Source: Solen grandis (Eukaryota; Mollusca; Bivalvia; Adapedonta; Solenidae). From it: a DNA stretch of 64,000 nt. This document shows positions 1-64,000 of this stretch, one piece after another (positions within the stretch are counted from its first letter, which is position 1; the number at the start of each line of letters is the position of its first letter). The stretch covers positions 26,554,775 through 26,618,774 of the forward strand of contig CM037777.1 of NCBI GenBank assembly GCA_021229015.1, in the 5' to 3' direction. The notes beneath the pieces were generated by a model that ran no database searches, was not told the DNA's origin, and saw only the letters and a list, made by a program, of their open reading frames with translations. The translations under genes and the position numbers were made by a program.

Positions 1-734
1 AACATGGGATGAGTATACATATTGAGACCTTATGTCGATGCTACTTTTGACAAACACACGCACATGCGTATATAGATTTTTTTTCAAGGTCTCAACCAGA
101 GATTGGCAAAGCAAAGTTATATGTTAACTCAGCTCTGACATTTTATAATAAAATTATTTTCAGATTTAATAAGATACTGTATTCTGTAAATTGTATTCTG
201 TGTGAATACGTTACTTATTTTTTGATGTTCTCCTTGATCATCAAATCAAAGACTTAAACTCCAGGAACTGATGTAAAAACACCGGTGCAGCTGGCAAAAG
301 AACCATTTTATGTGTAATTACGATACAGAAATAGAATCCTCTATAAAGATTTAAAAGTAAGTACGTTTCCATGGTTATACTCCCATTTCTAGTGAAGAGA
401 AGGCGTTTGTTGGCTTCCAAAGTTTAGCTGTTTGAAGGTAGCATGTAGCTCATAGATCAACAAAGGAAAATATGTTTGTCGACCATCCATCAAAAGACAT
501 GTTGAAGTAATGGGTTTGGTTGCAGATCAAATGTTGAATAAGCTTAAAGTGTTGCTTGATCTTGTTCGAAGATCGTAACCTTTGGAAACTCTTATAGCGT
601 TGGTTGGCTAAACTTTCGAAATACACATATGAAATTGGTTGACATGGGCCGTAGATCGTAGTTGAACCATTGAATATACTCATATAAGTGATTGGTTTAT
701 TGGTCCCGCCGACAGCATTTGAGTCATTTTGTGA
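1..734. other. No gene recognised
   Basis: AT-rich sequence without a coding region or RNA gene that I can support. The open frame on the minus strand (450-743) has no family resemblance and no codon-use signal that I can see. Confidence 0.5.
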
Positions 735-815
735 TAATGTCACCTAGCTAACCAGTCCTGGAACTACTATATACTTAGCGCCTAGCAAGGGAGATATATC
801 AGTCCATTTTTTTCA
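735..815. repeat. SINE-tail-like dispersed repeat, copy 1
   Basis: Contains 'cctggaactact', a 'tatacttagcgcctagcaaggg' type stretch and a T run. The same order recurs at 4,683-4,790, and in related form at 42,770-42,890, 53,763-53,885 and 57,225-57,395, where a tRNA-like head precedes it or the 'gcttggtgctcagcat' motif is clear. I infer a tRNA-derived SINE family, here without its head. Confidence 0.45.
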
Positions 816-879
816 GGGCTAACTATCCAAATATACATATAAAATTTGTTAACCTGGATCGTAAACCAACCATTGAAAA

Positions 880-2370
880 CATATACGGAATTGTTTACCT
901 TGGTCTAAGATCGTATCTCAACCACTGAAGCGCGTACTGAATTTTTACCTTGGTCTAAGATCGTATCTCAACCACTGAAAACGCGTACTGAATTGTTTAC
1001 CTTGGTCTAAGATCGTATCTCAACCACTGAAAACGCGTACTGAATTGTTAACCTTGGTATAAGATCGTATCTCAACCACTGAAAACGCGTACTGAATTGT
1101 TTACCTTGGTCTTAGGTCGTATCTCAACCACTGAAAACGCGTACTGAATTGATTACCTTGGTCTAAGATCGTATCTCAACCACTGAAAACGCGTACTGAA
1201 TTGTTTACCTTGGTCTTAGGTCGTATCTCAACCACTGAAAACGCGTACTGAATTGATTACCTTGGTCTAAGATCGTATCTCAACCACTGAAAACGCGTAC
1301 TGAATTGATTACCTTGGTCTTAGGTCGTATCTCAACCACTGAAAACGCGTACTGAATTGTTTACCTTGGTCTAAGATCGTATCTCAACCACTGAAAACGC
1401 GTACTGAATTGTTTACCTTGGTCTAAGATCGTATCTCAACCACTGAAAACGCGTACTGAATTGATTACCTTGGTCTTAGGTCGTATCTCAACCACTGAAA
1501 ACGCGTACTGAATTATTTACCTTGGTCTAAGATCGTATCTCAACCACTGAAAACGCGTACTGAATTGTTTACCTTGGTCTAAGATCGTATCTCAACCACT
1601 GAAAACGCGAACTGAATTGTTTACCTTGGTCTTTAAGATCGTATCTCAACCACTGAAAACGCGTACTGAATTGTTTACCTTGGTCTTAGGTCGTATCTCA
1701 ACCACTGAAAACGCGTACTGAATTGTTTACCTTGGTCTTAGATCGTACCTTAACTACTGAAAACACACACATAATCGTTTGCCTTGGTCTTCTAAGATCG
1801 TAACCTAACCACTGCAAACACATACAGAATCGTTTGCCTTGGTCGTAGATCGTAACTTAACCACTGCAAACACATACAGAATCGTTTACCTTGGTCGTAG
1901 ATCGTAACCTAACCACTGCAAACACATACAGAATCGTTTGCCTTGATCGTAGATCGTAACTTAACCACTGCAAACACATACAGAATCGTTTACCTTGGTC
2001 GTAGATCGTAACCTAACCACTGCAAACACATACAGAATCGTTTGCCTTGGTCGTAGATCGTAACCTAACCACTGCAAACGCATACAAAATCGTTTGCCTT
2101 GATCGTAGATCGTAACTTAACCACTGCAAACGCATACAGAATCGTTTGCCTTGGTCGTAGATCGTAACTTAACCACTGCAAACGCATACAGAATCGTTTA
2201 CCTTGGTCGTAGATCGTAACTTAACCACTGCAAACGCATGCAGAATCGTTTACCTTGGTCGTAGATCGTAACTTAACCACTGAAAACGCATATAATTATA
2301 TAGGTGGGTGACCTTGGTCGTACATAGTAGACCAACCATTGGAAACGCTTACGAAATCGGATGGCCTGGT
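880..2370. repeat. 52-bp satellite array, two subfamilies
   Basis: About 27 head-to-tail copies of a 52-bp unit built round 'accttggtctaagatcgt' and 'caaccactg'. Up to about 1,745 the unit carries 'gaaaacgcgtactgaattg'. From about 1,775 to 2,300 it changes to a 'gcaaacacatacagaatcg' subtype of the same 52-bp length. The edges (820-900, 2,290-2,370) hold diverged units. Within the first subfamily, units alternate between 'ctaagatcg' and 'cttaggtcg', which suggests higher-order repeats. Homogenisation looks strong and is local to each half. Confidence 0.95.
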
Positions 2371-2735
2371 TAACTATCAAAATCAAAGCGCTAATAGCAC
2401 TGTGAGAACGGGGGTTTTAATGCGTTGATGTCACATTTCATTTTTTTTATTAAAGTAAATCTTAGAAACGAGGATAAAATTTTCAAGCGATGACAGTAAA
2501 CCCAGTATTATAAACCGGTTTTTACATTAATACATTTTGTTTCAATGGACTGCAGAAATAAGCACATAACCACTCTTACGTATCTTTTTTTTTATCCATT
2601 TCATCATATATACTAATTTTATATGCATAATATAAGTAAATTGATAAATTTCAATATTACCAAAATATTTTGAGAATATATATTTAACTATATAATTCAA
2701 TATTGCAAAATTATTTAAATAAAAAAAATATATCT
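2371..2735. other. No gene recognised
   Basis: AT-rich spacer between the 52-bp satellite and the tRNA-like sequence. Nothing supported. Confidence 0.4.
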
Positions 2736-2737
2736 CT

Positions 2738-2812
2738 CACGAGCGGGATTCGAACTCACGACCTTCCCTAGTAGTGTGTTGGTTCATTAAGGATTGAGCT
2801 ATCGGGGCTCGC
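2738..2812 (-). repeat. tRNA-like sequence (tRNA pseudogene or SINE head)
   Basis: Read on the minus strand it has an A-box-like 'tagctcaatcc' and a B-box 'gttcgaatccc', and a possible acceptor stem pairing gcgagc with gctcgt (one G-U). Length is about 75 nt. The anticodon arm does not fold convincingly, so a SINE head or tRNA pseudogene is more likely than a working tRNA gene. Confidence 0.6.
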
Positions 2813-3236
2813 ATATATGTTTATCTCCTTTAGGTAAATTTTTGAAAATATAGCCAGTTATGGTTTAAGTATTACCGAATGTTTTGCTATGGAACGCCAT
2901 AGCTGCCTTAACATGAACCGATGCATTATATCATGATAGTTCACAAGACGGTTTGTGCAAATCGTAGTAATTGTTGCTCAAAAATAAATATGTTATGTCC
3001 TTGCACAAATACATAATCCCCATTTGCATTATACAGTGATCAGTCTACATTTTATGATGCTCACATGATATTACAGGTTGACCATTGTTAACGCTATGAT
3101 GGTCATTCGTCATTATGTGATGTTCATTTAGACTTCTCTAATGATCGAGGCCTGTATGATGCACACATACCACTACATACTGTTCATGATGAATATACGA
3201 AGATTCTTATTATTTATTTTATTTTTTATGTTTTTT

Positions 3237-3560
3237 GCTATTTTAGTATTGTGTGATGCTATTTTAGTATTATGTGATGCTATTTTAGTATTATATGATG
3301 CTATTTTATTATTATATGATGCTATTTTAGTATTATATGATGCTATTTTAGTATTATATGATGCTATTTTAGTATTATATGATGCTATTTTATTATTATA
3401 TGATGCTATTTTTGTATTATGTGATGCTATTTTAGTGTTATATGATGCTATTTTTGTATTATGTGATGCTATTTTAGTGTTATATGATGCTATTTTATTA
3501 TTGCATGATGCTATTTTAGTATTATATGATGTTATTTTAGTGTAATATGATGCTAATTAG
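3237..3560 (+). repeat. 21-bp minisatellite, left array
   Basis: About 15 units of a 21-bp repeat ('tgatgctattttagtattata' with small changes). Because 21 is divisible by three and the unit has no stop in one frame, it gives an open frame of about 130 codons coding a repeated heptad (DAILVLY). This is a by-product of the repeat rather than evidence for a protein. Confidence 0.9.
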
Positions 3561-4045
3561 TATTATATGATGTTATTTGAATATTATATGTTGATATTCA
3601 GTATTATATGTTCGTTTTATGATGCTTATTTGCTATAACAGGATGATTGTTTGTCTTTTTATCATGCTAGTATAGAATAAACGATGCTAGTCTTTTCTAG
3701 CATTGTGTTCATTTTATGTAATAATATGGTCATTTATTATTTTATTATGCCTTTCAACATTGATTTGAAAGTCGAATGTATTTCGAGTTCACAAATGGTT
3801 ATTATATCCTGCTGAAACTAAATTTACGCTGTGCTTTCACATACGCTGGTGCGATTTTGACATAACATGATATGCAAACGATTATTATTATACGATGATC
3901 GGTGGTTCCCAGCTGTGAGTATCTGTTGAGGAATAGTTGGACCGGATACCATACGTTATTTCTTACATACCGACAAGACCAACCAAAAACCTAAAGGAAC
4001 ATTCATATTTTTTGTCTCTGCCTAATAATATTTCATTGGTATCTC

Positions 4046-4104
4046 ACGTTTCTTCTTCTTCTTCTTCTTCTTCTTCTTCTCTCTCTCTCTCTCTCTCTCT
4101 CTCT
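4046..4104. repeat. (TTC)n(TC)n microsatellite
   Basis: Pure TTC repeats run directly into TC repeats. Confidence 0.95.
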
Positions 4105-4454
4105 TTCACAATCAAATTCAACAGTGGTAAGACGCCATGTAATAACCGATGTGATCTTGGTTTGTCAGATATAATGCCCCTATGAATGTTTAATCTTTGC
4201 GATTTTGATCATGTTTGATTTGGTTTAAAATCTCATCGATAGTACTTCGGTAATTTTGGCACATTTATCTACATGATACAGATATAGTGCTGCCTCATCG
4301 CATGGTAGATATGTGACATGATACCATACCCAGTCACGTTCCTTCTTCTTCTTTTTTTCTGTTATTGTAATGGCTAGCAATCATTTTCTGATTATTATGG
4401 TCATATTTTTTTCTTTGCAAAAGAGATAACAAAGGAAGAGACAGTAGTTGGATA

Positions 4455-4680
4455 CAAGGGAGTCCGGGTGCGATATTCTAGCTCTTTGCGAACAGACCCC
4501 TTGGTTCCTTTACGTGCCCGGCGTCTAGCACCGATACACGGGAGACAAGTCCTGAGTAGAACCAGTACTGATCTCTAAGTTTCCATAGCAACCCCAAGTG
4601 CCATTCAATGGTGCATCGGGTACAAATTTTATACGTCTTTGGTTTGATGCGGTCACCGGAGGAAGTGCACACAGCCTAGT
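4455..4680. repeat. Dispersed repeat, copy 1 (with copy at 11,715-11,885)
   Basis: Shares in the same order 'aagggagtccgggtgcgata', 'gcgaacagacccctt', 'ccatagcaacc', 'tgccattcaatggtgca' and 'ttatacgtc' with 11,715-11,885. The second copy is diverged, so this is an old interspersed family, SINE-like in size. The minus-strand open frame over it (4,478-4,672) is not a gene. Confidence 0.7.
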
Positions 4681-4682
4681 AG

Positions 4683-4790
4683 ACATGTGACATGATACCA
4701 TACCTAGTCAACAGACAACTATTCCTGGAACTACCCTTATATGCTAAGCGATAAGTCAGGGAGCAATACCTGTACCATTTTTTACGACGT
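4683..4790. repeat. SINE-tail-like dispersed repeat, copy 2
   Basis: Repeats the layout of 735-815: 'cctggaactac', a 'tatatgctaagcgataag' stretch, then 'gtaccatttttta'. Confidence 0.45.
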
Positions 4791-5224
4791 AGGTTTTGTT
4801 GTTAATACACGCAACTTAAAATAAATTAATTATATGCGTTTTTATGCATTTTAAAATATTATATCGTATTTCATTTGAAATTTTGTCTCAACCTTCAATT
4901 TTGGTATCCTTGAATCCAGCCTAGACAATCATTAAATGATCCATACCATTCGATAGAAGCGCAAATGATACATCAGTACTTAGTGTTTTTTTTTTTATTT
5001 GGATGTTAATCACGTATCGTGTATATTGAAATGCACAAAGCTTTTAATAAATATGTATCGTTCTTCAAACAAACAAACAATAAATAATAATAATTATTAT
5101 TATTATTATTATTATTATAAAAATTCTGTTGATATAAGACACCTAAAAATCGAAAAAACACATTTCATAATGGTATATGGACAGTTTGTAATGAAGAAAG
5201 ACATGGTCAAAACATTCTGACAAT

Positions 5225-5600
5225 CAAAATGTATAAAATAAATAAAATGTTTGAACAACAATAGAAACATCATATAACGATGTTTGAACATCATATAACA
5301 GTATTTGAACATCATATAACGATGTTTGAACATCATATAACGATGTTTGAACATCATATAACGATGTTTGAACATCATATTACGATATTTACATAATATT
5401 TCGAATGTAACACTATGTAACGACACAGAAGAATTATAAAACGACTTTCTGACAGCATAAAGATGTTTGAACATCATATAACGAATGAGAGCATCATATA
5501 ACGTGATATTTACATAATATTTCGATACTGTAACACTATGTAACGACACAGAAGAATTATAAAACGACTTTCTGACAGCATAAAGAGACAAGCGCATAAT
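5225..5600 (-). repeat. 21-bp minisatellite, right array (inverted relative to 3,237-3,560)
   Basis: Units such as 'catcatataacgatgtttgaa' repeat with a 21-bp period. They are interrupted by two copies of a longer block containing 'acgacacagaagaattataa' (about 5,418 and 5,543), so part of the array has a higher-order repeat of about 125 bp. On the minus strand the unit contains 'ttatatgatg', the core of the left array. An (ATT)n tract lies just to the left (about 5,085-5,118). Confidence 0.85.
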
Positions 5601-5824
5601 GACAAGTTGGCATGGTGTAATGGAAAATAACACCACATTGTATTTTGTTTGTATCATAGCATGTCAAATACACATCGTTAAATGTGTTAAATGTGTTTGC
5701 CTATATTAAGGCAGCTATGTCGTTCCATATATTTGCGCATTTACCTTTTCGTTGATTTTTATTGAATCTCCAGCATCGATTATGAACTCATTTAAATACA
5801 GATTAACCGTGACGTAGATAACAG

Positions 5825-5925
5825 CCGATATAGTAGGTATGGTCGGTAAAGTCAATTTGGTCGTTTAGGTCGGTATTGTCTTTGTGGTCGGTATAGTGAG
5901 TTTGGTCGGAGTGGTCAGCATAGAC
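5825..5925. repeat. Short GGTCGGTA-type tandem repeat
   Basis: Imperfect units of 'ggtcggtatagt' and 'ttggtcgtttaggtcggta', close to the motif of the array at 8,485-8,640. Confidence 0.6.
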
Positions 5926-5934
5926 CATTTCACT

Positions 5935-6100
5935 CCAAAATGAGACGTAAAAATGCGTAAATCAACGAGAACTTTCCTTACAACAAATCTATGTCACACA
6001 CTGTTCAATGGGAAATAAACATACACTTGAGATTTTCCCCAGTCACTGATTGGTCAATCAGTGAATTATTCCGCGTATTGCCGATCCTCTGGTGGAATAT
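5935..6100. repeat. Dispersed repeat, copy 1 (inverted relative to 12,040-12,240)
   Basis: 'aaatcaacgagaactttcc', 'cactgattggtcaatcag' and 'ccgatcctc' occur here, and in reverse complement at 12,187, 12,089 and 12,048 in the mirrored order. The family is therefore about 180-200 bp, with one copy in each orientation. Confidence 0.75.
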
Positions 6101-6559
6101 TCTGTGCCTGGTATATACTTCCCTTAGATGTTATATATTGAATGACTAGAAAATAAGGTCAATGTAAACCTGCAAACTTAAGTTCATTCTTAAGAATTGT
6201 TGTTTCTTTAAGAAAATCTTAATTAAGATTTCTCCAATATAAACATTAGGAAAAACAAGAAATATATTAAAAAAAAAGATATGCGGCTTGATTGAGACTG
6301 TAGAAGGGTTATATGATGTACGAATCATATCTGTGAAGCAATAACAATATCCGGCCCCACCGAAATCGGCGGGGTAAAAACCCGCCGTCTTTTCAGGGAA
6401 ACAGACTGTCATATATTGCAGGCGTTTATAATGTTCGGTCTAAAACAAGTCTCAATGTGCATCAAAGAGAATTATTTTGATATAATAACTTGATATATAT
6501 CAAAGAAACTGTAATTCAGTAATATTACTTTGTTAAAATATCGAGAATAAGAAGTATAT

Positions 6560-7342
6560 TTTTCAGCTAGTTGTCATCTCAACAAACAATGGGATAATTG
6601 TAATAAACATGATAAAGAAAGATTAGAAAAAGTCCAACATGAAGCAGCGAGAATTGTTTCTGGTGCCAGTAAACTTGTTTCAATTAATGATTTGTACAAT
6701 GAAGTTAAATGGGAATCCTTAGAAACTAGAAGATCTAAACATAAATTAATAATGCTTTACAAAATGAAAAACAATCTAACACCTGAGTATTTATCAAGTA
6801 AAATTCCACTTACCATTGGTCAAAATACTTCTTATGCTTTACGAAATTCTAATGATTTACAAACAATTCGTTCAAGAACAACTATATATCATAATTCTTT
6901 TCTACCATCATCTATTAGAGATTGGAATAACTTGCCATCTGAAATTCAAAACGCTGACTCTGTAAGATCGTTCAAATATTTATTAAATAAAAATGTAAGT
7001 AAACCACCACCTTATTTCTATCATGGTAATAGATACATGTATTCCCAAACGTTACATACTCGCATTCGAACAAACTGTAGTGGCCTTAATTATCATTTAT
7101 TTCTTCGGAACGTTGCAGATTCTCCTTTATGTGCATGTGGAATGATTGAAACACCATTCCATTTTCTTTTAGAATGCCCACGTTATATCTTTTGTAGAAA
7201 CTCAATGTTAAATGAACTACCCGAAAACACTCCTTTTGAAACTCTTCTATATGGAAATCCAAGTATGTCAACACAAGAAAACAAATCGATATTTGATTCT
7301 GTTCAAAGGTTTATTATCAATAGTAAACGTTTTCATTCCTGA
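6560..7342 (+). pseudogene. LINE reverse-transcriptase ORF2, C-terminal fragment
   Basis: The open frame runs from about 6,560 through the Met at 6,692 to the stop at 7,340-7,342. The upstream in-frame part reads DKERLEKVQHEAARIVSGA, then LYNEVKWESLETRR, ILLPSSIRDWNNLP-type text (LPSSIRDWNNLPSEI) and finally LCACGMIETPFHFLLECPRY, a Cys/His cluster. These are the segments seen after the reverse-transcriptase domain in many invertebrate non-LTR retrotransposons. The reverse-transcriptase core and endonuclease are missing, so this is a 5'-truncated, dead insertion. The reading frame is intact, which suggests a fairly recent insertion. The clade (CR1, Jockey or I-like) cannot be assigned safely. 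Confidence 0.88.
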
Positions 7343-7672
7343 GCAATGAATTGCTGTGAGTGCTATTTTTTTTTTTTTTTTTTCTTACGTATATATTGAT
7401 CTTTAATCTAAACACCCCCCCCCCGTTTCTCTCTATCTCTCTCTCTCTCCATCTCTCTCTCTCTCTAAAATATATTATGGTGATTAGTGTTTTTATGATA
7501 CATTCAAATTGTGAAAAAATGATAATTTATGGTATCCACCGACAAATGTAATTAACAATAATATGGAGAAGACTTGGGCTTCCAGTCTAATCCAATTCTC
7601 AACATGTATATGTTATTGTCACGTATTGTATTTACTTACTACTTTGGAGAAATAAATATGTTTAAACTAACA
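7343..7672 (+). mobile_element. 3' end of the LINE at 6,560
   Basis: Non-coding tail following the LINE stop codon, with a T run, a C run and a (CT)n tract (7,365-7,467). It ends near 'ggagaaataaatatgttt', a poly(A)-signal-like end usual for LINE 3' tails. Confidence 0.6.
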
Positions 7673-8337
7673 AACAATGGTGGATTACTTTTTTGCCGTG
7701 AGTATAGGGATATCTACCAATGAAAATCGTTATTAAAATCATAAAATAAAATAAAATAAAAAAGTAATTCGGTTCTGTCTTACGTCAACATCTCTAATTA
7801 GGTCAAAGGTTAGGTTAGACAACTACGCCGAAATTTTCCGATGCTCCCACCCTTATTTTCCTGCTAACCTATATCCTCAATTCCTGCCTCGCATTTCATG
7901 ACTTTATGATGCATCCTACAGGTATATACTTGCATGCTACGTATCTTTTTTACATGAGGAGTGATGTTTAGAGAGAGAAAAACATTAAAACACTTTGCAT
8001 GCTCTGTCATATTATCTCAAACATATAATTAGCACCAATCATATCAATTATATTATTATTTCCTTCCTCATCACACAGATTATCCATACGCATATCGTCT
8101 GAAAGGAAGAGAGAGGGAGAATAGAGAGTACTTCGATTACATATGTACGTTGTTTTAATATTTTCTTGTGAATTGTTTTGTCCAAGAACAGCACACCGCA
8201 TTTGGGCAAAAAAAAAAAAAAAAAAAAAACTTAATGTTTTAATTCAATATTAATGCATTCAAGTTGCGAGCTAATTAAGTTGATGTTATGCAGAAGTACA
8301 TGTATATAATCAATTATGTTTGCGTTAAATATGAAAA
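7673..8337. other. No gene recognised
   Basis: AT-rich sequence with a short (AAAAT)n tract near 7,742 and an A run near 8,209-8,230. No coding region supported. Confidence 0.4.
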
Positions 8338-8347
8338 AATACATACA

Positions 8348-8375
<28 letters not shown>
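8338..8375. repeat. (ACAT)n microsatellite
   Basis: Nine or so perfect tetranucleotide units. It gives a spurious YVCM open frame on the minus strand. Confidence 0.95.
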
Positions 8376-8378
<3 letters not shown>

Positions 8379-8484
8379 TTTCATTCTCCATCTCACTTCC
8401 ATTTTCTCTGTGTAAAATGTTTTCTTCAAACAGAATAAGCGGAAAACACGTGCTCGAAAATTAGACAAATAAACTTCTTGTATA

Positions 8485-8640
8485 GTCGATTTAATCGGTA
8501 CGGTACGGTAGTCTGTATGGTCGGTATACATGTAATTGATTTAATCGGTACGGTACGGTAGTCTGTATGGTCGGTATAATTGATTTAATCGGTACGGTAC
8601 GTTAGTCTGTATGGTCGGTAAAGTCGGTACCGACTATAAT
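8485..8640. repeat. 44-50-bp tandem repeat
   Basis: Three units starting 'gatttaatcggtacggtacg' at 8,488, 8,538 and 8,582. The first two are 50 bp apart, the last 44 bp. The GGTCGGTA motif is shared with 5,825-5,925. Confidence 0.85.
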
Positions 8641-9009
8641 GGTCATACTGATCAAATCGAGAAAACATACTTCGAACATGATCATCAGTAAATATCTTGG
8701 CCATTTGGGAGAGTCATTCATTTAATTCATTAAAGCTGTGCAATTAAACATAGTTTTCAATACGATAGACTGAGAAAGAAAAGCAGTGGTGATTTCAAAA
8801 CAAAAAGTATTCTCAGATTTCGTCCCGAAATAACTTATGCCAAACAAAATGGCTGCCTAAAAGTGTTTTATCAGTGTCTATGACATCACATGGGCACAAG
8901 GTACATCAACCATAACATACCTAATATTTCAAAAAATATTTACAAATTTCAACGACTTTTCTGACAAAATCAAACAAACTGACCATACCTGTGATTGAAT
9001 CAATACCAA

Positions 9010-9185
9010 TTTTATATGATTGTAAAGCTACGATCTACGACCAAGGTCATCCAATTATATATGCTTTTTCTGCGAACCAGGTCAGCAATTTTGTTGATTG
9101 ATTTACGATCTATACCCCAATCTACCAATTCTGTATACGTTTTCCATGATTGAGATATACGACCCAGCGTATGGAAAGCCATGAC
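9010..9185 (-). repeat. Diverged units of the 52-bp satellite, opposite strand
   Basis: On the minus strand this contains 'gaccttggtcgtagatcgtag' type text preceded by 'gcatatataattgg', matching the right edge of the satellite at 2,290-2,335 ('gcatataattatatagg ... gaccttggtcgta'). It is a degenerate inverted relative about 7 kb from the main array. Confidence 0.6.
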
Positions 9186-9189
9186 TGTT

Positions 9190-9420
9190 TTAATGTACAG
9201 CAATATATTGAGTAGATTTAACATTATATAAAGTGAACATGTCAATATACTGGGTAATTATGTCCTTATAGTGAGCCGTTGCAACAATATATAGAGTAGA
9301 TTTAGCATTATATAAAGTGAACATGTCTATAAACTGGGTAATTATATCCTTATAGTGAGCCGTTGCAACAATATATAGAGTCGAATTAGCATTATATGAA
9401 GTGGAAATGTCTATATACAC
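9190..9420. repeat. 84-bp tandem repeat
   Basis: Units beginning 'gtcaatatactgggtaatta', 'gtctataaactgggtaatta' and 'gtctatatacac' at 9,241, 9,325 and 9,409, with conserved 'cttatagtgagccgttgcaa'. About 2.7 copies. Confidence 0.9.
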
Positions 9421-9837
9421 GGTGGTCTGTCCTTACGCATTATCTGACGTTTTCCATATACCTTTCACATGTCTTCGTTAACGAATCACGCGTGCATAAA
9501 TTGATGACGTATCAGATAAACAAATTGTGATTCAACGACAGCTTTTTAAATTCAGATATTTACATGTATCAAGTGTGTTAGTCTTCAACATGCCAGTGTT
9601 TTTTATAGTTTCTTTTTTCATGAAAATTGAATCATAATGAAATAAAATGGGACCTTTAAAAGTCTATAGCTTTATAGAAAAGCAAAGATATCAAATCAAG
9701 GACAGTAAACCTCATTAAGCCAAAGACATTAAATGCAGACATCAAACCATGGATTGTTCCTACAAAGAGACAACATCGCATTAAGTGATATGATTATTAT
9801 AGCACGTGAAACTTACAAGACAATCTCACAATCATAA
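9421..9837. other. No gene recognised upstream of the receptor
   Basis: AT-rich sequence without a supported exon. An N-terminal or 5'UTR exon of the receptor could lie here but I cannot identify one. Confidence 0.35.
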
Positions 9838-9945
9838 ACAGTGCCTGCAACTATTGAAATCATACCGATATGACATAAATAATGCCTGCAACTGTTGAAA
9901 TCATACAGAAATGACTATAAACGATGCTTGCAACAATTAAAATGA
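9838..9945. repeat. 42-bp tandem repeat before receptor exon 1
   Basis: About 2.6 units with 'tgcctgcaactattgaaat', 'tgcctgcaactgttgaaat' and 'tgcttgcaacaattaaaat' at about 9,841, 9,883 and 9,924. Confidence 0.8.
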
Positions 9946-9959
9946 GATAATAATTCAGT

Positions 9960-12513
9960 ATGTTATTCCATGAAATGATATATTTGCTCATCTGTTTAGC
10001 GGTTCTGCTGAACCTGCTGGCGATTCTGGCGGTGGTGAAGTTTGGTCGATATCGAGCATCCACCGATATATTCCTGACGAACCTGGCAGCAAGCGACATC
10101 ATCCATGCTGGGGTGGTTCTGCCCTTATATTTCAAGAATGTCTCGGCCTATCACAGGGATTTCTACGGGAGTGAGTAAAATTACCTTTCACGTAACCTCA
10201 GACGCCCAAATTAAAATACGAAGCTCTAACTCCACTAAAACACTAAGGGCTAAGTGATATTAAGGCATTCAGATAAGGGTGCTGATTACTTCTGTCAGTT
10301 TTAACGTCATTGGTTACAATTAATCTTAAACGGCAAGTAGCCGGATCGAGAAAATCGGTTCATATAAATGGGCGCCATGGGTCGTGTAATTTGTTTTTTT
10401 TTATACCTCAGTATATCATTCAATGCAAATCTCCCATAGACATATAATGTGATCTGATCGAATATCCACCCAAACAGAGTATATTCCCAGGGATATATTT
10501 CTTATATCACCCTGGGGTACATAACTCTTACATACCTCCGTATTCAGTATTGCACTAGTTAGCTCCCCTGGACTGATTATTACTTTTTCGTAACTATTAA
10601 GCGTTTGCTGATCAGGACAGTTCGCCCTCATATTAGTTTTGTTTCTTTTGACTGTGTAAGTAACGAATATTGTAGTTAGAAGGTTTTCGGTATATTAAAA
10701 TAAATAACATATGACTGTCGGGGTGATTGTGGATATTATCAACCCTTGAGCTGACATTTTACCCTTCGGAACTGCCAGATCGTACCCGACACTCCTTAAC
10801 CCTTTAATTGTACTTGCGGATCCGGGAATGTAAACAAATTAAATTCATGCTCACTGGTGTTCAGAGTCTTCATTGAAATGCTTGTTTTCTGATGCTTGCA
10901 AAATCACTTTAACCATAGAAAAGTTCTCCCATTTTTTGCAGACAATTCTCTCTGTAAATTCATCATGGTAATCCCGCTGATCAATGTCATGGCCTCGATA
11001 CTAACAATCGTATCAATGGCGGTGGATCGATACAGAGCGATTGTGAAGCAAAAGGTTCTGTACAGAAACGGTGCCCTTGTAGCCATAGGGATCATTTGGC
11101 TGGTGTCCTTCATCGTATCGTCACCACAAATCTACGAGTACAGCTTGTACACCAAGAACGAAACCGGGGAATACCCAGAGGAGGGGGAACTGGTATACAC
11201 CTCTTGCGGTTCAGAAGGTATCGTTGAAAATTTCGAGGCTATATATGCCAGTCTCGTGTTTGTACTCGCGTACTGCGTCCCTCTCACCATACTTATCGTC
11301 TGCTACGTACGTGTGATACTTTATGTACGTGGACATGCCAGAACACTCCAGGCAACTCGAAATCAGACGATGCCCGCCGGGAGTGACCAACAAGAAACAT
11401 GCCCCGACAATTCGGGCAGACTTGATGCCATGATTACAGCTAGAAACATCCGGGTACTGAAGATGCTTCTCAGCATTACTGCCGTGTTCACTATCTTGTG
11501 GACCCCTTACTTCATCCTCTTTGCTCTAACGGTAGGTGGTCTGCAAAAATCGTTATCTTTCTTTTGTTTAGCTATGATTAATTTTAAGTCCATATATATT
11601 TCTTCTATTTTACTTCAGATCTCTTTTATCTATATAATGGCTAGCAAGATTACATGGCTATATTTAGAGATGGGCCCTGATTTTTGTTTTTTGTTGTTGA
11701 CGTGACAGCATACAGAAGAGACATTAGTTGAATAAAAGGGAGCCCGGGCGCGATACCATAGATCATTTCGCGAATAGACCCTTCATTTTTACATTCCCGG
11801 TACAGAGTTCCCATAGCAACCTAAGATTGCCGAGTACCATTCATGGGTGCATCTGGTACCAATTATATACGTCGTTAGTAAATAAAGGAACAATACACAG
11901 CGACTGGTCCCAGAATGAAGGACGAGTATACACGAGAAGAAGACTGTATTGATGAATAATTGATTAATTGATTGACACACATCGATTTACAGTTGGTAGT
12001 TTATTCACTTACTGATTGCTAAACTTAATATAGTTAAGCATAGACCACCCGAGGATCGGCAATACCCGGTATAAATCGCTGGTTAAAATTGACCAATCAG
12101 AGACTGGAGAAAAAATCTCAAGTGTATGTTTATTTCCTATTCAACAATGTGTGACATTGTACTCCAGCATGTACATTAGATGCTTGGAAAGTTCTCGTTG
12201 ATTTACGTTGCTCTACAAAGCGAATCTAACTCACCTCACTCACGAATTTATTATACTCCCCGAAGGGAGAGCATATAGTTGCTGCTTCGTCCGTCTGCCC
12301 AATCCGTCCATTCGTTCGTCGATCCTTCCGTCTGCTCGTCATAATTTTGTCCGGAACATAACACAAAAACTATGAAAGGTATCAACATGAAACTTCATAG
12401 GTAGATAGATCTCAATGAGGGAAAGTGCAGAGTACAAGAACCATAACTCTGTTTTGCATAATTAAGGAGTTAGTGGCCTTTGTTAATTTTCATACTTAAA
12501 TTTTGTCTGGAGC

Positions 12514-12554
<41 letters not shown>

Positions 12555-13025
12555 CAAACAAAACAAAAAAAAAACTGTAAGAGGTATCGTGAAACTTCAT
12601 AGGTAGATAGATCTCAATAAGGAGAAGTGCAGTGTACAAGACCTATAACTCTGTTTTGCATAATTTAGGAGTTATTGCCCTTTATTATTTTTCATACTTA
12701 AATTTTATCGGAGCCCAGTGACAAAGCACAGTTCGGGAAGCATCCACCGTTTCTACCGACATTTGTTTACCTTTACCTTTATCACATTTTCCAGGAGGTG
12801 ACAGGACTAGACGACAGTGCCAATTTCTCCGAATGGCCCAACGCGACAGGGCGGGCTATGACAGTTTTGAGCACCATCTTCAACCCTGTCCTCTATCTCG
12901 GCTTCAGCAAAACGTTTCGCAGTGCCGCCTACAAGTTCCTCACTTGCAAGGGTTCTCTTGTCTTCATGGGCAACAACCAGGTCGCGCCAACTGGGTCAAC
13001 AGTACAGCCGCCCCATGCCGAATAA
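9960..13025 (+). CDS. Class A (rhodopsin-type) G-protein-coupled receptor, probable neuropeptide receptor
   Basis: Three exons: 9,960-10,170, donor gtgagt; 10,942-11,531, acceptor tttttgcag and donor gtaggt; 12,795-13,025, acceptor ttttccag. Phases 1 and 0 join cleanly, giving 343 residues from the first Met. Exon 1 has TM1 (LLNLLAILAVV) and TM2 (FLTNLAASDI). Exon 2 starts with the conserved Cys before TM3, then MAVDRYRAIV (DRY motif), TM4, an extracellular loop with the partner Cys (YTSCG), TM5, a Ser/Thr-rich third intracellular loop and TM6 with FTILWTPY. Exon 3 has TM7 with NPVLY, the usual NPxxY, and a short tail with a Cys suitable for palmitoylation. The pattern fits plasma-membrane peptide receptors of the FMRFamide/QRFP-like group, but the ligand cannot be told. 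The extracellular N-terminus is only a few residues: either an upstream exon joins at the acceptor-like 'attcag' ending at 9,958, or the N-terminus is truncated. Intron 2 contains several repeats. Confidence 0.9.
11715..11885. repeat. Dispersed repeat, copy 2 (with copy at 4,455-4,680)
   Basis: Lies in intron 2 of the receptor. Shares 'aagggagcccgggcgcgata', 'gcgaatagaccctt' and 'ccatagcaacc' with the copy at 4,455-4,680. Confidence 0.7.
12040..12240. repeat. Dispersed repeat, copy 2 (inverted relative to 5,935-6,100)
   Basis: In intron 2 of the receptor. Contains 'gaggatcggcaat', 'attgaccaatcagagactgg' and 'ggaaagttctcgttgattt', the reverse complement of the motifs near 6 kb. Confidence 0.75.
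12250..12720. repeat. Dispersed repeat with about 250-bp internal duplication and (AC)n tract
   Basis: Starts with a small hairpin 'ctccccgaagggag' and a 'ccgtc'-rich stretch. Two related blocks, each with 'aaacttcataggtagatag' and 'aactctgttttgcataatt', follow at about 12,388 and 12,590. They are separated by an (AC)n microsatellite at 12,519-12,551. The hairpin start, CCGTC-rich segment and 'gtccggaacataac' wording recall the repeats at 43.3-45.0 kb and 62.6-63.2 kb. Confidence 0.7.
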
Positions 13026-13189
13026 CTAGAAGTTGAACAGACCTCAGCGTTTAAATCATAATCCTTTAAGTAACATTTGTTAGGGTTTTATTGTTGTTGT
13101 GGTTGTTGTTGTGTTGATGTTCACCGCCATTCAGTATCAAATGCAGGCAGGAGATTCTAACATAAACCTTGCCACTGCCACAAGCCTAG

Positions 13190-13345
13190 CAGCACAGGTT
13201 ACCAATAGCGTGACTTTTGGTACACATTTTAGTCACGTGATGACTCAGTGTGGCAGTGTTTAACCGCCGTTGTGACAGTATTTCTGTCGCACAGCCACGC
13301 CAAGCTAATGACAGGTTGAGGAAGTGTCCTAGTGCACAGATATAC
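13190..13345. repeat. SINE-like dispersed repeat, copy 1
   Basis: Directly downstream of the receptor gene. 'gacagtatttctgtcgcaca', 'caagctaatgacaggt' and 'gaggaagtgtcc' correspond to 16,283-16,470. The front part 'caatagcgtgacttttggt ... gtcacgtgatgactcagtgtggcag' corresponds to 21,490-21,560. The three sites are therefore members of one family. Confidence 0.65.
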
Positions 13346-14939
13346 TTGAGTAAAATAACCCATAAGAACAAGTTACTGTTGTTACACGAATGCATGCATT
13401 CATAACAAATTCTACCAATATCATTTAAACCACAAGCTGTTGGTACCGTGAAGTCCCTCTATACCTTATGTTAACACATTGACGTAGTTGGGCTTAAATT
13501 GAGGTTTAGATCTTGGAAATTGTGTCCTGGAAATATTTTTCTAGGATGTTCAGGATATCGCGGACCATAGATTAAATAAATCGTGCGTTTAAAAGCAGCT
13601 CATTCACAAATGGTAATTGACTAAGAATTTGATGTGTGTATTACGTCTATCAATACCCATCTACAGACGCATTGTCACCCAATGCATCCATCCCTGATTG
13701 TAAAAAAAAATGGATGGTTTCCAAACCACAGATAATACCGTCAAAGACAGTATTGGAACTATATTTAGAATAATGAAACCTATATTTAGATTGTCTTTTT
13801 TTTCTGCCGTCGACTGGCTGACAACATTCAGTCTTCACTTACTGCATTGACTGAACTTACGGAATCGCTACCCCGACCTGGTGAAGACGATATGTTGCGG
13901 AACGTGTCACGTGGTACCGCATGCGCCAACTTCGGGGATACCGTCTGCTATATTTCACCGATTTCGTCGAAGCGTTTTTTTTTGTGTGTGTAATATGACC
14001 TACACTTGCCGAATATGTCAGGAGACAAAGACTTCACCAACATTAACGAGGAAGAGTAGAAAATAATAATTAACTATTATTTTTAATTTCTACAGGTCAT
14101 CTGTTAACGAGCTGCTTTAAATACATTTTTTGGGGGGGAATTTTGAAACAAAAAAATCTCGAAATGATGTGAGGGCCTGGACATAACGTGCCTCAAGGGA
14201 GCCACTGCACGCTGTGGTTACGGCCATTTTATTTCAGAAAGATCCATCTATCAATTTAATTTTCTTATGATTTATTATAATGATGAATATTGTATTTGCA
14301 ATGCATTCAAAAAAGAAAAAAAAAAAAAAAGACACCTCGTTATTAAGGGAGGCACTGGAGAGCTCTCGGAATTAAGAAAATTAAATCCACGATGAAAGAA
14401 CCATATTCGGTGATTATTTGTTGTACACATTCACTTTATAATATACTCCTAATTTGTAAGTACTTTTTCTTTTGTTTATTTCACACTTATTTCAGAAGTT
14501 ATAAATTCATCTGTTTATTTTATTTATTAATATCAATGTCATGGAAAAATCGGGAAATCACGAAATGATAATGGTAAAGTACTGGTCCAAACAAGGAACC
14601 ACAAAGCACATTGATGTAAGTTTTGAGGTTGTTTTTTTTCCAATTGACGTAAAGGGGGACATAGAACATAGGGGCACAAGCGGCGAGATATTCTCGAATG
14701 ACTTCGAATCTAGTAATGATATTTTCATGGTTAACGTACTAGACCTACGTGTGAGTCAGAGAGAGAGAGAGAGAGAGAGTCAAGACAAGATTACATTCAT
14801 CTTATCAAGTTAATATAGAGTCGTCTTTAACGACAATGAAGCTGTCATTTGTCTAATGTTTGTGAAGTTGTATGTATCCCATGGAAGCTCAGTAGAGAAG
14901 GATTGGCTATTTTTTTTTTTTATAAGAGAAGATTTTAAT
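13346..14939. other. No gene recognised
   Basis: Mixed AT-rich sequence with small simple repeats (A runs near 14,310-14,330, (GA)n at 14,759-14,779). Short open frames at 13,650-13,838, 13,881-14,066 and 14,541-14,813 show no recognisable motif. Confidence 0.4.
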
Positions 14940-14954
14940 TATACTTCATACAAT

Positions 14955-15293
14955 ATTTAGATCTATCTAGCAACATTTAAACGTCGTATTCGTGATCAGT
15001 TTATCCAGGAATGGAATACATTTATTAAATCGATGTCTAAATTGCAATACTTTTGTAAATTCAAATCTTTTGGTTTTGAAAAATATATTGAACATATCAA
15101 AAATAATAAAATTCGAAATGCACTAACTTGTTTTAAAGTAAGTTCACATTTACTTGAAAAAGAAATGGGTAGAGGTAATGGGATTGATAGAAATAACAGA
15201 ATTTGTAAAATGTGAAAATCAAAACAAAATTAAATCAGAATACCATTTTTTGTTTGCTTTGCTGAACAAAGAACTAAGAGAAAAATGTTTCAA
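14955..15293 (+). pseudogene. Second LINE ORF2 C-terminal fragment, frameshifted
   Basis: In frame from about 14,970: RDQFIQEWNTFI, KYIEHIKNNKIRNALTCFKV, then RNNRICKM and a stop at 15,213-15,215. One base earlier in phase the reading continues as CENQNKIKSEYHFLFALLNK and ends at TTLA-type text (KCFKTLA, stop 15,291-15,293). This is the tail of a non-LTR retrotransposon of another family from the one at 6.56 kb, recognisable by 'ALTCFKVSSHLLEKEMGR' followed by 'RNNRICK' and 'EYHFLF'. It is 5' truncated and carries one frameshift. Confidence 0.75.
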
Positions 15294-15665
15294 AACTTTA
15301 GCATGACCTTCAATAAAGAACTAAGAGAAAAATGTTTCAAAACTTTAGCATGACCTTCAATAACGAACTAAGAGAAAAATGTTTCAAAACTTTAGCATGA
15401 CCTTCAATAAAGAACTAAGAGAAAAATGTTTCAAAACTTTAGCATGACCTTCAATAAAGAACTAAGAGAAAAATGTTTCAAAACTTTAGCATGACCTTCA
15501 ATAAAGAACTAAGAGAAAAATGTTTCAAAACTTTAGCATGACCTTCAATAAGAACTAAGAGAAAAATTTTCAAAACTTTAGCATGACCTTCGTTTCAAAA
15601 CTTTAGCATGACCTTCAATAACGAACTAAGAGAAAAATATTTCAAAACTTTAGCATGACCTTCAA
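15257..15665 (+). repeat. 47-bp tandem array derived from the LINE tail
   Basis: About eight copies of a 47-bp unit containing 'aactaagagaaaaatgtttc' and 'actttagcatgaccttc'. The first unit is the last coding stretch of the LINE (residues KELREKCFKTLA plus its stop), so the array arose by amplification of LINE coding sequence. One copy is shortened near 15,545-15,600. Confidence 0.92.
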
Positions 15666-15920
15666 ATAATTCTTAGTAATTATTTAATAAATAATCGTAT
15701 TCGGAATGATACTCTGGGTAATAAAAATGTTCCGTAATATTGTATGTGTTATATACGTATTGTATATTTGTATATGTACTTGATAATGTATTTTGTACCT
15801 GACAAAACCTGTACTTTATATATACATTTGTACTTGTCATTTTTTTCTGTTGTATATCTTTGTATTTGGTCAAAGGCAGAATGCTGCTGATTTGCCATAA
15901 TAAAAACTTGAACAAACTTG
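15666..15920 (+). mobile_element. 3' tail of the second LINE
   Basis: AT-rich tail with 'ggcagaatgctgctgatttg' and ending near 'ataataaaaacttgaac', a LINE-like 3' end with a polyadenylation signal. Confidence 0.5.
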
Positions 15921-16282
15921 CTATTACATGAATAATGCTTACTCGAACCTGTAAAAAAATCAGCCAATCACAGAGTTTGCCTCAGTAATTTCTTAAAAAG
16001 TTTTTATCCCGGCTCATCTAGGATGAATTTTCTTTTTGTGGTTCTGAAAGGCTCATTCCCTGGACTATGTATTTTTCCTTAATTTAATTATTCTTGATGA
16101 CTTACTTAGTAGTGATGTCAGTCAGTTACGCCTTTTTGTGGATGATAGTAAATCGTTTATCACACCAATACAACTGAATTGCGGTGATTTAATTGTATCA
16201 AAGGCATACGTATTATAACAATTGAGATAATTTGAGTTCCCCCTTTTTCCCCTTCAAGGACTGACTTGACTTTATCATCGCT

Positions 16283-16470
16283 TCGACAGTATTTCAGTCA
16301 TATAGCGACGTCCAGCTGATTACAGGTGGAGGAACACTCCGAATGCACGGAGGCATCCGGGTAGAACCACCGACCTACCGCAAGCCAGCTGGAAGGCTTC
16401 CTCACATGAAAATCCGAATGACCCTGCCGGTATTCGAACACACGCGGTGAGGGGCTGAGTGAGTGTTAAA
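16283..16470. repeat. SINE-like dispersed repeat, copy 2 with B-box
   Basis: Contains 'cgacagtatttcagtcatat', 'gattacaggtggaggaacac' and, near its end, 'ggtattcgaacacacg', whose reverse complement carries a B-box-like gttcgaatacc. A tRNA-derived SINE is the best reading. Related to 13,190-13,345. Confidence 0.7.
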
Positions 16471-17204
16471 GTCAGCGACTTTACCCTCATTCCCATTCAA
16501 GAAATATATATATATATATAAAATCGGCACCATTTGGAAAACATACTAGAATACAATATTAAATACACACTCGAACTGTGCTGAATTAGTACCAATAACA
16601 CCCAAACTAAAATATTGCTTTGGTACTTTGGATGTTAATTAATTTAATTTTGGGTATGAACAATTTTTATGATTGGAAACATTTGTGGAGATGGTATAAT
16701 GTTGTTGTTTGTGTTTGATGTTTTATTTTCTGTAGTATTGCTTTCCCGTTGGTTTTTTTGTTTGGTTTTTTTTTTTGTTTTTTTTCTTTGTTAAGCTTTT
16801 TTTTTTGGACATACAGGGAATAAATAAATTTTATTATTGCCTTATCATGTCAGTTTTGGAAATTTAAATTCTTATACGAAACTGTATCTTAGTTTTTTAA
16901 CTATGACTTCAAAAATAAAAAAAATGCTATTTTTCAAAGTCCTTATTGATCATTCTAATGGTTTACACAGGCGTGTATCAATACGTGCGCCTGTATGCTC
17001 GTGCGTACAAAAAAAATGCCAACATGAAAACTGAAAATAAATTTTAAATATGCAATAAAATTTGAAGCCTTAATCAGGCATTGAAAATGTCAATCTTTGC
17101 TGACCCCCAAACACATCCAAAGATAAGAGAGTCTTTTATGTACAAAAGTGTGAAAGTGTGACTTTATCGTTGATTTAGTGATTATTCATCTTGATCAGAA
17201 ATGA
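16471..17204. other. No gene recognised
   Basis: AT-rich sequence with (AT)n near 16,508 and T runs at 16,750-16,808. No supported exon. Confidence 0.4.
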
Positions 17205-17573
17205 AAAAATATACTGTATTTTCATGTTTACGGATATGTATGTTTGAAATTAATGTTTAAGTATGTTACCTTAATGATAGCAGGATACATTGATTGAATG
17301 TTAAGTGATTATAAATACTGTAGATTGGGAAATAACCGCGTCACTTTTATTTCGCGATTTTACCCTGTCCGTATTTATTCGCGAAGTCATGAATTCGCGA
17401 AGAGCGTATGTGCAGAATTTACGAAAATTGCCGAACGTTTCCGTAAATACGACCGAAGACGAATATTTTCGCGAAAGGCCGGAACGGTTACTGTATTTAG
17501 TACATGTTATTTCGCGGTTGTCGGTGTTCAGATACTGGTGGTGAGCTTTTTGATTTTGAATTTGACATTTTAA
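17205..17573. repeat. Dispersed repeat rich in 'ttcgcg', copy 1
   Basis: Contains several 'ttcgcga' words and ends with 'gcggttgtcggtgttcagat' and 'gtgagctttttgattttgaa'. The ending is repeated at 18,422-18,497, and a diverged front ('actgtattttcatgttta') at 18,345. Overlapping open frames (17,298-17,573) are shadows of the repeat. Confidence 0.7.
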
Positions 17574-18344
17574 GTTGATGTAGAAAGTTGCTGAAACGTA
17601 TAATTTAGCCCAAAGAGAGAAAAATCACCTTTCAATTCTTAATATCTCTTTTAAGATCATGTTAACACAGAACTAATATACAATGTACATGTCATCGTTG
17701 TAGTACCTGATGACCAGTTTTATCAGTAGTAAACCATGCACTTCTGTTAAAGACCAAATGGTTTTGTGGTTTTGCACGTGCACCTTGTGCAGCACAGGCC
17801 GATATCCGGTGCTAGTATCTGACTGCACCAATTGACTAGAAATAAATCAAAAATAAATAAAATTACTCAAAATCAAGTAAAAATGCCCAAGATTGAATAA
17901 TGATCAACGAAACCATGCTATCGGGATACTAAATGCATGTACGTTTAACTTAGTAAATGTTATTTTATCGCAGCAAGTGTCATTTTTGAAAGTAGCTTCT
18001 ATATCATATTTTTCAAATTGTTTCAATGAAAGAAATATCGCAGCGACTTCAAATTTTCACGTTATGTCAGAAAGGAATAGTTCTTAACTACAATTAGAAC
18101 AAATAGAATTGCCAATTCAAGTGTGTTTATTATAAACTCAGGGGGAGTAATCAATCATTCGACCTTCCCTCAGTCAGTAATCTTGTTATCCCCCTTGACT
18201 TGTTTTGATCACACATGTACGAATATTTAGCAATTCCTTCTTGTTCAACTTGTATGCCTCTTAGTAAGGCTTGACTCTAAAATTCAATCATTGACTGGAA
18301 ATTAGTGGACCCAAGACAGCATAAAAACGTTCCCGTTTAAGATA

Positions 18345-18497
18345 TAGAAAAAAACTGTATTCATGTACGTTCGAAAATTATGGTTTAGGATGTTACCAAA
18401 ATCATTGTATGATAAATTCATTATAGATACGTAATTTTGTGGTTGTCGGTGGTCTGATACGGGAGGTGAGCTTTTTGAATTTGAATTTGACATTTTA
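18345..18497. repeat. Dispersed repeat, copy 2 (shorter)
   Basis: 'gtggttgtcggtggtctgat' and 'ggtgagctttttgaatttga' match 17,505-17,573. The 'ttcgcg'-rich centre is absent, so this is an internally deleted copy. Confidence 0.65.
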
Positions 18498-19074
18498 TCA
18501 TATGACAGTATGCTCAAACGGCTGTTTCCAGTTTCGTTTAACCATATCACATGTTTTCTTATATATAACATATAAACATATAACTTTAAGGCCAAATTAC
18601 ATCACTCCGAGTCACGCTCGTGTATTCTTAATATATGCATGGTGTGTTGAATTCGAACAGCTGGTTAAAATGTGTTTGATGCAACTAACTTTAATGAAAA
18701 AGATGCATTATTCAACTTTTCAATTTTTATTTCATCATTTAGCTGACATACATAGTGAATAAAATAAGCAATACAAATATACATAAAAATACAATATAAA
18801 TTTTACGTACACAGGGTAAACGGCCACACAGGTTTATGTTTCATTATGTACATTAGATAATTTAATGTCACTTCTCGCCCCCATACCTAATGTAATTTAT
18901 TCATAGAGTGAAAAATGTTGAGTATTAACGTTAATCGTTACTTATTATTGAAATATTATATTGGGTTAATACAATAGTATCGTCCCCACCGCCATTCCTC
19001 ATATTATTTGTTTGTTGTTATAATCGCGATTTCCTGTCAGAATAGGTCATATATAAAAAGAAACTGACAAGAAT
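18498..19074. other. No gene recognised
   Basis: AT-rich sequence with no recognisable coding region. Confidence 0.4.
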
Positions 19075-19182
19075 TGTCATTTCATATCAAATTGTACTAA
19101 ACGAGTTCATGGATATGTTATTAGGGCTCGCTTAATAACATTTTCATGAACTCGTTTAGTAAAATTTTATATGAAATAACAG
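19075..19182. repeat. Long imperfect hairpin (about 46-bp arms)
   Basis: 'atttcatatcaaattgtact' and 'aaacgagttcatg' on the left pair with 'catgaactcgttta' and 'taaaattttatatgaaataa' on the right, round a short loop (gggctcgctt). Arms are about 46 bp with a few mismatches. It may be a small palindromic MITE or the source of a hairpin RNA. No protein lies nearby. Confidence 0.75.
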
Positions 19183-19889
19183 TTCATGCCAAATCCTGTT
19201 TATACAAGTGAATGTAAAAGTTGTTAAAGCGTATCATTACTGATGTACCGGTATTTTAACTTTATCGTGATATTTGTCACTTTTCCCGATACTTTGGACC
19301 TTTGAATCATCACACTATCAGGTCAGTAATCCCTACGCAGAATCCGTCATTCGAACAACCTCTACAAAATAATACATAAACAATACCACGCCCACAACCC
19401 CCTAACCCCCATCACCACTGGCGCCGTAAACGCCCATTTCCCTGGAGTTAGCCTTTGGAAACATCTGGACCTTTGTTGATGGGCAGTTGCCAAGTGACGA
19501 CATTTGTTTGGATTTCCCTGGCTAACAGCAGTGACCATAATTCACCACAGCGGGTATCACCTCCCGTTCCTTTCAGGATAATCATCACCTTCAGTAAGTC
19601 ACGTACAATTATTATATGTGTACAGAAAAGGTATTTCAACTTAAATCCCGAACAAAATACTGAAACGCTCCCAAAATATTTATACAATTAATAATATTTA
19701 TATCGTTACAACAGCTATTATTTCTGATACTCATGAGACAAATACATTTTTCTTACAAAACGAGGAGCCGTAACGCAATTCGCTCTTTTTAAATCAGGTT
19801 TTCAACGAAAATCCCGGTACAACGTTAGGCGGGCGTCAAACATTTCGTTTCCGTCGAATATCTCCTGTTAGAAAAGATGTACATTTCTC
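19183..19889. other. No gene recognised
   Basis: Two short open frames on opposite strands at 19,448-19,691 have no recognisable family. Confidence 0.35.
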
Positions 19890-20130
19890 ATACTTAGTAG
19901 GTAGATGCCTTATGGGAAGAAGAAGAAGAAGATTGGGATTAATTTTCACGATGATAGGGTCAACGTCACTGTTACTAAAAATAGAATGGTTCGTTGCTGT
20001 CAAATAACTTCTTTTAAGAGTGAGGTATGATGATTATATTTAGTAGACAGGTACTTATGTGTAGAGGAAGATTGATATTGTTTTTCAGGTTAATAGGGTC
20101 AATGTCAAGGTCACTGTTACTAAAAACGTT
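19890..20130. repeat. Two diverged direct repeats, about 145 bp apart
   Basis: 'cttagtaggtagatgcctta ... atagggtcaacgtcactgttactaaaaa' at 19,892-19,982 and 'tttagtagacaggtacttat ... atagggtcaatgtcaaggtcactgttactaaaaa' at 20,037-20,126 are diverged copies of one unit. Confidence 0.6.
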
Positions 20131-20324
20131 TTGCTTGCCCAAGGCGACACTTAAAAACCTGTTTTCGCGTCATTTGACATGTTTCTTGTTTTTAAATTAA
20201 AACCCTTCTTTTTGCGCTGATTGGGAAACAAAGTCTAAGAAATTATTCTAATCCCACAACAGTAACATGGTCGTGCTAGTACTAGGCGATTTTGAAGGGG
20301 AAATGAAAAATCCTTATTAAAGTT

Positions 20325-20395
20325 GAGTATGAACCCAGAACCTTCGGAGCATTGTATATTACCACGACGCTACGAACCAATGCGTTCCGGATTTG
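20325..20395 (-). repeat. Possible tRNA-derived SINE head
   Basis: On the minus strand 'tagcgtcgtggtaat' resembles an A-box region and 'gttctgggttcatac' a degenerate B-box region about 35 nt later. Weak. Could be chance. Confidence 0.3.
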
Positions 20396-21489
20396 ATTAC
20401 TTCGAGGGTGCGTTCGGACAAGCTTTTTACGAGTACTTTCGTGTTATGTTCTTCAATGATTAAACACAACCTAAGTATTTATAATTATATATTCCCCTGA
20501 TATTGTTAATACGTTAACTACAACAGTATTTATTACAATCATTAATGCTGTTACTACTTCTACCACTACAGTCATTATTGATCTCCTGGTTTTTTCTTCC
20601 GATCAGAAGCGCTCATAACCCACTACACGCCGTAAGTATATCCAAATATAAAGGTCATTAGCGATGGACCTCAACTTAGAGATAACTAAGTAGATAACAA
20701 ACTTCATCTTTATAGGATTGTAGGTAACTACGGACTTCTGGGAGCTCTGGACGAATTGCACAATTGCACAACACAATGAACCCCAAGTTTTCGTAAAGTA
20801 AGCAATATCTACCATCGGGCAATACACGAGGACAACAATACGTATCTGTACGACTTCTAAATCTCAAAAGTCTTCTGCTAGAACTTCTGCTGCTGCTATT
20901 ATTTTTATCTTCACTAATTTTCACTAATTTTCACTCATACTCCACGGCAAAACACTCACTTGGATAAGAAAAAGATAAGAACACTTGCTATGTTAAACAT
21001 TTTTTTTTTATTATTTAATATCAATTTTACACAAAAACTATATAAACAGAAAAAAGCAACATCAACGATAAATTCTTTACATTTAACAAATTACTTGTTT
21101 CTCATGTGTAACAACAATCACAACGAAATTAAACAATCGGTGTAGCTTTCTCAGACCAACTACAGGAAATAGTAAGGATTATATGTTTACCCAGCACGAT
21201 ACCAAAACATTAGACTCGGCGGAAATGAAACATGATGTGTTCGTATGTATTTTCTAAGCATATGATATGTGACTTAACATCTTTTTTTGTTTATGGATTT
21301 AAACATGTTTTTTGCCTAAGTAACAAATAAGTCAATTTGGCAAATATAATACTAACAATTCTTATCCATTTTCATATGTCAACTAATAGTGTAGGATCTA
21401 GTTGACATATAAGCTCCAACGCAGATTTGCACATGTCTGCCATAGATGTCTAACAGTGAGTGGAAAAATAGCTGAAAATCAGCTAATTC
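20396..21489. other. No gene recognised
   Basis: AT-rich, no supported feature. Confidence 0.35.
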
Positions 21490-21560
21490 AAATTTATCCA
21501 ATAGCATGACTTTTGGTTCACACCATGGTCACGTGGCAACTCAGTGTGGCAATGATTGAT
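21490..21560. repeat. SINE-like dispersed repeat, copy 3 (fragment)
   Basis: 'caatagcatgacttttggtt' and 'gtcacgtggcaactcagtgt' match the front of the copy at 13,190. Confidence 0.65.
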
Positions 21561-22642
21561 GCGAAGCCATTCCACTGCGGCGGAGTTTGGATGGCATACT
21601 TCTATTGAAAAAAAAATAAAAACGTTTATTTCTTATGACAAATGTTATAAAGTATATCTTTATTCGTTTTCGTGTGAACAGACTTTGACAGATTCAAAAG
21701 AGCTGATTTATTACATCACAAAAACAACCAAGAACATGAGAGTATTTCAAAGATTTATTAACTGTAAAGTTTGGCGATAGATTTGTAACGGCTTGTGATG
21801 TTTGTAAACAAAAGCATCAAATGTTTGAAAATAGTATACCGACAGCACATAAAATATAAAATGTATGCCCCGTCATCAGCTACATACTGTTATGTTAGCA
21901 AACGCCATGGATTGCTCAATAATGCATGTAGAATAATTAAAGAAGGTCTCTAAAGTCTTGTATATTTAAACCAATCGGGGGATGATGACATAACAATGTT
22001 TTTGGGTGAAAAAATATATCTTTCGCGATATATGCTGGAAAAGGGAAAAGCATAACAGAAAAGAATTCGTCAATTTACAATAAATCGCGTAATAAACGAT
22101 TGAAAAGTTCTATTTTGTTAGCAGCATTGAAAAAAAGAAGAAATAAAACTTCATTAATTTTCATTTAAATAAATATCTTGCAAAGTGAGAATATCAATTT
22201 ATTTCTGGGTATAAGGTTGTATTTCTTAAAACCTTTTCTGATAAAAATGCGACACGATTGACTTCTGTGTCCTAATGCAGAATTACTCAAGAAATATGAC
22301 CCTTCTTTATCACGAATCCTTCATGATACAGAGGTTAATCAAGTTCATTACAAAGCATTTTCATTGCAAGAAAAATAAGTGAAACTTTAATAAACATGGA
22401 ACGTAAAATGCAGTATCACAAAGCAGAGGGCGAGGTATCTTTGCGTTTAAAATAATTGAGCATGAGAAAAATCAAATTGCAGTGCTATTCATTACTATGG
22501 TTTTTTTAATACTGTCAAATCTGCATTAGCTGTCCCGTGAACATTGCAACCAACCCACTTCTAATATTCAACTGATTCCAAATATGTCATTCTAAATTTG
22601 TATTTATTGTTAACAGCTACCTGTGCGCAGCAGTCACTAGTT
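21561..22642. other. No gene recognised
   Basis: AT-rich, no supported feature. Confidence 0.35.
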
Positions 22643-22828
22643 GTTTAACCCTTTTCCTCATATAGACTCATTTTGACGCACTCAATAGGTACCACATAAA
22701 GCCTGATCTGCAGAAAACCACAGTTAAACCTTACCAAATTTAATTATAAAATCATCATTTCGAGACCACTGAGGAGCAGCGAACAGCAGGTCTTTTCATG
22801 GTGTCCTCTATGAGGGAAAGGGTTAACT
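22643..22828. mobile_element. Small MITE with about 22-bp terminal inverted repeats
   Basis: Left end 'gtttaacccttttcctcata' and right end, in reverse complement, 'gttaaccctttccctcatag' are inverted repeats round a 140-bp centre containing 'actgaggagcagcgaacagc'. Relatives in the window: 47,550-47,690 (centre), 55,790-55,890 (right end) and 57,150-57,220 (left end). Confidence 0.75.
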
Positions 22829-23843
22829 GACCGTGTTTTACAGTCTATCTGTTCTGACAGTGTATTTGCAATTAACTGGCCGTTTCTGACTGTATTTGCT
22901 TATTAACTGGCCATAAAAACACTTCTGCATTTAACTGGCCGTTACAACCAGTTTGTATGAATTTAACTTTGAACAAATTTGATTGAATGGATTTTCTTAC
23001 AAGCACAAAATGTATACAAAACAACAAATAAATCATACTTTTACACGTATGAATCTGCCTATTTATTATATGTATTCTAGTTTTGTGAGTCACTGATGTG
23101 ATATGAAAGAAGTTATATAAAATAATGATAAAATCTATGTGGCATGGCACACTAACAAGTACAATAAATATGTCATAAGTATGTTTAGCGAAGATTTTTC
23201 AGAATAAGGCGAAATAAAGAAAAGTCACTTGTTTCGACTAACCCGACCGACCTTAAAATAAATTAAAATATACTTAAATACATTCTGTTAAACTATTTTG
23301 GAGGTTTCATCATTGCAAAAAAAAAATGAATAAATAAATTAAAAAAAAAAAAAATAAAATGAATAAATAAATGACAGAGTCGGATATTACATACTCGTAT
23401 CTAACTGGCTGGTGCACAACATTCTACAGACAAAATGTTCTCGACTCTCACCTTAACATCCACATAATGAGAAGTTCAAAAGGAGAAACAAAATTAGATT
23501 AAAAGATACTGCAAACATAACATTAATTTGGGCTTCAAAAATAACCCGCTATGCTTCCTTGCAGTTAAAAAAGCGGAGAGTCATTTTCGCCACATCATCT
23601 GATAAATCAAGCAGTTATTTCGGAGAAAGAGCCAATAATCGAAGCCTGGAATGTGGAGGTTATACGAGATATCACACGGTTGTCTTGCTACGCATGCTTT
23701 TGTATTTTTATGCAGGTCATGTTCCTATTCGTTTCGCGGTACAAGAGTTTTTTTATTTTTTATTTTTATTTTTTAAAACATTCATTCATGTTGAATACTA
23801 GTCATCGTATGCATATATGCATTTTGAACATTAAGTATGGATT
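22829..23843. other. No gene recognised; 'taactggccgtt' repeats at the start
   Basis: From 22,829 to 22,950 the phrase 'aactggccgtt' recurs about three times at unequal spacing. The rest is AT-rich without a supported gene. Confidence 0.4.
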
Positions 23844-23943
23844 NNNNNNNNNNNNNNNNNNNNNNNNNNNNNNNNNNNNNNNNNNNNNNNNNNNNNNNNN
23901 NNNNNNNNNNNNNNNNNNNNNNNNNNNNNNNNNNNNNNNNNNN
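23844..23943. other. Assembly gap (100 N)
   Basis: Exactly 100 unknown bases, the usual placeholder for a scaffold join of unknown size. The translated frame that spans it is meaningless. Confidence 0.99.
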
Positions 23944-24373
23944 CCAGTTAGCTTTTATCCATCCACATGTGGAATAGATAAACTAGGAGTTATATGGACT
24001 TTACAGTGTTAATTGTAATATTGGGAGTATTTTTACTAGTGAATTTGTTTAATGGTATTCAGTTGAGTTATAAAGGAAGGTTGTCACATGAGACAATTCA
24101 AGTAATATATCAAACTTTATGGAGAATAACATTGAGTGATCACCACATCAACCAGAATACAGATAAGTTGACTATTTCAGCAACTGTGAATAATTGCTAA
24201 TCTTACAGGGCCTTTTTTTTCAGTTTTGGGAAGGGCGCCCTAGCCACTTTTGTGGGGAAAAAACACAATTTTAGGGAATTTTTTACGATCAGAATCAGTT
24301 TGCATAAAAAAAACTATAAAAGGGCTATAGATGATTGATAAGTTAAAAAATTCTTTTTTCAGCCTTATATTTA

Positions 24374-24722
24374 TCACAACTGTTTACAATAAACATATAA
24401 ACAACTCAAAGCTTCATGTTGCGGTTTTTTTCTCTGCTTGAAGGCAGAAACCAAGCTGTCATAATCACTGTCACTGTAGCACTGAACAATGTCTTGCATC
24501 ATTGTGATGTGCATGATGGCATCAAGAGACATCTGGCTCATGGATGTCCTCAGAAAAGTACATGTATCATTCATGATACTTAAACCCCTTTCAACAACTG
24601 CTGTTGACTGTGGTATCAACAAGGCCAACTCCTACAGCTTAAACACTCTGGGAAAGCATGCTTTGATGACCGGGTCCCCCTCAATGGCCCTATAGACCTT
24701 AACCAGTGTATCCTCTCCCATC
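24374..24722 (-). pseudogene. hAT transposase C-terminal (dimerisation) fragment
   Basis: Minus strand: MGEDTLVKVYRAIEGDPV, an in-frame stop, then LLIPQSTAVVERGLSIMND and TSMSQMSLDAIMHITM. The segment with 'VERGLSIMN' followed by a conserved hydrophobic stretch is the hAT C-terminal dimerisation region, equivalent to 'ADCERGFSAQN' in the hAT copy at 32.5 kb. The catalytic part is absent and there is a stop, so it is a dead remnant. Confidence 0.7.
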
Positions 24723-24799
24723 TGCCTGTGAAAAATATGATTTTTTTCCCCATAAGTATCATCAAGTACATTTTAAGAAATGTTAAATTGGACAATTTT

Positions 24800-24856
24800 T
24801 AGGAACAATAGTTCTTGAAGAGTTCTTGAACACTGTTCTTGAATAGTTCAAAATCA
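24800..24856. repeat. Short array of GTTCTTGAAC-type words
   Basis: Contains 'agttcttgaagagttcttga' and 'ctgttcttgaatagttc'. The same words form the larger array at 27,950-28,310. The two lie on either side of the decayed transposase at 26.1-27.95 kb. Confidence 0.7.
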
Positions 24857-26138
24857 GCCGTAACCGCTGAAACGTCCTTAAGTTAGGTGATCTTCATACA
24901 AATACATCACCATTGTTAATATTTCAAATATTGTTTAAAAGTTATACAAATAATAATACAACTATTAAAAGTTATCATTGTTCTTCAAAAAAATATTACC
25001 TTTAGGTGTCGAAGAAAGTTTTTGTTTCACACCTGGCAGTTCCTTCAATTCTGACAATATCCGATCTCTCTCCAGCAACAAAGTTTGTGCTTTCGTTTTT
25101 CGATTCCTCCTTTAGACGGCATATTCTATTAAATTTATTAGTACAATAGTTACAAGCACATACAACTAAATGTACACTAAGGTTCTGAAAAATGTGTCCC
25201 TATTGATTTACACTGCTCATACTGTTAAGCATTCGGTACGATCTATTTCTTATTAAACCAAAACAAATTGCACATTTTCTTTCTATGGCTGCTGCCATTT
25301 TGTCCAATTTGTTGATAGCTCTTCAAAAAGGAGATTCAGTCTTTTTTGTTATCGTTCATTTATTGGTTGAAAAAAGCAAATTATTAATCATGCTTTACAA
25401 AGTTTCGCTAGCCAATTTGCCCAGGGTATCATATGTGAATATGAATAGCCTGGGTACCGAGGATGCCTTTAACAGCAATGCAAGGTTAATATATTCCCCT
25501 TTTAGTATTTGATGCCATAGGAGGGTAGGTAAGTGAGCTTATAAATCATCGTTTGGCAGGTAATATATGTCAGTGGAAAGGTGTTTTGGTTTGTAGTAAT
25601 TAATCATGGGTTAGGTAAAAGGCTATTCATGTCCATACTGGCTGTGGAAGGAGCTATTACTTTAGATTCGGTTGGAGGAGGGGAATGTGCTGTCACACAT
25701 GGTTGTGCCTTCCTTTTGGGGATGTGTCATGTGTGCCAGTATAATCTGTGATTGCGCAGTCATTCACGTTACCTGCCGAAATCGGTTCTGTTGTGGTGGA
25801 AGGTTCTAATTCTGGGGCTTTTCGTTTCCTGCCCCGTCTGCCAACACGTCATAGCCATTGGATGACAATACTGTTTAAAAGTTTTTTTGTTTTTTTTTCA
25901 ATTTTGCTTGTAGAGCCAAAAATGTGTCTAAACACGGGAGAATATTTTCCTACATGAACTGGTTATTGCATTGTTTGCTAAAAAAAACCTACCTGACTGA
26001 ACAAATTTGTGCCCAGTCCACGTATTGTATAGGCAATAAAAATCGAGGATCACCATGCCTAGCTATAAGTAAACAAACCATTGCATCATGATCAGTTTGC
26101 AAAAATAACATAATTTATTCTGTATGAAACAAATTTAA
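24857..26138. other. No confident gene; two possible minus-strand exon scraps
   Basis: Minus-strand stretches could be exon remnants: about 25,018-25,115, reading TKAQTLLLERDRILSELKEL before a donor-like gtaata; and about 25,779-25,845, reading RGRKRKAPELEPSTTTEPIS before a donor-like gtaacg. The second looks like an AT-hook/nuclear-signal type segment. Neither matches a family that I recognise. Confidence 0.3.
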
Positions 26139-27950
26139 CTATTGGACAGAGTAAAGGAATAATTTTGAAGGAATATTTGCATGGTTCATACAATTAAAAT
26201 ATAGCCCAAAACGTGAACATATAATGGTATAAATAATAAATATCTTTATATAGCTCTCTGTTTTGATTGAACAGTCCATGGAATTAAGGTAGTTCATAAC
26301 TTGGTTCATTAGATCCGGATCCTCACAATTTGTCAACTTTCCTAGCATCCTGCAGTTGCCACATTCTGTCAACATTTTAGTCCTTCCTGTTGTAAGCAAA
26401 TCAAATGTGAAGTCTTTGCGGTCCCTGTCATTTATCTCATAAACTTCACTATGCAGTTTTTTTTTCTGGGCTAGCATGGTCGTCAGAAGCTGGCGACAAA
26501 CATCACCAGTGCCGTGTGCAGGCTTGAGTAGTATCCCATTCATATCTTCAAATTGAAAACATGACCATGCTAATAATGGTCCGTGATGTTTTGCATAGTC
26601 AGCAAGGTGATAACCTATGTTTTGAACATTTAGACCACAGTTTGAAATGCTATACAGTTCTTCAAAAGAGATTTGAAACAGGGTCAAGACAAGCTCTGCT
26701 TTTTTGAAGTCATCAGCAGTAACGTTGTCACCAAGTAGGATGTAGATACCTCCTCAAGTTTAGTTTTCTAGGTAGGCGTCTGGCAAAATTCCTTGGAGGC
26801 ATGGGATGCTATAAAAGAGTAGCCAGTGTTGATATTCTGAGGCTTTCCAGTGACTTAGATGATCTTGTATGTTCCGAGGCAGCCTGGATATTTTGTTGGT
26901 TGGTTTCATACCCAGAAGCTTGGTGTCCACCTCTTTGACATGGTTACCAATGTAGAAGGGCTGTCTTGAATATGCAGGTGAAAACCACAAAGATAGCAGC
27001 TTCTTTGTGGTACTAAGTAGAACCCCGTCCATATAGTCAGGTACGATGTCAGCTGTAATAAGTCCACTATGTTTGGCCTCTTCTGCATTGCTAAGAACAG
27101 ATGTTGGAAGACATAGATGGAGATGGATCTGCTCCAGGGAAACATTCCTTTCTTTACCACCTGACCAGGAATTTCGCAAGTTATACAAGGAAACTGTCCA
27201 TTGTGTGGAACCATTTCCATCACCTGGGCTTTGGCTTGAAGGTCCATAGTAACACATGCCATTTTGACTTTCTAGAGTTATTCCATTCCTATGTAGGTTA
27301 TTCAGTTCTGTCACAAGAGGCTGTAGAAAAGATTTTAACACAGGTTTCCCACAACCCTGCCAGAGTCACCAAATAATCACATACTGAATCAGAAACCTTT
27401 TTGAAGGTGGCAGTTCATTTATCACTAGAAAAACTGGTCACAAGTTTACAGCTGATGAATTATATAGTGGAACTCCATCAGTGTAAAGTGTTTGAACCCA
27501 ACATCCTTGTACCTTAAGAGCACCTTCTTGACCTGACTGAAGCAACAGATGTTGCTGCAAAGTAGCACTTTGATCTTTTTAAATGCTGCATGTGGTCAGG
27601 CCCAGAATTTCTTGAGTCCAGTGCAACCTGGAGAAGAACACTGGAAGATGTTGTCTTCTTTGGGAAATAAACATGATCAGTTCTCACAATAATCAAATAT
27701 TTTTCTGTCTCTGTCACTGATACTTTTATTTCAATTGTGAGATTGACAGAGCTGTTGATCCAAAATGTCTTAAACGAACCAGTTGCTCAGATGCAGTTCC
27801 ATTTAGATGCATTTTTGTAATGTATGCAAGGACAGCCATACATTTTTCTTGGTCTGGTCCAACATCTTCTGCTTCCTTCTTTACATTTGTAACATTTCAG
27901 ACAATAACCTATCTCAAGGAGGAAATGCTTTCATATTGTCTTTGAGAACG
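26139..27950 (-). pseudogene. CACTA (En/Spm) Tnp2-like transposase, decayed copy
   Basis: Minus-strand frames together align with the plus-strand transposase at 46.2-50.4 kb. From 5' to 3': a Cys cluster CLKCYKCKEG (about 27,900); TDGVPLYNSSAVNL, a stop, then FLVINELP (about 27,460-27,420); KPVLKSFLQPLVTELNNLHR; TMDLQAKA with the first catalytic-type Asp; VPDYMDGVLLSTTKKLLSLW with the second Asp; HWKASEYQHWLLFYSIPCLQG with the Glu; then HHGPLLAWSCFQFEDMNGIL (26,6xx). At least two frame changes and several stops break it, so it is dead. Transposase_21/Tnp2 proteins cut and join DNA at the ends of CACTA elements in the nucleus. Arrays of GTTC-type words lie on both sides (24.80 kb and 27.95-28.31 kb), and a BEN exon lies just upstream. 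Confidence 0.8.
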
Positions 27951-28312
27951 TTCAGCTGGCCTTGAAATTTTCTTGAACAAATTCTTAAACATGTTCCAGA
28001 ACAGTTCATGAACATTAAATGGCAGTTCTAGAACTACGATTTCCAGAACTTAGTTCAAGAACTTATTCTGGAACACGTTCTGAACATGTTCCAGAAAAGT
28101 TCTTGAACATGTTCCAGAAAAGTTCAAGAACATTAAATGGCAATTATTATTTCTTAAATTTACTTTGTTCAAGAACTTGTTCTAGAACAGAAATCAAAAG
28201 ACCAGTGAGAATAAAAAATAAACTAACAGTTGTACTTTATAATAATCATAAAAATAGAAAGTTTTTGAATTTGTTTCAGAAGAGTTCTGGAACATTTTCA
28301 CACACACACATG
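27950..28312. repeat. Array of 10-bp palindromes GTTCNNGAAC
   Basis: More than a dozen variants of one palindrome: GTTCATGAAC, GTTCTAGAAC, GTTCAAGAAC, GTTCTTGAAC and GAACATGTTC. The phrase 'attaaatggcagttctagaa' recurs, showing some duplication of larger blocks. It begins where the decayed transposase ends and stops 8 bp short of the stop codon side of the BEN exon C' (28,320). Confidence 0.85.
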
Positions 28313-28319
28313 AAATAAT

Positions 28320-28700
28320 TCAGTAATAATGTTTGGCTTTAATAAGCTGCTTTTTTTTCAAAACTCTATTGCATAGTGCTGATGGACTGTTCCTTTCTTT
28401 CCTTCTGGGAACTTTTTGCAAATTTTCAAATTTTTTGTGGAAAGTCTGTTTGTCATATGTTGTGTGTTTCAAAACTAATGTTTTTAGCCCCTTAAATTTC
28501 ATTTGATCCAACTGGGATTTAACATTGTTCATACATTTGACATTCGCTTCCCAGTTCGGGTGCAAGACACCAATTCCTCATGTGTAAACATGAATAAACA
28601 CAAATTTTTGAATTTGTCTTGATCTCCGATTGCCTTTCCTACGACTGCTTCAGCATCATGTTCGGAGAATGCCTGGCCAGGCTTAGTTTCACTGGCAAGT
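28320..28700 (-). pseudogene. BEN-domain terminal exon C' (frameshifted)
   Basis: Minus strand: KPGQAFSEHDAEAVVGKAIG, DKFKNLCLFMFTHEELVSCT, RTGKRMSN, then one frame change, then KSQLDQMKFKGLKTLVLKHT and TFHKKFENLQKVPRRKERN, ending at 28,320. It aligns with BEN copy D, where IFSNEELMNCSRTGKR is followed by FIKKFENMQKTLRQKKKQ. The frame change between GKR and the rest makes it a pseudogene or a sequencing error. BEN domains bind DNA or chromatin partners and act mostly in the nucleus. Confidence 0.68.
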
Positions 28701-28719
28701 TAACCCGTCTATAGATATT

Positions 28720-29035
28720 CCATGGAATTCCACGGTATGCCATGGAAATCCATGGAAAAATATGCCACGGAGTATTCGGACTATCAACTTTTCAACAGTT
28801 AAAAAAAAAATTAAAGAAAAAAAGGAATACCATGGAGAACTTATGTTTGCCATGGAAATATGCAGTTTTCCATGGAAATTTCAATTTTGCCGTGGAATTC
28901 CATGGCTTTCCGTGAAATGCCATGGAGTATTCGGATGGATTTCCATGGAATTCCGCGGCAAAATTTAAGTTTCCAAGGAAACCAATGTCCATGGAAATCC
29001 ACGGCAAAATTTAGATTTCCATGGAAAAAAAAAGG
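28720..29035. repeat. Array of TTCCATGGAA palindromes
   Basis: About a dozen CCATGG cores, most with flanking TTC/GAA (ttccatggaattcc, gccatggaaatcc), and variants with CCGTGG or CCACGG. A poly-A stretch interrupts the middle (28,800-28,830). It abuts the 5' side of the BEN exon C'. The open frames on both strands here are products of the repeat. Confidence 0.88.
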
Positions 29036-30338
29036 GCTGAAAAATAAAACACAAAAATCTGGCTTGAAAAATCAAAGATTATGTAATAAATGGCAACTTC
29101 TATAACAAGTTTGTCTTTACATCATATTAAACAGTAATTTGAATATCAAGACAAGAACATATATACATAATCATTGCATACCACAGAATGGGTCTTCTTT
29201 TTGAATTAAGGGCTTCTCGGCAACATAAGCATTAGTTTTTCATCACTTGATGAAAACTCCAAAACTCCAAATTCTGCTTTTAATCCTTATATTGACATTA
29301 TATTTTCCATCTATTTTAGATAAAATTATTACAGCATATTTTCCATTTTGATATTTAAAAAGTAAACTACATCAACATGCTGAATAAGTGCATGCATTTG
29401 TATAGTAACTTACTGCAAACATCACATGAACCTAATGACAATGCAACGTCTCATTAGCGAAACAAAATCATGCAACCAATGAAATGCAAACTGTCCTTTT
29501 TAGCTCTGCCAAGCTGCTAATGTTTTTATTATAGGATTAAATTCATTTTTTCTGGTCTTTATGCATGTGTAAAGAATGTCAAATCGTGCACAAATCTGAC
29601 ATAAAGTCAAATAAGCGTGGAACCGTTGTGAACTTCATTCAAGTTAGCATATTGTTAAACCGACCATCAAAATGTTGATGCTTCCTTGTTTACCCGAGAA
29701 ACGTAAAAGTAGTCCCGTTCCAGGGTTTTATCGAAAAATAAAAGTCTTTAAAAAAAATTGACGTTGTCCAATGAAAATGTTTTAAATACATAATTATATG
29801 ATAATGAGATTGGAATTATTGGGAAATGAAATGCAGTTAACCTGTATAGTTTCATTTAAGCCGAATGCAGTAAAATGTAAATATTGTCTTCTAATTATGA
29901 ATTTCAAGATGAAATCATCACTTCTTCTTGGCAGATTGGACCCGTGATGGCTTCAGCATGTCACGCATCACCATTCGTATCGATTCAACTGGGGTGTGCT
30001 GCCACTTTGCCACTTTTCAATGATAACATTTGTAAGGAAAATAATTTTATACCAGTCTTTGCATTCATCATGAAAATTGAATGGCAAAATGTTTAAGTTA
30101 GAAAAACATGTATATAGCAAACATTACCCTAAAAACAAGCTAAGCTATTTTGTTTTAAAGTATCAGATGTGTAGGACATTTTTTTTTTTTTTTATAACTT
30201 TCTTTAGTTTGTCGTTTTTTAACGAGTCAAATAATTTTTTAGAAATGCACTAAATTGAAATTCTTAAATAATTCTTCGTGTTATTTGTCCTTTGGCTACT
30301 TTAATTAGTCATTAAGCAATAAAAAACAATAAACCAAC
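29036..30338. other. No gene recognised; downstream or intron region of BEN C
   Basis: AT-rich, no supported exon. The last exon of BEN C (equivalent to the E6 exon of copies A and B) should lie here if it exists, but I could not find it. Confidence 0.4.
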
Positions 30339-30947
30339 CTTCCAGAAATTTTAGTTTCTCTTTATCATCAAGTGCTGGTCTCTTATTTCCAGAATTTGAA
30401 CTTTTGCCATAGAGGCTTCTCCCTCTTGTCTCGTCTTCGTTGAACAGCATCCTAAATAATTTCGCTGTGGCTTTCTTGAAATTAGGATACATGTCCAACT
30501 CAGACTTGATCTGGCTCTGAAAATAAATTGTGCTATGGCCAATGAACAGAATTTTGAATACACAGAACACAATGTATAAGATGTAAAAGTCAAAACAAAA
30601 AAGGTATTATTTACCTCTGGATACTTAAATTGATTGGCCTGGCTGTTGCTGTTACTATTGTCGCTAGATTCAAGTGGTCTAGTGCGTTTTGACTGTATCT
30701 CTGGTTCATAATCGCTGTCACTGTTTATTTCTGGGGACGATGGGCGTAAACTGTCAGAATCATTACCCCACCCACTTTCTTGGTTTTCATTTTGCAAAGT
30801 AGACGATACAATAGAGCCATTTTCATCTTCTTCTCTCTGTGAACTTGAATACAAATTGCTATCTCCACTATCTGAGTCGTTCTGGAGCTCCGCGATTGCC
30901 TCCTTGAACGAAAATTGCGATGGTTTTCTGCAACGCTTTTCTGACAT
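30339..30947 (-). CDS. BEN-domain protein, copy C (partial)
   Basis: Two exons on the minus strand. Exon 1, 30,947-30,615, starts at a Met and encodes a Ser/Asp/Glu-rich acidic region (MSEKRCRKPSQFSFKEAIAE, later SDSDYEPEIQSKRTRPLE) and ends at donor gtaaat in phase 0. Exon 2, 30,516-30,339, acceptor ttttcag, encodes KATAKLFRMLFNEDETRG and NKRPALDDKEKLKFLEG, the first half of a BEN domain. It ends in phase 1 before gttggt, the same phase as the equivalent exons of copies A and B. A matching final exon was not found, so the gene is incomplete or its end has been lost. The role is inferred: nuclear DNA-binding. It may belong to the same transposon system as the nearby Tnp2-like remnant. Confidence 0.62.
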
Positions 30948-31000
30948 TCCAATTTACAAAGCAACGAAACATCTGACAGAAGTTTACAAAATAATATTTC

Positions 31001-31046
31001 TTACTGTTACTGTTGTCGCTAGATTCAAGTGGTCTAGTGCGTTTTT
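31001..31046. repeat. Duplicate of a 46-bp piece of BEN C exon 1
   Basis: 'gtcgctagattcaagtggtc' plus 'tagtgcgtttt', preceded by 'ttactgttactgt', repeats 30,643-30,690, which is coding in exon 1 (NSNS ... RPLESSD). It lies 5' of the start codon and is non-coding there. Confidence 0.8.
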
Positions 31047-31808
31047 TTCATCATGGTATTTCTTACAAATAATTTGATCTTGACACTAGAGTGAAACCAC
31101 AATGGGTAAATGGGTTTACTGATCCACAACTTTAATCATATACATTTTCTTGCCTATGAAAAGTATATACTGAAAGGACAAAGAAACGCTCGGTGAATTT
31201 CAGAGCAAAATGTAAACTATTGTGAGCAATATTTACAGTTTAAGACTATGTATTTATAATATTTTATAGGGATGTGAAATCAGACTCTTTTCATAATCAA
31301 TTATTTATGGAATCGAATCGGACAGATGAATCGATTCACAATTGGAAAATAGTGATAGCTGAAACTTATGTGTGCATACAATAAAATCCTGAGTAGAAGT
31401 AAAACGTTTTTATTGAGTAAAAAGCTTAAAACTTGCAAGTGCGTACATGAACTATATCTAGTGTTTTTGAATCGGGGGGAAAATTAGAAGTAATTATCAA
31501 ATCAAAACAGCAGGGACCTTTTGATTCATAATCAGAAAGTATATGATTTTTTTTTTAAAAACAAGGGTCCTACTGGCTGATCGATCCAAGATTGTATAAT
31601 CTGTTGATAAGTCATTAGTTATTTAGGCTCATTTTTTTAATTATGGTAACAGATGTGAGAAAAAGAAATTGCCTTAGGGCAAAAGATCACCCTATCCACA
31701 ACTCCTAATCATTATAATTTTTCTGACCTAGAAAAGTATAAAAAATGATTTGAATTTGATATGATTATTAAGCATCAACACATGATCAGGATGATGACAT
31801 ACTCTTAC
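31047..31808. other. No gene recognised
   Basis: AT-rich, no supported exon. Confidence 0.35.
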
Positions 31809-32045
31809 CTGAGGATGTGAATTTTGCTGGTTGACCAAACTTTCTATCTCGTCCAGTTGAGCAGGTGATGTTGTAGTAGCTGTTGGTGTTTGGTGCGGCG
31901 AAGACATGAATGTAGGTGTGTGTTGTTCTGGTGAGGTAAATGCCGATTGTGGATGAGTTTGCAGCTGAGAATGAAATGATAGTGTTAGTGGTGTAAATTG
32001 TTGGGTCTGAGGCCTTTTGAATTCCATCAGCTGAGATTTCAATTT
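31809..32045 (-). CDS. Probable exon, Gln/Thr/Pro/Ser-rich, BEN-gene type
   Basis: Minus strand 32,045-31,809, between acceptor tttcttgcag and donor gtaaga, 79 codons, phase 0 to 0. It reads KLKSQLMEFKRPQTQQF, then a low-complexity Q/T/P/S region with SSPHQTPTATTTSPAQ, and ends LVNQQNSHPQ. Composition and phase match the E4 exons of BEN copies A and B. I infer that it is an upstream or alternative exon of BEN C. Its own first exon was not found. Confidence 0.5.
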
Positions 32046-32511
32046 CTGCAAGAAAAACATTTTTTATGAACACAAAATCAAAGATATAATTATAACTATA
32101 ATTAACTAATATTTACAAGCTGTTTGAAATAAAGGTGGTTACAAAGCACATGTTCCCCTATTTTTAATGTTTGTGTGATTTAGCCAAAACCTTCCTTATC
32201 AATATAAACATAGAATGTATATTTGACCTTAATAGAATGTATATTTGACCTTAATATTTATAATAGTACTGAACAGTGTTCTGCCGAGGATGGAAAAACA
32301 TGGGGACAAATGTCTCAAAGGCCCTAAAAATTAGGGGACATTTCAAAAAACAATGAGACATTACACCTTTCCAAGAAAAAAAATCAAACTTACCTATTAA
32401 ACTGTTGAAAAGGCACTTGTAACTGATTTAATCTTTATTTGTTCAACAAACTGTTTCAGCTGTTAATAACTTTTAACTGGAAAACTTATTTACAATGTTA
32501 CAGGAAAAAAA
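32046..32511. other. No gene recognised
   Basis: AT-rich. A 23-bp direct duplication ('atagaatgtatatttgacctt') at 32,208-32,253 is the only structure seen. Confidence 0.4.
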
Positions 32512-34313
32512 TTAGGCAAATATTTTCCTCTTCTTGACTCTCCACTCCTGAAGAGCTTCCATGAAGTCAAACTCCCTCCTCTCACCCCCTTCCAACTTAA
32601 TTGTCATAATGTCATCTACTCTCACAGGCCCAAGTCTGTTTCTCACTGATGTTCTAGTGGCATTTTGGGCACTGAAACCCCTTTCACAGTCTGCAGTATG
32701 TATTGGGGCAGTCATACCCAGTGCTGCCAGTATCAAGGGATTGGGGTAATCCTGTCTGTAATGCTGGTTGATGAGGCCCCAGAGAACTGACATCTTATCT
32801 CTAGGGTATCCTTCTTGTAACACCAGATTCTTCACCTTTGACCATTCTTTTCTGGTCTCCTCTGCATCTACAAGGGGCTCACATGTGGTCTCTGGTTGGT
32901 CTTCTGTTGGTTTTGACACCTTTTTCTCCCCATACTGCTTGAGTAAGACCTCCAACTTATCATTTCCCCAGGATTCAAGATCAGTCTTTGGATGAAGGAA
33001 AGTGGTCTCATAGCTAATATGGAGAAGGCATAGATCACATTGCTGTCATCATCTAGGAACCTCTCCTCCAGCCTTTTGAGAATCTGATCAATGAACTGGA
33101 CATTGATTGAGTCAATGTTCCTCTTTCCTTGAACTATGTAATTTTTTTTAAACACTGCCTTTCCTTTCTCAAGAGTAAGGTGTTCATCTGATAGCTGTTT
33201 TAGGTGAGTATGTTCTGCTTCACCACTTTTGATCTTGTTCAGAGCACTCTTGGCATGATCAACCTGGACCTTTACTTGGCTAATGTCTAAGTCTTTCTTT
33301 TGAAAGACAAGGCACATTTCTGATACCACTGGCAGAACATCCATCAGCAGGTATGTGCTAGCAATGAAGTCATGTTGTACCATCTTTTTGGCGTAACCCT
33401 TGGATTTGGCATCAGTATCAGTAGAGAAGAATGTCAGCAGGGAGTCAAGTGTCCTATACACTGTCTGAACTGCAATGTAGGTGGACAGCCATCTCACTTC
33501 ATGCACTTCTTTTATTTTCAAGTTAGGCTCATTGAGCATGTCTTGTATGTCAGTTAGTTTGGTAACTCTATTGGCTGATGCCTTGAAAAAGTAAAAAATG
33601 CCAGTCAGTGTATTTTGATAGTCCACTAAGTATGGCACTGCATTAGCTGCTTGTGATGTGACAAGAGCAAGTCTATGTGCTATGCAGTGATAGTTCAATA
33701 GCATATGGTTATCCCGCAACATGAAACCTGTCAGCCCTTTCCCTGTGCCTGTCATCACTTTTGCTCCATCTGTCCCCAGGCCTAGCACTTTTGATGGTGG
33801 GATTACTCTTTTGTCTTTATTCATGACAGATTTCAATTCATGGTAAATTGCTTCACCAGTGGCACTTTCAACCTTCATGTTGCTAACAAAATGTGTGGAA
33901 GGTGTAAATATGTCCATATCAATCACTCTGGCATACACTACTAGCTTTTTGTGAGTAGCTATGTCTGTGCTTTCATCAAGAAGAAAACTGATGTATGGGC
34001 TATTCATAATCTTATTGTCAACTTTTCTTCTGATCACATTTGCCATGGAACTAATCATTTCTGCTGCATATTTGTCAGATTCATATGTAACTGTCTTGGT
34101 ACAGTGCAAGTGTTCAACATTTGGGGTGTTCAGTTCACTCAATAGGTCAAGCATACTGCCTTGTTTAGAAATAGGCATGTCTTCCTTTGCTAGCCAAAAC
34201 ACAGTTTTCATTGCAACAACAATAGCAGCTTCTTGGTCATTCATTACCTTGTCAACAGATTGCTGCAACTGACCCTGTAACTGATTTGATTCTACAGTGG
34301 GGCTTTCGTTCAT
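32512..34313 (-). pseudogene. hAT-superfamily transposase (or domesticated relative) with one frameshift
   Basis: Minus strand from the Met at 34,313 to the stop at 32,512, intronless, 1,802 nt, two more than a multiple of three. The reading frame shifts once near 32,995. Before it: MNDQEAAIVVAMKTVFWLAK, SPYISFLLDESTDIATHKKL with the first catalytic Asp region, LGLGTDGAKVMTGTGKG, NYHCIAHRLALVTSQAAN and VRWLSTYIAVQTV. After it: DLESWGNDKLEVLLKQYG, LILAALGMTAPIHTADCERG and SAQNATRTSVRNRLG, the hAT dimerisation region. Family: hAT-like proteins related to the ZNF862/KIAA1586/C17orf113 group. The longer 5' frame above 34,313 runs through a simple repeat and is not part of the protein; a typical N-terminal zinc finger is not seen. 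With only one lesion over 600 codons it is young, or the lesion is a sequencing error. Confidence 0.82.
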
Positions 34314-34315
34314 GT

Positions 34316-34475
34316 TGGCAAACGAACCGCACGATACACGCACGATAAACGCAAACGAACCGCACGATACACGCACGTTACACGATAAACGAACGAACGA
34401 TAAACGAATGATGCATATACACGTTTGATGCACGATACACGATGCACGATACACGGACTGCACGAAACGAACGAT
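34316..34475. repeat. Degenerate 'cacgatacacg' tandem repeat
   Basis: Repeated words cacgatacacg, cacgataaacg and aacgaaccg with no fixed period, directly upstream of the hAT start codon. Confidence 0.85.
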
Positions 34476-35324
34476 TGCAGATAGGCACGGTAGCGAGGTT
34501 AATCGATTTACTCGGTTTTTTTCGCCCAAGTGAACAAGGCAATTAATCAATTTATAAATAAAACCATCATTAAAACTAACACATACACACACACACGAAA
34601 AAAAAACAACGAATGTTCTATAATAGGAAGTCACATGTTCTAAATCGTGTCGAAATTACAAATAATTGTTGTTACACATTGAATTTCCCATTTTCGGCGC
34701 AGGGAATTGCTGTACACGTATGTGTTTATATTGTGGTTTCTATGACAACACTGAAGCCCTGCATCAAATTTCATAAGCATTAATGAATTCTGTGTTTAAA
34801 TTAAAACAGGGAAGGACGAGAAAGAAGATTTAAGAAAAGTAATACTAAATACTGAAACTAATCTTTAACTTTATGCAAATATATATTATAGATCATATAT
34901 TTACATCACCAGATTTGTTTAAAATTAAAAAAAAATATAAATTTAATTAAAAAAAATTTAAAAATGTTTTTTTTTTTTTTTTAATTTTACATAAAAATTC
35001 CAGGTTTGTTTCATCCCCTCCCCCCCCCCCCCCCTATATATATACGAATATCTTTTTTTTTCCACTTTTGTTTTAGTAAGTTACGTTACATGTATGAATT
35101 CCAGGCACATTACATTTTAAACATGAAGAGATACATAATAACAATACAGACATATAAAATAATTCATATACTATTCACATAAAAGACCTATTTTGGAGCC
35201 AGCACCCGATATTGATAGTCAACAGAAACATGCAAGTCTTTTTCAATCCTCCAGTATCTTGGCACTATACATAACGTCCTGTAACGTCCCTTTGAACTTC
35301 AGACTGAAGGGTGCCCATGTGAAA
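34476..35324. other. No gene recognised
   Basis: AT-rich with A/T runs (34,925-34,985), a C run (35,021-35,034) and a short (TA)n. No supported gene. Confidence 0.4.
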
Positions 35325-35725
35325 TGTTTAGTCAATCTTCATGAAGTATTCATGAAGTATTCAAGAACGATTCATGAAGTTACTTCATGAAGACTTCAAG
35401 TGAAAGAAGTGAACAGAAAATGAGACTTAAAATTGGTTTCATGCACAGCCCACATTCATGAAAAGTTCATGAAGAGTTCATAGAGTTTAAAACAGGCCAA
35501 ATTCATGAAGTATTCATGAAGTAGTTTTTATCATGGATTTATTCATGAAATGATTAACAACTCTTGTTCATGAAGAGTTAAGAACATATGACGAAAATTC
35601 TTGAAAATGAACTTCATGAAGAGTTCATAATTTTTTTGTTCATTATTTTAATGTCTCATTTTCTGTTCATGAATATTTTATTCGTGAATAGTGCATGAAG
35701 ATAAATGCTTGAAATTTCATGCACA
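35325..35725. repeat. Array of TTCATGAA palindromes
   Basis: At least twelve exact TTCATGAA words plus near variants (ttcaagaa, ttcgtgaa, ttcataa), spaced irregularly at about 10-60 bp. It lies about 300 bp downstream of the stop codon of BEN copy D. Confidence 0.9.
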
Positions 35726-36020
35726 AAATTATTTGCATTTTAAGAATATTTCAAGAAGTAAAAATTGCCTAATATTCATATTTGCCTTAGATTTTGCAGC
35801 GACCTCAAAGAAGACTCAGGACAGTGATAAATATTCTGCAAAAAAGCGCCCCAAATGAGCGCTCACAAGAGGCAGCTGATTTTGCACATGTTTGCAAGGT
35901 CTAACTTGTAAATTATGGCCAAAAATAGACTTTCTGAGACACAGACAAGGCCTCCATATAAACAATAAAATATGTGAATGTGACTATTGCTCTTTTAATT
36001 CATATATCAGCAATGACATA

Positions 36021-37155
36021 TTATTGCTTCTTTTTTTGGCGCAGTGTTTTCTGCATATTTTCGAACTTTTTAATGAAGCAATCTTTGCTTATGTTAGTTT
36101 TTTCACGCACTAAATGCTCCAGCTTTTCAAGCTTAACAATGTCCAAAGGTGGGCGTGGCCCTCTCTCAGAACATTTATTGGTTCTCTTCCCTGTTCTGCT
36201 GCAGTTCATCAACTCCTCATTTGAGAATATAGCTTTACATAGTGTTGATAAAACTTGCTGGACATCATTAGCATCCAGGTGGGAAACCAATTTTAAAAGA
36301 TCATCCTGCTGACTGGAACCACCTGACTCGAGTGCCACAACCCTATCTTCAAGCTTCCTTATCTTCCTCCTCAGTGCCCGTATTTCTTCCTTGATCCTGA
36401 TAAGGAAAGGAAACAATTACTTTGAATAGGGAAAAGTCACAAAACCTCAATCCTGCCATATGTGTCTAATTAAGGCATCCTACAGACCTCCAGCTAGACT
36501 TTAAGATAATTGCAGACCCAAATATGGCAACATTAATGAAATAAATATGTCTTGTATAATGGCTGGAGGGAGTATTGTCACACTTACGGCACATGTTTTA
36601 ACGCGCATGCTACCAGTGCAGATCCAGATCAGCCTGCACAACCGTGCCGTCTGATCAGGATCTCCACTGTTTGCTTTTATATTCATAGAAGAATTTCTGA
36701 CTAAGCGAACAGTGAAGATCTTGATCAGACTGCACGAATGTACAGGCTGATCTGGATCTGCAATAGTCGTATTTGCGTTAAAACACGTATCCATGTGGTA
36801 AAGGGTTAAGAGAGAAAATGACCAAGGCCTTTAGTCCATTCATAAGGGACATGCATGTTAAACCTGGGTAATATACATTAGTTTTTTTGCCAACCAGTCC
36901 TTTTAGAACTCCAAAAATCATAAAACACATGGGTCCTCCTTATGTTATCAGAATTTAGTCAATCCACGTAGGTAGGCTGATGATTTAACTCACCTAACCA
37001 GCTAAGAGGGAACATCATTCATGTGAAGTTTGGCTTATATTTGCTCACTAGAAGAGAATTATTAACTAACTTTGCATCAACTTACACATCTGGGCTTTCA
37101 CTTCTTGAGGTTCTTTTGTTTGCCACAATGACCTCTGCTGAGAACTTTGACGAAC
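36021..37155 (-). CDS. BEN-domain protein, copy D (3' exons)
   Basis: Two exons on the minus strand. The first, 37,155-37,086 (acceptor attatag, donor gtaagt), codes SSKFSAEVIVANKRTSRSES. The second, 36,396-36,021 (acceptor ccttatcag), joins in phase 2 and codes VIKEEIRALRRKIRKLEDRV, a coiled coil, then LVSHLDANDVQQVLSTLCKA, IFSNEELMNCSRTGKR, PLDIVKLEKLEHLVRE and FIKKFENMQKTLRQKKKQ, then stop. Coiled coil plus C-terminal BEN is the usual layout of BEND5/BEND6-like proteins that bind DNA as dimers. No start exon was found. The first exon needs a phase-1 donor before it, and exon E5 of copy A (ending 39,909) has that phase, so D may be an alternative 3' end of gene A. Otherwise it is a separate gene with missing 5' exons. 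A TTCATGAA array follows it. Confidence 0.75.
36584..36809. mobile_element. MITE with about 40-bp imperfect inverted ends
   Basis: In the intron of copy D. 'ttttaacgcgcatgctacca' with 'gcagatccagatcagcctg' on the left is mirrored on the right by 'caggctgatctggatctgc' and 'tttgcgttaaaa'. The inner part is also partly palindromic ('gaagatcttgatcagactgc' against 'gtctgatcaggatctccact'). Confidence 0.85.
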
Positions 37156-37866
37156 CTATAATTTAAAGAAAAACAGGAACTTGTACAATACATAGTATAT
37201 TTCAATTATTCTAATGCTAAATGTTTTAAACACCTGCCATATCAGTATGATTTCACAATTTTAGGGTATGGTTTGTGACTCCATTCTCAACTTCAGGGGG
37301 TCACTGAGGATTTCAGTATTTCATCAATATACAATTATGAAAATATGACTCATTCTCATCTCAAAATTTGGAAGGTGGTTTTGCATTCTATTTGTTATGT
37401 GTAAGATGAGCCAAAATAGCAAGCTGCAAATTTAAGCATCTGGTACTGGTATATTTAAATGATCTAGGTCTGCATTAACTGACCATTGCAAAAAAAAGAA
37501 GTTAAATTTTGCCCAGAATAAACATTTTGACCAAGTGTCAAAAAGATAAGTCATAAATGTAGTCTCTTTGGTGTTAACAAGCTTTTCCTTCTGTGTCCAA
37601 AAAGCAGATCACTTAAAAATATTACACAGTTATCGACTTATGGTAGTGATTTGACCTACTGACCTAGTTTCTTTTTGCACATGACCCATATTCGAAATCG
37701 ACCTAAAGATCATCAATATAAACATTCTGACCAAGTTTCATGAAGATACAATCATAAATGTGACCTATACAGTGTAAACACGTTGTTCCTTTAATTTGAC
37801 CTGATGACCTAGTTTTTTGACTACACATGACCCAGATTCCAATTTGACCAAGAGATTATCAATATA

Positions 37867-38285
37867 ACCTGTACGAAAAAATACGCCTGGAGACTAGTTG
37901 GAAAAATTAAGCGGTTTCTGTCTTTCCATACAATAGAAGTATGACTGTTTTCTAAGGGAGAATATGGCTCGAAATATGCAAATTTTTACAGCTAGTAAGG
38001 CGGATTCCATTTTATTAGCCAGAAAGAAATCCGCCTAATATTCTAAGGAATTCCACCTATTATCATGGAATAAAATCTGCCTAATACATGGAATAAAATC
38101 CGCCTAATATCAATACATGGAATAAAATCCGCCTAATATACCCAGAAAACGCCTTTAGACAGAATAGAGCTCGAAATATGCAAATTTTTCCAGCTTAGTA
38201 AACCAGAAACCTGCTAAATAACTGGAAAATAATTCGCCTTAGAAACCTAAAGCCAGTACAAAAAATCTCCCTTAGCATATATAAA
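37867..38285. repeat. Element end ACCTGTACGAAAAAA followed by an 'aatccgcctaat' array
   Basis: Starts ACCTGTACGAAAAAA, then TACGCCTGGAG and 'attaagcgg'. From 37,957 come two copies of 'gctcgaaatatgcaaattt', and repeated words 'aatccgcctaata' and 'aaggcggatt'. The same terminal word occurs at 59,529, and a degenerate inverted version at 54,366-54,398. The array family recurs at 53,990-54,785. It lies about 450 bp downstream of the stop of BEN copy A. I infer the left end of a large transposon. Confidence 0.65.
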
Positions 38286-38739
38286 AAAATCACTAAACCG
38301 GACTATCATAACATTCAATGTGTGCAAAGTGGAAACCTGTTAATATTAAATCTGCCTTAGAAATCTAGCTGTTTTGAATTAGTCTTGAATAATACAAGAA
38401 AATCTACCACCCTTAAATTCTGAATATCAGGCCTCCATATTACTTCCAAAACATCAAAAAAATCTTATCAATCAAGGTTAAAATAATAATAAAACAGTAT
38501 TTTGTTCTTGCTGTTATTCAATTAACTTTATAATAATTTGCAAATGATATAAATCAAATAGTATAAAAAGTATTTCAAGAAATGCAGTGCATCAAGGGGA
38601 AATGAATAATAACTGTTGTCTTAATCTTTAAATATAATCCTTTGGTATAATTGAAATCCACACTGAGTACATATAAAAATTACAACTTCAAACATTTCCT
38701 AAATAGTTTTTGAAAAAATAGTCCAAGTTAAGTCACATC

Positions 38740-41700
38740 CTAGCTTTTTCTTGTTAATTTTCGGGCATAGCTTATTTGCTCCGTCACAGCATCATTGATG
38801 TCACTTTCCCTTGGCGTTGACTTGTTGTTTGACTTGCACCATGCTGTGACATACTCTGAAAAAGTGTTGGAAGAGTTATTAAAACAAATGACCTTGTGTC
38901 AATTTAAACATTTCTGGTTAATACTTCATAAAATCACATTCTATACTCTTATTTCTATATACCAATTAGAAATGCTTGAAAAGAAACAGAATCCAGGGAT
39001 ATTTTGGGAATTAAAAATATATATTAACATTTCTGTACAAGTCATAATTGAACATATAACACCAAGCGTTCCGACTTAATCCGATTTTGTTCTAAAACAA
39101 ATCACAAGAAGTGCAGATTGTATTGTTTTTATTGGATTTTTGTCAGAGTTTTTCCTTGCAAATTTGGGTTAAAAAAAAACCTTGGCCACCCAATATCAAA
39201 ATTGGCTGAAAAAAAAACCTGGAAGCAATCAATTGTAGTTTTAAAAGATATACTTTGAAGAAATAACTGAACTATTTGACTCTAAATATATTACAATGCA
39301 TCAACTCTTTTTTGCTAAAGAATTAAAGAGAGAGAGAAAGAGCTTATTATCTCAAATTTGATTTGAAATGACTGCAGGTGTGATCTCTAGGCTTAAATTT
39401 ATGTAGAAGTAATATCTGGCTGATAATTACATAAAAAATATTGAGTTTTATATTTGAAAATCTTAATAAAGCTTTTTTTAACAAAAAAAAAACTTATGAG
39501 AAAAAAAAATTAAATTAAAGAAAACCAGATCTTTGAAAGAAATGACCCAATTGAATAGTTAACCTAGATGGCAAACAGGAAGTGAATTAACATGACCTTA
39601 AATTTAATCCCTTGTTATTATTATGCATGTTAATATTAAATATCGAAAACAAAGGAGATGTGATTTATAAGCTTATGCTGAAAATTTGTTAGGAAGATTT
39701 TCTTATTCCTCCTTACCCAACAATCACGTTAAATAACCTGGATTTGTACCTCCTGCATCAACCAAACTTTGCTAAGCTACACAATAAGGTATCCTCATTT
39801 CACAAATTCGAAATGTACAGTTTGAACTGTACTTTTTATTGTATTATTTACTTAGGAAATTTTATAATTATATGCTATCATAATGCCAAAGCCATGACAC
39901 AAACATACCTTTTAACACCCCTAACCGATGATCATCCAAAGCTGGTCGCACATCGCCCTTTTTCACTCTTAGCCCTTGTCCACAAGAAATGGCAAGTTCT
40001 TGTGTGGTGAAAAGCAGCTTCACAACTTTGGATGCCAGCTTATAGCCAGCTCTCGCTGAACTGGCTTCTGCTGCACATTTAGAGGCCCTTCTGAGTTGTT
40101 TGGCATCAACCTTCACCTCGTACTTTGTCAGCAGGCGAACCATCTAGAATTAGAGCACATGGGAGTAAATTGTAAAATGAAGAGCATAAAGTGCACGTAG
40201 CAATGCATATATATGACAAGAGAAAAAGGTCAATACTTATGAATGCTCCTAAAATGCCTATTCCAAAAAGGAATTTTTGATTGACTGCAAAAGTGAGTTA
40301 TTGTTCTTGTATACTGCACTTCTCATTGATTCATCAAATTATAGGTTTATTCCTCTCATAGCTTTTGTGATATGCTCAAAACAAAATTAATATACAGACA
40401 GACGAACTAAGGGAAGCTTATTCTTAGGTGAGCATAAAAATTGGACTCTCTTTTCACTAGTTCCCCTATAAAAGGTTACTTCACTCAGCAGTCATCTTTT
40501 ACTACAATTTTATAACCAAAGATCAAATTTATAAGGGATTAATATAAATAAGGAAATATTTACTCACTCCATTCGAATCAAATGTATCAGATGATAGAGC
40601 AGAATGTTTTCTCGGGGATCTGCGTAGAGTTTGAAGATTCTGAGGGATCTGATTGTTTGTGTAATGTTCTGATTGAGTTTGCAGTTGATGTGGTGTTGAC
40701 TGAGTTGAAGTTTGAGTTGGAGTTGTCATGACTGGGTATGGTTTGCCTGACTGTTCTGGTCGTGCATGTCAGAACTGGTTGGTTACATATAACCATCTGG
40801 CCCTGAGTCACAGGGATGTGCTGATGTGGTGTTGACTGGTTTAAATTAGATGGGTAAAATTGTGTGGGGCTTGTCATGATCTGATAGGATGTGCTGGGCT
40901 GATCTGATGAACATGTGTTTGTGTGCAATGGTTGGTTAGTGAAAGTCTCAGGAAAGGGCTCCTGACCTGGAGATGACAAGACTGAGTTGAAGTGATTGTT
41001 TGAAACAAATACAGGTTGTGAGCTAGTCATCTGTTCTGACTGCATGGGTAAATAAGTAGGTGGTGACATATAAGGAAACTGTGACTGGTTTGACAGTGAT
41101 GGCAATTGTGCTGGGTGTGAGGTGGATTGACTTGTAGGTTGTGTTATTTCTTCATATGTTGTGTCTTCAGTCCACATCTCTTCCTACAAACAGAAGTAAA
41201 AATATGAATCACTAGATTCTCAGTAATTACCAGGGATTGCATAATATTCCTACCCTCCTAAAGGATATTCATTTTCATTTTTTTTTTATCAAAATATATG
41301 GATAATATAAACCCCATGCCCGTGCATAGAGGATTTATTTTTCCCTTAATTATGAAAATACCCCCCCCCCCCCCTCTCAAGGACTGCCTTTTTTCTTTTA
41401 CACTTTTTATATAAAACATAGTAATTTCTTTTTTTTTCAAAACATTTCTATTTTGTTGAATAGAAATAAAAAGGAGATAAAAAATTAGTTTACAATAAAA
41501 TACATTTCTGACTGAAAAAAACAAAAAAACACTATCAAGTGCCAAAGATCTGCCTTTTCTGATAGCATGAAAATCAGTTTTTTTCACAATACCAACATGT
41601 AAATATTCAACGGTTATTGATAAAAAGTACCTACCTCTTCATTATTGGCTTCCTCATAGAATTGTACAAATGATGTGATGTAATTTTGTACAACTGGATC

Positions 41701-44700
41701 CCCTAAAGCCCTGAAGAACTGCATAACTTCTTTGGGTGGTGCTAAAACAGTGCAATATTTTCTTAAAAAAGACCAAGTTGCTAACCTAATACACTTAAAA
41801 AATATACTTATCACCACCTGAACAATGAAACAACCAGAGCAATCACAAAGGTTTTGAATGCCCCCCTCCACAACTCCCAACTAATTTTTTTTTTAGAAAA
41901 TGCAAATCTGTATCAATCCAGTAATTATTGAGAAATAATTAATGCCGGCAAAGAAGTCAGACAAAAACCAGTCAATTGTGACCTTTATTAATATGCACGT
42001 TAGTGCATGCAAGTTAAGTTTGAATGAGATTCATCCAGGAGTTATTTAAAAAAAAAGCAAATAATAAAAAGCAAGCTAGACAGAGCAATTGATGAATAGA
42101 CCTTGGGATACCTAAAATATACACCTCTGACCTTTCACTGATGGATTCACTGATGGAGTTTATGGTTTGAGGTAAAAATTAATCAAAACCAAAAAATTTG
42201 TTTTGAAAATTTATAGATATTGTTTTTAAAGGATACTTATGTTGTTGTGTAGTGTTTTCTTTTTTCAAATTACATGGAGAATGTAGGCCTCTACCCTCAT
42301 GCATGATGCTCTGAGTATATTTGTACCCTTTTTTACGGTAAATGCTCCACTTCAAAGGTAGTTATTTTTTTTAATTTTTACTTATAACTCAAAACAAAGC
42401 CATTTTATTTTGCTCAATACATTTCCAGTTAATAATAATAGCATCAAATTAGAGATAAGGTATCTGTTTACAACGAAATACCTTTAATTAACCCCTTTTT
42501 AGTTGCCCCTAAAGTGAAAAAAAAAATGAAGTTGCTGTTTTTTTTGCTCACTTGCAATAAAGGAAATGAAAGATATTTAGTGAGATTAAAAATTATTTGG
42601 AGATTTCATTTTCCAACACTGCAAAACAAGGGAAAGCATATTTAAGAAAAAATGCATTATTAAATAACACATAATTTAAGAAATTAAAAGGTAATTGTTA
42701 ATTTTCTCCCATGGAAAGTATTTCAGCCATTTGGAAACAATGTCTTCATGTTACAGTTTAAAGTGCTGCCCCACTGTAATACCATGCCTAGTCACATTAT
42801 CCTCATACCATGGCAACCAGTAATGCAACTCCCCTCATATGCTGAGCACTTAAAAGCAAGGGGCCTATAACACTCTCATTTTTTAGATGCTGCATAAGGG
42901 AAAGATAAAAAAATACTTAAATCATATATTTAATTAAAAACAATACTTACCTGGAGGTCTACTACTGCCGGTGCATAAAGACCAAGTTGATGTTAATGGT
43001 GTATTAACTTGGTCAAATGGCAGCCTTTGTCTTATTCTTGCGTTGCTTTGTTCATCACCACAAGGCATCAAAGCTCCACCTCGATGTTTGCTACCTTTTT
43101 CTTTGGAGCTTGGCTGCGTTTCCACCTCTCCTGCGACACTGAATTGGTTCAGCAAAGGAGACTGAACATATTCTGCCTTTGAGGTTTCAGGCTGCATGTC
43201 CTTTTCTTTTGATGCCCCTTCATTGCGCTCTTCTATGCTGAAGTCATACAAGAGCGCAAGGATCTCACTGTGGTCCTTTGAATGGCTCTTTTTCAAAATT
43301 TTTAGATCACCTGAGCACGTGTGCTCAGGATGAGCTTTTAGGATCGATGAATGTCCGTCGTCCGTCCGTCCGTCCGTCCGTCCGTCCGTCCGTCCGTCCG
43401 TCGTCCACAATTTGTTCGTTTGCACTCTAGCATCTTCATTTTATGAGCAATTATCTTCAAACTTTAAAACAATGTTTATGACCATAAAATCTCGGCCAAG
43501 TTCGATTATGGCTGATATCGGAACATTAGGTCAGGAGTTATGCCCCTTTTAAAATTCAAAAAAGCCAGATTTCACATTGTTTGCACTCTAGCATCTTCAT
43601 TTCATGAGCAATTATCTTAAAACTTTATATCAATGTTTATGACCATAAAATCTCGGCCAAGTTCGATTATGGCTGATATCGGAACATTAGGTCAGGAGTT
43701 ATGCCCCTTTTAAAATTCAAAAAAGCCAGATTTCACATTGTTTGCACTCTAGCATCTTCATTTCATGAGCAATTATCTTCAAACTTTATATCAATGTTTA
43801 TGACCATAAAATCTCGGCCAAGTTCGATTATGGCTTATATCGGAACATTAGGTCATGAGTTATGCCCCTTTTAAAATTCAAAAAAGCCAGATTTCACATT
43901 GTTTGCATTCTAGCATCTTCATTTCATGAGCAATTATCTTCAAACTTTATATCAATGTTTATGACCATAAAATCTCGGCCAAGTTCGATTATGGCTGATA
44001 TCGGAACATTAGGTCAGGAGTTATGCCCCTTTTAATATTCAAAAAAAGCCAGATTTCACATTGTTTGCACTCTAGCATCTTCATTTCATGAGCAATTATC
44101 TTCAAACTTTATATCAATGTTTATAACCATAAAATCACGACCAAGTTCGATTGTGGCTGATATCGTACCATTAGGTCAGGAATTTTTTTTTTTTCCATAA
44201 GGTTTCGATTGAGTTCGATTATGGCTGACATTCATCAATTAGGTCAGGAGTAATGCCCCTTTTAATATTCAAAAAATGCCATATTTCACATTGTTTACAC
44301 TCTAGCATCTTCATCTTTTGAGCAATCATCTTCAAACTTTATGGCAATGCTTATGACCATAAGGTCTCGATTGAGTTTGATTATGACTGAGATCAGTTGA
44401 TTAGGTCAGGAGTAAAGCCCCTTTTAATATAAAAAAATGCCAGAAATCACTTTGTTTACACTCTAGCATCTTCATCTTTTGAGCAATCATCTTCAAACTT
44501 TATGACAATGCTTATGACCATAAGGTCTCGATTGAGTTCGATTATGGCTGAGATCCGTCAATTTGGTCAGGAGTTATGCCCCTTTTAATATAAAAAAAAG
44601 CCATATTTCACGTTGTTTACACTCTAGCATCTTCCTTTTTTAGCAATCATCTTCAAACTTTATGACATGTTATGACCATAAGTCTCGATTGAGTTCATTT

Positions 44701-45842
44701 GGCTGAGATGGGTCATTTGGTCAGGAGTTATGCCCCTTTTAATACAAAAAATGCAAGATTTCACTTTGTTTATTCTCTACCAACTTCATTTTTTTAACAA
44801 TCATTTTTAAACTTTAAGACAATGTTTATGCCCATAATCTCACAATCGGGTTCAATTATAACTGATATTGACTTGTAAATTTAGGAGTTATGCCCATTTC
44901 ACCATAAAAAAAGCCAGATTTCACTTTTACACTCAAGCATCTTTATTTCTTAAGCAATCATCTTTCTCAGGTGAGCGACCAAGGGCCATCTTGGCCCTCT
45001 TGTTGTATTAGCCTTATTGGCATACTTATTTAATTTTTCTTCTTCATCTGAAAAAAAAAGTGAATGGAATGAAACATTTTTAACAATTCTAATAAGATGA
45101 CATGAAGTTTTTATTATTTTCCATAAATATGAAGTTACTGAAATTTTATATGTGACCTTGACCTTTGAGGCAATGACAGGGTCATCTGCTCATCCCAAGA
45201 AAAAAAAAGAACTCAAATTAACTCTGACCAACACACTTTTAAAGTATCAGAATAGTGACCCATGAGTAATATGCGCCTTTAAGATCAAATCGGATTAAAG
45301 TTACAAATTGTTTTCTTAATATAGACCTTATCAGCAAAGAATGTGGAATGTAGACAGCCATGCAGACAGGGATTCTGTATGAAAATCTGAGTAACCCTTG
45401 TTTGATGTGTACTTAATATACCTTCCACGCATTACATAACGCCTTCGTAACATCGATATTAATTAACATCAAAATGGAGGACGTTGCTTGCACACATACT
45501 ATAATGGGCCTACGGCCCCAAGTAAACAGTACAGTAATTTTAAATGTTAAGTTCTGTAAAGGTGATCGACAATTAATACGTAACAAGAATCTCATTTTTT
45601 ACTTATCGAAATGTGTAGTGTCTGTTCACGAGATTTTTACGACTATATTCAATTATATTTCAATCAACTTGAAAAAAAAACTTACCGCCAATTCTTACGA
45701 TCGTTCCATCATAAACCGATTTCCCCCAAGTAAGTTTTACGCCTGCCTTCTCCTGGAAGCCTCCTGTTAATTCAAGCTTTTTGCTTTTTTCGCCGATGAC
45801 AACAAGTGACTTATCTTCTGGGCAGTAGATGCACGCAAACAT
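38740..45842 (-). CDS. BEN-domain protein, copy A
   Basis: Seven coding exons on the minus strand: E1 45,842-45,686; E2 45,047-42,951 (interrupted by an insertion, 45,003-43,303); E3 41,741-41,635; E4a 41,183-40,787; E4b 40,731-40,568; E5 40,143-39,909; E6 38,855-38,740. Phases 1,1,0,1,0,1 all join, and without the insertion the sum is 524 codons with stop. The N-terminus (MFACIYCPEDKSLVVIGEKS, GKSVYDGTIVRIGG) looks like the small folded domain at the start of BEND5-type proteins. E2 is polar with KDHSEILALLYDFSIEER. E3 has PPKEVMQFFRALGDPVVQNY. E4 is a Q/S/T/P-rich linker ending LRRSPRKHS. E5 plus E6 form the BEN domain: LLFTTQELAISCGQGLRVKK, RPALDDHRLGVLKG, EYVTAWCKSN, NDAVTEQISYAR. Likely nuclear and DNA-binding. 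It is divergent from the transposase at 46,185 and followed by the array at 37.9-38.3 kb. As it stands, the E2 insertion probably breaks it. Confidence 0.78.
42770..42890 (-). repeat. SINE-like dispersed repeat in intron of BEN A
   Basis: On the minus strand 'ccccttgcttttaagtgctcagcatatgag' type text corresponds to the 'gcttggtgctcagcat' tail motif at 53.8 and 57.3 kb. 'gtaataccatgcctagtca' resembles 4,690-4,710. Confidence 0.45.
43303..45003 (-). mobile_element. 1.7-kb element with tandem 161-bp core, inserted in BEN A exon E2
   Basis: On the minus strand it begins AACAAGAGGGCC with a hairpin (gggccaagatggccc), then 'ggtcgctcacctgag'. About nine to ten units of about 161 bp follow, each with 'ctcctgacctaatgttccga' and 'agatgctagagtgcaaac'. 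The next part is a (GGAC)n tract (43,349-43,402). It ends with a palindrome (cctgagcacacgtgctcagg), four bases and CTAA. Conserved ends with hairpins round a tandem core resemble the non-autonomous, Helentron-related 'pearl' elements of bivalves. Removing 1,701 bp restores one open exon (KANT joined to KILKKSHSKD). No protein is encoded. Units near the left side are nearly identical; those to the right are diverged. Confidence 0.75.
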
Positions 45843-46184
45843 GATGCTTTCGATGTGAAATATAAAGAATATTTTTTTCCGTTAAATTATAATTAGAACC
45901 TGTTTGAAACAAAGAGCTTGCAGAATCCCTTGCGCGAGCAGTCATGTGACAGTCTCAACCAATCATCGCCATTATCAATTGGAAGGACTCGGTTATCTAC
46001 ATGTACAGGAGGTAAGTATATTTAGGCGGGGGAATTCCTAATCCTTATTAGGGATAGGAATGTGTCCTTTATTTGGACGATGAATTCCCTCGCAAATCTC
46101 CACACAGGAGAGTGTATGTTCAAACAAAGGTGAAAAAAAAAGTGTTGCTTTGTCTTAAAATCAAAGAATCAACGACTGTCAACA
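45843..46184. promoter_or_regulatory. Divergent promoter region between BEN A and the Tnp2-like gene
   Basis: The 342 bp between the two start codons must hold both transcription starts, unless non-coding 5' exons lie elsewhere. It contains 'accaatca' (inverted CCAAT type), 'ggcgggggaattcc', and an imperfect palindrome around 46,030-46,058 (attcctaatccttattagggataggaat read through). No TATA box stands out. Regulation of both genes from one region is inference. Confidence 0.45.
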
Positions 46185-46934
46185 ATGTCAGGCAAAGAAG
46201 ACAAACGAAAGAAGTCTAAACGGAGGGGACCTTACGGCCGTCACAAATATGATTATGAAATAGACTCGGAGGAAGTGGCAAGGTGCTGTCAAACGAAGGA
46301 CTTCACAACATCAAAACAAATGGTACAGTATTTTCCTCTGGTAAATTCGTGTTGTTTTTCGTTGTATAAATATGTGCCGCCATTAGATAATTAAGTAATC
46401 GACATTTTTCAACTTTTGTTCAAATTTCTTTCGGGAAATTTCGTCGATTATTTGATGACGAGGAAATTATTCAAACTTGATATCTACGTACATTAACTGA
46501 ATTATTTATTCCCGCCCCAATCAGTTTTATATATACATCATATGCAAGTATTGAGTTCTCGACATATCGGAATTCTCGAGATCTTGATATCATACATAAT
46601 TCTACTTTTGTGTGACATGATTTTGCAGGGAAACCCTCAACAATTATCATTTTTTATAATGAAACTACTAATGAAAATTAATCATAAGTTCAAGAAATGA
46701 TTAACAATTAAATACCTTTTTTTTTTTTTGATTTAGATAACATTTAAAACGACAATAATTTGGTAGTTGGCAACTACTGATTTGAGTAATCTGTTCTTTG
46801 CACATTGTATGTCTAAAGATTGATAATGGTCATTCACATATTATGTTAAGAGTACATTGAATCCTTTGATGTGAAGTTAAGAATTTAAGTATAATTTGTA
46901 TATGCCCATACAAATTTTGTACAGACACATTACA

Positions 46935-47115
46935 TTTTCACCCATGGTGGGCTGGTGGGTAGTATCAATTTCAGTGTCCAGACTGACTCAAAAATTGTTG
47001 ATCCAATCCTCTTCAAACTTGATGACAATGTGTATTGGCATAATATCTCGGTCAGACCCATTGCCTCAGTCACTCCTGGATTATGGCCCTTGAACTGTTG
47101 AAAATTTGGGAGATA
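46935..47115. repeat. Dispersed single unit related to the 161-bp core repeat
   Basis: In the intron of the Tnp2-like gene. 'cctcttcaaacttgatgaca', 'ataatatctcggtcag' and 'cactcctggattatggccct' follow the order of the units at 43.4-44.9 kb but are diverged. Confidence 0.6.
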
Positions 47116-47549
47116 ATAGGTGTCCAGACTCCAATTCAAAGTGTTTTGATCAGAACCTCTACAAACTTTTTAAAAATGTGTATTGGCTTGATATAATTTT
47201 AACTTTAAATTATTTTAAATAAAAAAAAACATTTTAAGACATGATATATGTCTAACAGGCATATTTTGGAGTAAGCCATGTTTCTTATAATTGGAAAAAA
47301 TTGTAATTTTCCCCCAAATCAATCATGTGTAACACAATATGCTGATATAGATGTTTTGTTGCCACTGGTGTTTAGAAATTTAATTAGAGGTTTAAAAATA
47401 CCGATATGAACATTTTGGTACAAAATTCTTTTTCAAACATTTTCTTTTTTTTTTTTTTAATCATAAAACATTTAAACACCTTCTTTCTGGATCTACTCTT
47501 ATATCTCAGGCCAGTTTGCAAAATAAAATGTTTTTTGATATTAATCCTT

Positions 47550-47690
47550 TTCCTCTTAAGATACCTTTTGACATACTTAATTTAACAGTTTAAAACCTGA
47601 TCTACCGAAAGCTAGCTTTTTTCAGGTAAAACCCCCATTTCAAAATCACTGAGGAGCAGCAAACAACTTAAATCCTTATCACCCTGCAAG
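47550..47690. repeat. MITE fragment related to 22,643-22,828
   Basis: 'aaaacctgatctaccgaaag' and 'actgaggagcagcaaacaac' correspond to the centre of the 22.6-kb MITE. The ends are diverged. Confidence 0.55.
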
Positions 47691-50359
47691 TTACTTGCTG
47701 GCTGATTTGGTTTAATGCTGGTCACATAGATATTGTCATAGTGTTCTGTATGAGTAAAAATTAAGCAAAGTCCACAATTATTGAATATATTCTTATACCA
47801 ATAAGCAGTAGAAGAAACTAATGCTATTTGAAAAAAATATTGTGTTAATGTACTGTCCTATGACATTTAAAAAAATACAGAGAAGTTGGAGAAAAAACTT
47901 TTTTTTTTTCTTTTCAGGAATCGCTGTCATTTGTGCGAGATGGTGAAGACTGTGGCAAATCATATCAAACAAGTTCTGACCAAGGCACTGCAGACAGGCG
48001 CGAAGAACTGGATTCTGATGATGAATATTTAAGTTATTTGTCTTCTAATCCAGAAATGGATATGATAGAGTCAGATGATGATTACGCTGAGCTGACGTCT
48101 CCCTCGCCTACTATACAGGATGACAATGGTACATCAGAAGACAATGACAATCAGCCATTGTTCCCAGGCAGCTCAGTTACAATTGGCCCTTTTATGTTGC
48201 TGCTGGCTCTCTTTACTACAAAGTACAACCTTATTGGGGATGCTACACAGCAGCTTTTGAATATATTATCCTTTGTACTTCCAAATGGACATATATTGTG
48301 CAGCACATTACATGAGTTTAAAACATTTTTCAAAAAGTTAAAAAATCCTCTAGTTTTCCATTACTATTGTTCCTACTGCCACTTTGAAATTAAAGATACA
48401 GCAGTAAGAACTTGTCCAAATGATTCTTGTGGTAAGTTGTTCGAGAAAAAAAAAGGAAGTTACTTCATTGAGATGCCATTGAAAAATCAACTCCAAACAT
48501 TGTTTAGACAAGAGGATTTCTATGGAAATCTACAACACCGATTCAAGTGACAAGTACCTGTTGGTAGTTATGAGGATATATATGATGGAGAACTTTACAA
48601 AGCTCATTTTCATAATGGAGGATTATTAAGCAAACCAACAAACTTGTCTTTTACATTCAATACAGATGGTGCTGCAGTATTCAAAAGTAGCAAAGTTTCT
48701 GTTTGGCCATAATTTTTGGTCATTAATGAGCTTCCATACAAGCTGAGGATGAAGAAAGAAAACATGATTCTTGCAAGTCTTTGGTTTGGAACAAAGAAAC
48801 CATCAATGAAGACTTTTTTGCAACCATTTCTGAAAACCTTCAATGAAATCTATGATGGGTTTACCTGTTTTTCACCAAGCATAGGGGATTTTACTTGCAA
48901 AGGAATATTATTGTGTGGGACTGCAGATTTGCCAGCTAGGAGTTTGCTTCTTAACCACATTCAATACAATGGAGCCTTTGCTTGTTGGAAATGTGAACAA
49001 GAAGGGAAATCTGCTGATGTTGGAAGAGGTCATGCACGTGTTTTTCCATATGTTGTTGCTGATCCCAAGGGACCAGAAAGGACTCTAGAAAATGTAATGC
49101 ATAATTCTGATGCAGCAATGAACACAGGAAAATCTGTGAAAGGAATTAAAGGTCAATCACTAATGAGTTTTTTCCCATGTTTCAATATAGTATTTGGTAT
49201 AGCAATTGACTATATGCATGGTGTGTTGTTGGGTGTAGAAAAATTACTTCTGGAATTGTGGTGTACACAGAAATACAAGGATAAACCTTTCAGCTTGTAT
49301 AAAAAATTAGATAAGATAAATGAGAGACTGACTAGTATTAGGCCAACTTTGGACATAACAAGACTTCCAAGGTCCATTTTGGACCTCCAGCACTGGAAAG
49401 CATCTGAATTTAGGTCATTTCTGTTGTTTTACAGTGCACCGGTTCTTCATGGAATTCAAGATGATGCAAGATTTGCCCACTATTTACTGTTAGTTGATTC
49501 TATGCACATTCTTTTGAAATCTGGTTCATATGAATCAGATATAAAAAGAGCAGAAGAAATGCTTTTTGATTTCTGCAAACAGTTTGCTCATTATTATGAT
49601 CATTGTTTCATGAGACTGAATGTACACCAACTTTTACATTTGCCAGACTGTGTAAGAAAGCTAGGACCATTGTATACTAGTAGCTGTTTTAGCTTTGAAG
49701 ATAAAAATGGAGTTCTTTTAAAAATGATTAGAGGAACCCAAAACTTTGATAACCAGATTGTAACAGGTGTTTCTTTTATACAGAAATTACCTGAATTGAA
49801 AACCAAATGTCTAGAAAGGGGATCAGAATTTGAAAAACTATATAATTCCATCGAAATGCCAACTTTATTGAAGAGAACTTTAAAAGTTGATAATGAATTT
49901 CATGTTCTTGGTGGCATATCAGAAAGAGTCCTTGAGAAGAGTGAGAGTGAAGCCCTTCAGTGTTATTTTGGCTCAGATCATATTCAGAAAAGATTTGTAT
50001 CATTCAGTCGCTTAGAGATAAATGACAGTCTGATATATGGAACAGCCTATTCTCGTATGATAAAGAGAGATAATTCAGTTGTTGAGTACTTTGATAAAAT
50101 ACATTTGAGCAAACAGTTTGGAAAAATACGTTTTTTCATATGCACATATGACCAGATAACAACAGAAAATGTTCTTGCAATATTGGAATGTTTCGAATGT
50201 AAAAATCAAGCAAATTCAAATATATTGGCAGTTACTTCCACGGGCAGATTAAGAGTTGTTCAAGCACATCACATAATATCTTCCTGTATCCTTGTGTCTT
50301 TTCCAAATGAAAAGCAAATGTATGTATGCAAATTTCCGAACAAATTGGAATCAGACTAG

Positions 50360-50687
50360 AGAGTAGAGTTCCAAATGTCCAAGATATGAAATGAATGTTT
50401 GTCTGATAACATGCTAACTCTGTATTGCTTTAAACCAGAATGTCAGTCTGTCATGTGTTTTAATCGTCACTTGTTAAATGCCTGCAAAGTCAGACCTAAG
50501 CTATCACAATGTTATATTATGTCAATAAGTACATTTTTCAAAGTAATAAGGGTAACTTGATGTCCATATCTGTCATTCATTATTTGTTCTTTTCTATATT
50601 GGCCAGTTTAAATTGGACATTATTACAGGGATTCTAAGAGATATCACTGACAATTTGTAAAGATCAATAATATAAACGGTGTCTTCC
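50360..50687. other. 3' flank of the Tnp2-like gene
   Basis: AT-rich. Presumably the 3' UTR. No repeat seen. Confidence 0.4.
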
Positions 50688-50884
50688 CAACTGTCCCACT
50701 TTTATATAAAACAGTAAAAATCAAGGTGGGACAGTTGGGAATCATGCTTAATGGGATAACAATAGACTGTCATGGATGAGTGACTATAGTCTTTACCTAA
50801 ATGGATGGAATATTTCAGTGCAATTATTTGTCTTATTGTCTTATATTATTAAGAGCAATTTGCAATAGTATTTATGGTTAGTAA

Positions 50885-51192
50885 TATATTGCATTAGTAT
50901 TTATAATAAGTTATATGCTATTAGCAAAATTATTTATAATAAGTATTTATAATACTTATTATGTTTTAGGATGTTGTCAGTATTCTCTCTCTCTCTCTCT
51001 GAAATGAAGAAAACAAACTCTTTATGTTTTCATATAATATATTGCATTAGTATTTATAATAAGTTATATGCTATTAGCAAAATTATTTATAATAAGTATT
51101 TATAATACTTATTATGTTTTAGGATGTTGTCAGTATTCTCTCTCTCTCTCTCTGAAATGAAGAAAACAAACTCTTTATGTTTTCATATATTT
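50885..51192. repeat. 154-bp perfect or near-perfect tandem duplication
   Basis: 'atattgcattagtatttata' starts at 50,885 and again at 51,039. Each unit runs through a (CT)n tract and 'gaaatgaagaaaacaaactc'. The two units look identical by eye. It lies in the 3' non-coding part of the MULE. Confidence 0.9.
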
Positions 51193-51345
51193 ATTATTTT
51201 TATTTCATGTGTCATGAACAAATCAAATAAAGACAGGGCTATATTCGGATGTGGTACAATTTATTGTATTTTGTTTTAATTTGAAAACAAGCATTTCATT
51301 TAAACAACTGTGACATTCCACCCTACTGATCTGTTCTATACAGAG

Positions 51346-52755
51346 TTACTCGTCAAACCGAATCAAATGCGATGCACAATCGGCATACTCCATCACAGTG
51401 ATTTCTTCAGCCATGTACTTGTGTTTCAGGGCAGACAGTCTCTGTTCAAGTTGTCGGTATTTCCTCCTCTTCTTTTCTCTCACTCCTCCGGCACTGTGCT
51501 GAAGAATTTTGATAGCATTGGCAGCTTCAATCCTTTGTATTGTTTCCAAGAACTTGTAAATGTTCGGATGTGACTGTCTCATACTTTTCTTTAGTTTGTT
51601 GTGCCAGCCTTCCAAGTTGTTTGTTGTTCTTGGTCCTTCTGTCTCGAAATGGTTCCAGTTGTCCTTGTCTCCCTCAACCCAATGTTCAGTGACATAGTCT
51701 GTGAACCTTGAAACATCCACTGGAATCTCTGCATTTTCAGCATCCGTCAGTGCGACAAACCACACATCTTCAACATGTTGTATGGGGACTAGAGGCAGAA
51801 CTGCAGCTCTTCTTCCTAGTTTCTTAAAGTCCTCATTCTCAGAATACAGTCCAACTAAGCCAAGCTTCTGTATCTTCCGCCAAACACACTGTGTGTAATG
51901 AAAAAAACACCCTTTCACATTCACATTTGGAAACACTCTGCGAGCTGCCTGCTTGGTTGCTGCCTCAAAGTCTATCAGGAGTGTGTCTGGTCCCAGTTCC
52001 ATTCCTATTTCCCTGCATTTCTGTTGAAGATGTTGAAAAAGTCTGCAGTAAATCCTTTCACTTTTTCCAGGCAGAAGGGCAAACACTAACGGATACATGT
52101 GTCCATCAATATATCCATGGAGTGTGTAGACCTGGCTGAATATGTCTGGGCACACATAAAATGTTCCGTCTCCATATATGGTTGGGTTCTGTGCCAGATG
52201 CTGGAGATTTGTTCTTGTAGCAAAAATCAGCATCCTGTTGTCATTCTCTGCCTCATCAACCAGTAGGAACTGCTCACCAGTGTGCGTTTCAGTCCATTTT
52301 CCATCCAAATCTATGTCACTCCTGGACTTTGGTATCCCCGGTCTCAATGCACCTCTTTCCCTGTATAGAGATGACTTGGTGGAGGGGAAGGTTGGTAATC
52401 CTTTGCAGACTTGTTCTGCATCTTCGTCCCATTCTCTGTCTCTCAGACTGGATATGACTTCTTCATATATTGACGGAATCGGCGTGGTTTCTTCGCGTGC
52501 CCTCTTTCGCATGAGTTGATTTATTTCATGGCGCTTCAGTTCCATGTGTTCGGCTGCATGATTATGGGTATTGGTCACAGAAACTGGAATGTTGTCAGCT
52601 GTTGTGATTTTAGCAGAACAGGTTCGGACATGACAGACCCAGTACACCCTTGTTGGTTTTCGGTTTTTGACCTGGTATCTGAATCCATTGTAAACCAGAC
52701 TATCACCACCACGTTGGTTCTTGACAAACTGCACACTCACTTGTGCATTTGCCAT
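51346..52755 (-). CDS. MULE transposase with FLYWCH zinc finger, intact
   Basis: A single uninterrupted exon of 469 codons on the minus strand, Met at 52,755. Residues 5-70 form a FLYWCH-type finger: FVKNQRGGDSLVYNGFRY, VYWVCHVRTCSAKI, and a His pair in NTHNHAAEH. The middle has the MULE transposase domain: NPTIYGDGTFYVCPDIFSQV with the first Asp, YIDGHMYPLVFALLPGKSE, TLLIDFEAATKQAARRVFPN with the second Asp, KGCFFHYTQCVWRKIQ, and later TNNLEGWHNKLKKSM with the likely Glu. The C-terminus is a basic coiled coil (REKKRRKYRQLEQRLSALKH). Length, lack of stops and flanking inverted repeats indicate a potentially active element or a very recent insertion. It acts in the nucleus, cutting and joining element ends. 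Confidence 0.92.
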   Translation of the reverse strand: MANAQVSVQFVKNQRGGDSLVYNGFRYQVKNRKPTRVYWVCHVRTCSAKITTADNIPVSVTNTHNHAAEHMELKRHEINQLMRKRAREETTPIPSIYEEVISSLRDREWDEDAEQVCKGLPTFPSTKSSLYRERGALRPGIPKSRSDIDLDGKWTETHTGEQFLLVDEAENDNRMLIFATRTNLQHLAQNPTIYGDGTFYVCPDIFSQVYTLHGYIDGHMYPLVFALLPGKSERIYCRLFQHLQQKCREIGMELGPDTLLIDFEAATKQAARRVFPNVNVKGCFFHYTQCVWRKIQKLGLVGLYSENEDFKKLGRRAAVLPLVPIQHVEDVWFVALTDAENAEIPVDVSRFTDYVTEHWVEGDKDNWNHFETEGPRTTNNLEGWHNKLKKSMRQSHPNIYKFLETIQRIEAANAIKILQHSAGGVREKKRRKYRQLEQRLSALKHKYMAEEITVMEYADCASHLIRFDE

Positions 52756-53762
52756 TTTAGCTTATAATTTCAGACGATGTTACTTAGTGAAATTTTACTA
52801 TCAAATGAAGACATTTACATCAGAATGTAAATATATTGTATCTGATACAGTTCAGTTCATTAATGAGATATCACAGTTTGAAAGTCACAATAAATTGATA
52901 ACCAAAAATGTTAATTACTTCAAATCAAATTGTTTACCTTAAGTAGTAAACTGCTAGATCAAAGGACTTGTTTGTATTTCTTAATCCAATCACTTAGCAA
53001 TATATACAGGATAAATGGACTTTAGTTGGACCAATCAATTAACACAATTTAAAGAAAAAAGTAGCAGAGGTGATAATTATCTTAATAAGTTCAAATTATT
53101 TTTTATCTTTATCAATTCACATAAGCTTTAAAGCCAGAGATCAAAGGAATGCATGTTTACACTATAAATTACAATTAATTTAGTAACCCTAATTAATGGA
53201 CCTTAATAAACACATTTTAGAAAGAAATAATACAATATAACTAAAACATGAAATTTTACCTCTTAAAATACAAAATCAAAAAAAAAATCAGAAACAAAAT
53301 CAGATAATACAACTTCAATTCATTTTAATGTGTTGTAGTTTGAAATAGATTATAATCCCTTATCAAAACACACCCAGCAAGGTGCTAAAAATCTTGAGTG
53401 GGACAGTTGGGAAACAAAATATCAAAAAGTGGGACAGTTGGGCATAAACCATATAAACATAATGTTAATTACAGCTTAAAAATGGTAAAGTGGAATATGT
53501 ATTTTGAAAAAAAGAAGTCTACAATGTGACATGTAGTTTGTTAATTTACATATTTTTTAACTCTTAGATACCTGTAATTGTTTGGAAATTGTTTCTGACA
53601 GAGAGAGAGAAAAAAATATTTATTTATTAAATGATAAACTTAAAATTAATCCTTGTTATTCTGTATTTCAAAACTAGCAACACAAATTGACGGGCATGAT
53701 ACACTGTTGCTCACAAAGAAAAAATAAGACAGTTCAAATTTTCTTTTAGTTTAACATTTAAC

Positions 53763-53885
53763 CTGCTCTGGTGGCCAAGTGGTTAGAGCCTCCGTCTCGG
53801 AATCTGAAGCTGTGACACATCAGTCATGAAAAATTGTACTGTTATAGCCCCCTTGCTTGGTGCTAAGCATATCAAGATCATGTAA
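53763..53885 (+). repeat. tRNA-derived SINE
   Basis: 'ggtggccaagtggttagag' is a good A-box, as in Leu/Ser-type tRNAs. It is followed by 'cctccgtctcggaatc' and later 'cccccttgcttggtgctaag', the tail motif shared with 57,360. The B-box is degenerate. Confidence 0.65.
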
Positions 53886-53989
53886 TTTTAGAATATTAAA
53901 ATTAATAATATTAATATTATATATTATATATATTATAATATTAAAATTAATTAATATTTTAAAATTGCTAAGTCTGAGTTATAATCACT

Positions 53990-54398
53990 CCTATCAAAAT
54001 TGTCAAAGACAGAATTTCCGCCTAGTATAAGAAACAAAGTCTGAAAATCTGCCTAACAAAAATGTTAAAGCAGAATTTCCGTCTAGCACAAGAGACTAAG
54101 TTAGAAAATCCATGTTGAAAAACTCTAAAATTTATTCAAAGTCATTTTTTCCTCCTAATTTTCACAACAGTTTTAACTTTTCCACCTTTCTTAGATGGAA
54201 AAAAATCTGGTTTACATTTTCCATCTAACTTTTGACAATTTCCTGTTAAAGATAAAGCGGAATTTCAGAAATCTTAAGCGGCTTCTCAAAAAAATCCATG
54301 TCCGCCTTATACTAGCAGGAAAATCAGTTATTTGACCAATTTCAGGGCGTATTCCGTCTTAATTCCAGGCGTTGTCCGCTTAAAATTTTCATACGGGT
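53990..54398. repeat. 'ccgcctagt' array ending in inverted element terminus
   Basis: Words such as 'aatttccgcctagtata', 'aatttccgtctagcaca', 'ttaagcggcttctc' and 'gtccgccttatactagc' lead to 'ttccaggcgttgtccgctta' and 'aaaattttcatacgggt' at 54,366-54,398. Read on the minus strand the end is ACCCGTATGAAAA (11 of 13 identical to ACCTGTACGAAAA at 37,867), with ACGCCTGGA and TTAAGCGG nearby as at the left end. Possible right terminus of the element starting at 37,867. Confidence 0.55.
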
Positions 54399-54400
54399 AG

Positions 54401-54785
54401 GAAGAATAGGGCTCGAAATATGCAAATTTATTCCCCCTAGTACAGCGGAATCCTTCTAAATAGAAGAAAAAAAATCCACCTAGCAAGGCAGAATCCACCT
54501 AGATGGCTAGAAAAGAATCCACCTAGCAAATCAGAAAACCCCCTAAATGGCAGGAAAAAAGTCCGCCTAGCAAGGCGGAAAACTCCTTAATGGCTGAAAA
54601 AAAGTCAACCTAGCAAGGCGGAAACCTCCTTAATGCCTGGAAAAAAGTCCGCCTAGCAAGGCGCGAATCTCCTTAATGGCTGGAAAAAAAAATTCGCCTA
54701 GCAAGGCAGAAACCTCCTTAATGGCTGAAAAAAAAAAATCTGCTTTGCAAGAAGAAAAAGGTCTGCTTCCTTTCAATCAGAGAAT
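54401..54785. repeat. Tandem array of CCGCCTAGCAAGGCGG palindromes
   Basis: Begins 'gaatagggctcgaaatatgc' as in 37.96 kb, then units of about 46-50 bp with CCGCCTAGCAAGGCGG or decayed forms, followed by 'ctccttaatggctgaaaaaa'. At least seven units. It is the nearest array downstream of BEN copy B. Confidence 0.85.
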
Positions 54786-56150
54786 ACAGGTAAAAGTCTT
54801 GCTTATTTTTGTCTCTGTTACAACTAGGAAAAGTTAAATCCAAAAGCAAAATTTCCACTTTTACAAAATATCCAGGTTGTTATGAGCAAATAAATATCCA
54901 ACATTTAAGAAGAAATTAACAAATTAAAGCACCATTATTCCTAAAAGGGCAGAAACTTTATAATTATTGTTCTTCAACTGTTAATCTTACCTTAATAATA
55001 CCCGACAATTGAACCATTCCCTTTCAGCAAAATTAGCTCACAATACTGTTTCTTGTTATTCCAAACTGGTTTTGATTTTTTCCACTGAACATGTTTTTGA
55101 AATGAATTTCTGTTTTTTTTTTTAGTTGTTAAATTTTGTTGAAGGATTATCTCTGAATTTACTGGCCAATTTATGGTTTCTAAATATAACCTCAAATTCA
55201 TGACTTCATAAACATTTAAAAATCATATATTTATAAATGAATAAAAAATTGAGAAAAAAACTTTAAACTTCTATGTTTTTTAATTTATCATCATTCGAGA
55301 GCACTTGAAGAATAAATTTAAATTCATAAAAGTTCAACCTTGTATCTGGATTATATAAATATAAACAATCAACATTGGTGTAAGAACATGAAAGAACATT
55401 TGAAATAACAAAATTAAATGTTGATAACCATGTTAATAGCCAGAGTTACAGATAAGAGGAGTATTCGCATATTTACCCATTTAATTTCAATAGTTTTCAG
55501 TCATGAGGTAAGAAAAAGTAGAAGAATATTCTGAAAACCAAATCAAAATGTTCAAAAGTTGTTAATAAAATCTAAAGAATATTCAGTTTAGATTTTTGTA
55601 AAAATATGAATTAAGTTTCACAAGAACCCAATTTATATAGAAATCAGAGTAAATGACTCATTTAATGAAAATCTTATCTGTATCTCTGTAAGTAGGGACT
55701 ATAAAAAGGAACACATTAATGTCTATGATTAACTCTACCTCATACATACACTTTTTAGTTCCCTTAATAGGAGCAATATAAAGGTAAACCGATTTAATAG
55801 TAGAATACAGCACAAACTTGATCTTAAACGCACAGACTGATTATGTAAAAATTTTTTATAAGGTCCTGTATGAGGAAAGAGGTTAAATCATATATATTTT
55901 ATCCAAGTATGCGGTTTTCTAATCAAGCTCTTAAACTGCAACAATACAGAATTGTTCACATATTCATTTGAATTTGTAATAATATGCTGTCAAAGTTTTT
56001 ATCTATCAGTGATGCAGAATATAGTTTATCAGAATATAGATGAATTTATACAATAAATTTCATTAAAACACAGTACAGAATTTGTGAGTTATATATTTCT
56101 TTGGCTGCAGTCCTAGAAAGTTCATGATATCACTTCTTCCTTTGGAGTTT
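54786..56150. other. No gene recognised; 3' side of BEN B
   Basis: AT-rich. 55,790-55,890 holds the right end of the 22.6-kb type MITE ('gtatgaggaaagaggttaa'). No other structure. Confidence 0.4.
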
Positions 56151-57149
56151 TCAGGCATAGCTGATTTGCTCAGTCACTGCATCATTCAGGTCATTCTCCT
56201 TTGGATCACCTTTATTGTTCTTCCTGCACCATGCTATGACATATTCTGAAATAAATGAGATATATTTTTTATTGTGAACAAGTAATTACATAAATGTTTT
56301 TATCACAAACAACGTTCAGCACTGATATTGTTTTCAACATCAATATACAATAAGTTATAACTTGAGAGACATTTTCCTTGTATTTTATGATAAGACAGAA
56401 ATGACACAAACACAGGTGGATGTGTGAATATTTTAAAATTCAAAGGCAATGATATTTCTCTGTTTTTATTAGTAAATTTTACAGTGATAGAAAAAGTGAT
56501 GGAGTTTTAAGTCAGTTTGCCCAAGAAATAAAACAGCTAGAGCACGAACAAGACAATTGTGAATAGCTAGGTCATTTTGGTGTTACTCTTTTACCCCCAT
56601 TTGATCATATTATTTCAAATGCCTTTGTGATAAACATACCTTTTAACACACCTATGCGCTTAGCATCCAGAGGTGGCCGGATATCCCCTTTTTTCACCCT
56701 CATTCCTTGCCCACATGAAATTGATAGTTCCTGGTTTGTGAAAAGCAATTTCACAAGCTTGGAGGCAAGTTTAAACTCGGCCCTCTCACTGCTTACAAGT
56801 AATGCAGTCCTTGTTGCCTTCCTTAGCAGCTTAGAGTCAACCCTAACATCAGACTTAGCAAGTAGAAGAACCATCTATAAGAAAACAATTGTAAGTTAGT
56901 GAATACCTGGATATTATGACATGGAAATTACTGGATTTATTCAATATGACTAGGAATACAAGTACCATTTTGACTGGCTAGAATACAAATATATTTTTCT
57001 TTATGATGGTCAACTATTATTGTTGCTAAAATTTCTTGCTCATGACTCATTTACCAACCAACTAGAAGCCCTCATTCAGCCCCTAGGATTCATACTCCCA
57101 GCATTAAAGGGATGGAAGACATCCTTGTTCAAAGATTTAGGTAGAATAT

Positions 57150-57220
57150 TAAACCCTTTCCCTCATTTTGACGCCAAGTAGGTACCACATAAAACTTGAA
57201 CTGCAGAAAGCAACAGTAAA
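57150..57220. repeat. MITE left-end fragment
   Basis: 'ttaaaccctttccctcattt' and 'taggtaccacataaaacttg' match the left part of the 22.6-kb MITE. Lies in an intron of BEN B and runs into a SINE. Confidence 0.6.
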
Positions 57221-57224
57221 AAAA

Positions 57225-57395
57225 AATAGCCTTGTGACTCAATAGTTAGTGTCTGTCTGATAAAGAGATTGCTGGTTTGATCCCTTGGCGTAACACGCCA
57301 AAGATATGTGTAAAAAAAATGGTATCAGTTCTTCTGCTTGGTGCTCAGCATGAAGATGAATCTGTTTTTTCTCTCCTACCTTGGTGGTAATTGAT
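57225..57395 (+). repeat. tRNA-derived SINE
   Basis: 'tgactcaatagttagtgtc' (A-box-like) and 'ctggtttgatcccttgg' (B-box-like) are about 35 nt apart. A tail with 'ctgcttggtgctcagcatga' follows. Same tail as 53,850. Confidence 0.65.
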
Positions 57396-57721
57396 TCAAC
57401 CAAAGATTGATTATACATTTTAAAAGCATGTGATTCTGTTTTAGGTAATTGGTATAAAACTTACTTCATCAGAATCTGCTCCTTCACTGAACTCTCCAGC
57501 CTGTTTTCTTGGTGATCTGCGCAGAGGTGTAACATTTCCAGTGTTATGACTTGAAAGCACTTGTCCTGATGTTGACTGCATTTCATATTGTTGCAATGTG
57601 CTCATGCTTTGATGGGTTGAAATTAATTGGGAAGGGTCTAGCATGACTGTGGTGATGACAGAGGTGTAAAGTGTGTTGAAAGGTTTACATCTGGTGACAC
57701 ACATTGAAAAGGTGTCATGTG

Positions 57722-58650
57722 CAAGGATCCTAAAAACCGATTTTTTACCGGTTTTGACCGATTTTGATCTCAATCGACCGGTTCAGATTTCAAAAAGTAC
57801 CAAAAAAATCGGTCGAAAAAAAATCCATAATCCTCGTCTAAAACTTTCAAAATCGGTCCAAACGGTTCATAATAGTCTCTCTTACACACCAATTGACCTA
57901 CTTCTTGAATTTCCGGTGTGCCCTCGGGGCAGGTGTCAGTGGGGGTCAGGCAGGGACACCCGTCTAGGTCATTATTGGGCAGTTAAGATAAATTGATTGA
58001 CGGTTTGTACTTAGCGGTTACCTAAATGGTTTTTGTGATTTCCGTCTACATGTTTATATTTACATGTAAATATTTATGCTGGATAGTTTTTATAATAAAA
58101 TAAATAAATATAAAAAAAAACAAAAAACAATAAACCCCTGTCGAAGTCGGATGTGCTGTGGCACAGGGGCGAACGCTACTTACTTACTTACACACATGGT
58201 AGTGGCTAGCTGCAGCACAACGCATTTAAATAAAAAAAATAATCACAAATAAATAAAAGTTATTGACAAAAAAAATATATAAACACAAAGGCACATAATA
58301 AACAACACCAAAACGACTGCTTCCAACAATTTATTGATTCGTTAGAGTCATATACAGACCGTCATATACATGCACTTCCGGTAAACAAACTTTCGATTTC
58401 GTAGAGGTAAATATTGCAGAAAAATACCTTATTATGCCAACAGGATGCTGAAATATAATAAAAGATCTATTTTCACACTGCAAATGATTCAGGGTATGTT
58501 GATTGAAAATATCAATGTTATTTTTTTTTTATTTTTTTTTTCGGTTATGTTTTTTTTCAGGGGGGGGGGGTACGGAACGGAATTGTTGTAAAGGGGGGGG
58601 GGGGGATTTTGCCGTCGACCGGTTGAGATTCCAAAATTTTAGGATCCCTG
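57722..58650. mobile_element. Non-autonomous hAT element (929 bp), 8-bp target duplication
   Basis: Starts CAAGGATCCTAAAA and ends in inverted form (TTTTAGGATCCCTG). It is flanked by the identical 8-mer GTCATGTG at 57,714-57,721 and 58,651-58,658. An 8-bp target duplication with short inverted ends beginning CA(A/G)GG is the hAT signature. The inner sequence has 'accggttttgaccgattttg' near one end and a G run near the other, with no transposase. It sits in coding exon E4a of BEN copy B. Confidence 0.92.
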
Positions 58651-59528
58651 GTCATGTGTGTTGGATGGCTGGTTTGTGATGAGACATATGGAGTCAATTG
58701 TGTTTGGTTTGAGTGCAGTGGCATATGTGTTTCAATAAGCATTTTATGGCCTGATTGTGAGGACATGTTCTGCATGTGTGTTTCCTGAGATGATTGTGGG
58801 GACAAAAGTTGGGTCATATGTGTTTCCTGGGAAGATGGTGGTAACAAAAGTGGTGTTATACTGGTATCAAGGCTAGATGCAGATTGTAGTGGTACAAGTT
58901 GTGTCATGTTTGTTTCCTGAGGTGGCTGTGGTGGCATGGGTTTTGACTGGTTATATATACTTGAATGATCAGCACACTGCTGTGATGTTGATGGTATGGT
59001 GTCACTACAAGTCATGTTATCTGTCCACATGTCTTCTTGCTGCCCATGAATAAAGGAAATTAAATTAATTAATCTGCCAGTAATGACTGAAAGGGGGGTT
59101 TGTGCAGTATATGTAGATAGATAGAAGTGATTTAAAATGTTTGTGCATCATATCTTATTATGTATATAATTCTGCTTATGCACACATCTTATTAGCACTA
59201 AATTAAGAAAGAAACACAGCCTCTAAATGTTGTGATTTTTATTCCCAGACATGGCATTTTGATTCCACATTTGTGGGGAAGCCTTCAAAGTTACTTGTGA
59301 TGGTTTTACTCAGGTGCCTCATGTACATGGGGTATTTCTCAACCTGTTATTAGCTGGATGCCACTATGTGCCTGCTTCTTTGCCAATGAAAAACCAGTGA
59401 GGTGACAGTAAATGTAATTACTTCTTTGTATATCAAAAAGACATAAGGGCATACTATGATGAGCAAAAAAATGTACCTCTGTGTAGCCATCCTCCCCAGG
59501 CATATTGTGACCATGTTCATACATGGTT

Positions 59529-59680
59529 ACCTGTACGAAAAAAGTACGCCTGCAGAGATTCAGATTGGATCGGCCCTTCGGTCCAGGGCCGATAAAATCT
59601 ACAGATGACCGGAAAAAATAAACTCAGTACGCCCATCGGGCCGATAAAAATACTGATAATCAGACAATGTGACCGACAAA
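59529..59680. repeat. Second ACCTGTACGAAAAAA end with ATCGGsCCGATA words
   Basis: ACCTGTACGAAAAAA, one G, then TACGCCTG repeats the terminus at 37,867 in the same orientation. Words such as 'ggatcggcccttcggtcc', 'gggccgataaaa' and 'catcgggccgataaaa' follow. It lies 5 bp from the first recognised codon of BEN B. Confidence 0.65.
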
Positions 59681-60959
59681 TTTCTGTACTGGACAGTGAA
59701 ATTTCAACAATTAACCCTTTACTTCATCTAGAGACTCATTCTGACGCATATACTTGTTACTTCATACAGACGCATTTTGACTCAAATACCCGTAACTTCA
59801 TGGAGACTCAAATTGATGCTGTCGGTTTTTAACAGCATAAAAGTTCCTTATCGGTAAAAAAAGACTAAATAGCATTGTTGCTGTTGAAACTTTAATCATG
59901 TTAAAAATGTGTTTGTTCTGAAAATAATTACGTTAGAAATTATTTTTGATACTTGCGGTCGCCGGTTTGTATGCGTGTTCATAGGACTCGTACGTTGTGA
60001 GAATTTCGACCACCGGAAAGATCGATATTTTCCACAGTTTTTACATATATGTATGTTTCTTTTTCATAATTACATGATTCTTTAAATACATATATCAATC
60101 AATAAAATCAGGAATATGACAAAATGAATAGAATGATGCATTTTTTTTTCTTCATGCTATTCAAGTTTTATCCAGTGGAAAATTACCTAGGAAATTTATT
60201 CTTCTCGTGCTTTTTTTTTAAAAATAAAGAACCAATAGAATTGTCAGATACCATAAATCACGTGCCACAAGATGTAGTCATTTGATTGTCTAAACAAGTG
60301 TCGTTAAAACCGGAAAGCGACGAGTCTTCTAAGAAATAAACAGGACTTTATAAAATGTCAGCAAGAAACTGTCAATGATGAGTGAAAAACAAAGAGTAGA
60401 TAAGGAATCAAAGGATGTCGATCTATTATTGGGGGAATAAAATATATATACTTGTAACTGATTTGTCAGCACTTTCAAATTAGACCGTATTTATAAGAAC
60501 ATGACTGTCGCAGAATGGAAAATCATTCTGACGAGTCTGATTTTTCAGATTTTGCTGAATTCGCCTTAGAATTTGATTAGATAGAAAGTCATATAAATTA
60601 CAATTCTATGTTTATTCAATTTGAGATAAACAATCAAAATATCCTTATATGTCCAATCTTTCTCTCGCTCATCATCTTCAAAATCCCAGAAATATGAATG
60701 ATCTCACATTTCCATTTAAAGTTAAATAATTTATTATTACATGCTGTTTTCTTGAGTTAATAAAATTGAAAAATATATATACATGTATATATTTGCTTTT
60801 ATTTGTAAGATTTTTTTATGCTTATAAGGGTTGGGTGGGTTCTCTTTTGTGACACTAATTTCATGCTGAAGAAATGCATCCCTCCAGACACTAACTTGAA
60901 TAACAATTATTTATTTCAATCCTATATGAGTGAACAAGGTTTCAAAAGATAGTCATAAC
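59681..60959. other. No gene recognised
   Basis: Short imperfect repeats of 'acttcat.gagactcat' near 59,715-59,815. The rest is AT-rich. Confidence 0.35.
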
Positions 60960-60964
60960 CCAGC

Positions 60965-61135
60965 CAACATTCTAATATCGGTCCGATATCTATCCAATGT
61001 TTCTTTTTTATCGGCCCGATATCGTTTATGATATTGGGCCGTTATCGTTTTGCCCATCGGATTATAACGGTCCGATATCGTTTTATTATAGTTGTCGGTC
61101 CAATATCGGTCCGATATCGGCAATTTAATATAATA
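60965..61135. repeat. Array of TATCGGNCCGATA palindromes
   Basis: About six palindromic words (tatcggtccgata, tatcggcccgata, and decayed forms such as gatattgggccgttatc) in 170 bp. The same word type occurs at 59,560-59,650, so the two may be the subterminal regions of one element. Confidence 0.85.
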
Positions 61136-62049
61136 TTTAATATAGTTTTTCAGTGTGAAAAATACTATTTACTGTGACAAAATGTGATTAATATGGCACA
61201 AAATTATTTTTTTTGCCTGGAATTGGGAATGTTTTCCTTGAAATTGGGAAAAAAACATACTTTTTGGCATTGGGAACATGACCCAATAATGGTCATCAAA
61301 ATGGGCGAAAAAAAAACCTGCGTGGGAAATTACGCTTGAATTTGCTCGGTTTAGGGTGTGTCAGAATTACGCAATTTCATTGGTTCCATCACGGTTTTTC
61401 ATCCAATCATTTTAAATACAACTATTCAATCAGGCATATCTACACGACTTGTGTGCACAGCTTTCTATATAAACATTGTTGCTCATATGTAAATTTCTTA
61501 CTGAAATAGTATTTACTACCTTGACTGCTGAGTCGTCGACAGTTTTTACTTGATATTTTGATCAGGCTAAATAAGCACACATTTTGCACGTCGCTGACGG
61601 ACACGTTGTCCCATTGTTTATATGAATTTATGCCTTCACATTAAAGAGTGTGTTGTTTATTAGGGAGTTTTCATTGGTCGATGTTTTAATCAATAACTGT
61701 TGTAAAAGGTTGTAAAACGAGCTTTTCTAAACGTACTTTCCCACGGCATGATGTCATGCAGTGAAACGGAATAAAGTCATCCGTGGGTTTCCGACGATGT
61801 TAGTATACAAGGGGACCTTGGTTTTGATCCAGTTATTGAGAGAAACAAAAGGTTATAATATTTGCTTTTATATCCCTTTTTCACATAACATTTTTACATG
61901 ATAAAAGCTACATAATAAAGCCATAAGCCAGAGACTAAATGTGTATCTATTCTAGTGGGGACAAGTAGAAAATTTGTGTTTATAACAATATTAAACGTGT
62001 CCCCTCGTGAAAACAATTAATTTGCTCCATTATTGACTAGTAAAGCAAA
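61136..62049. other. No gene recognised
   Basis: Contains 'gaattgggaatg' type repeats near 61,220-61,290. No supported exon. Confidence 0.35.
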
Positions 62050-62636
62050 AACAAAAAGCTAAAAAAACTAGAAATGTGTCCATAGGACACAGATGCCCTC
62101 GCAACTGCTTTTTTCTCATGAAAGCATGTCAAAACTTTTGCCCAGACTGATAAGGATATTATACAAAAGGTGACTTTGATCAAGTGGAAAGGCAATGAGC
62201 ACATGCTAAAAATACAGAATATGCCCTAAATTCATTCCAATAAGCATATTTATGACTGACCATATAAGCTAATCCTGCTGCTGACAAGAATTTAATAGCT
62301 TCTAGCAAAGCTCCTTGTCAAACACAAGTTGACTTTCCGACAATAAAAATAAAACAAAGGGCGATAACTCAAATTTTACTTGAACTTGGTCACTAGACTT
62401 CTCCTTGATGTATGCAACATTATAATAAAGTTTTAAGTCAATCCCTGCGATAGAATTCATGTTATGCTCCAGACAAGAAATTATAACAAAGGGCAACTCA
62501 AATATAACTTGACCAAGAGCTATGGAACTTGGGCACTGCACTTCTCCTAAATGTATGCAACATGATGAAAAATTTGAAATCAATCCCTGTAGTAGCATTT
62601 GTGTTACGCTCCTGAAAAAATTTAAGTATTAACAAG
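62050..62636. repeat. Dispersed repeat with about 140-bp internal units
   Basis: Starts 'gtgtccataggacacagatg' and contains two related blocks with 'cttctccttgatgtatgcaa' and 'cttctcctaaatgtatgcaa'. Non-coding; the minus-strand open frame here (62,302-62,598) only reads the repeat. Confidence 0.65.
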
Positions 62637-62996
62637 AGCTGTCTGATGACAGCACGCTCGACTATTCCAGCGCTTTGTTAGTATTACAGTAAGAAAACTT
62701 AACAAAGGGCAATAACTCCGAAATTATGCAAATGAGAGTTATGGTTCTTGGTCACTGCACTCCCCCTTGATGAGATCTATCCACATATGAATTTCCTTTT
62801 ATAGTTTCTGAGTTATGGCCCGGACAAAAACTAAGTATGAAAAAATCACAAAAAGGGCAATAACTCCGAAATTATGCAAATGAGTTATGGTTCTTGGTCA
62901 CTGCACTCCCCCTTGATGAGATTAACGCGGACGCCGAGGAGAGAGTGACCGCAATAGTTCTAACTATTCTTTGAATAGTCGAGCTAAAAATTAAAA
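62637..62996. mobile_element. Small element with hairpin ends, AACAAGAG...CTAA
   Basis: Begins AACAAGAG and a hairpin (gctgtctgatgacagc). It contains two blocks with 'gggcaataactccgaaatta' and 'ctgcactcccccttgatgag'. It ends with hairpin actattctttgaatagt, four bases (cgag) and CTAA. Start and end logic are the same as in the 1.7-kb element in BEN A. Confidence 0.65.
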
Positions 62997-63195
62997 GGCA
63001 TTGGAAAGTTATAGTTCTTGTACAGTGCACTTATCCTTACTGAGATCTCTCCACCTATGAAGTTTCATGCTGATACCTCTTACAGTTTTTGAGCTGTGCT
63101 CCGGACAAAACTTTGGGACGGATGGACGTACGGACGGACAAAGGCAAATCTATATGCCCCACCCCACATTAAGTGGTGGGGGGCATAAAAAATGG
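62997..63195. repeat. Dispersed repeat tail with terminal hairpin
   Basis: 'cacctatgaagtttcatgct', a 'ggacggatggacgtacggac' stretch and a terminal hairpin (tgccccaccccacattaagt with ggtggggggca). Reverse-strand relative of 12,250-12,420. Confidence 0.6.
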
Positions 63196-63746
63196 TTAAA
63201 AACCCTTTAAATGATAAAAAATAAAATAACAGCTATCAATCTGCCACTCCCTTTTACAACAAAAACTATACTGTATCGGTAATGAGATCAATATGGTAAT
63301 TTTACAAGTAATTTTAACAGAAAAAAAAAATTAAAAAAAAGTCTATAAAAAGAAACATTAAAATTAATTCATATGTCATCATGTAGTCAGTATTTCTCTC
63401 CTTTACAATATTTGACTAGTACATGAACAAGTGGTGAAATGTTCAGCATTTTGCACAATGTTGAGAGCTCAGATTCTTTTTTAATCAAAAAAAGAAATAG
63501 TAAAAGCTTGGCAAACATGTAAACAAATCTGATATTATACTGGGAAAAATGGTGGACTTAATGATTGTTTAAGACCAATATTTTGCAATGTCAATGTACA
63601 CTGTTACCTTTTTATGAAGAAAGGCTTAAATGGTCCACCAAAGGTAATGATTGCAATATATGGACATTTTTTTGCAAAAAGGCCATATACCATGTTATTT
63701 CATATTCTAAATGTGAAACGTCTGTTATAATTTTTATCCGCTTAAG
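63196..63746. other. No gene recognised
   Basis: AT-rich, no supported feature. Confidence 0.35.
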
Positions 63747-63897
63747 ACTGATCATAATGGTGATCATCATGGTGGTGTGTCGTTGTAACTCGCCTCTTTC
63801 TTCCCCCATCCCTGTCGGACGCATTTCTAAGCCAATCTTTGATAAAAAACTCTGTATCGTGTGCATTGGTTTGTGGAAAGTTTCTCTGTACTGCTCC
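63747..63897 (-). CDS. Possible exon of unknown protein
   Basis: On the minus strand, after an acceptor-like tatttttag, reads AVQRNFPQTNAHDTEFFIKD, WLRNASDRDGGRKRR, then HHHDDHHYDQS and a stop at about 63,727-63,729. The basic end and the WLRNA segment look protein-like, but I do not recognise the family and no partner exon is visible. Confidence 0.3.
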
Positions 63898-64000
63898 TAA
63901 AAATATATATATATTAAGCATTTTGAACATTCAAAGCCCTAAAAATGTGCACTGAAAACAATCATGAAATGTGCCTATTGAAAAATTTATGCTAACTATA

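Follow-up and report, generated by a model that had tools for sequence, protein, structure and literature searches.

Divergent BEN-domain and Tnp2 transposase genes within TRC-related transposons of Solen grandis

Plant CACTA transposons such as En/Spm and Tam1 encode a transposase and a second protein, and they carry subterminal repeats. A 64-kb stretch of the Solen grandis genome, hereafter the window, raises the question of whether related animal transposons have a second protein as well, and whether that protein has a BEN domain. A first-pass annotation had placed a BEN partner beside each of two Tnp2-like genes in the window and proposed that a CACTA-like element here encodes a BEN protein besides its transposase. 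We searched the 1.32 Gb of the same genome for BEN, Tnp2 and further copies, with Pfam cut-offs of 28.6 bits for Transposase_21 and 23.2 bits for BEN (PF10523).

Table 1. Features of the window, in positions of the whole 64-kb stretch.
Feature	Positions	Strand	Remarks
Broken Tnp2 fragments, another family	26142..27365	-	BLASTP to other Tnp2 3e-19, 2e-11; genome-search match
Repeat array (AACATGTT, TTCTAGAA and similar), BEN C' to 26-kb Tnp2	27963..28189		probable element end
BEN C', 3' half of BEN domain	28323..28699	-	severed from C by element with left end at 28704
BEN C 5' exons	30304..30953	-	
B-class element, BEN-side end: CCCATGTGAAATGTTTAG, then TTCATGAA palindromes	35314..36030		homology to C1:26.627 Mb duplicate from 35312
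BEN B exon	36024..36416	-	PF10523 29.1 bits; 58% identical to Tnp2-paired BEN at C2:86.43 Mb
Element A, TRC/CACTA-related transposon with two genes (Tnp2 on plus strand, BEN A on minus)	37868..54397		copy alignments
Left terminal repeat, element A: CCTGTACGAAAAAATACGCCTGG	37868..37890	+	resembles D-family left end CCCGTATGAAAAAGTACGCCTGG
Left subterminal repeats, element A: TCCGCCTA/TAGGCGGA type	37955..38250		
BEN A last exon (BEN domain end)	38743..38856	-	translation identical in C7, C14b
BEN A main BEN exon	39910..40143	-	dN/dS vs D 0.09, dS saturated
BEN A Q/S/T-rich linker exon, frame change near 3' end	40603..41183	-	sequence reading vs BEN D
BEN A small exon	41635..41742	-	
BEN A exon 2, second part	42949..43303	-	joined to first part in C7, C14b
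Later insertion, 161-bp tandem units, in BEN A exon 2	43304..44999		absent there in C7, C14b
BEN A exon 2, first part	45001..45048	-	
BEN A exon 1 (MFACIYCPEDK...)	45687..45842	-	identical in C14b; 65% identical in D copy C14a
Tnp2 exon 1	46186..46323	+	counterparts in four related loci
Tnp2 main exon (Transposase_21); window copy has two in-frame stops	47918..50359	+	
Later insertion with FLYWCH/MULE transposase gene, inside element A	50678..53450		
Right subterminal repeats, element A	54010..54397		71-72% similar to D-family right end (C14a, C8)
Right terminal repeat, element A: reverse complement CCCGTATGAAAA	54386..54397	-	
D-family element, BEN-side part, first ~106 bp missing, abuts element A	54398..57044		93-96% to C14a, C8
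BEN D main BEN exon	56641..56874	-	67% identical to A

Only one of the two Tnp2-like genes could be confirmed as a Transposase_21 gene. On the plus strand at 46.2-50.4 kb, the open reading frame 48713-50356 matches this Pfam family at 32.5 bits, and its 77% relative P0001 matches at 51.6 bits and has a RAG1-like catalytic core fold. Tnp2 also has conserved cysteine pairs, which on our own reading look like zinc ligands. A Tnp2 profile gave 15 pattern matches in viral contigs and 72 in prokaryote genomes, none of them confirmed. The minus-strand gene at 26 kb proved to be a broken relative, recognized by BLASTP, whose two pieces have no Pfam match.

Among the four BEN copies named earlier, B is identified by Pfam and A through its relatives, while C (19.5 bits) and D (14.1 bits) score under the Pfam cut-off. 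The BEN A exon alone has no Pfam match. Its relative P0121 passes the cut-off at 24.9 bits, a profile of BEN A and relatives retrieves NAC1 BEN structures (E 7e-4 and 9e-4), and all of the first 13 Foldseek ranks for a model of the relative P0122 are BEN domains (best E 1.2e-3, none at or below 0.001; TM on target up to 0.66). By these three lines, gene A encodes a BEN protein. The BEN domain occupies only 38.74-40.14 kb and does not span 38.7-45.8 kb as first annotated; the remainder is made up of introns, further exons of the gene and an insertion. The N-terminus of P0122 resembles BEN A exon 1; in the modelled BEN relative N-terminal confidence is low, with block means of 36-51 over residues 1-60. 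Exon 1 has no match in the C7 copy, where DNA similarity across 45672-46160 is only 67%. Homology searching with BEN A gave 2 proteins at first and 31 in a later profile search, which lacked the Ruditapes protein of the first. Pfam scans of five BEN relatives contained no BTB domain. In PDB searches a BEN of the C9 class weakly matched BEND6 and Insv (E 0.03 and 0.3), and one of the C704 class had no BEN match.

The borders of element A are defined by two other copies, C14:9082225-9100725 and C7:60077746-60096795, whose alignments with the window start and stop at its two ends within 1 bp. Both share both ends with the window copy and have BEN and Tnp2 between them; their flanks are common, and they were counted as one insertion. 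BEN A and the first Tnp2 exon start 343 bp apart and are divergent, an arrangement that the first-pass annotation had passed over. In the C14b copy that Tnp2 exon is broken by a 6.6-kb insertion. One terminus of element A carries CCC and the other CCT. The motif AGGCGG, on either strand, occurs four times in the first 500 bp and is absent from the 10-kb left flank. Matching flanking dinucleotides were found in only one of four insertions of the A and D families. The window copy is dead: its Tnp2 has two stops, and BEN A has a frame change as well as an insertion.

The other BEN copies of the window have different settings. The D family is the sister of the A family, and its fuller copies, C8 and C14a, hold BEN and Tnp2 within common ends. 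BEN B sits at one end of a separate element, which begins at 35314; 12 TTCATGAA palindromes fall within 35201-36030. BEN B and D each have a Tnp2 nearby, in an arrangement that is not divergent. The pairing of BEN C with the 26-kb Tnp2 was rejected: the repeat array lies between them, and at C2:7.52 Mb, where 24208-27407 has a 98% copy, the 30 kb searched contain no match to BEN of type A, B or C. No CCC end was found at the array; an element end probably separates the two genes. Of the two proposed pairs, then, A and its transposase share one element, and C and the 26-kb Tnp2 are probably split by a border.

Across the genome, the association of BEN with Tnp2 is far above chance. A divergent Tnp2 within 15 kb, a nearness that covers 0.146% of the genome, was found for 12 of 33 Pfam BEN matches (binomial 3e-26) and for 7 of 14 A-type loci (15 rows, two overlapping rows on C4 being one locus). 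Outside the window, 18 of 44 BEN loci are near one of 65 Tnp2 loci (41 and 83 match rows, with same-locus rows merged by hand); all 18 pairs are divergent, and they fall into eight families by our own grouping. As a control, the 150 MULE matches listed from 822 candidates have none of these 44 loci within about 15 kb. The expectation that BEN genes elsewhere accompany Tnp2 holds in part, as a divergent Tnp2 is missing within 15 kb of 21 of the 33 Pfam matches and 7 of the 14 A-type loci, and for 20 and 6 of them, respectively, no Tnp2 in any orientation is that near. Likewise, no divergent BEN match lies within 15 kb of 46 of the 65 Tnp2 loci, including nine with nearly equal scores that are seemingly copies of one family. 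These unpaired counts are bounds, since the searches used single-exon queries, which lose sensitivity. The pairing looks old, because paired Tnp2 outside the A and D families are only 28-44% identical to that of the window over the matched stretches. In the oyster Saccostrea cucullata, BEN LOC134229283 and Tnp2 LOC134229281 are both assigned to a contig of 437941 bp.

In several diverged families the two genes recur as a pair enclosed by one set of terminal repeats, and the borders bear out the two-gene element in A, D and three families more. The C9/C2:36M family has 19-bp perfect ends, CCCAGGCGAAATGTGACCA, with duplications TT and AA; C3/C15 has ends CCCAAACCAAAAT with GT and TA; and C4/C12 has ends CCCCTGCGAA with TA and TT, each bracketing both genes. 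In these three families, all six copies with both ends read have inverted CCC-type ends and a 2-bp target duplication (chance about 2e-7). CCC stands at both ends in the D family and in these three, and a CACTA start at no element end read, those of A, D, B, C9/C2, C3/C15 and C4/C12 among them.

The terminal 350 bp carry short, family-specific repeats that occur at both ends and are concentrated there; equally strong repeats arose in 0-1 of 200 shuffles. One class, ACCATGGT, is found in C9, C2:36, C4/C12 and C14:156, a second, GTTCTA/TTCTAGAA, in C704 and at C3:6.0 Mb, and a third, TTCATGAA, in B. The classes track BEN relatedness, and two of them have a CATG core. This core is the preference of the NAC1 BEN domain, which is reported to select ACATGT (PMC7764960, PMC11472053). 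At C2:2.47 Mb the CATG array predicted beside the BEN was absent from the adjoining 1.3 kb, as was any array or end, and the BEN at C2:86.43 Mb has no clear element end.

We consider it likely that these are transposons of the TRC group with divergent Tnp2 and BEN genes, in which BEN binds the subterminal repeats and assists transposition. One gene encodes a transposase of the Tnp2/Transposase_21 type, whose catalytic core is RAG1-like, and the other a BEN-domain protein, its BEN domain encoded just inside one terminus. We infer that the BEN protein is a sequence-specific, probably multimeric binder of the subterminal repeats, which would bring both ends together and recruit or license the transposase, the part proposed for TNPA in plants; it may also regulate the shared promoter. 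The BEN gene as second gene of a CACTA-like element is thus upheld by association, borders and duplications, the DNA binding and the part in transposition being our inference, and the type is TRC and not plant CACTA.

Somewhat unlikely, in our estimate, is that BEN is an element gene acting as a repressor, insulator or chromatin factor, at promoters or against silencing, and not an end-binding subunit of transposition. Published abstracts describe known BEN proteins in repression and insulation, and the 343-bp region in the window is a divergent promoter region common to both genes; the repeats, however, lie at both ends, away from that promoter. Plant TNPA, moreover, is reported to act on the element promoter and to be required for transposition (PMC1636069), so the two roles are not exclusive.

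Less probable still is a role for Tnp2 itself as binder of the subterminal repeats, with BEN as a passenger. The repeats covary with whole elements, and hence with Tnp2 too, so Tnp2 could be their binder, for which its conserved cysteine pairs, read as zinc ligands, also speak. Against this, constraint looks about equal in the BEN exons and the Tnp2 exon that were compared: dN/dS is 0.12 for BEN A against D over 115 codons and 0.15 for the Tnp2 exon over 179 codons, rough values since dS is saturated at 1.0-2.6. Two further comparisons, over 429 and 114 codons, gave 0.22 and 1.15, respectively, in alignments that we take to cross frame changes. The CATG-core palindromes also fit the specificity reported for NAC1 BEN (PMC7764960, PMC11472053) and favor BEN over Tnp2 as binder. 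Mere coincidence of repetitive BEN genes and Tnp2 elements in the same transposon-rich places, of which the window with its non-divergent BEN B and D is itself an example, is very improbable, as it is contradicted by the association, the uniform divergence outside the window, the MULE control, and the common ends and duplications bracketing both genes.

With BEN as binder of the element ends, animal CACTA-related elements would gain a second protein from a family whose members have until now been regarded as chromatin factors of the host. Each element class would show the repeats that its BEN should bind, a testable code, and BEN specificity would therefore be readable from transposon ends. 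Alongside RAG1/RAG2, these elements would offer a second example of a RAG1-like transposase whose partner is encoded separately, and host BEN factors might have had their source in transposons. Our speculation goes further, and we think it improbable as a whole: BEN domains would be the subunit that recognizes the ends in a large and old lineage of RAG1-like animal transposons, and several host BEN transcription factors, CATG-binding NACC1 among them, would descend from such subunits, so that the sequences they prefer to bind would be fossil subterminal repeats.

A limited literature search of titles and abstract starts found no description of BEN genes in transposons, and the accessible parts of PMC5704228 and PMC11075544 describe none. 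The protein resembles NACC1, Insv, Bsg25A/Elba1, BEND6 and BANP in DNA-binding domain fold and sequence; unlike these host factors, its gene lies inside a mobile element, and no BTB accompanies it in the five relatives scanned. ProtoRAG, RAG1-RAG2 and Transib are similar in the RAG1-like catalytic core fold, seen here in P0001, and differ in their ends and in the partner, RAG2-like there and BEN here. RAG/Transib transposons make a 5-bp target duplication, as against 2 bp in the BEN-Tnp2 elements. With plant CACTA elements they share a second element-encoded protein and subterminal repeat arrays at both ends; they differ in non-CACTA ends, the 2-bp duplication, BEN as second protein, and divergent genes where plant CACTA genes are alternative splices of one transcript. 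TRC elements, namely SmTRC1 of Schistosoma and those of Tribolium and Aedes, are described in the available text of PMC1636069 as an animal CACTA branch with Transposase_21, CCC-type terminal inverted repeats and 2-bp direct repeats at 7 of 14 insertion sites. The BEN-Tnp2 elements share the transposase, the inverted CCC-type ends and the 2-bp duplication, and have two genes where that text gives one open reading frame with alternative transcripts and mentions no BEN or second gene. By these sequence features they fit the animal TRC branch, and not the plant CACTA type.

The BEN-domain genes and Transposase_21-type transposase (Tnp2) genes of the window were followed through the 1.32-Gb assembly (811 contigs; C numbers denote contigs), in which the window is C1:26554775-26618774. 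The 46-kb gene that the first-pass annotation had called Tnp2-like does match Transposase_21; its frame extends from 47918 and contains two stops, and many of its named relatives are from bivalves (Mytilus, Saccostrea, Mercenaria, Ostrea, Pinctada). A structural model of one relative, P0001, predicts a RAG1/Transib-like core followed by a C-terminal BAH-like domain, a chromatin-reader fold, with the putative window counterpart at 47918-50359. The Tnp2 at 26 kb is also a relative, in broken form. BEN exons are present at every place previously named, with varying certainty: BEN A was identified via relatives, profile and fold, BEN B is over the Pfam cut-off, and C and D are under it. Long open reading frames at 32515-34655, the larger with no Pfam match over the cut-off, look by eye like a hAT-type transposase; a copy of part of this stretch, at 89%, lies near C7:60.1 Mb.

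Features of the window and of three further element families
Feature	Position	Remarks
Tandem array	841-2393	52-bp unit
Tandem array	3152-3621	21-bp unit
Tandem array	15218-15710	47-bp unit
Tnp2 of element A, first exon	46186-46323	
Tnp2 of element A, ORF	48713-50356	Transposase_21 (Pfam)
FLYWCH/MULE transposase gene	50678-53450	inserted in element A
Element family	C9:39.88/C2:36.0 Mb	ends CCCAGGCGAAATGTGACCA (19 bp, perfect); duplications TT and AA
Element family	C3:12.93/C15:32.5 Mb	ends CCCAAACCAAAAT; duplications GT and TA
Element family	C4:21.27/C12:3.31 Mb	ends CCCCTGCGAA; duplications TA and TT

Comparison of the window with close Tnp2 loci yielded long copies of an element, here element A, and thereby its borders. 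C14:9082225-9100725 aligns at 98-99% to window 37867-43303, 45000-46232, 46231-50677 and 53451-54397, and C7:60077746-60096795 is 99% identical except for 67% over 45672-46160, a stretch containing BEN exon 1, and then a gap to 46263; no protein match to BEN A exon 1 was found in the C7 copy. Since both copies end at the same two window positions, element A spans 37868-54397. BEN A and Tnp2, proposed earlier as a two-gene animal CACTA system, thus lie together inside it, with start codons on opposite strands 343 bp apart, and the terminal repeats are CCTGTACGAAAA and CCCGTATGAAAA. The C14 and C7 copies share their flanks and represent a single, duplicated insertion. The MULE gene and a 161-bp tandem array are missing at the matching places in the copies and are later insertions; genome-wide, many equal-score FLYWCH/MULE matches with a 471-aa open frame among the matches listed suggest that this transposase spread recently.

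In the C14 copy, Tnp2 exon 1 is interrupted by a 6.6-kb element that has CCCGTCT ends and, judged against the uninterrupted window sequence, a CT duplication. This element contains CCATGG palindrome arrays; its left end is also present at window 28704, and in both C7 and C6 related sequence occurs at Tnp2 exon 1 or close to it.

Element A is adjoined by a sister element (family D), of which BEN D represents the BEN-side part. The family D copies on C8 (29.81 Mb) and C14 (9.06 Mb) are 96-99.5% identical to each other; they hold a D-like BEN and a Tnp2 whose DNA is ~78% identical to the window Tnp2 over 1.2 kb, and have matching ends, CCCGTATGAAAAAG and CCCGTACGAAA. At the alignment cut-off used, A and D resemble each other over their coding exons, at the right end and in an inserted repeat, and nowhere else; their left arrays show a weaker match of 65%. 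The A-D dN/dS values, 0.09 and 0.17 for two BEN exons and 0.15 for one Tnp2 exon, are rough because dS is 1.0 to 2.6; two further comparisons gave 0.22 and 1.15 from alignments that probably ran across frame changes. The BEN coding sequence in these elements looks constrained. Dinucleotides flanking the A/D insertions (AA/TA, TA/CA, TG/TA, TA/TA) match in one of four.

Both ends were read for six copies in three families picked for having two copies each, and the 2-bp target duplication matches in all six. BEN and Tnp2 lie inside these ends by match coordinates, the pieces read being the ends. The mobile unit carries two divergent genes. Nested ends occur at window 59495-59552, where the end of a CATG-class element (CCCAGGCATATTGTGACCATG) has a 23-bp terminal repeat of the A/D type close behind it.

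Searches with Transposase_21 and the window protein, with rows merged by hand, gave 65 Tnp2 loci, and BEN loci comprised 33 PF10523 matches and 14 further loci found with the BEN A exon. Within 15 kb of a Tnp2, a distance covering 0.146% of the genome, lie 13 of the 33 (12 divergent) and eight of the 14 (seven divergent); the two non-divergent pairs are BEN B and BEN D, both in the window. Of the 44 BEN loci outside the window, 18 have a Tnp2 nearby, in every case divergent. None of these 44 lies near any of 150 listed MULE matches, a partial control because 150 of 822 MULE candidates were scored. A divergent BEN partner accompanies 19 of the 65 Tnp2 loci; the other 46 either have none or have one that the single-exon searches missed.

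The pairing of the 26-kb Tnp2 with BEN C/C' did not hold: an array at 27.96-28.19 kb, resembling those just inside BEN-side element ends, separates this Tnp2 from BEN C' (28.32-28.70 kb), and a 98% copy of the transposase (C2:7.52 Mb) has no A-, B- or C-type BEN match in 30 kb. A CCC end was sought at this array and not found. BEN C itself is interrupted by a further element, which begins at 28704.

The terminal 350-bp pieces of the fetched ends are dense in short repeats, which concentrate toward the element ends. ACCATG occurs 13+12 times in C9, 12+8 in C2:36 and 22 in C12 (left end only), and AGCGTG 10+7 in C3 and 9+7 in C15; AGGCGG, one of the top words in family D, occurs seven times, and the top word at element A ends is GGAAAA. 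The top word count was equalled in none of 200 shuffles (one of 200 for family D). Beside paired BEN genes, GTTCTA/TTCTAGAA repeats are common to C704 and C3:6.0 Mb, and ACCATGGT repeats stand at C14:156. The end repeats fall into family-specific classes, and BEN identity parallels them (C9-C4 55%, C704-C3:6.0 65%, A-D 70%) in a comparison that did not extend to the C12, C15 and C6 BEN exons. By sequence, the C2:2.47 Mb BEN belongs with the CATG class (47% identity to C9), but no array was seen beside it in 1.3 kb. Twelve TTCATGAA lie beside unpaired BEN B, and three at C2:86.43 Mb, where no clear element end was seen beside the BEN. BEN B also has a near-identical duplicate ~37 kb away, outside the window (C1:26627675), adjoining a D-type array. 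Two papers describe ACATGT, with its CATG core, as the sequence selected by the NAC1 BEN domain (PMC7764960, PMC11472053).

A profile search with the A-type BEN listed 31 proteins, all those with an organism name being from bivalves, and a separate search found a relative in Ruditapes philippinarum. In Saccostrea cucullata, BEN LOC134229283 and Tnp2 LOC134229281 are each assigned to a contig of 437941 bp and, from this length and their gene numbers, are presumably neighbours.

We propose that the BEN protein would bind the end repeats, gather the element ends together and assist the transposase. It may in addition set transcription from the common divergent promoter, by analogy with TNPA, the second protein of plant CACTA, for which an effect on promoter transcription is reported (PMC1636069). 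A limited literature search, with Repbase and most subscription papers outside it, found no report of a BEN second gene in transposons. These elements resemble TRC, the animal branch of CACTA-related transposons, in transposase, CCC ends and 2-bp duplication, and differ from plant CACTA in their termini; their novelty is the second gene, whose product is like BEN proteins in sequence and fold.
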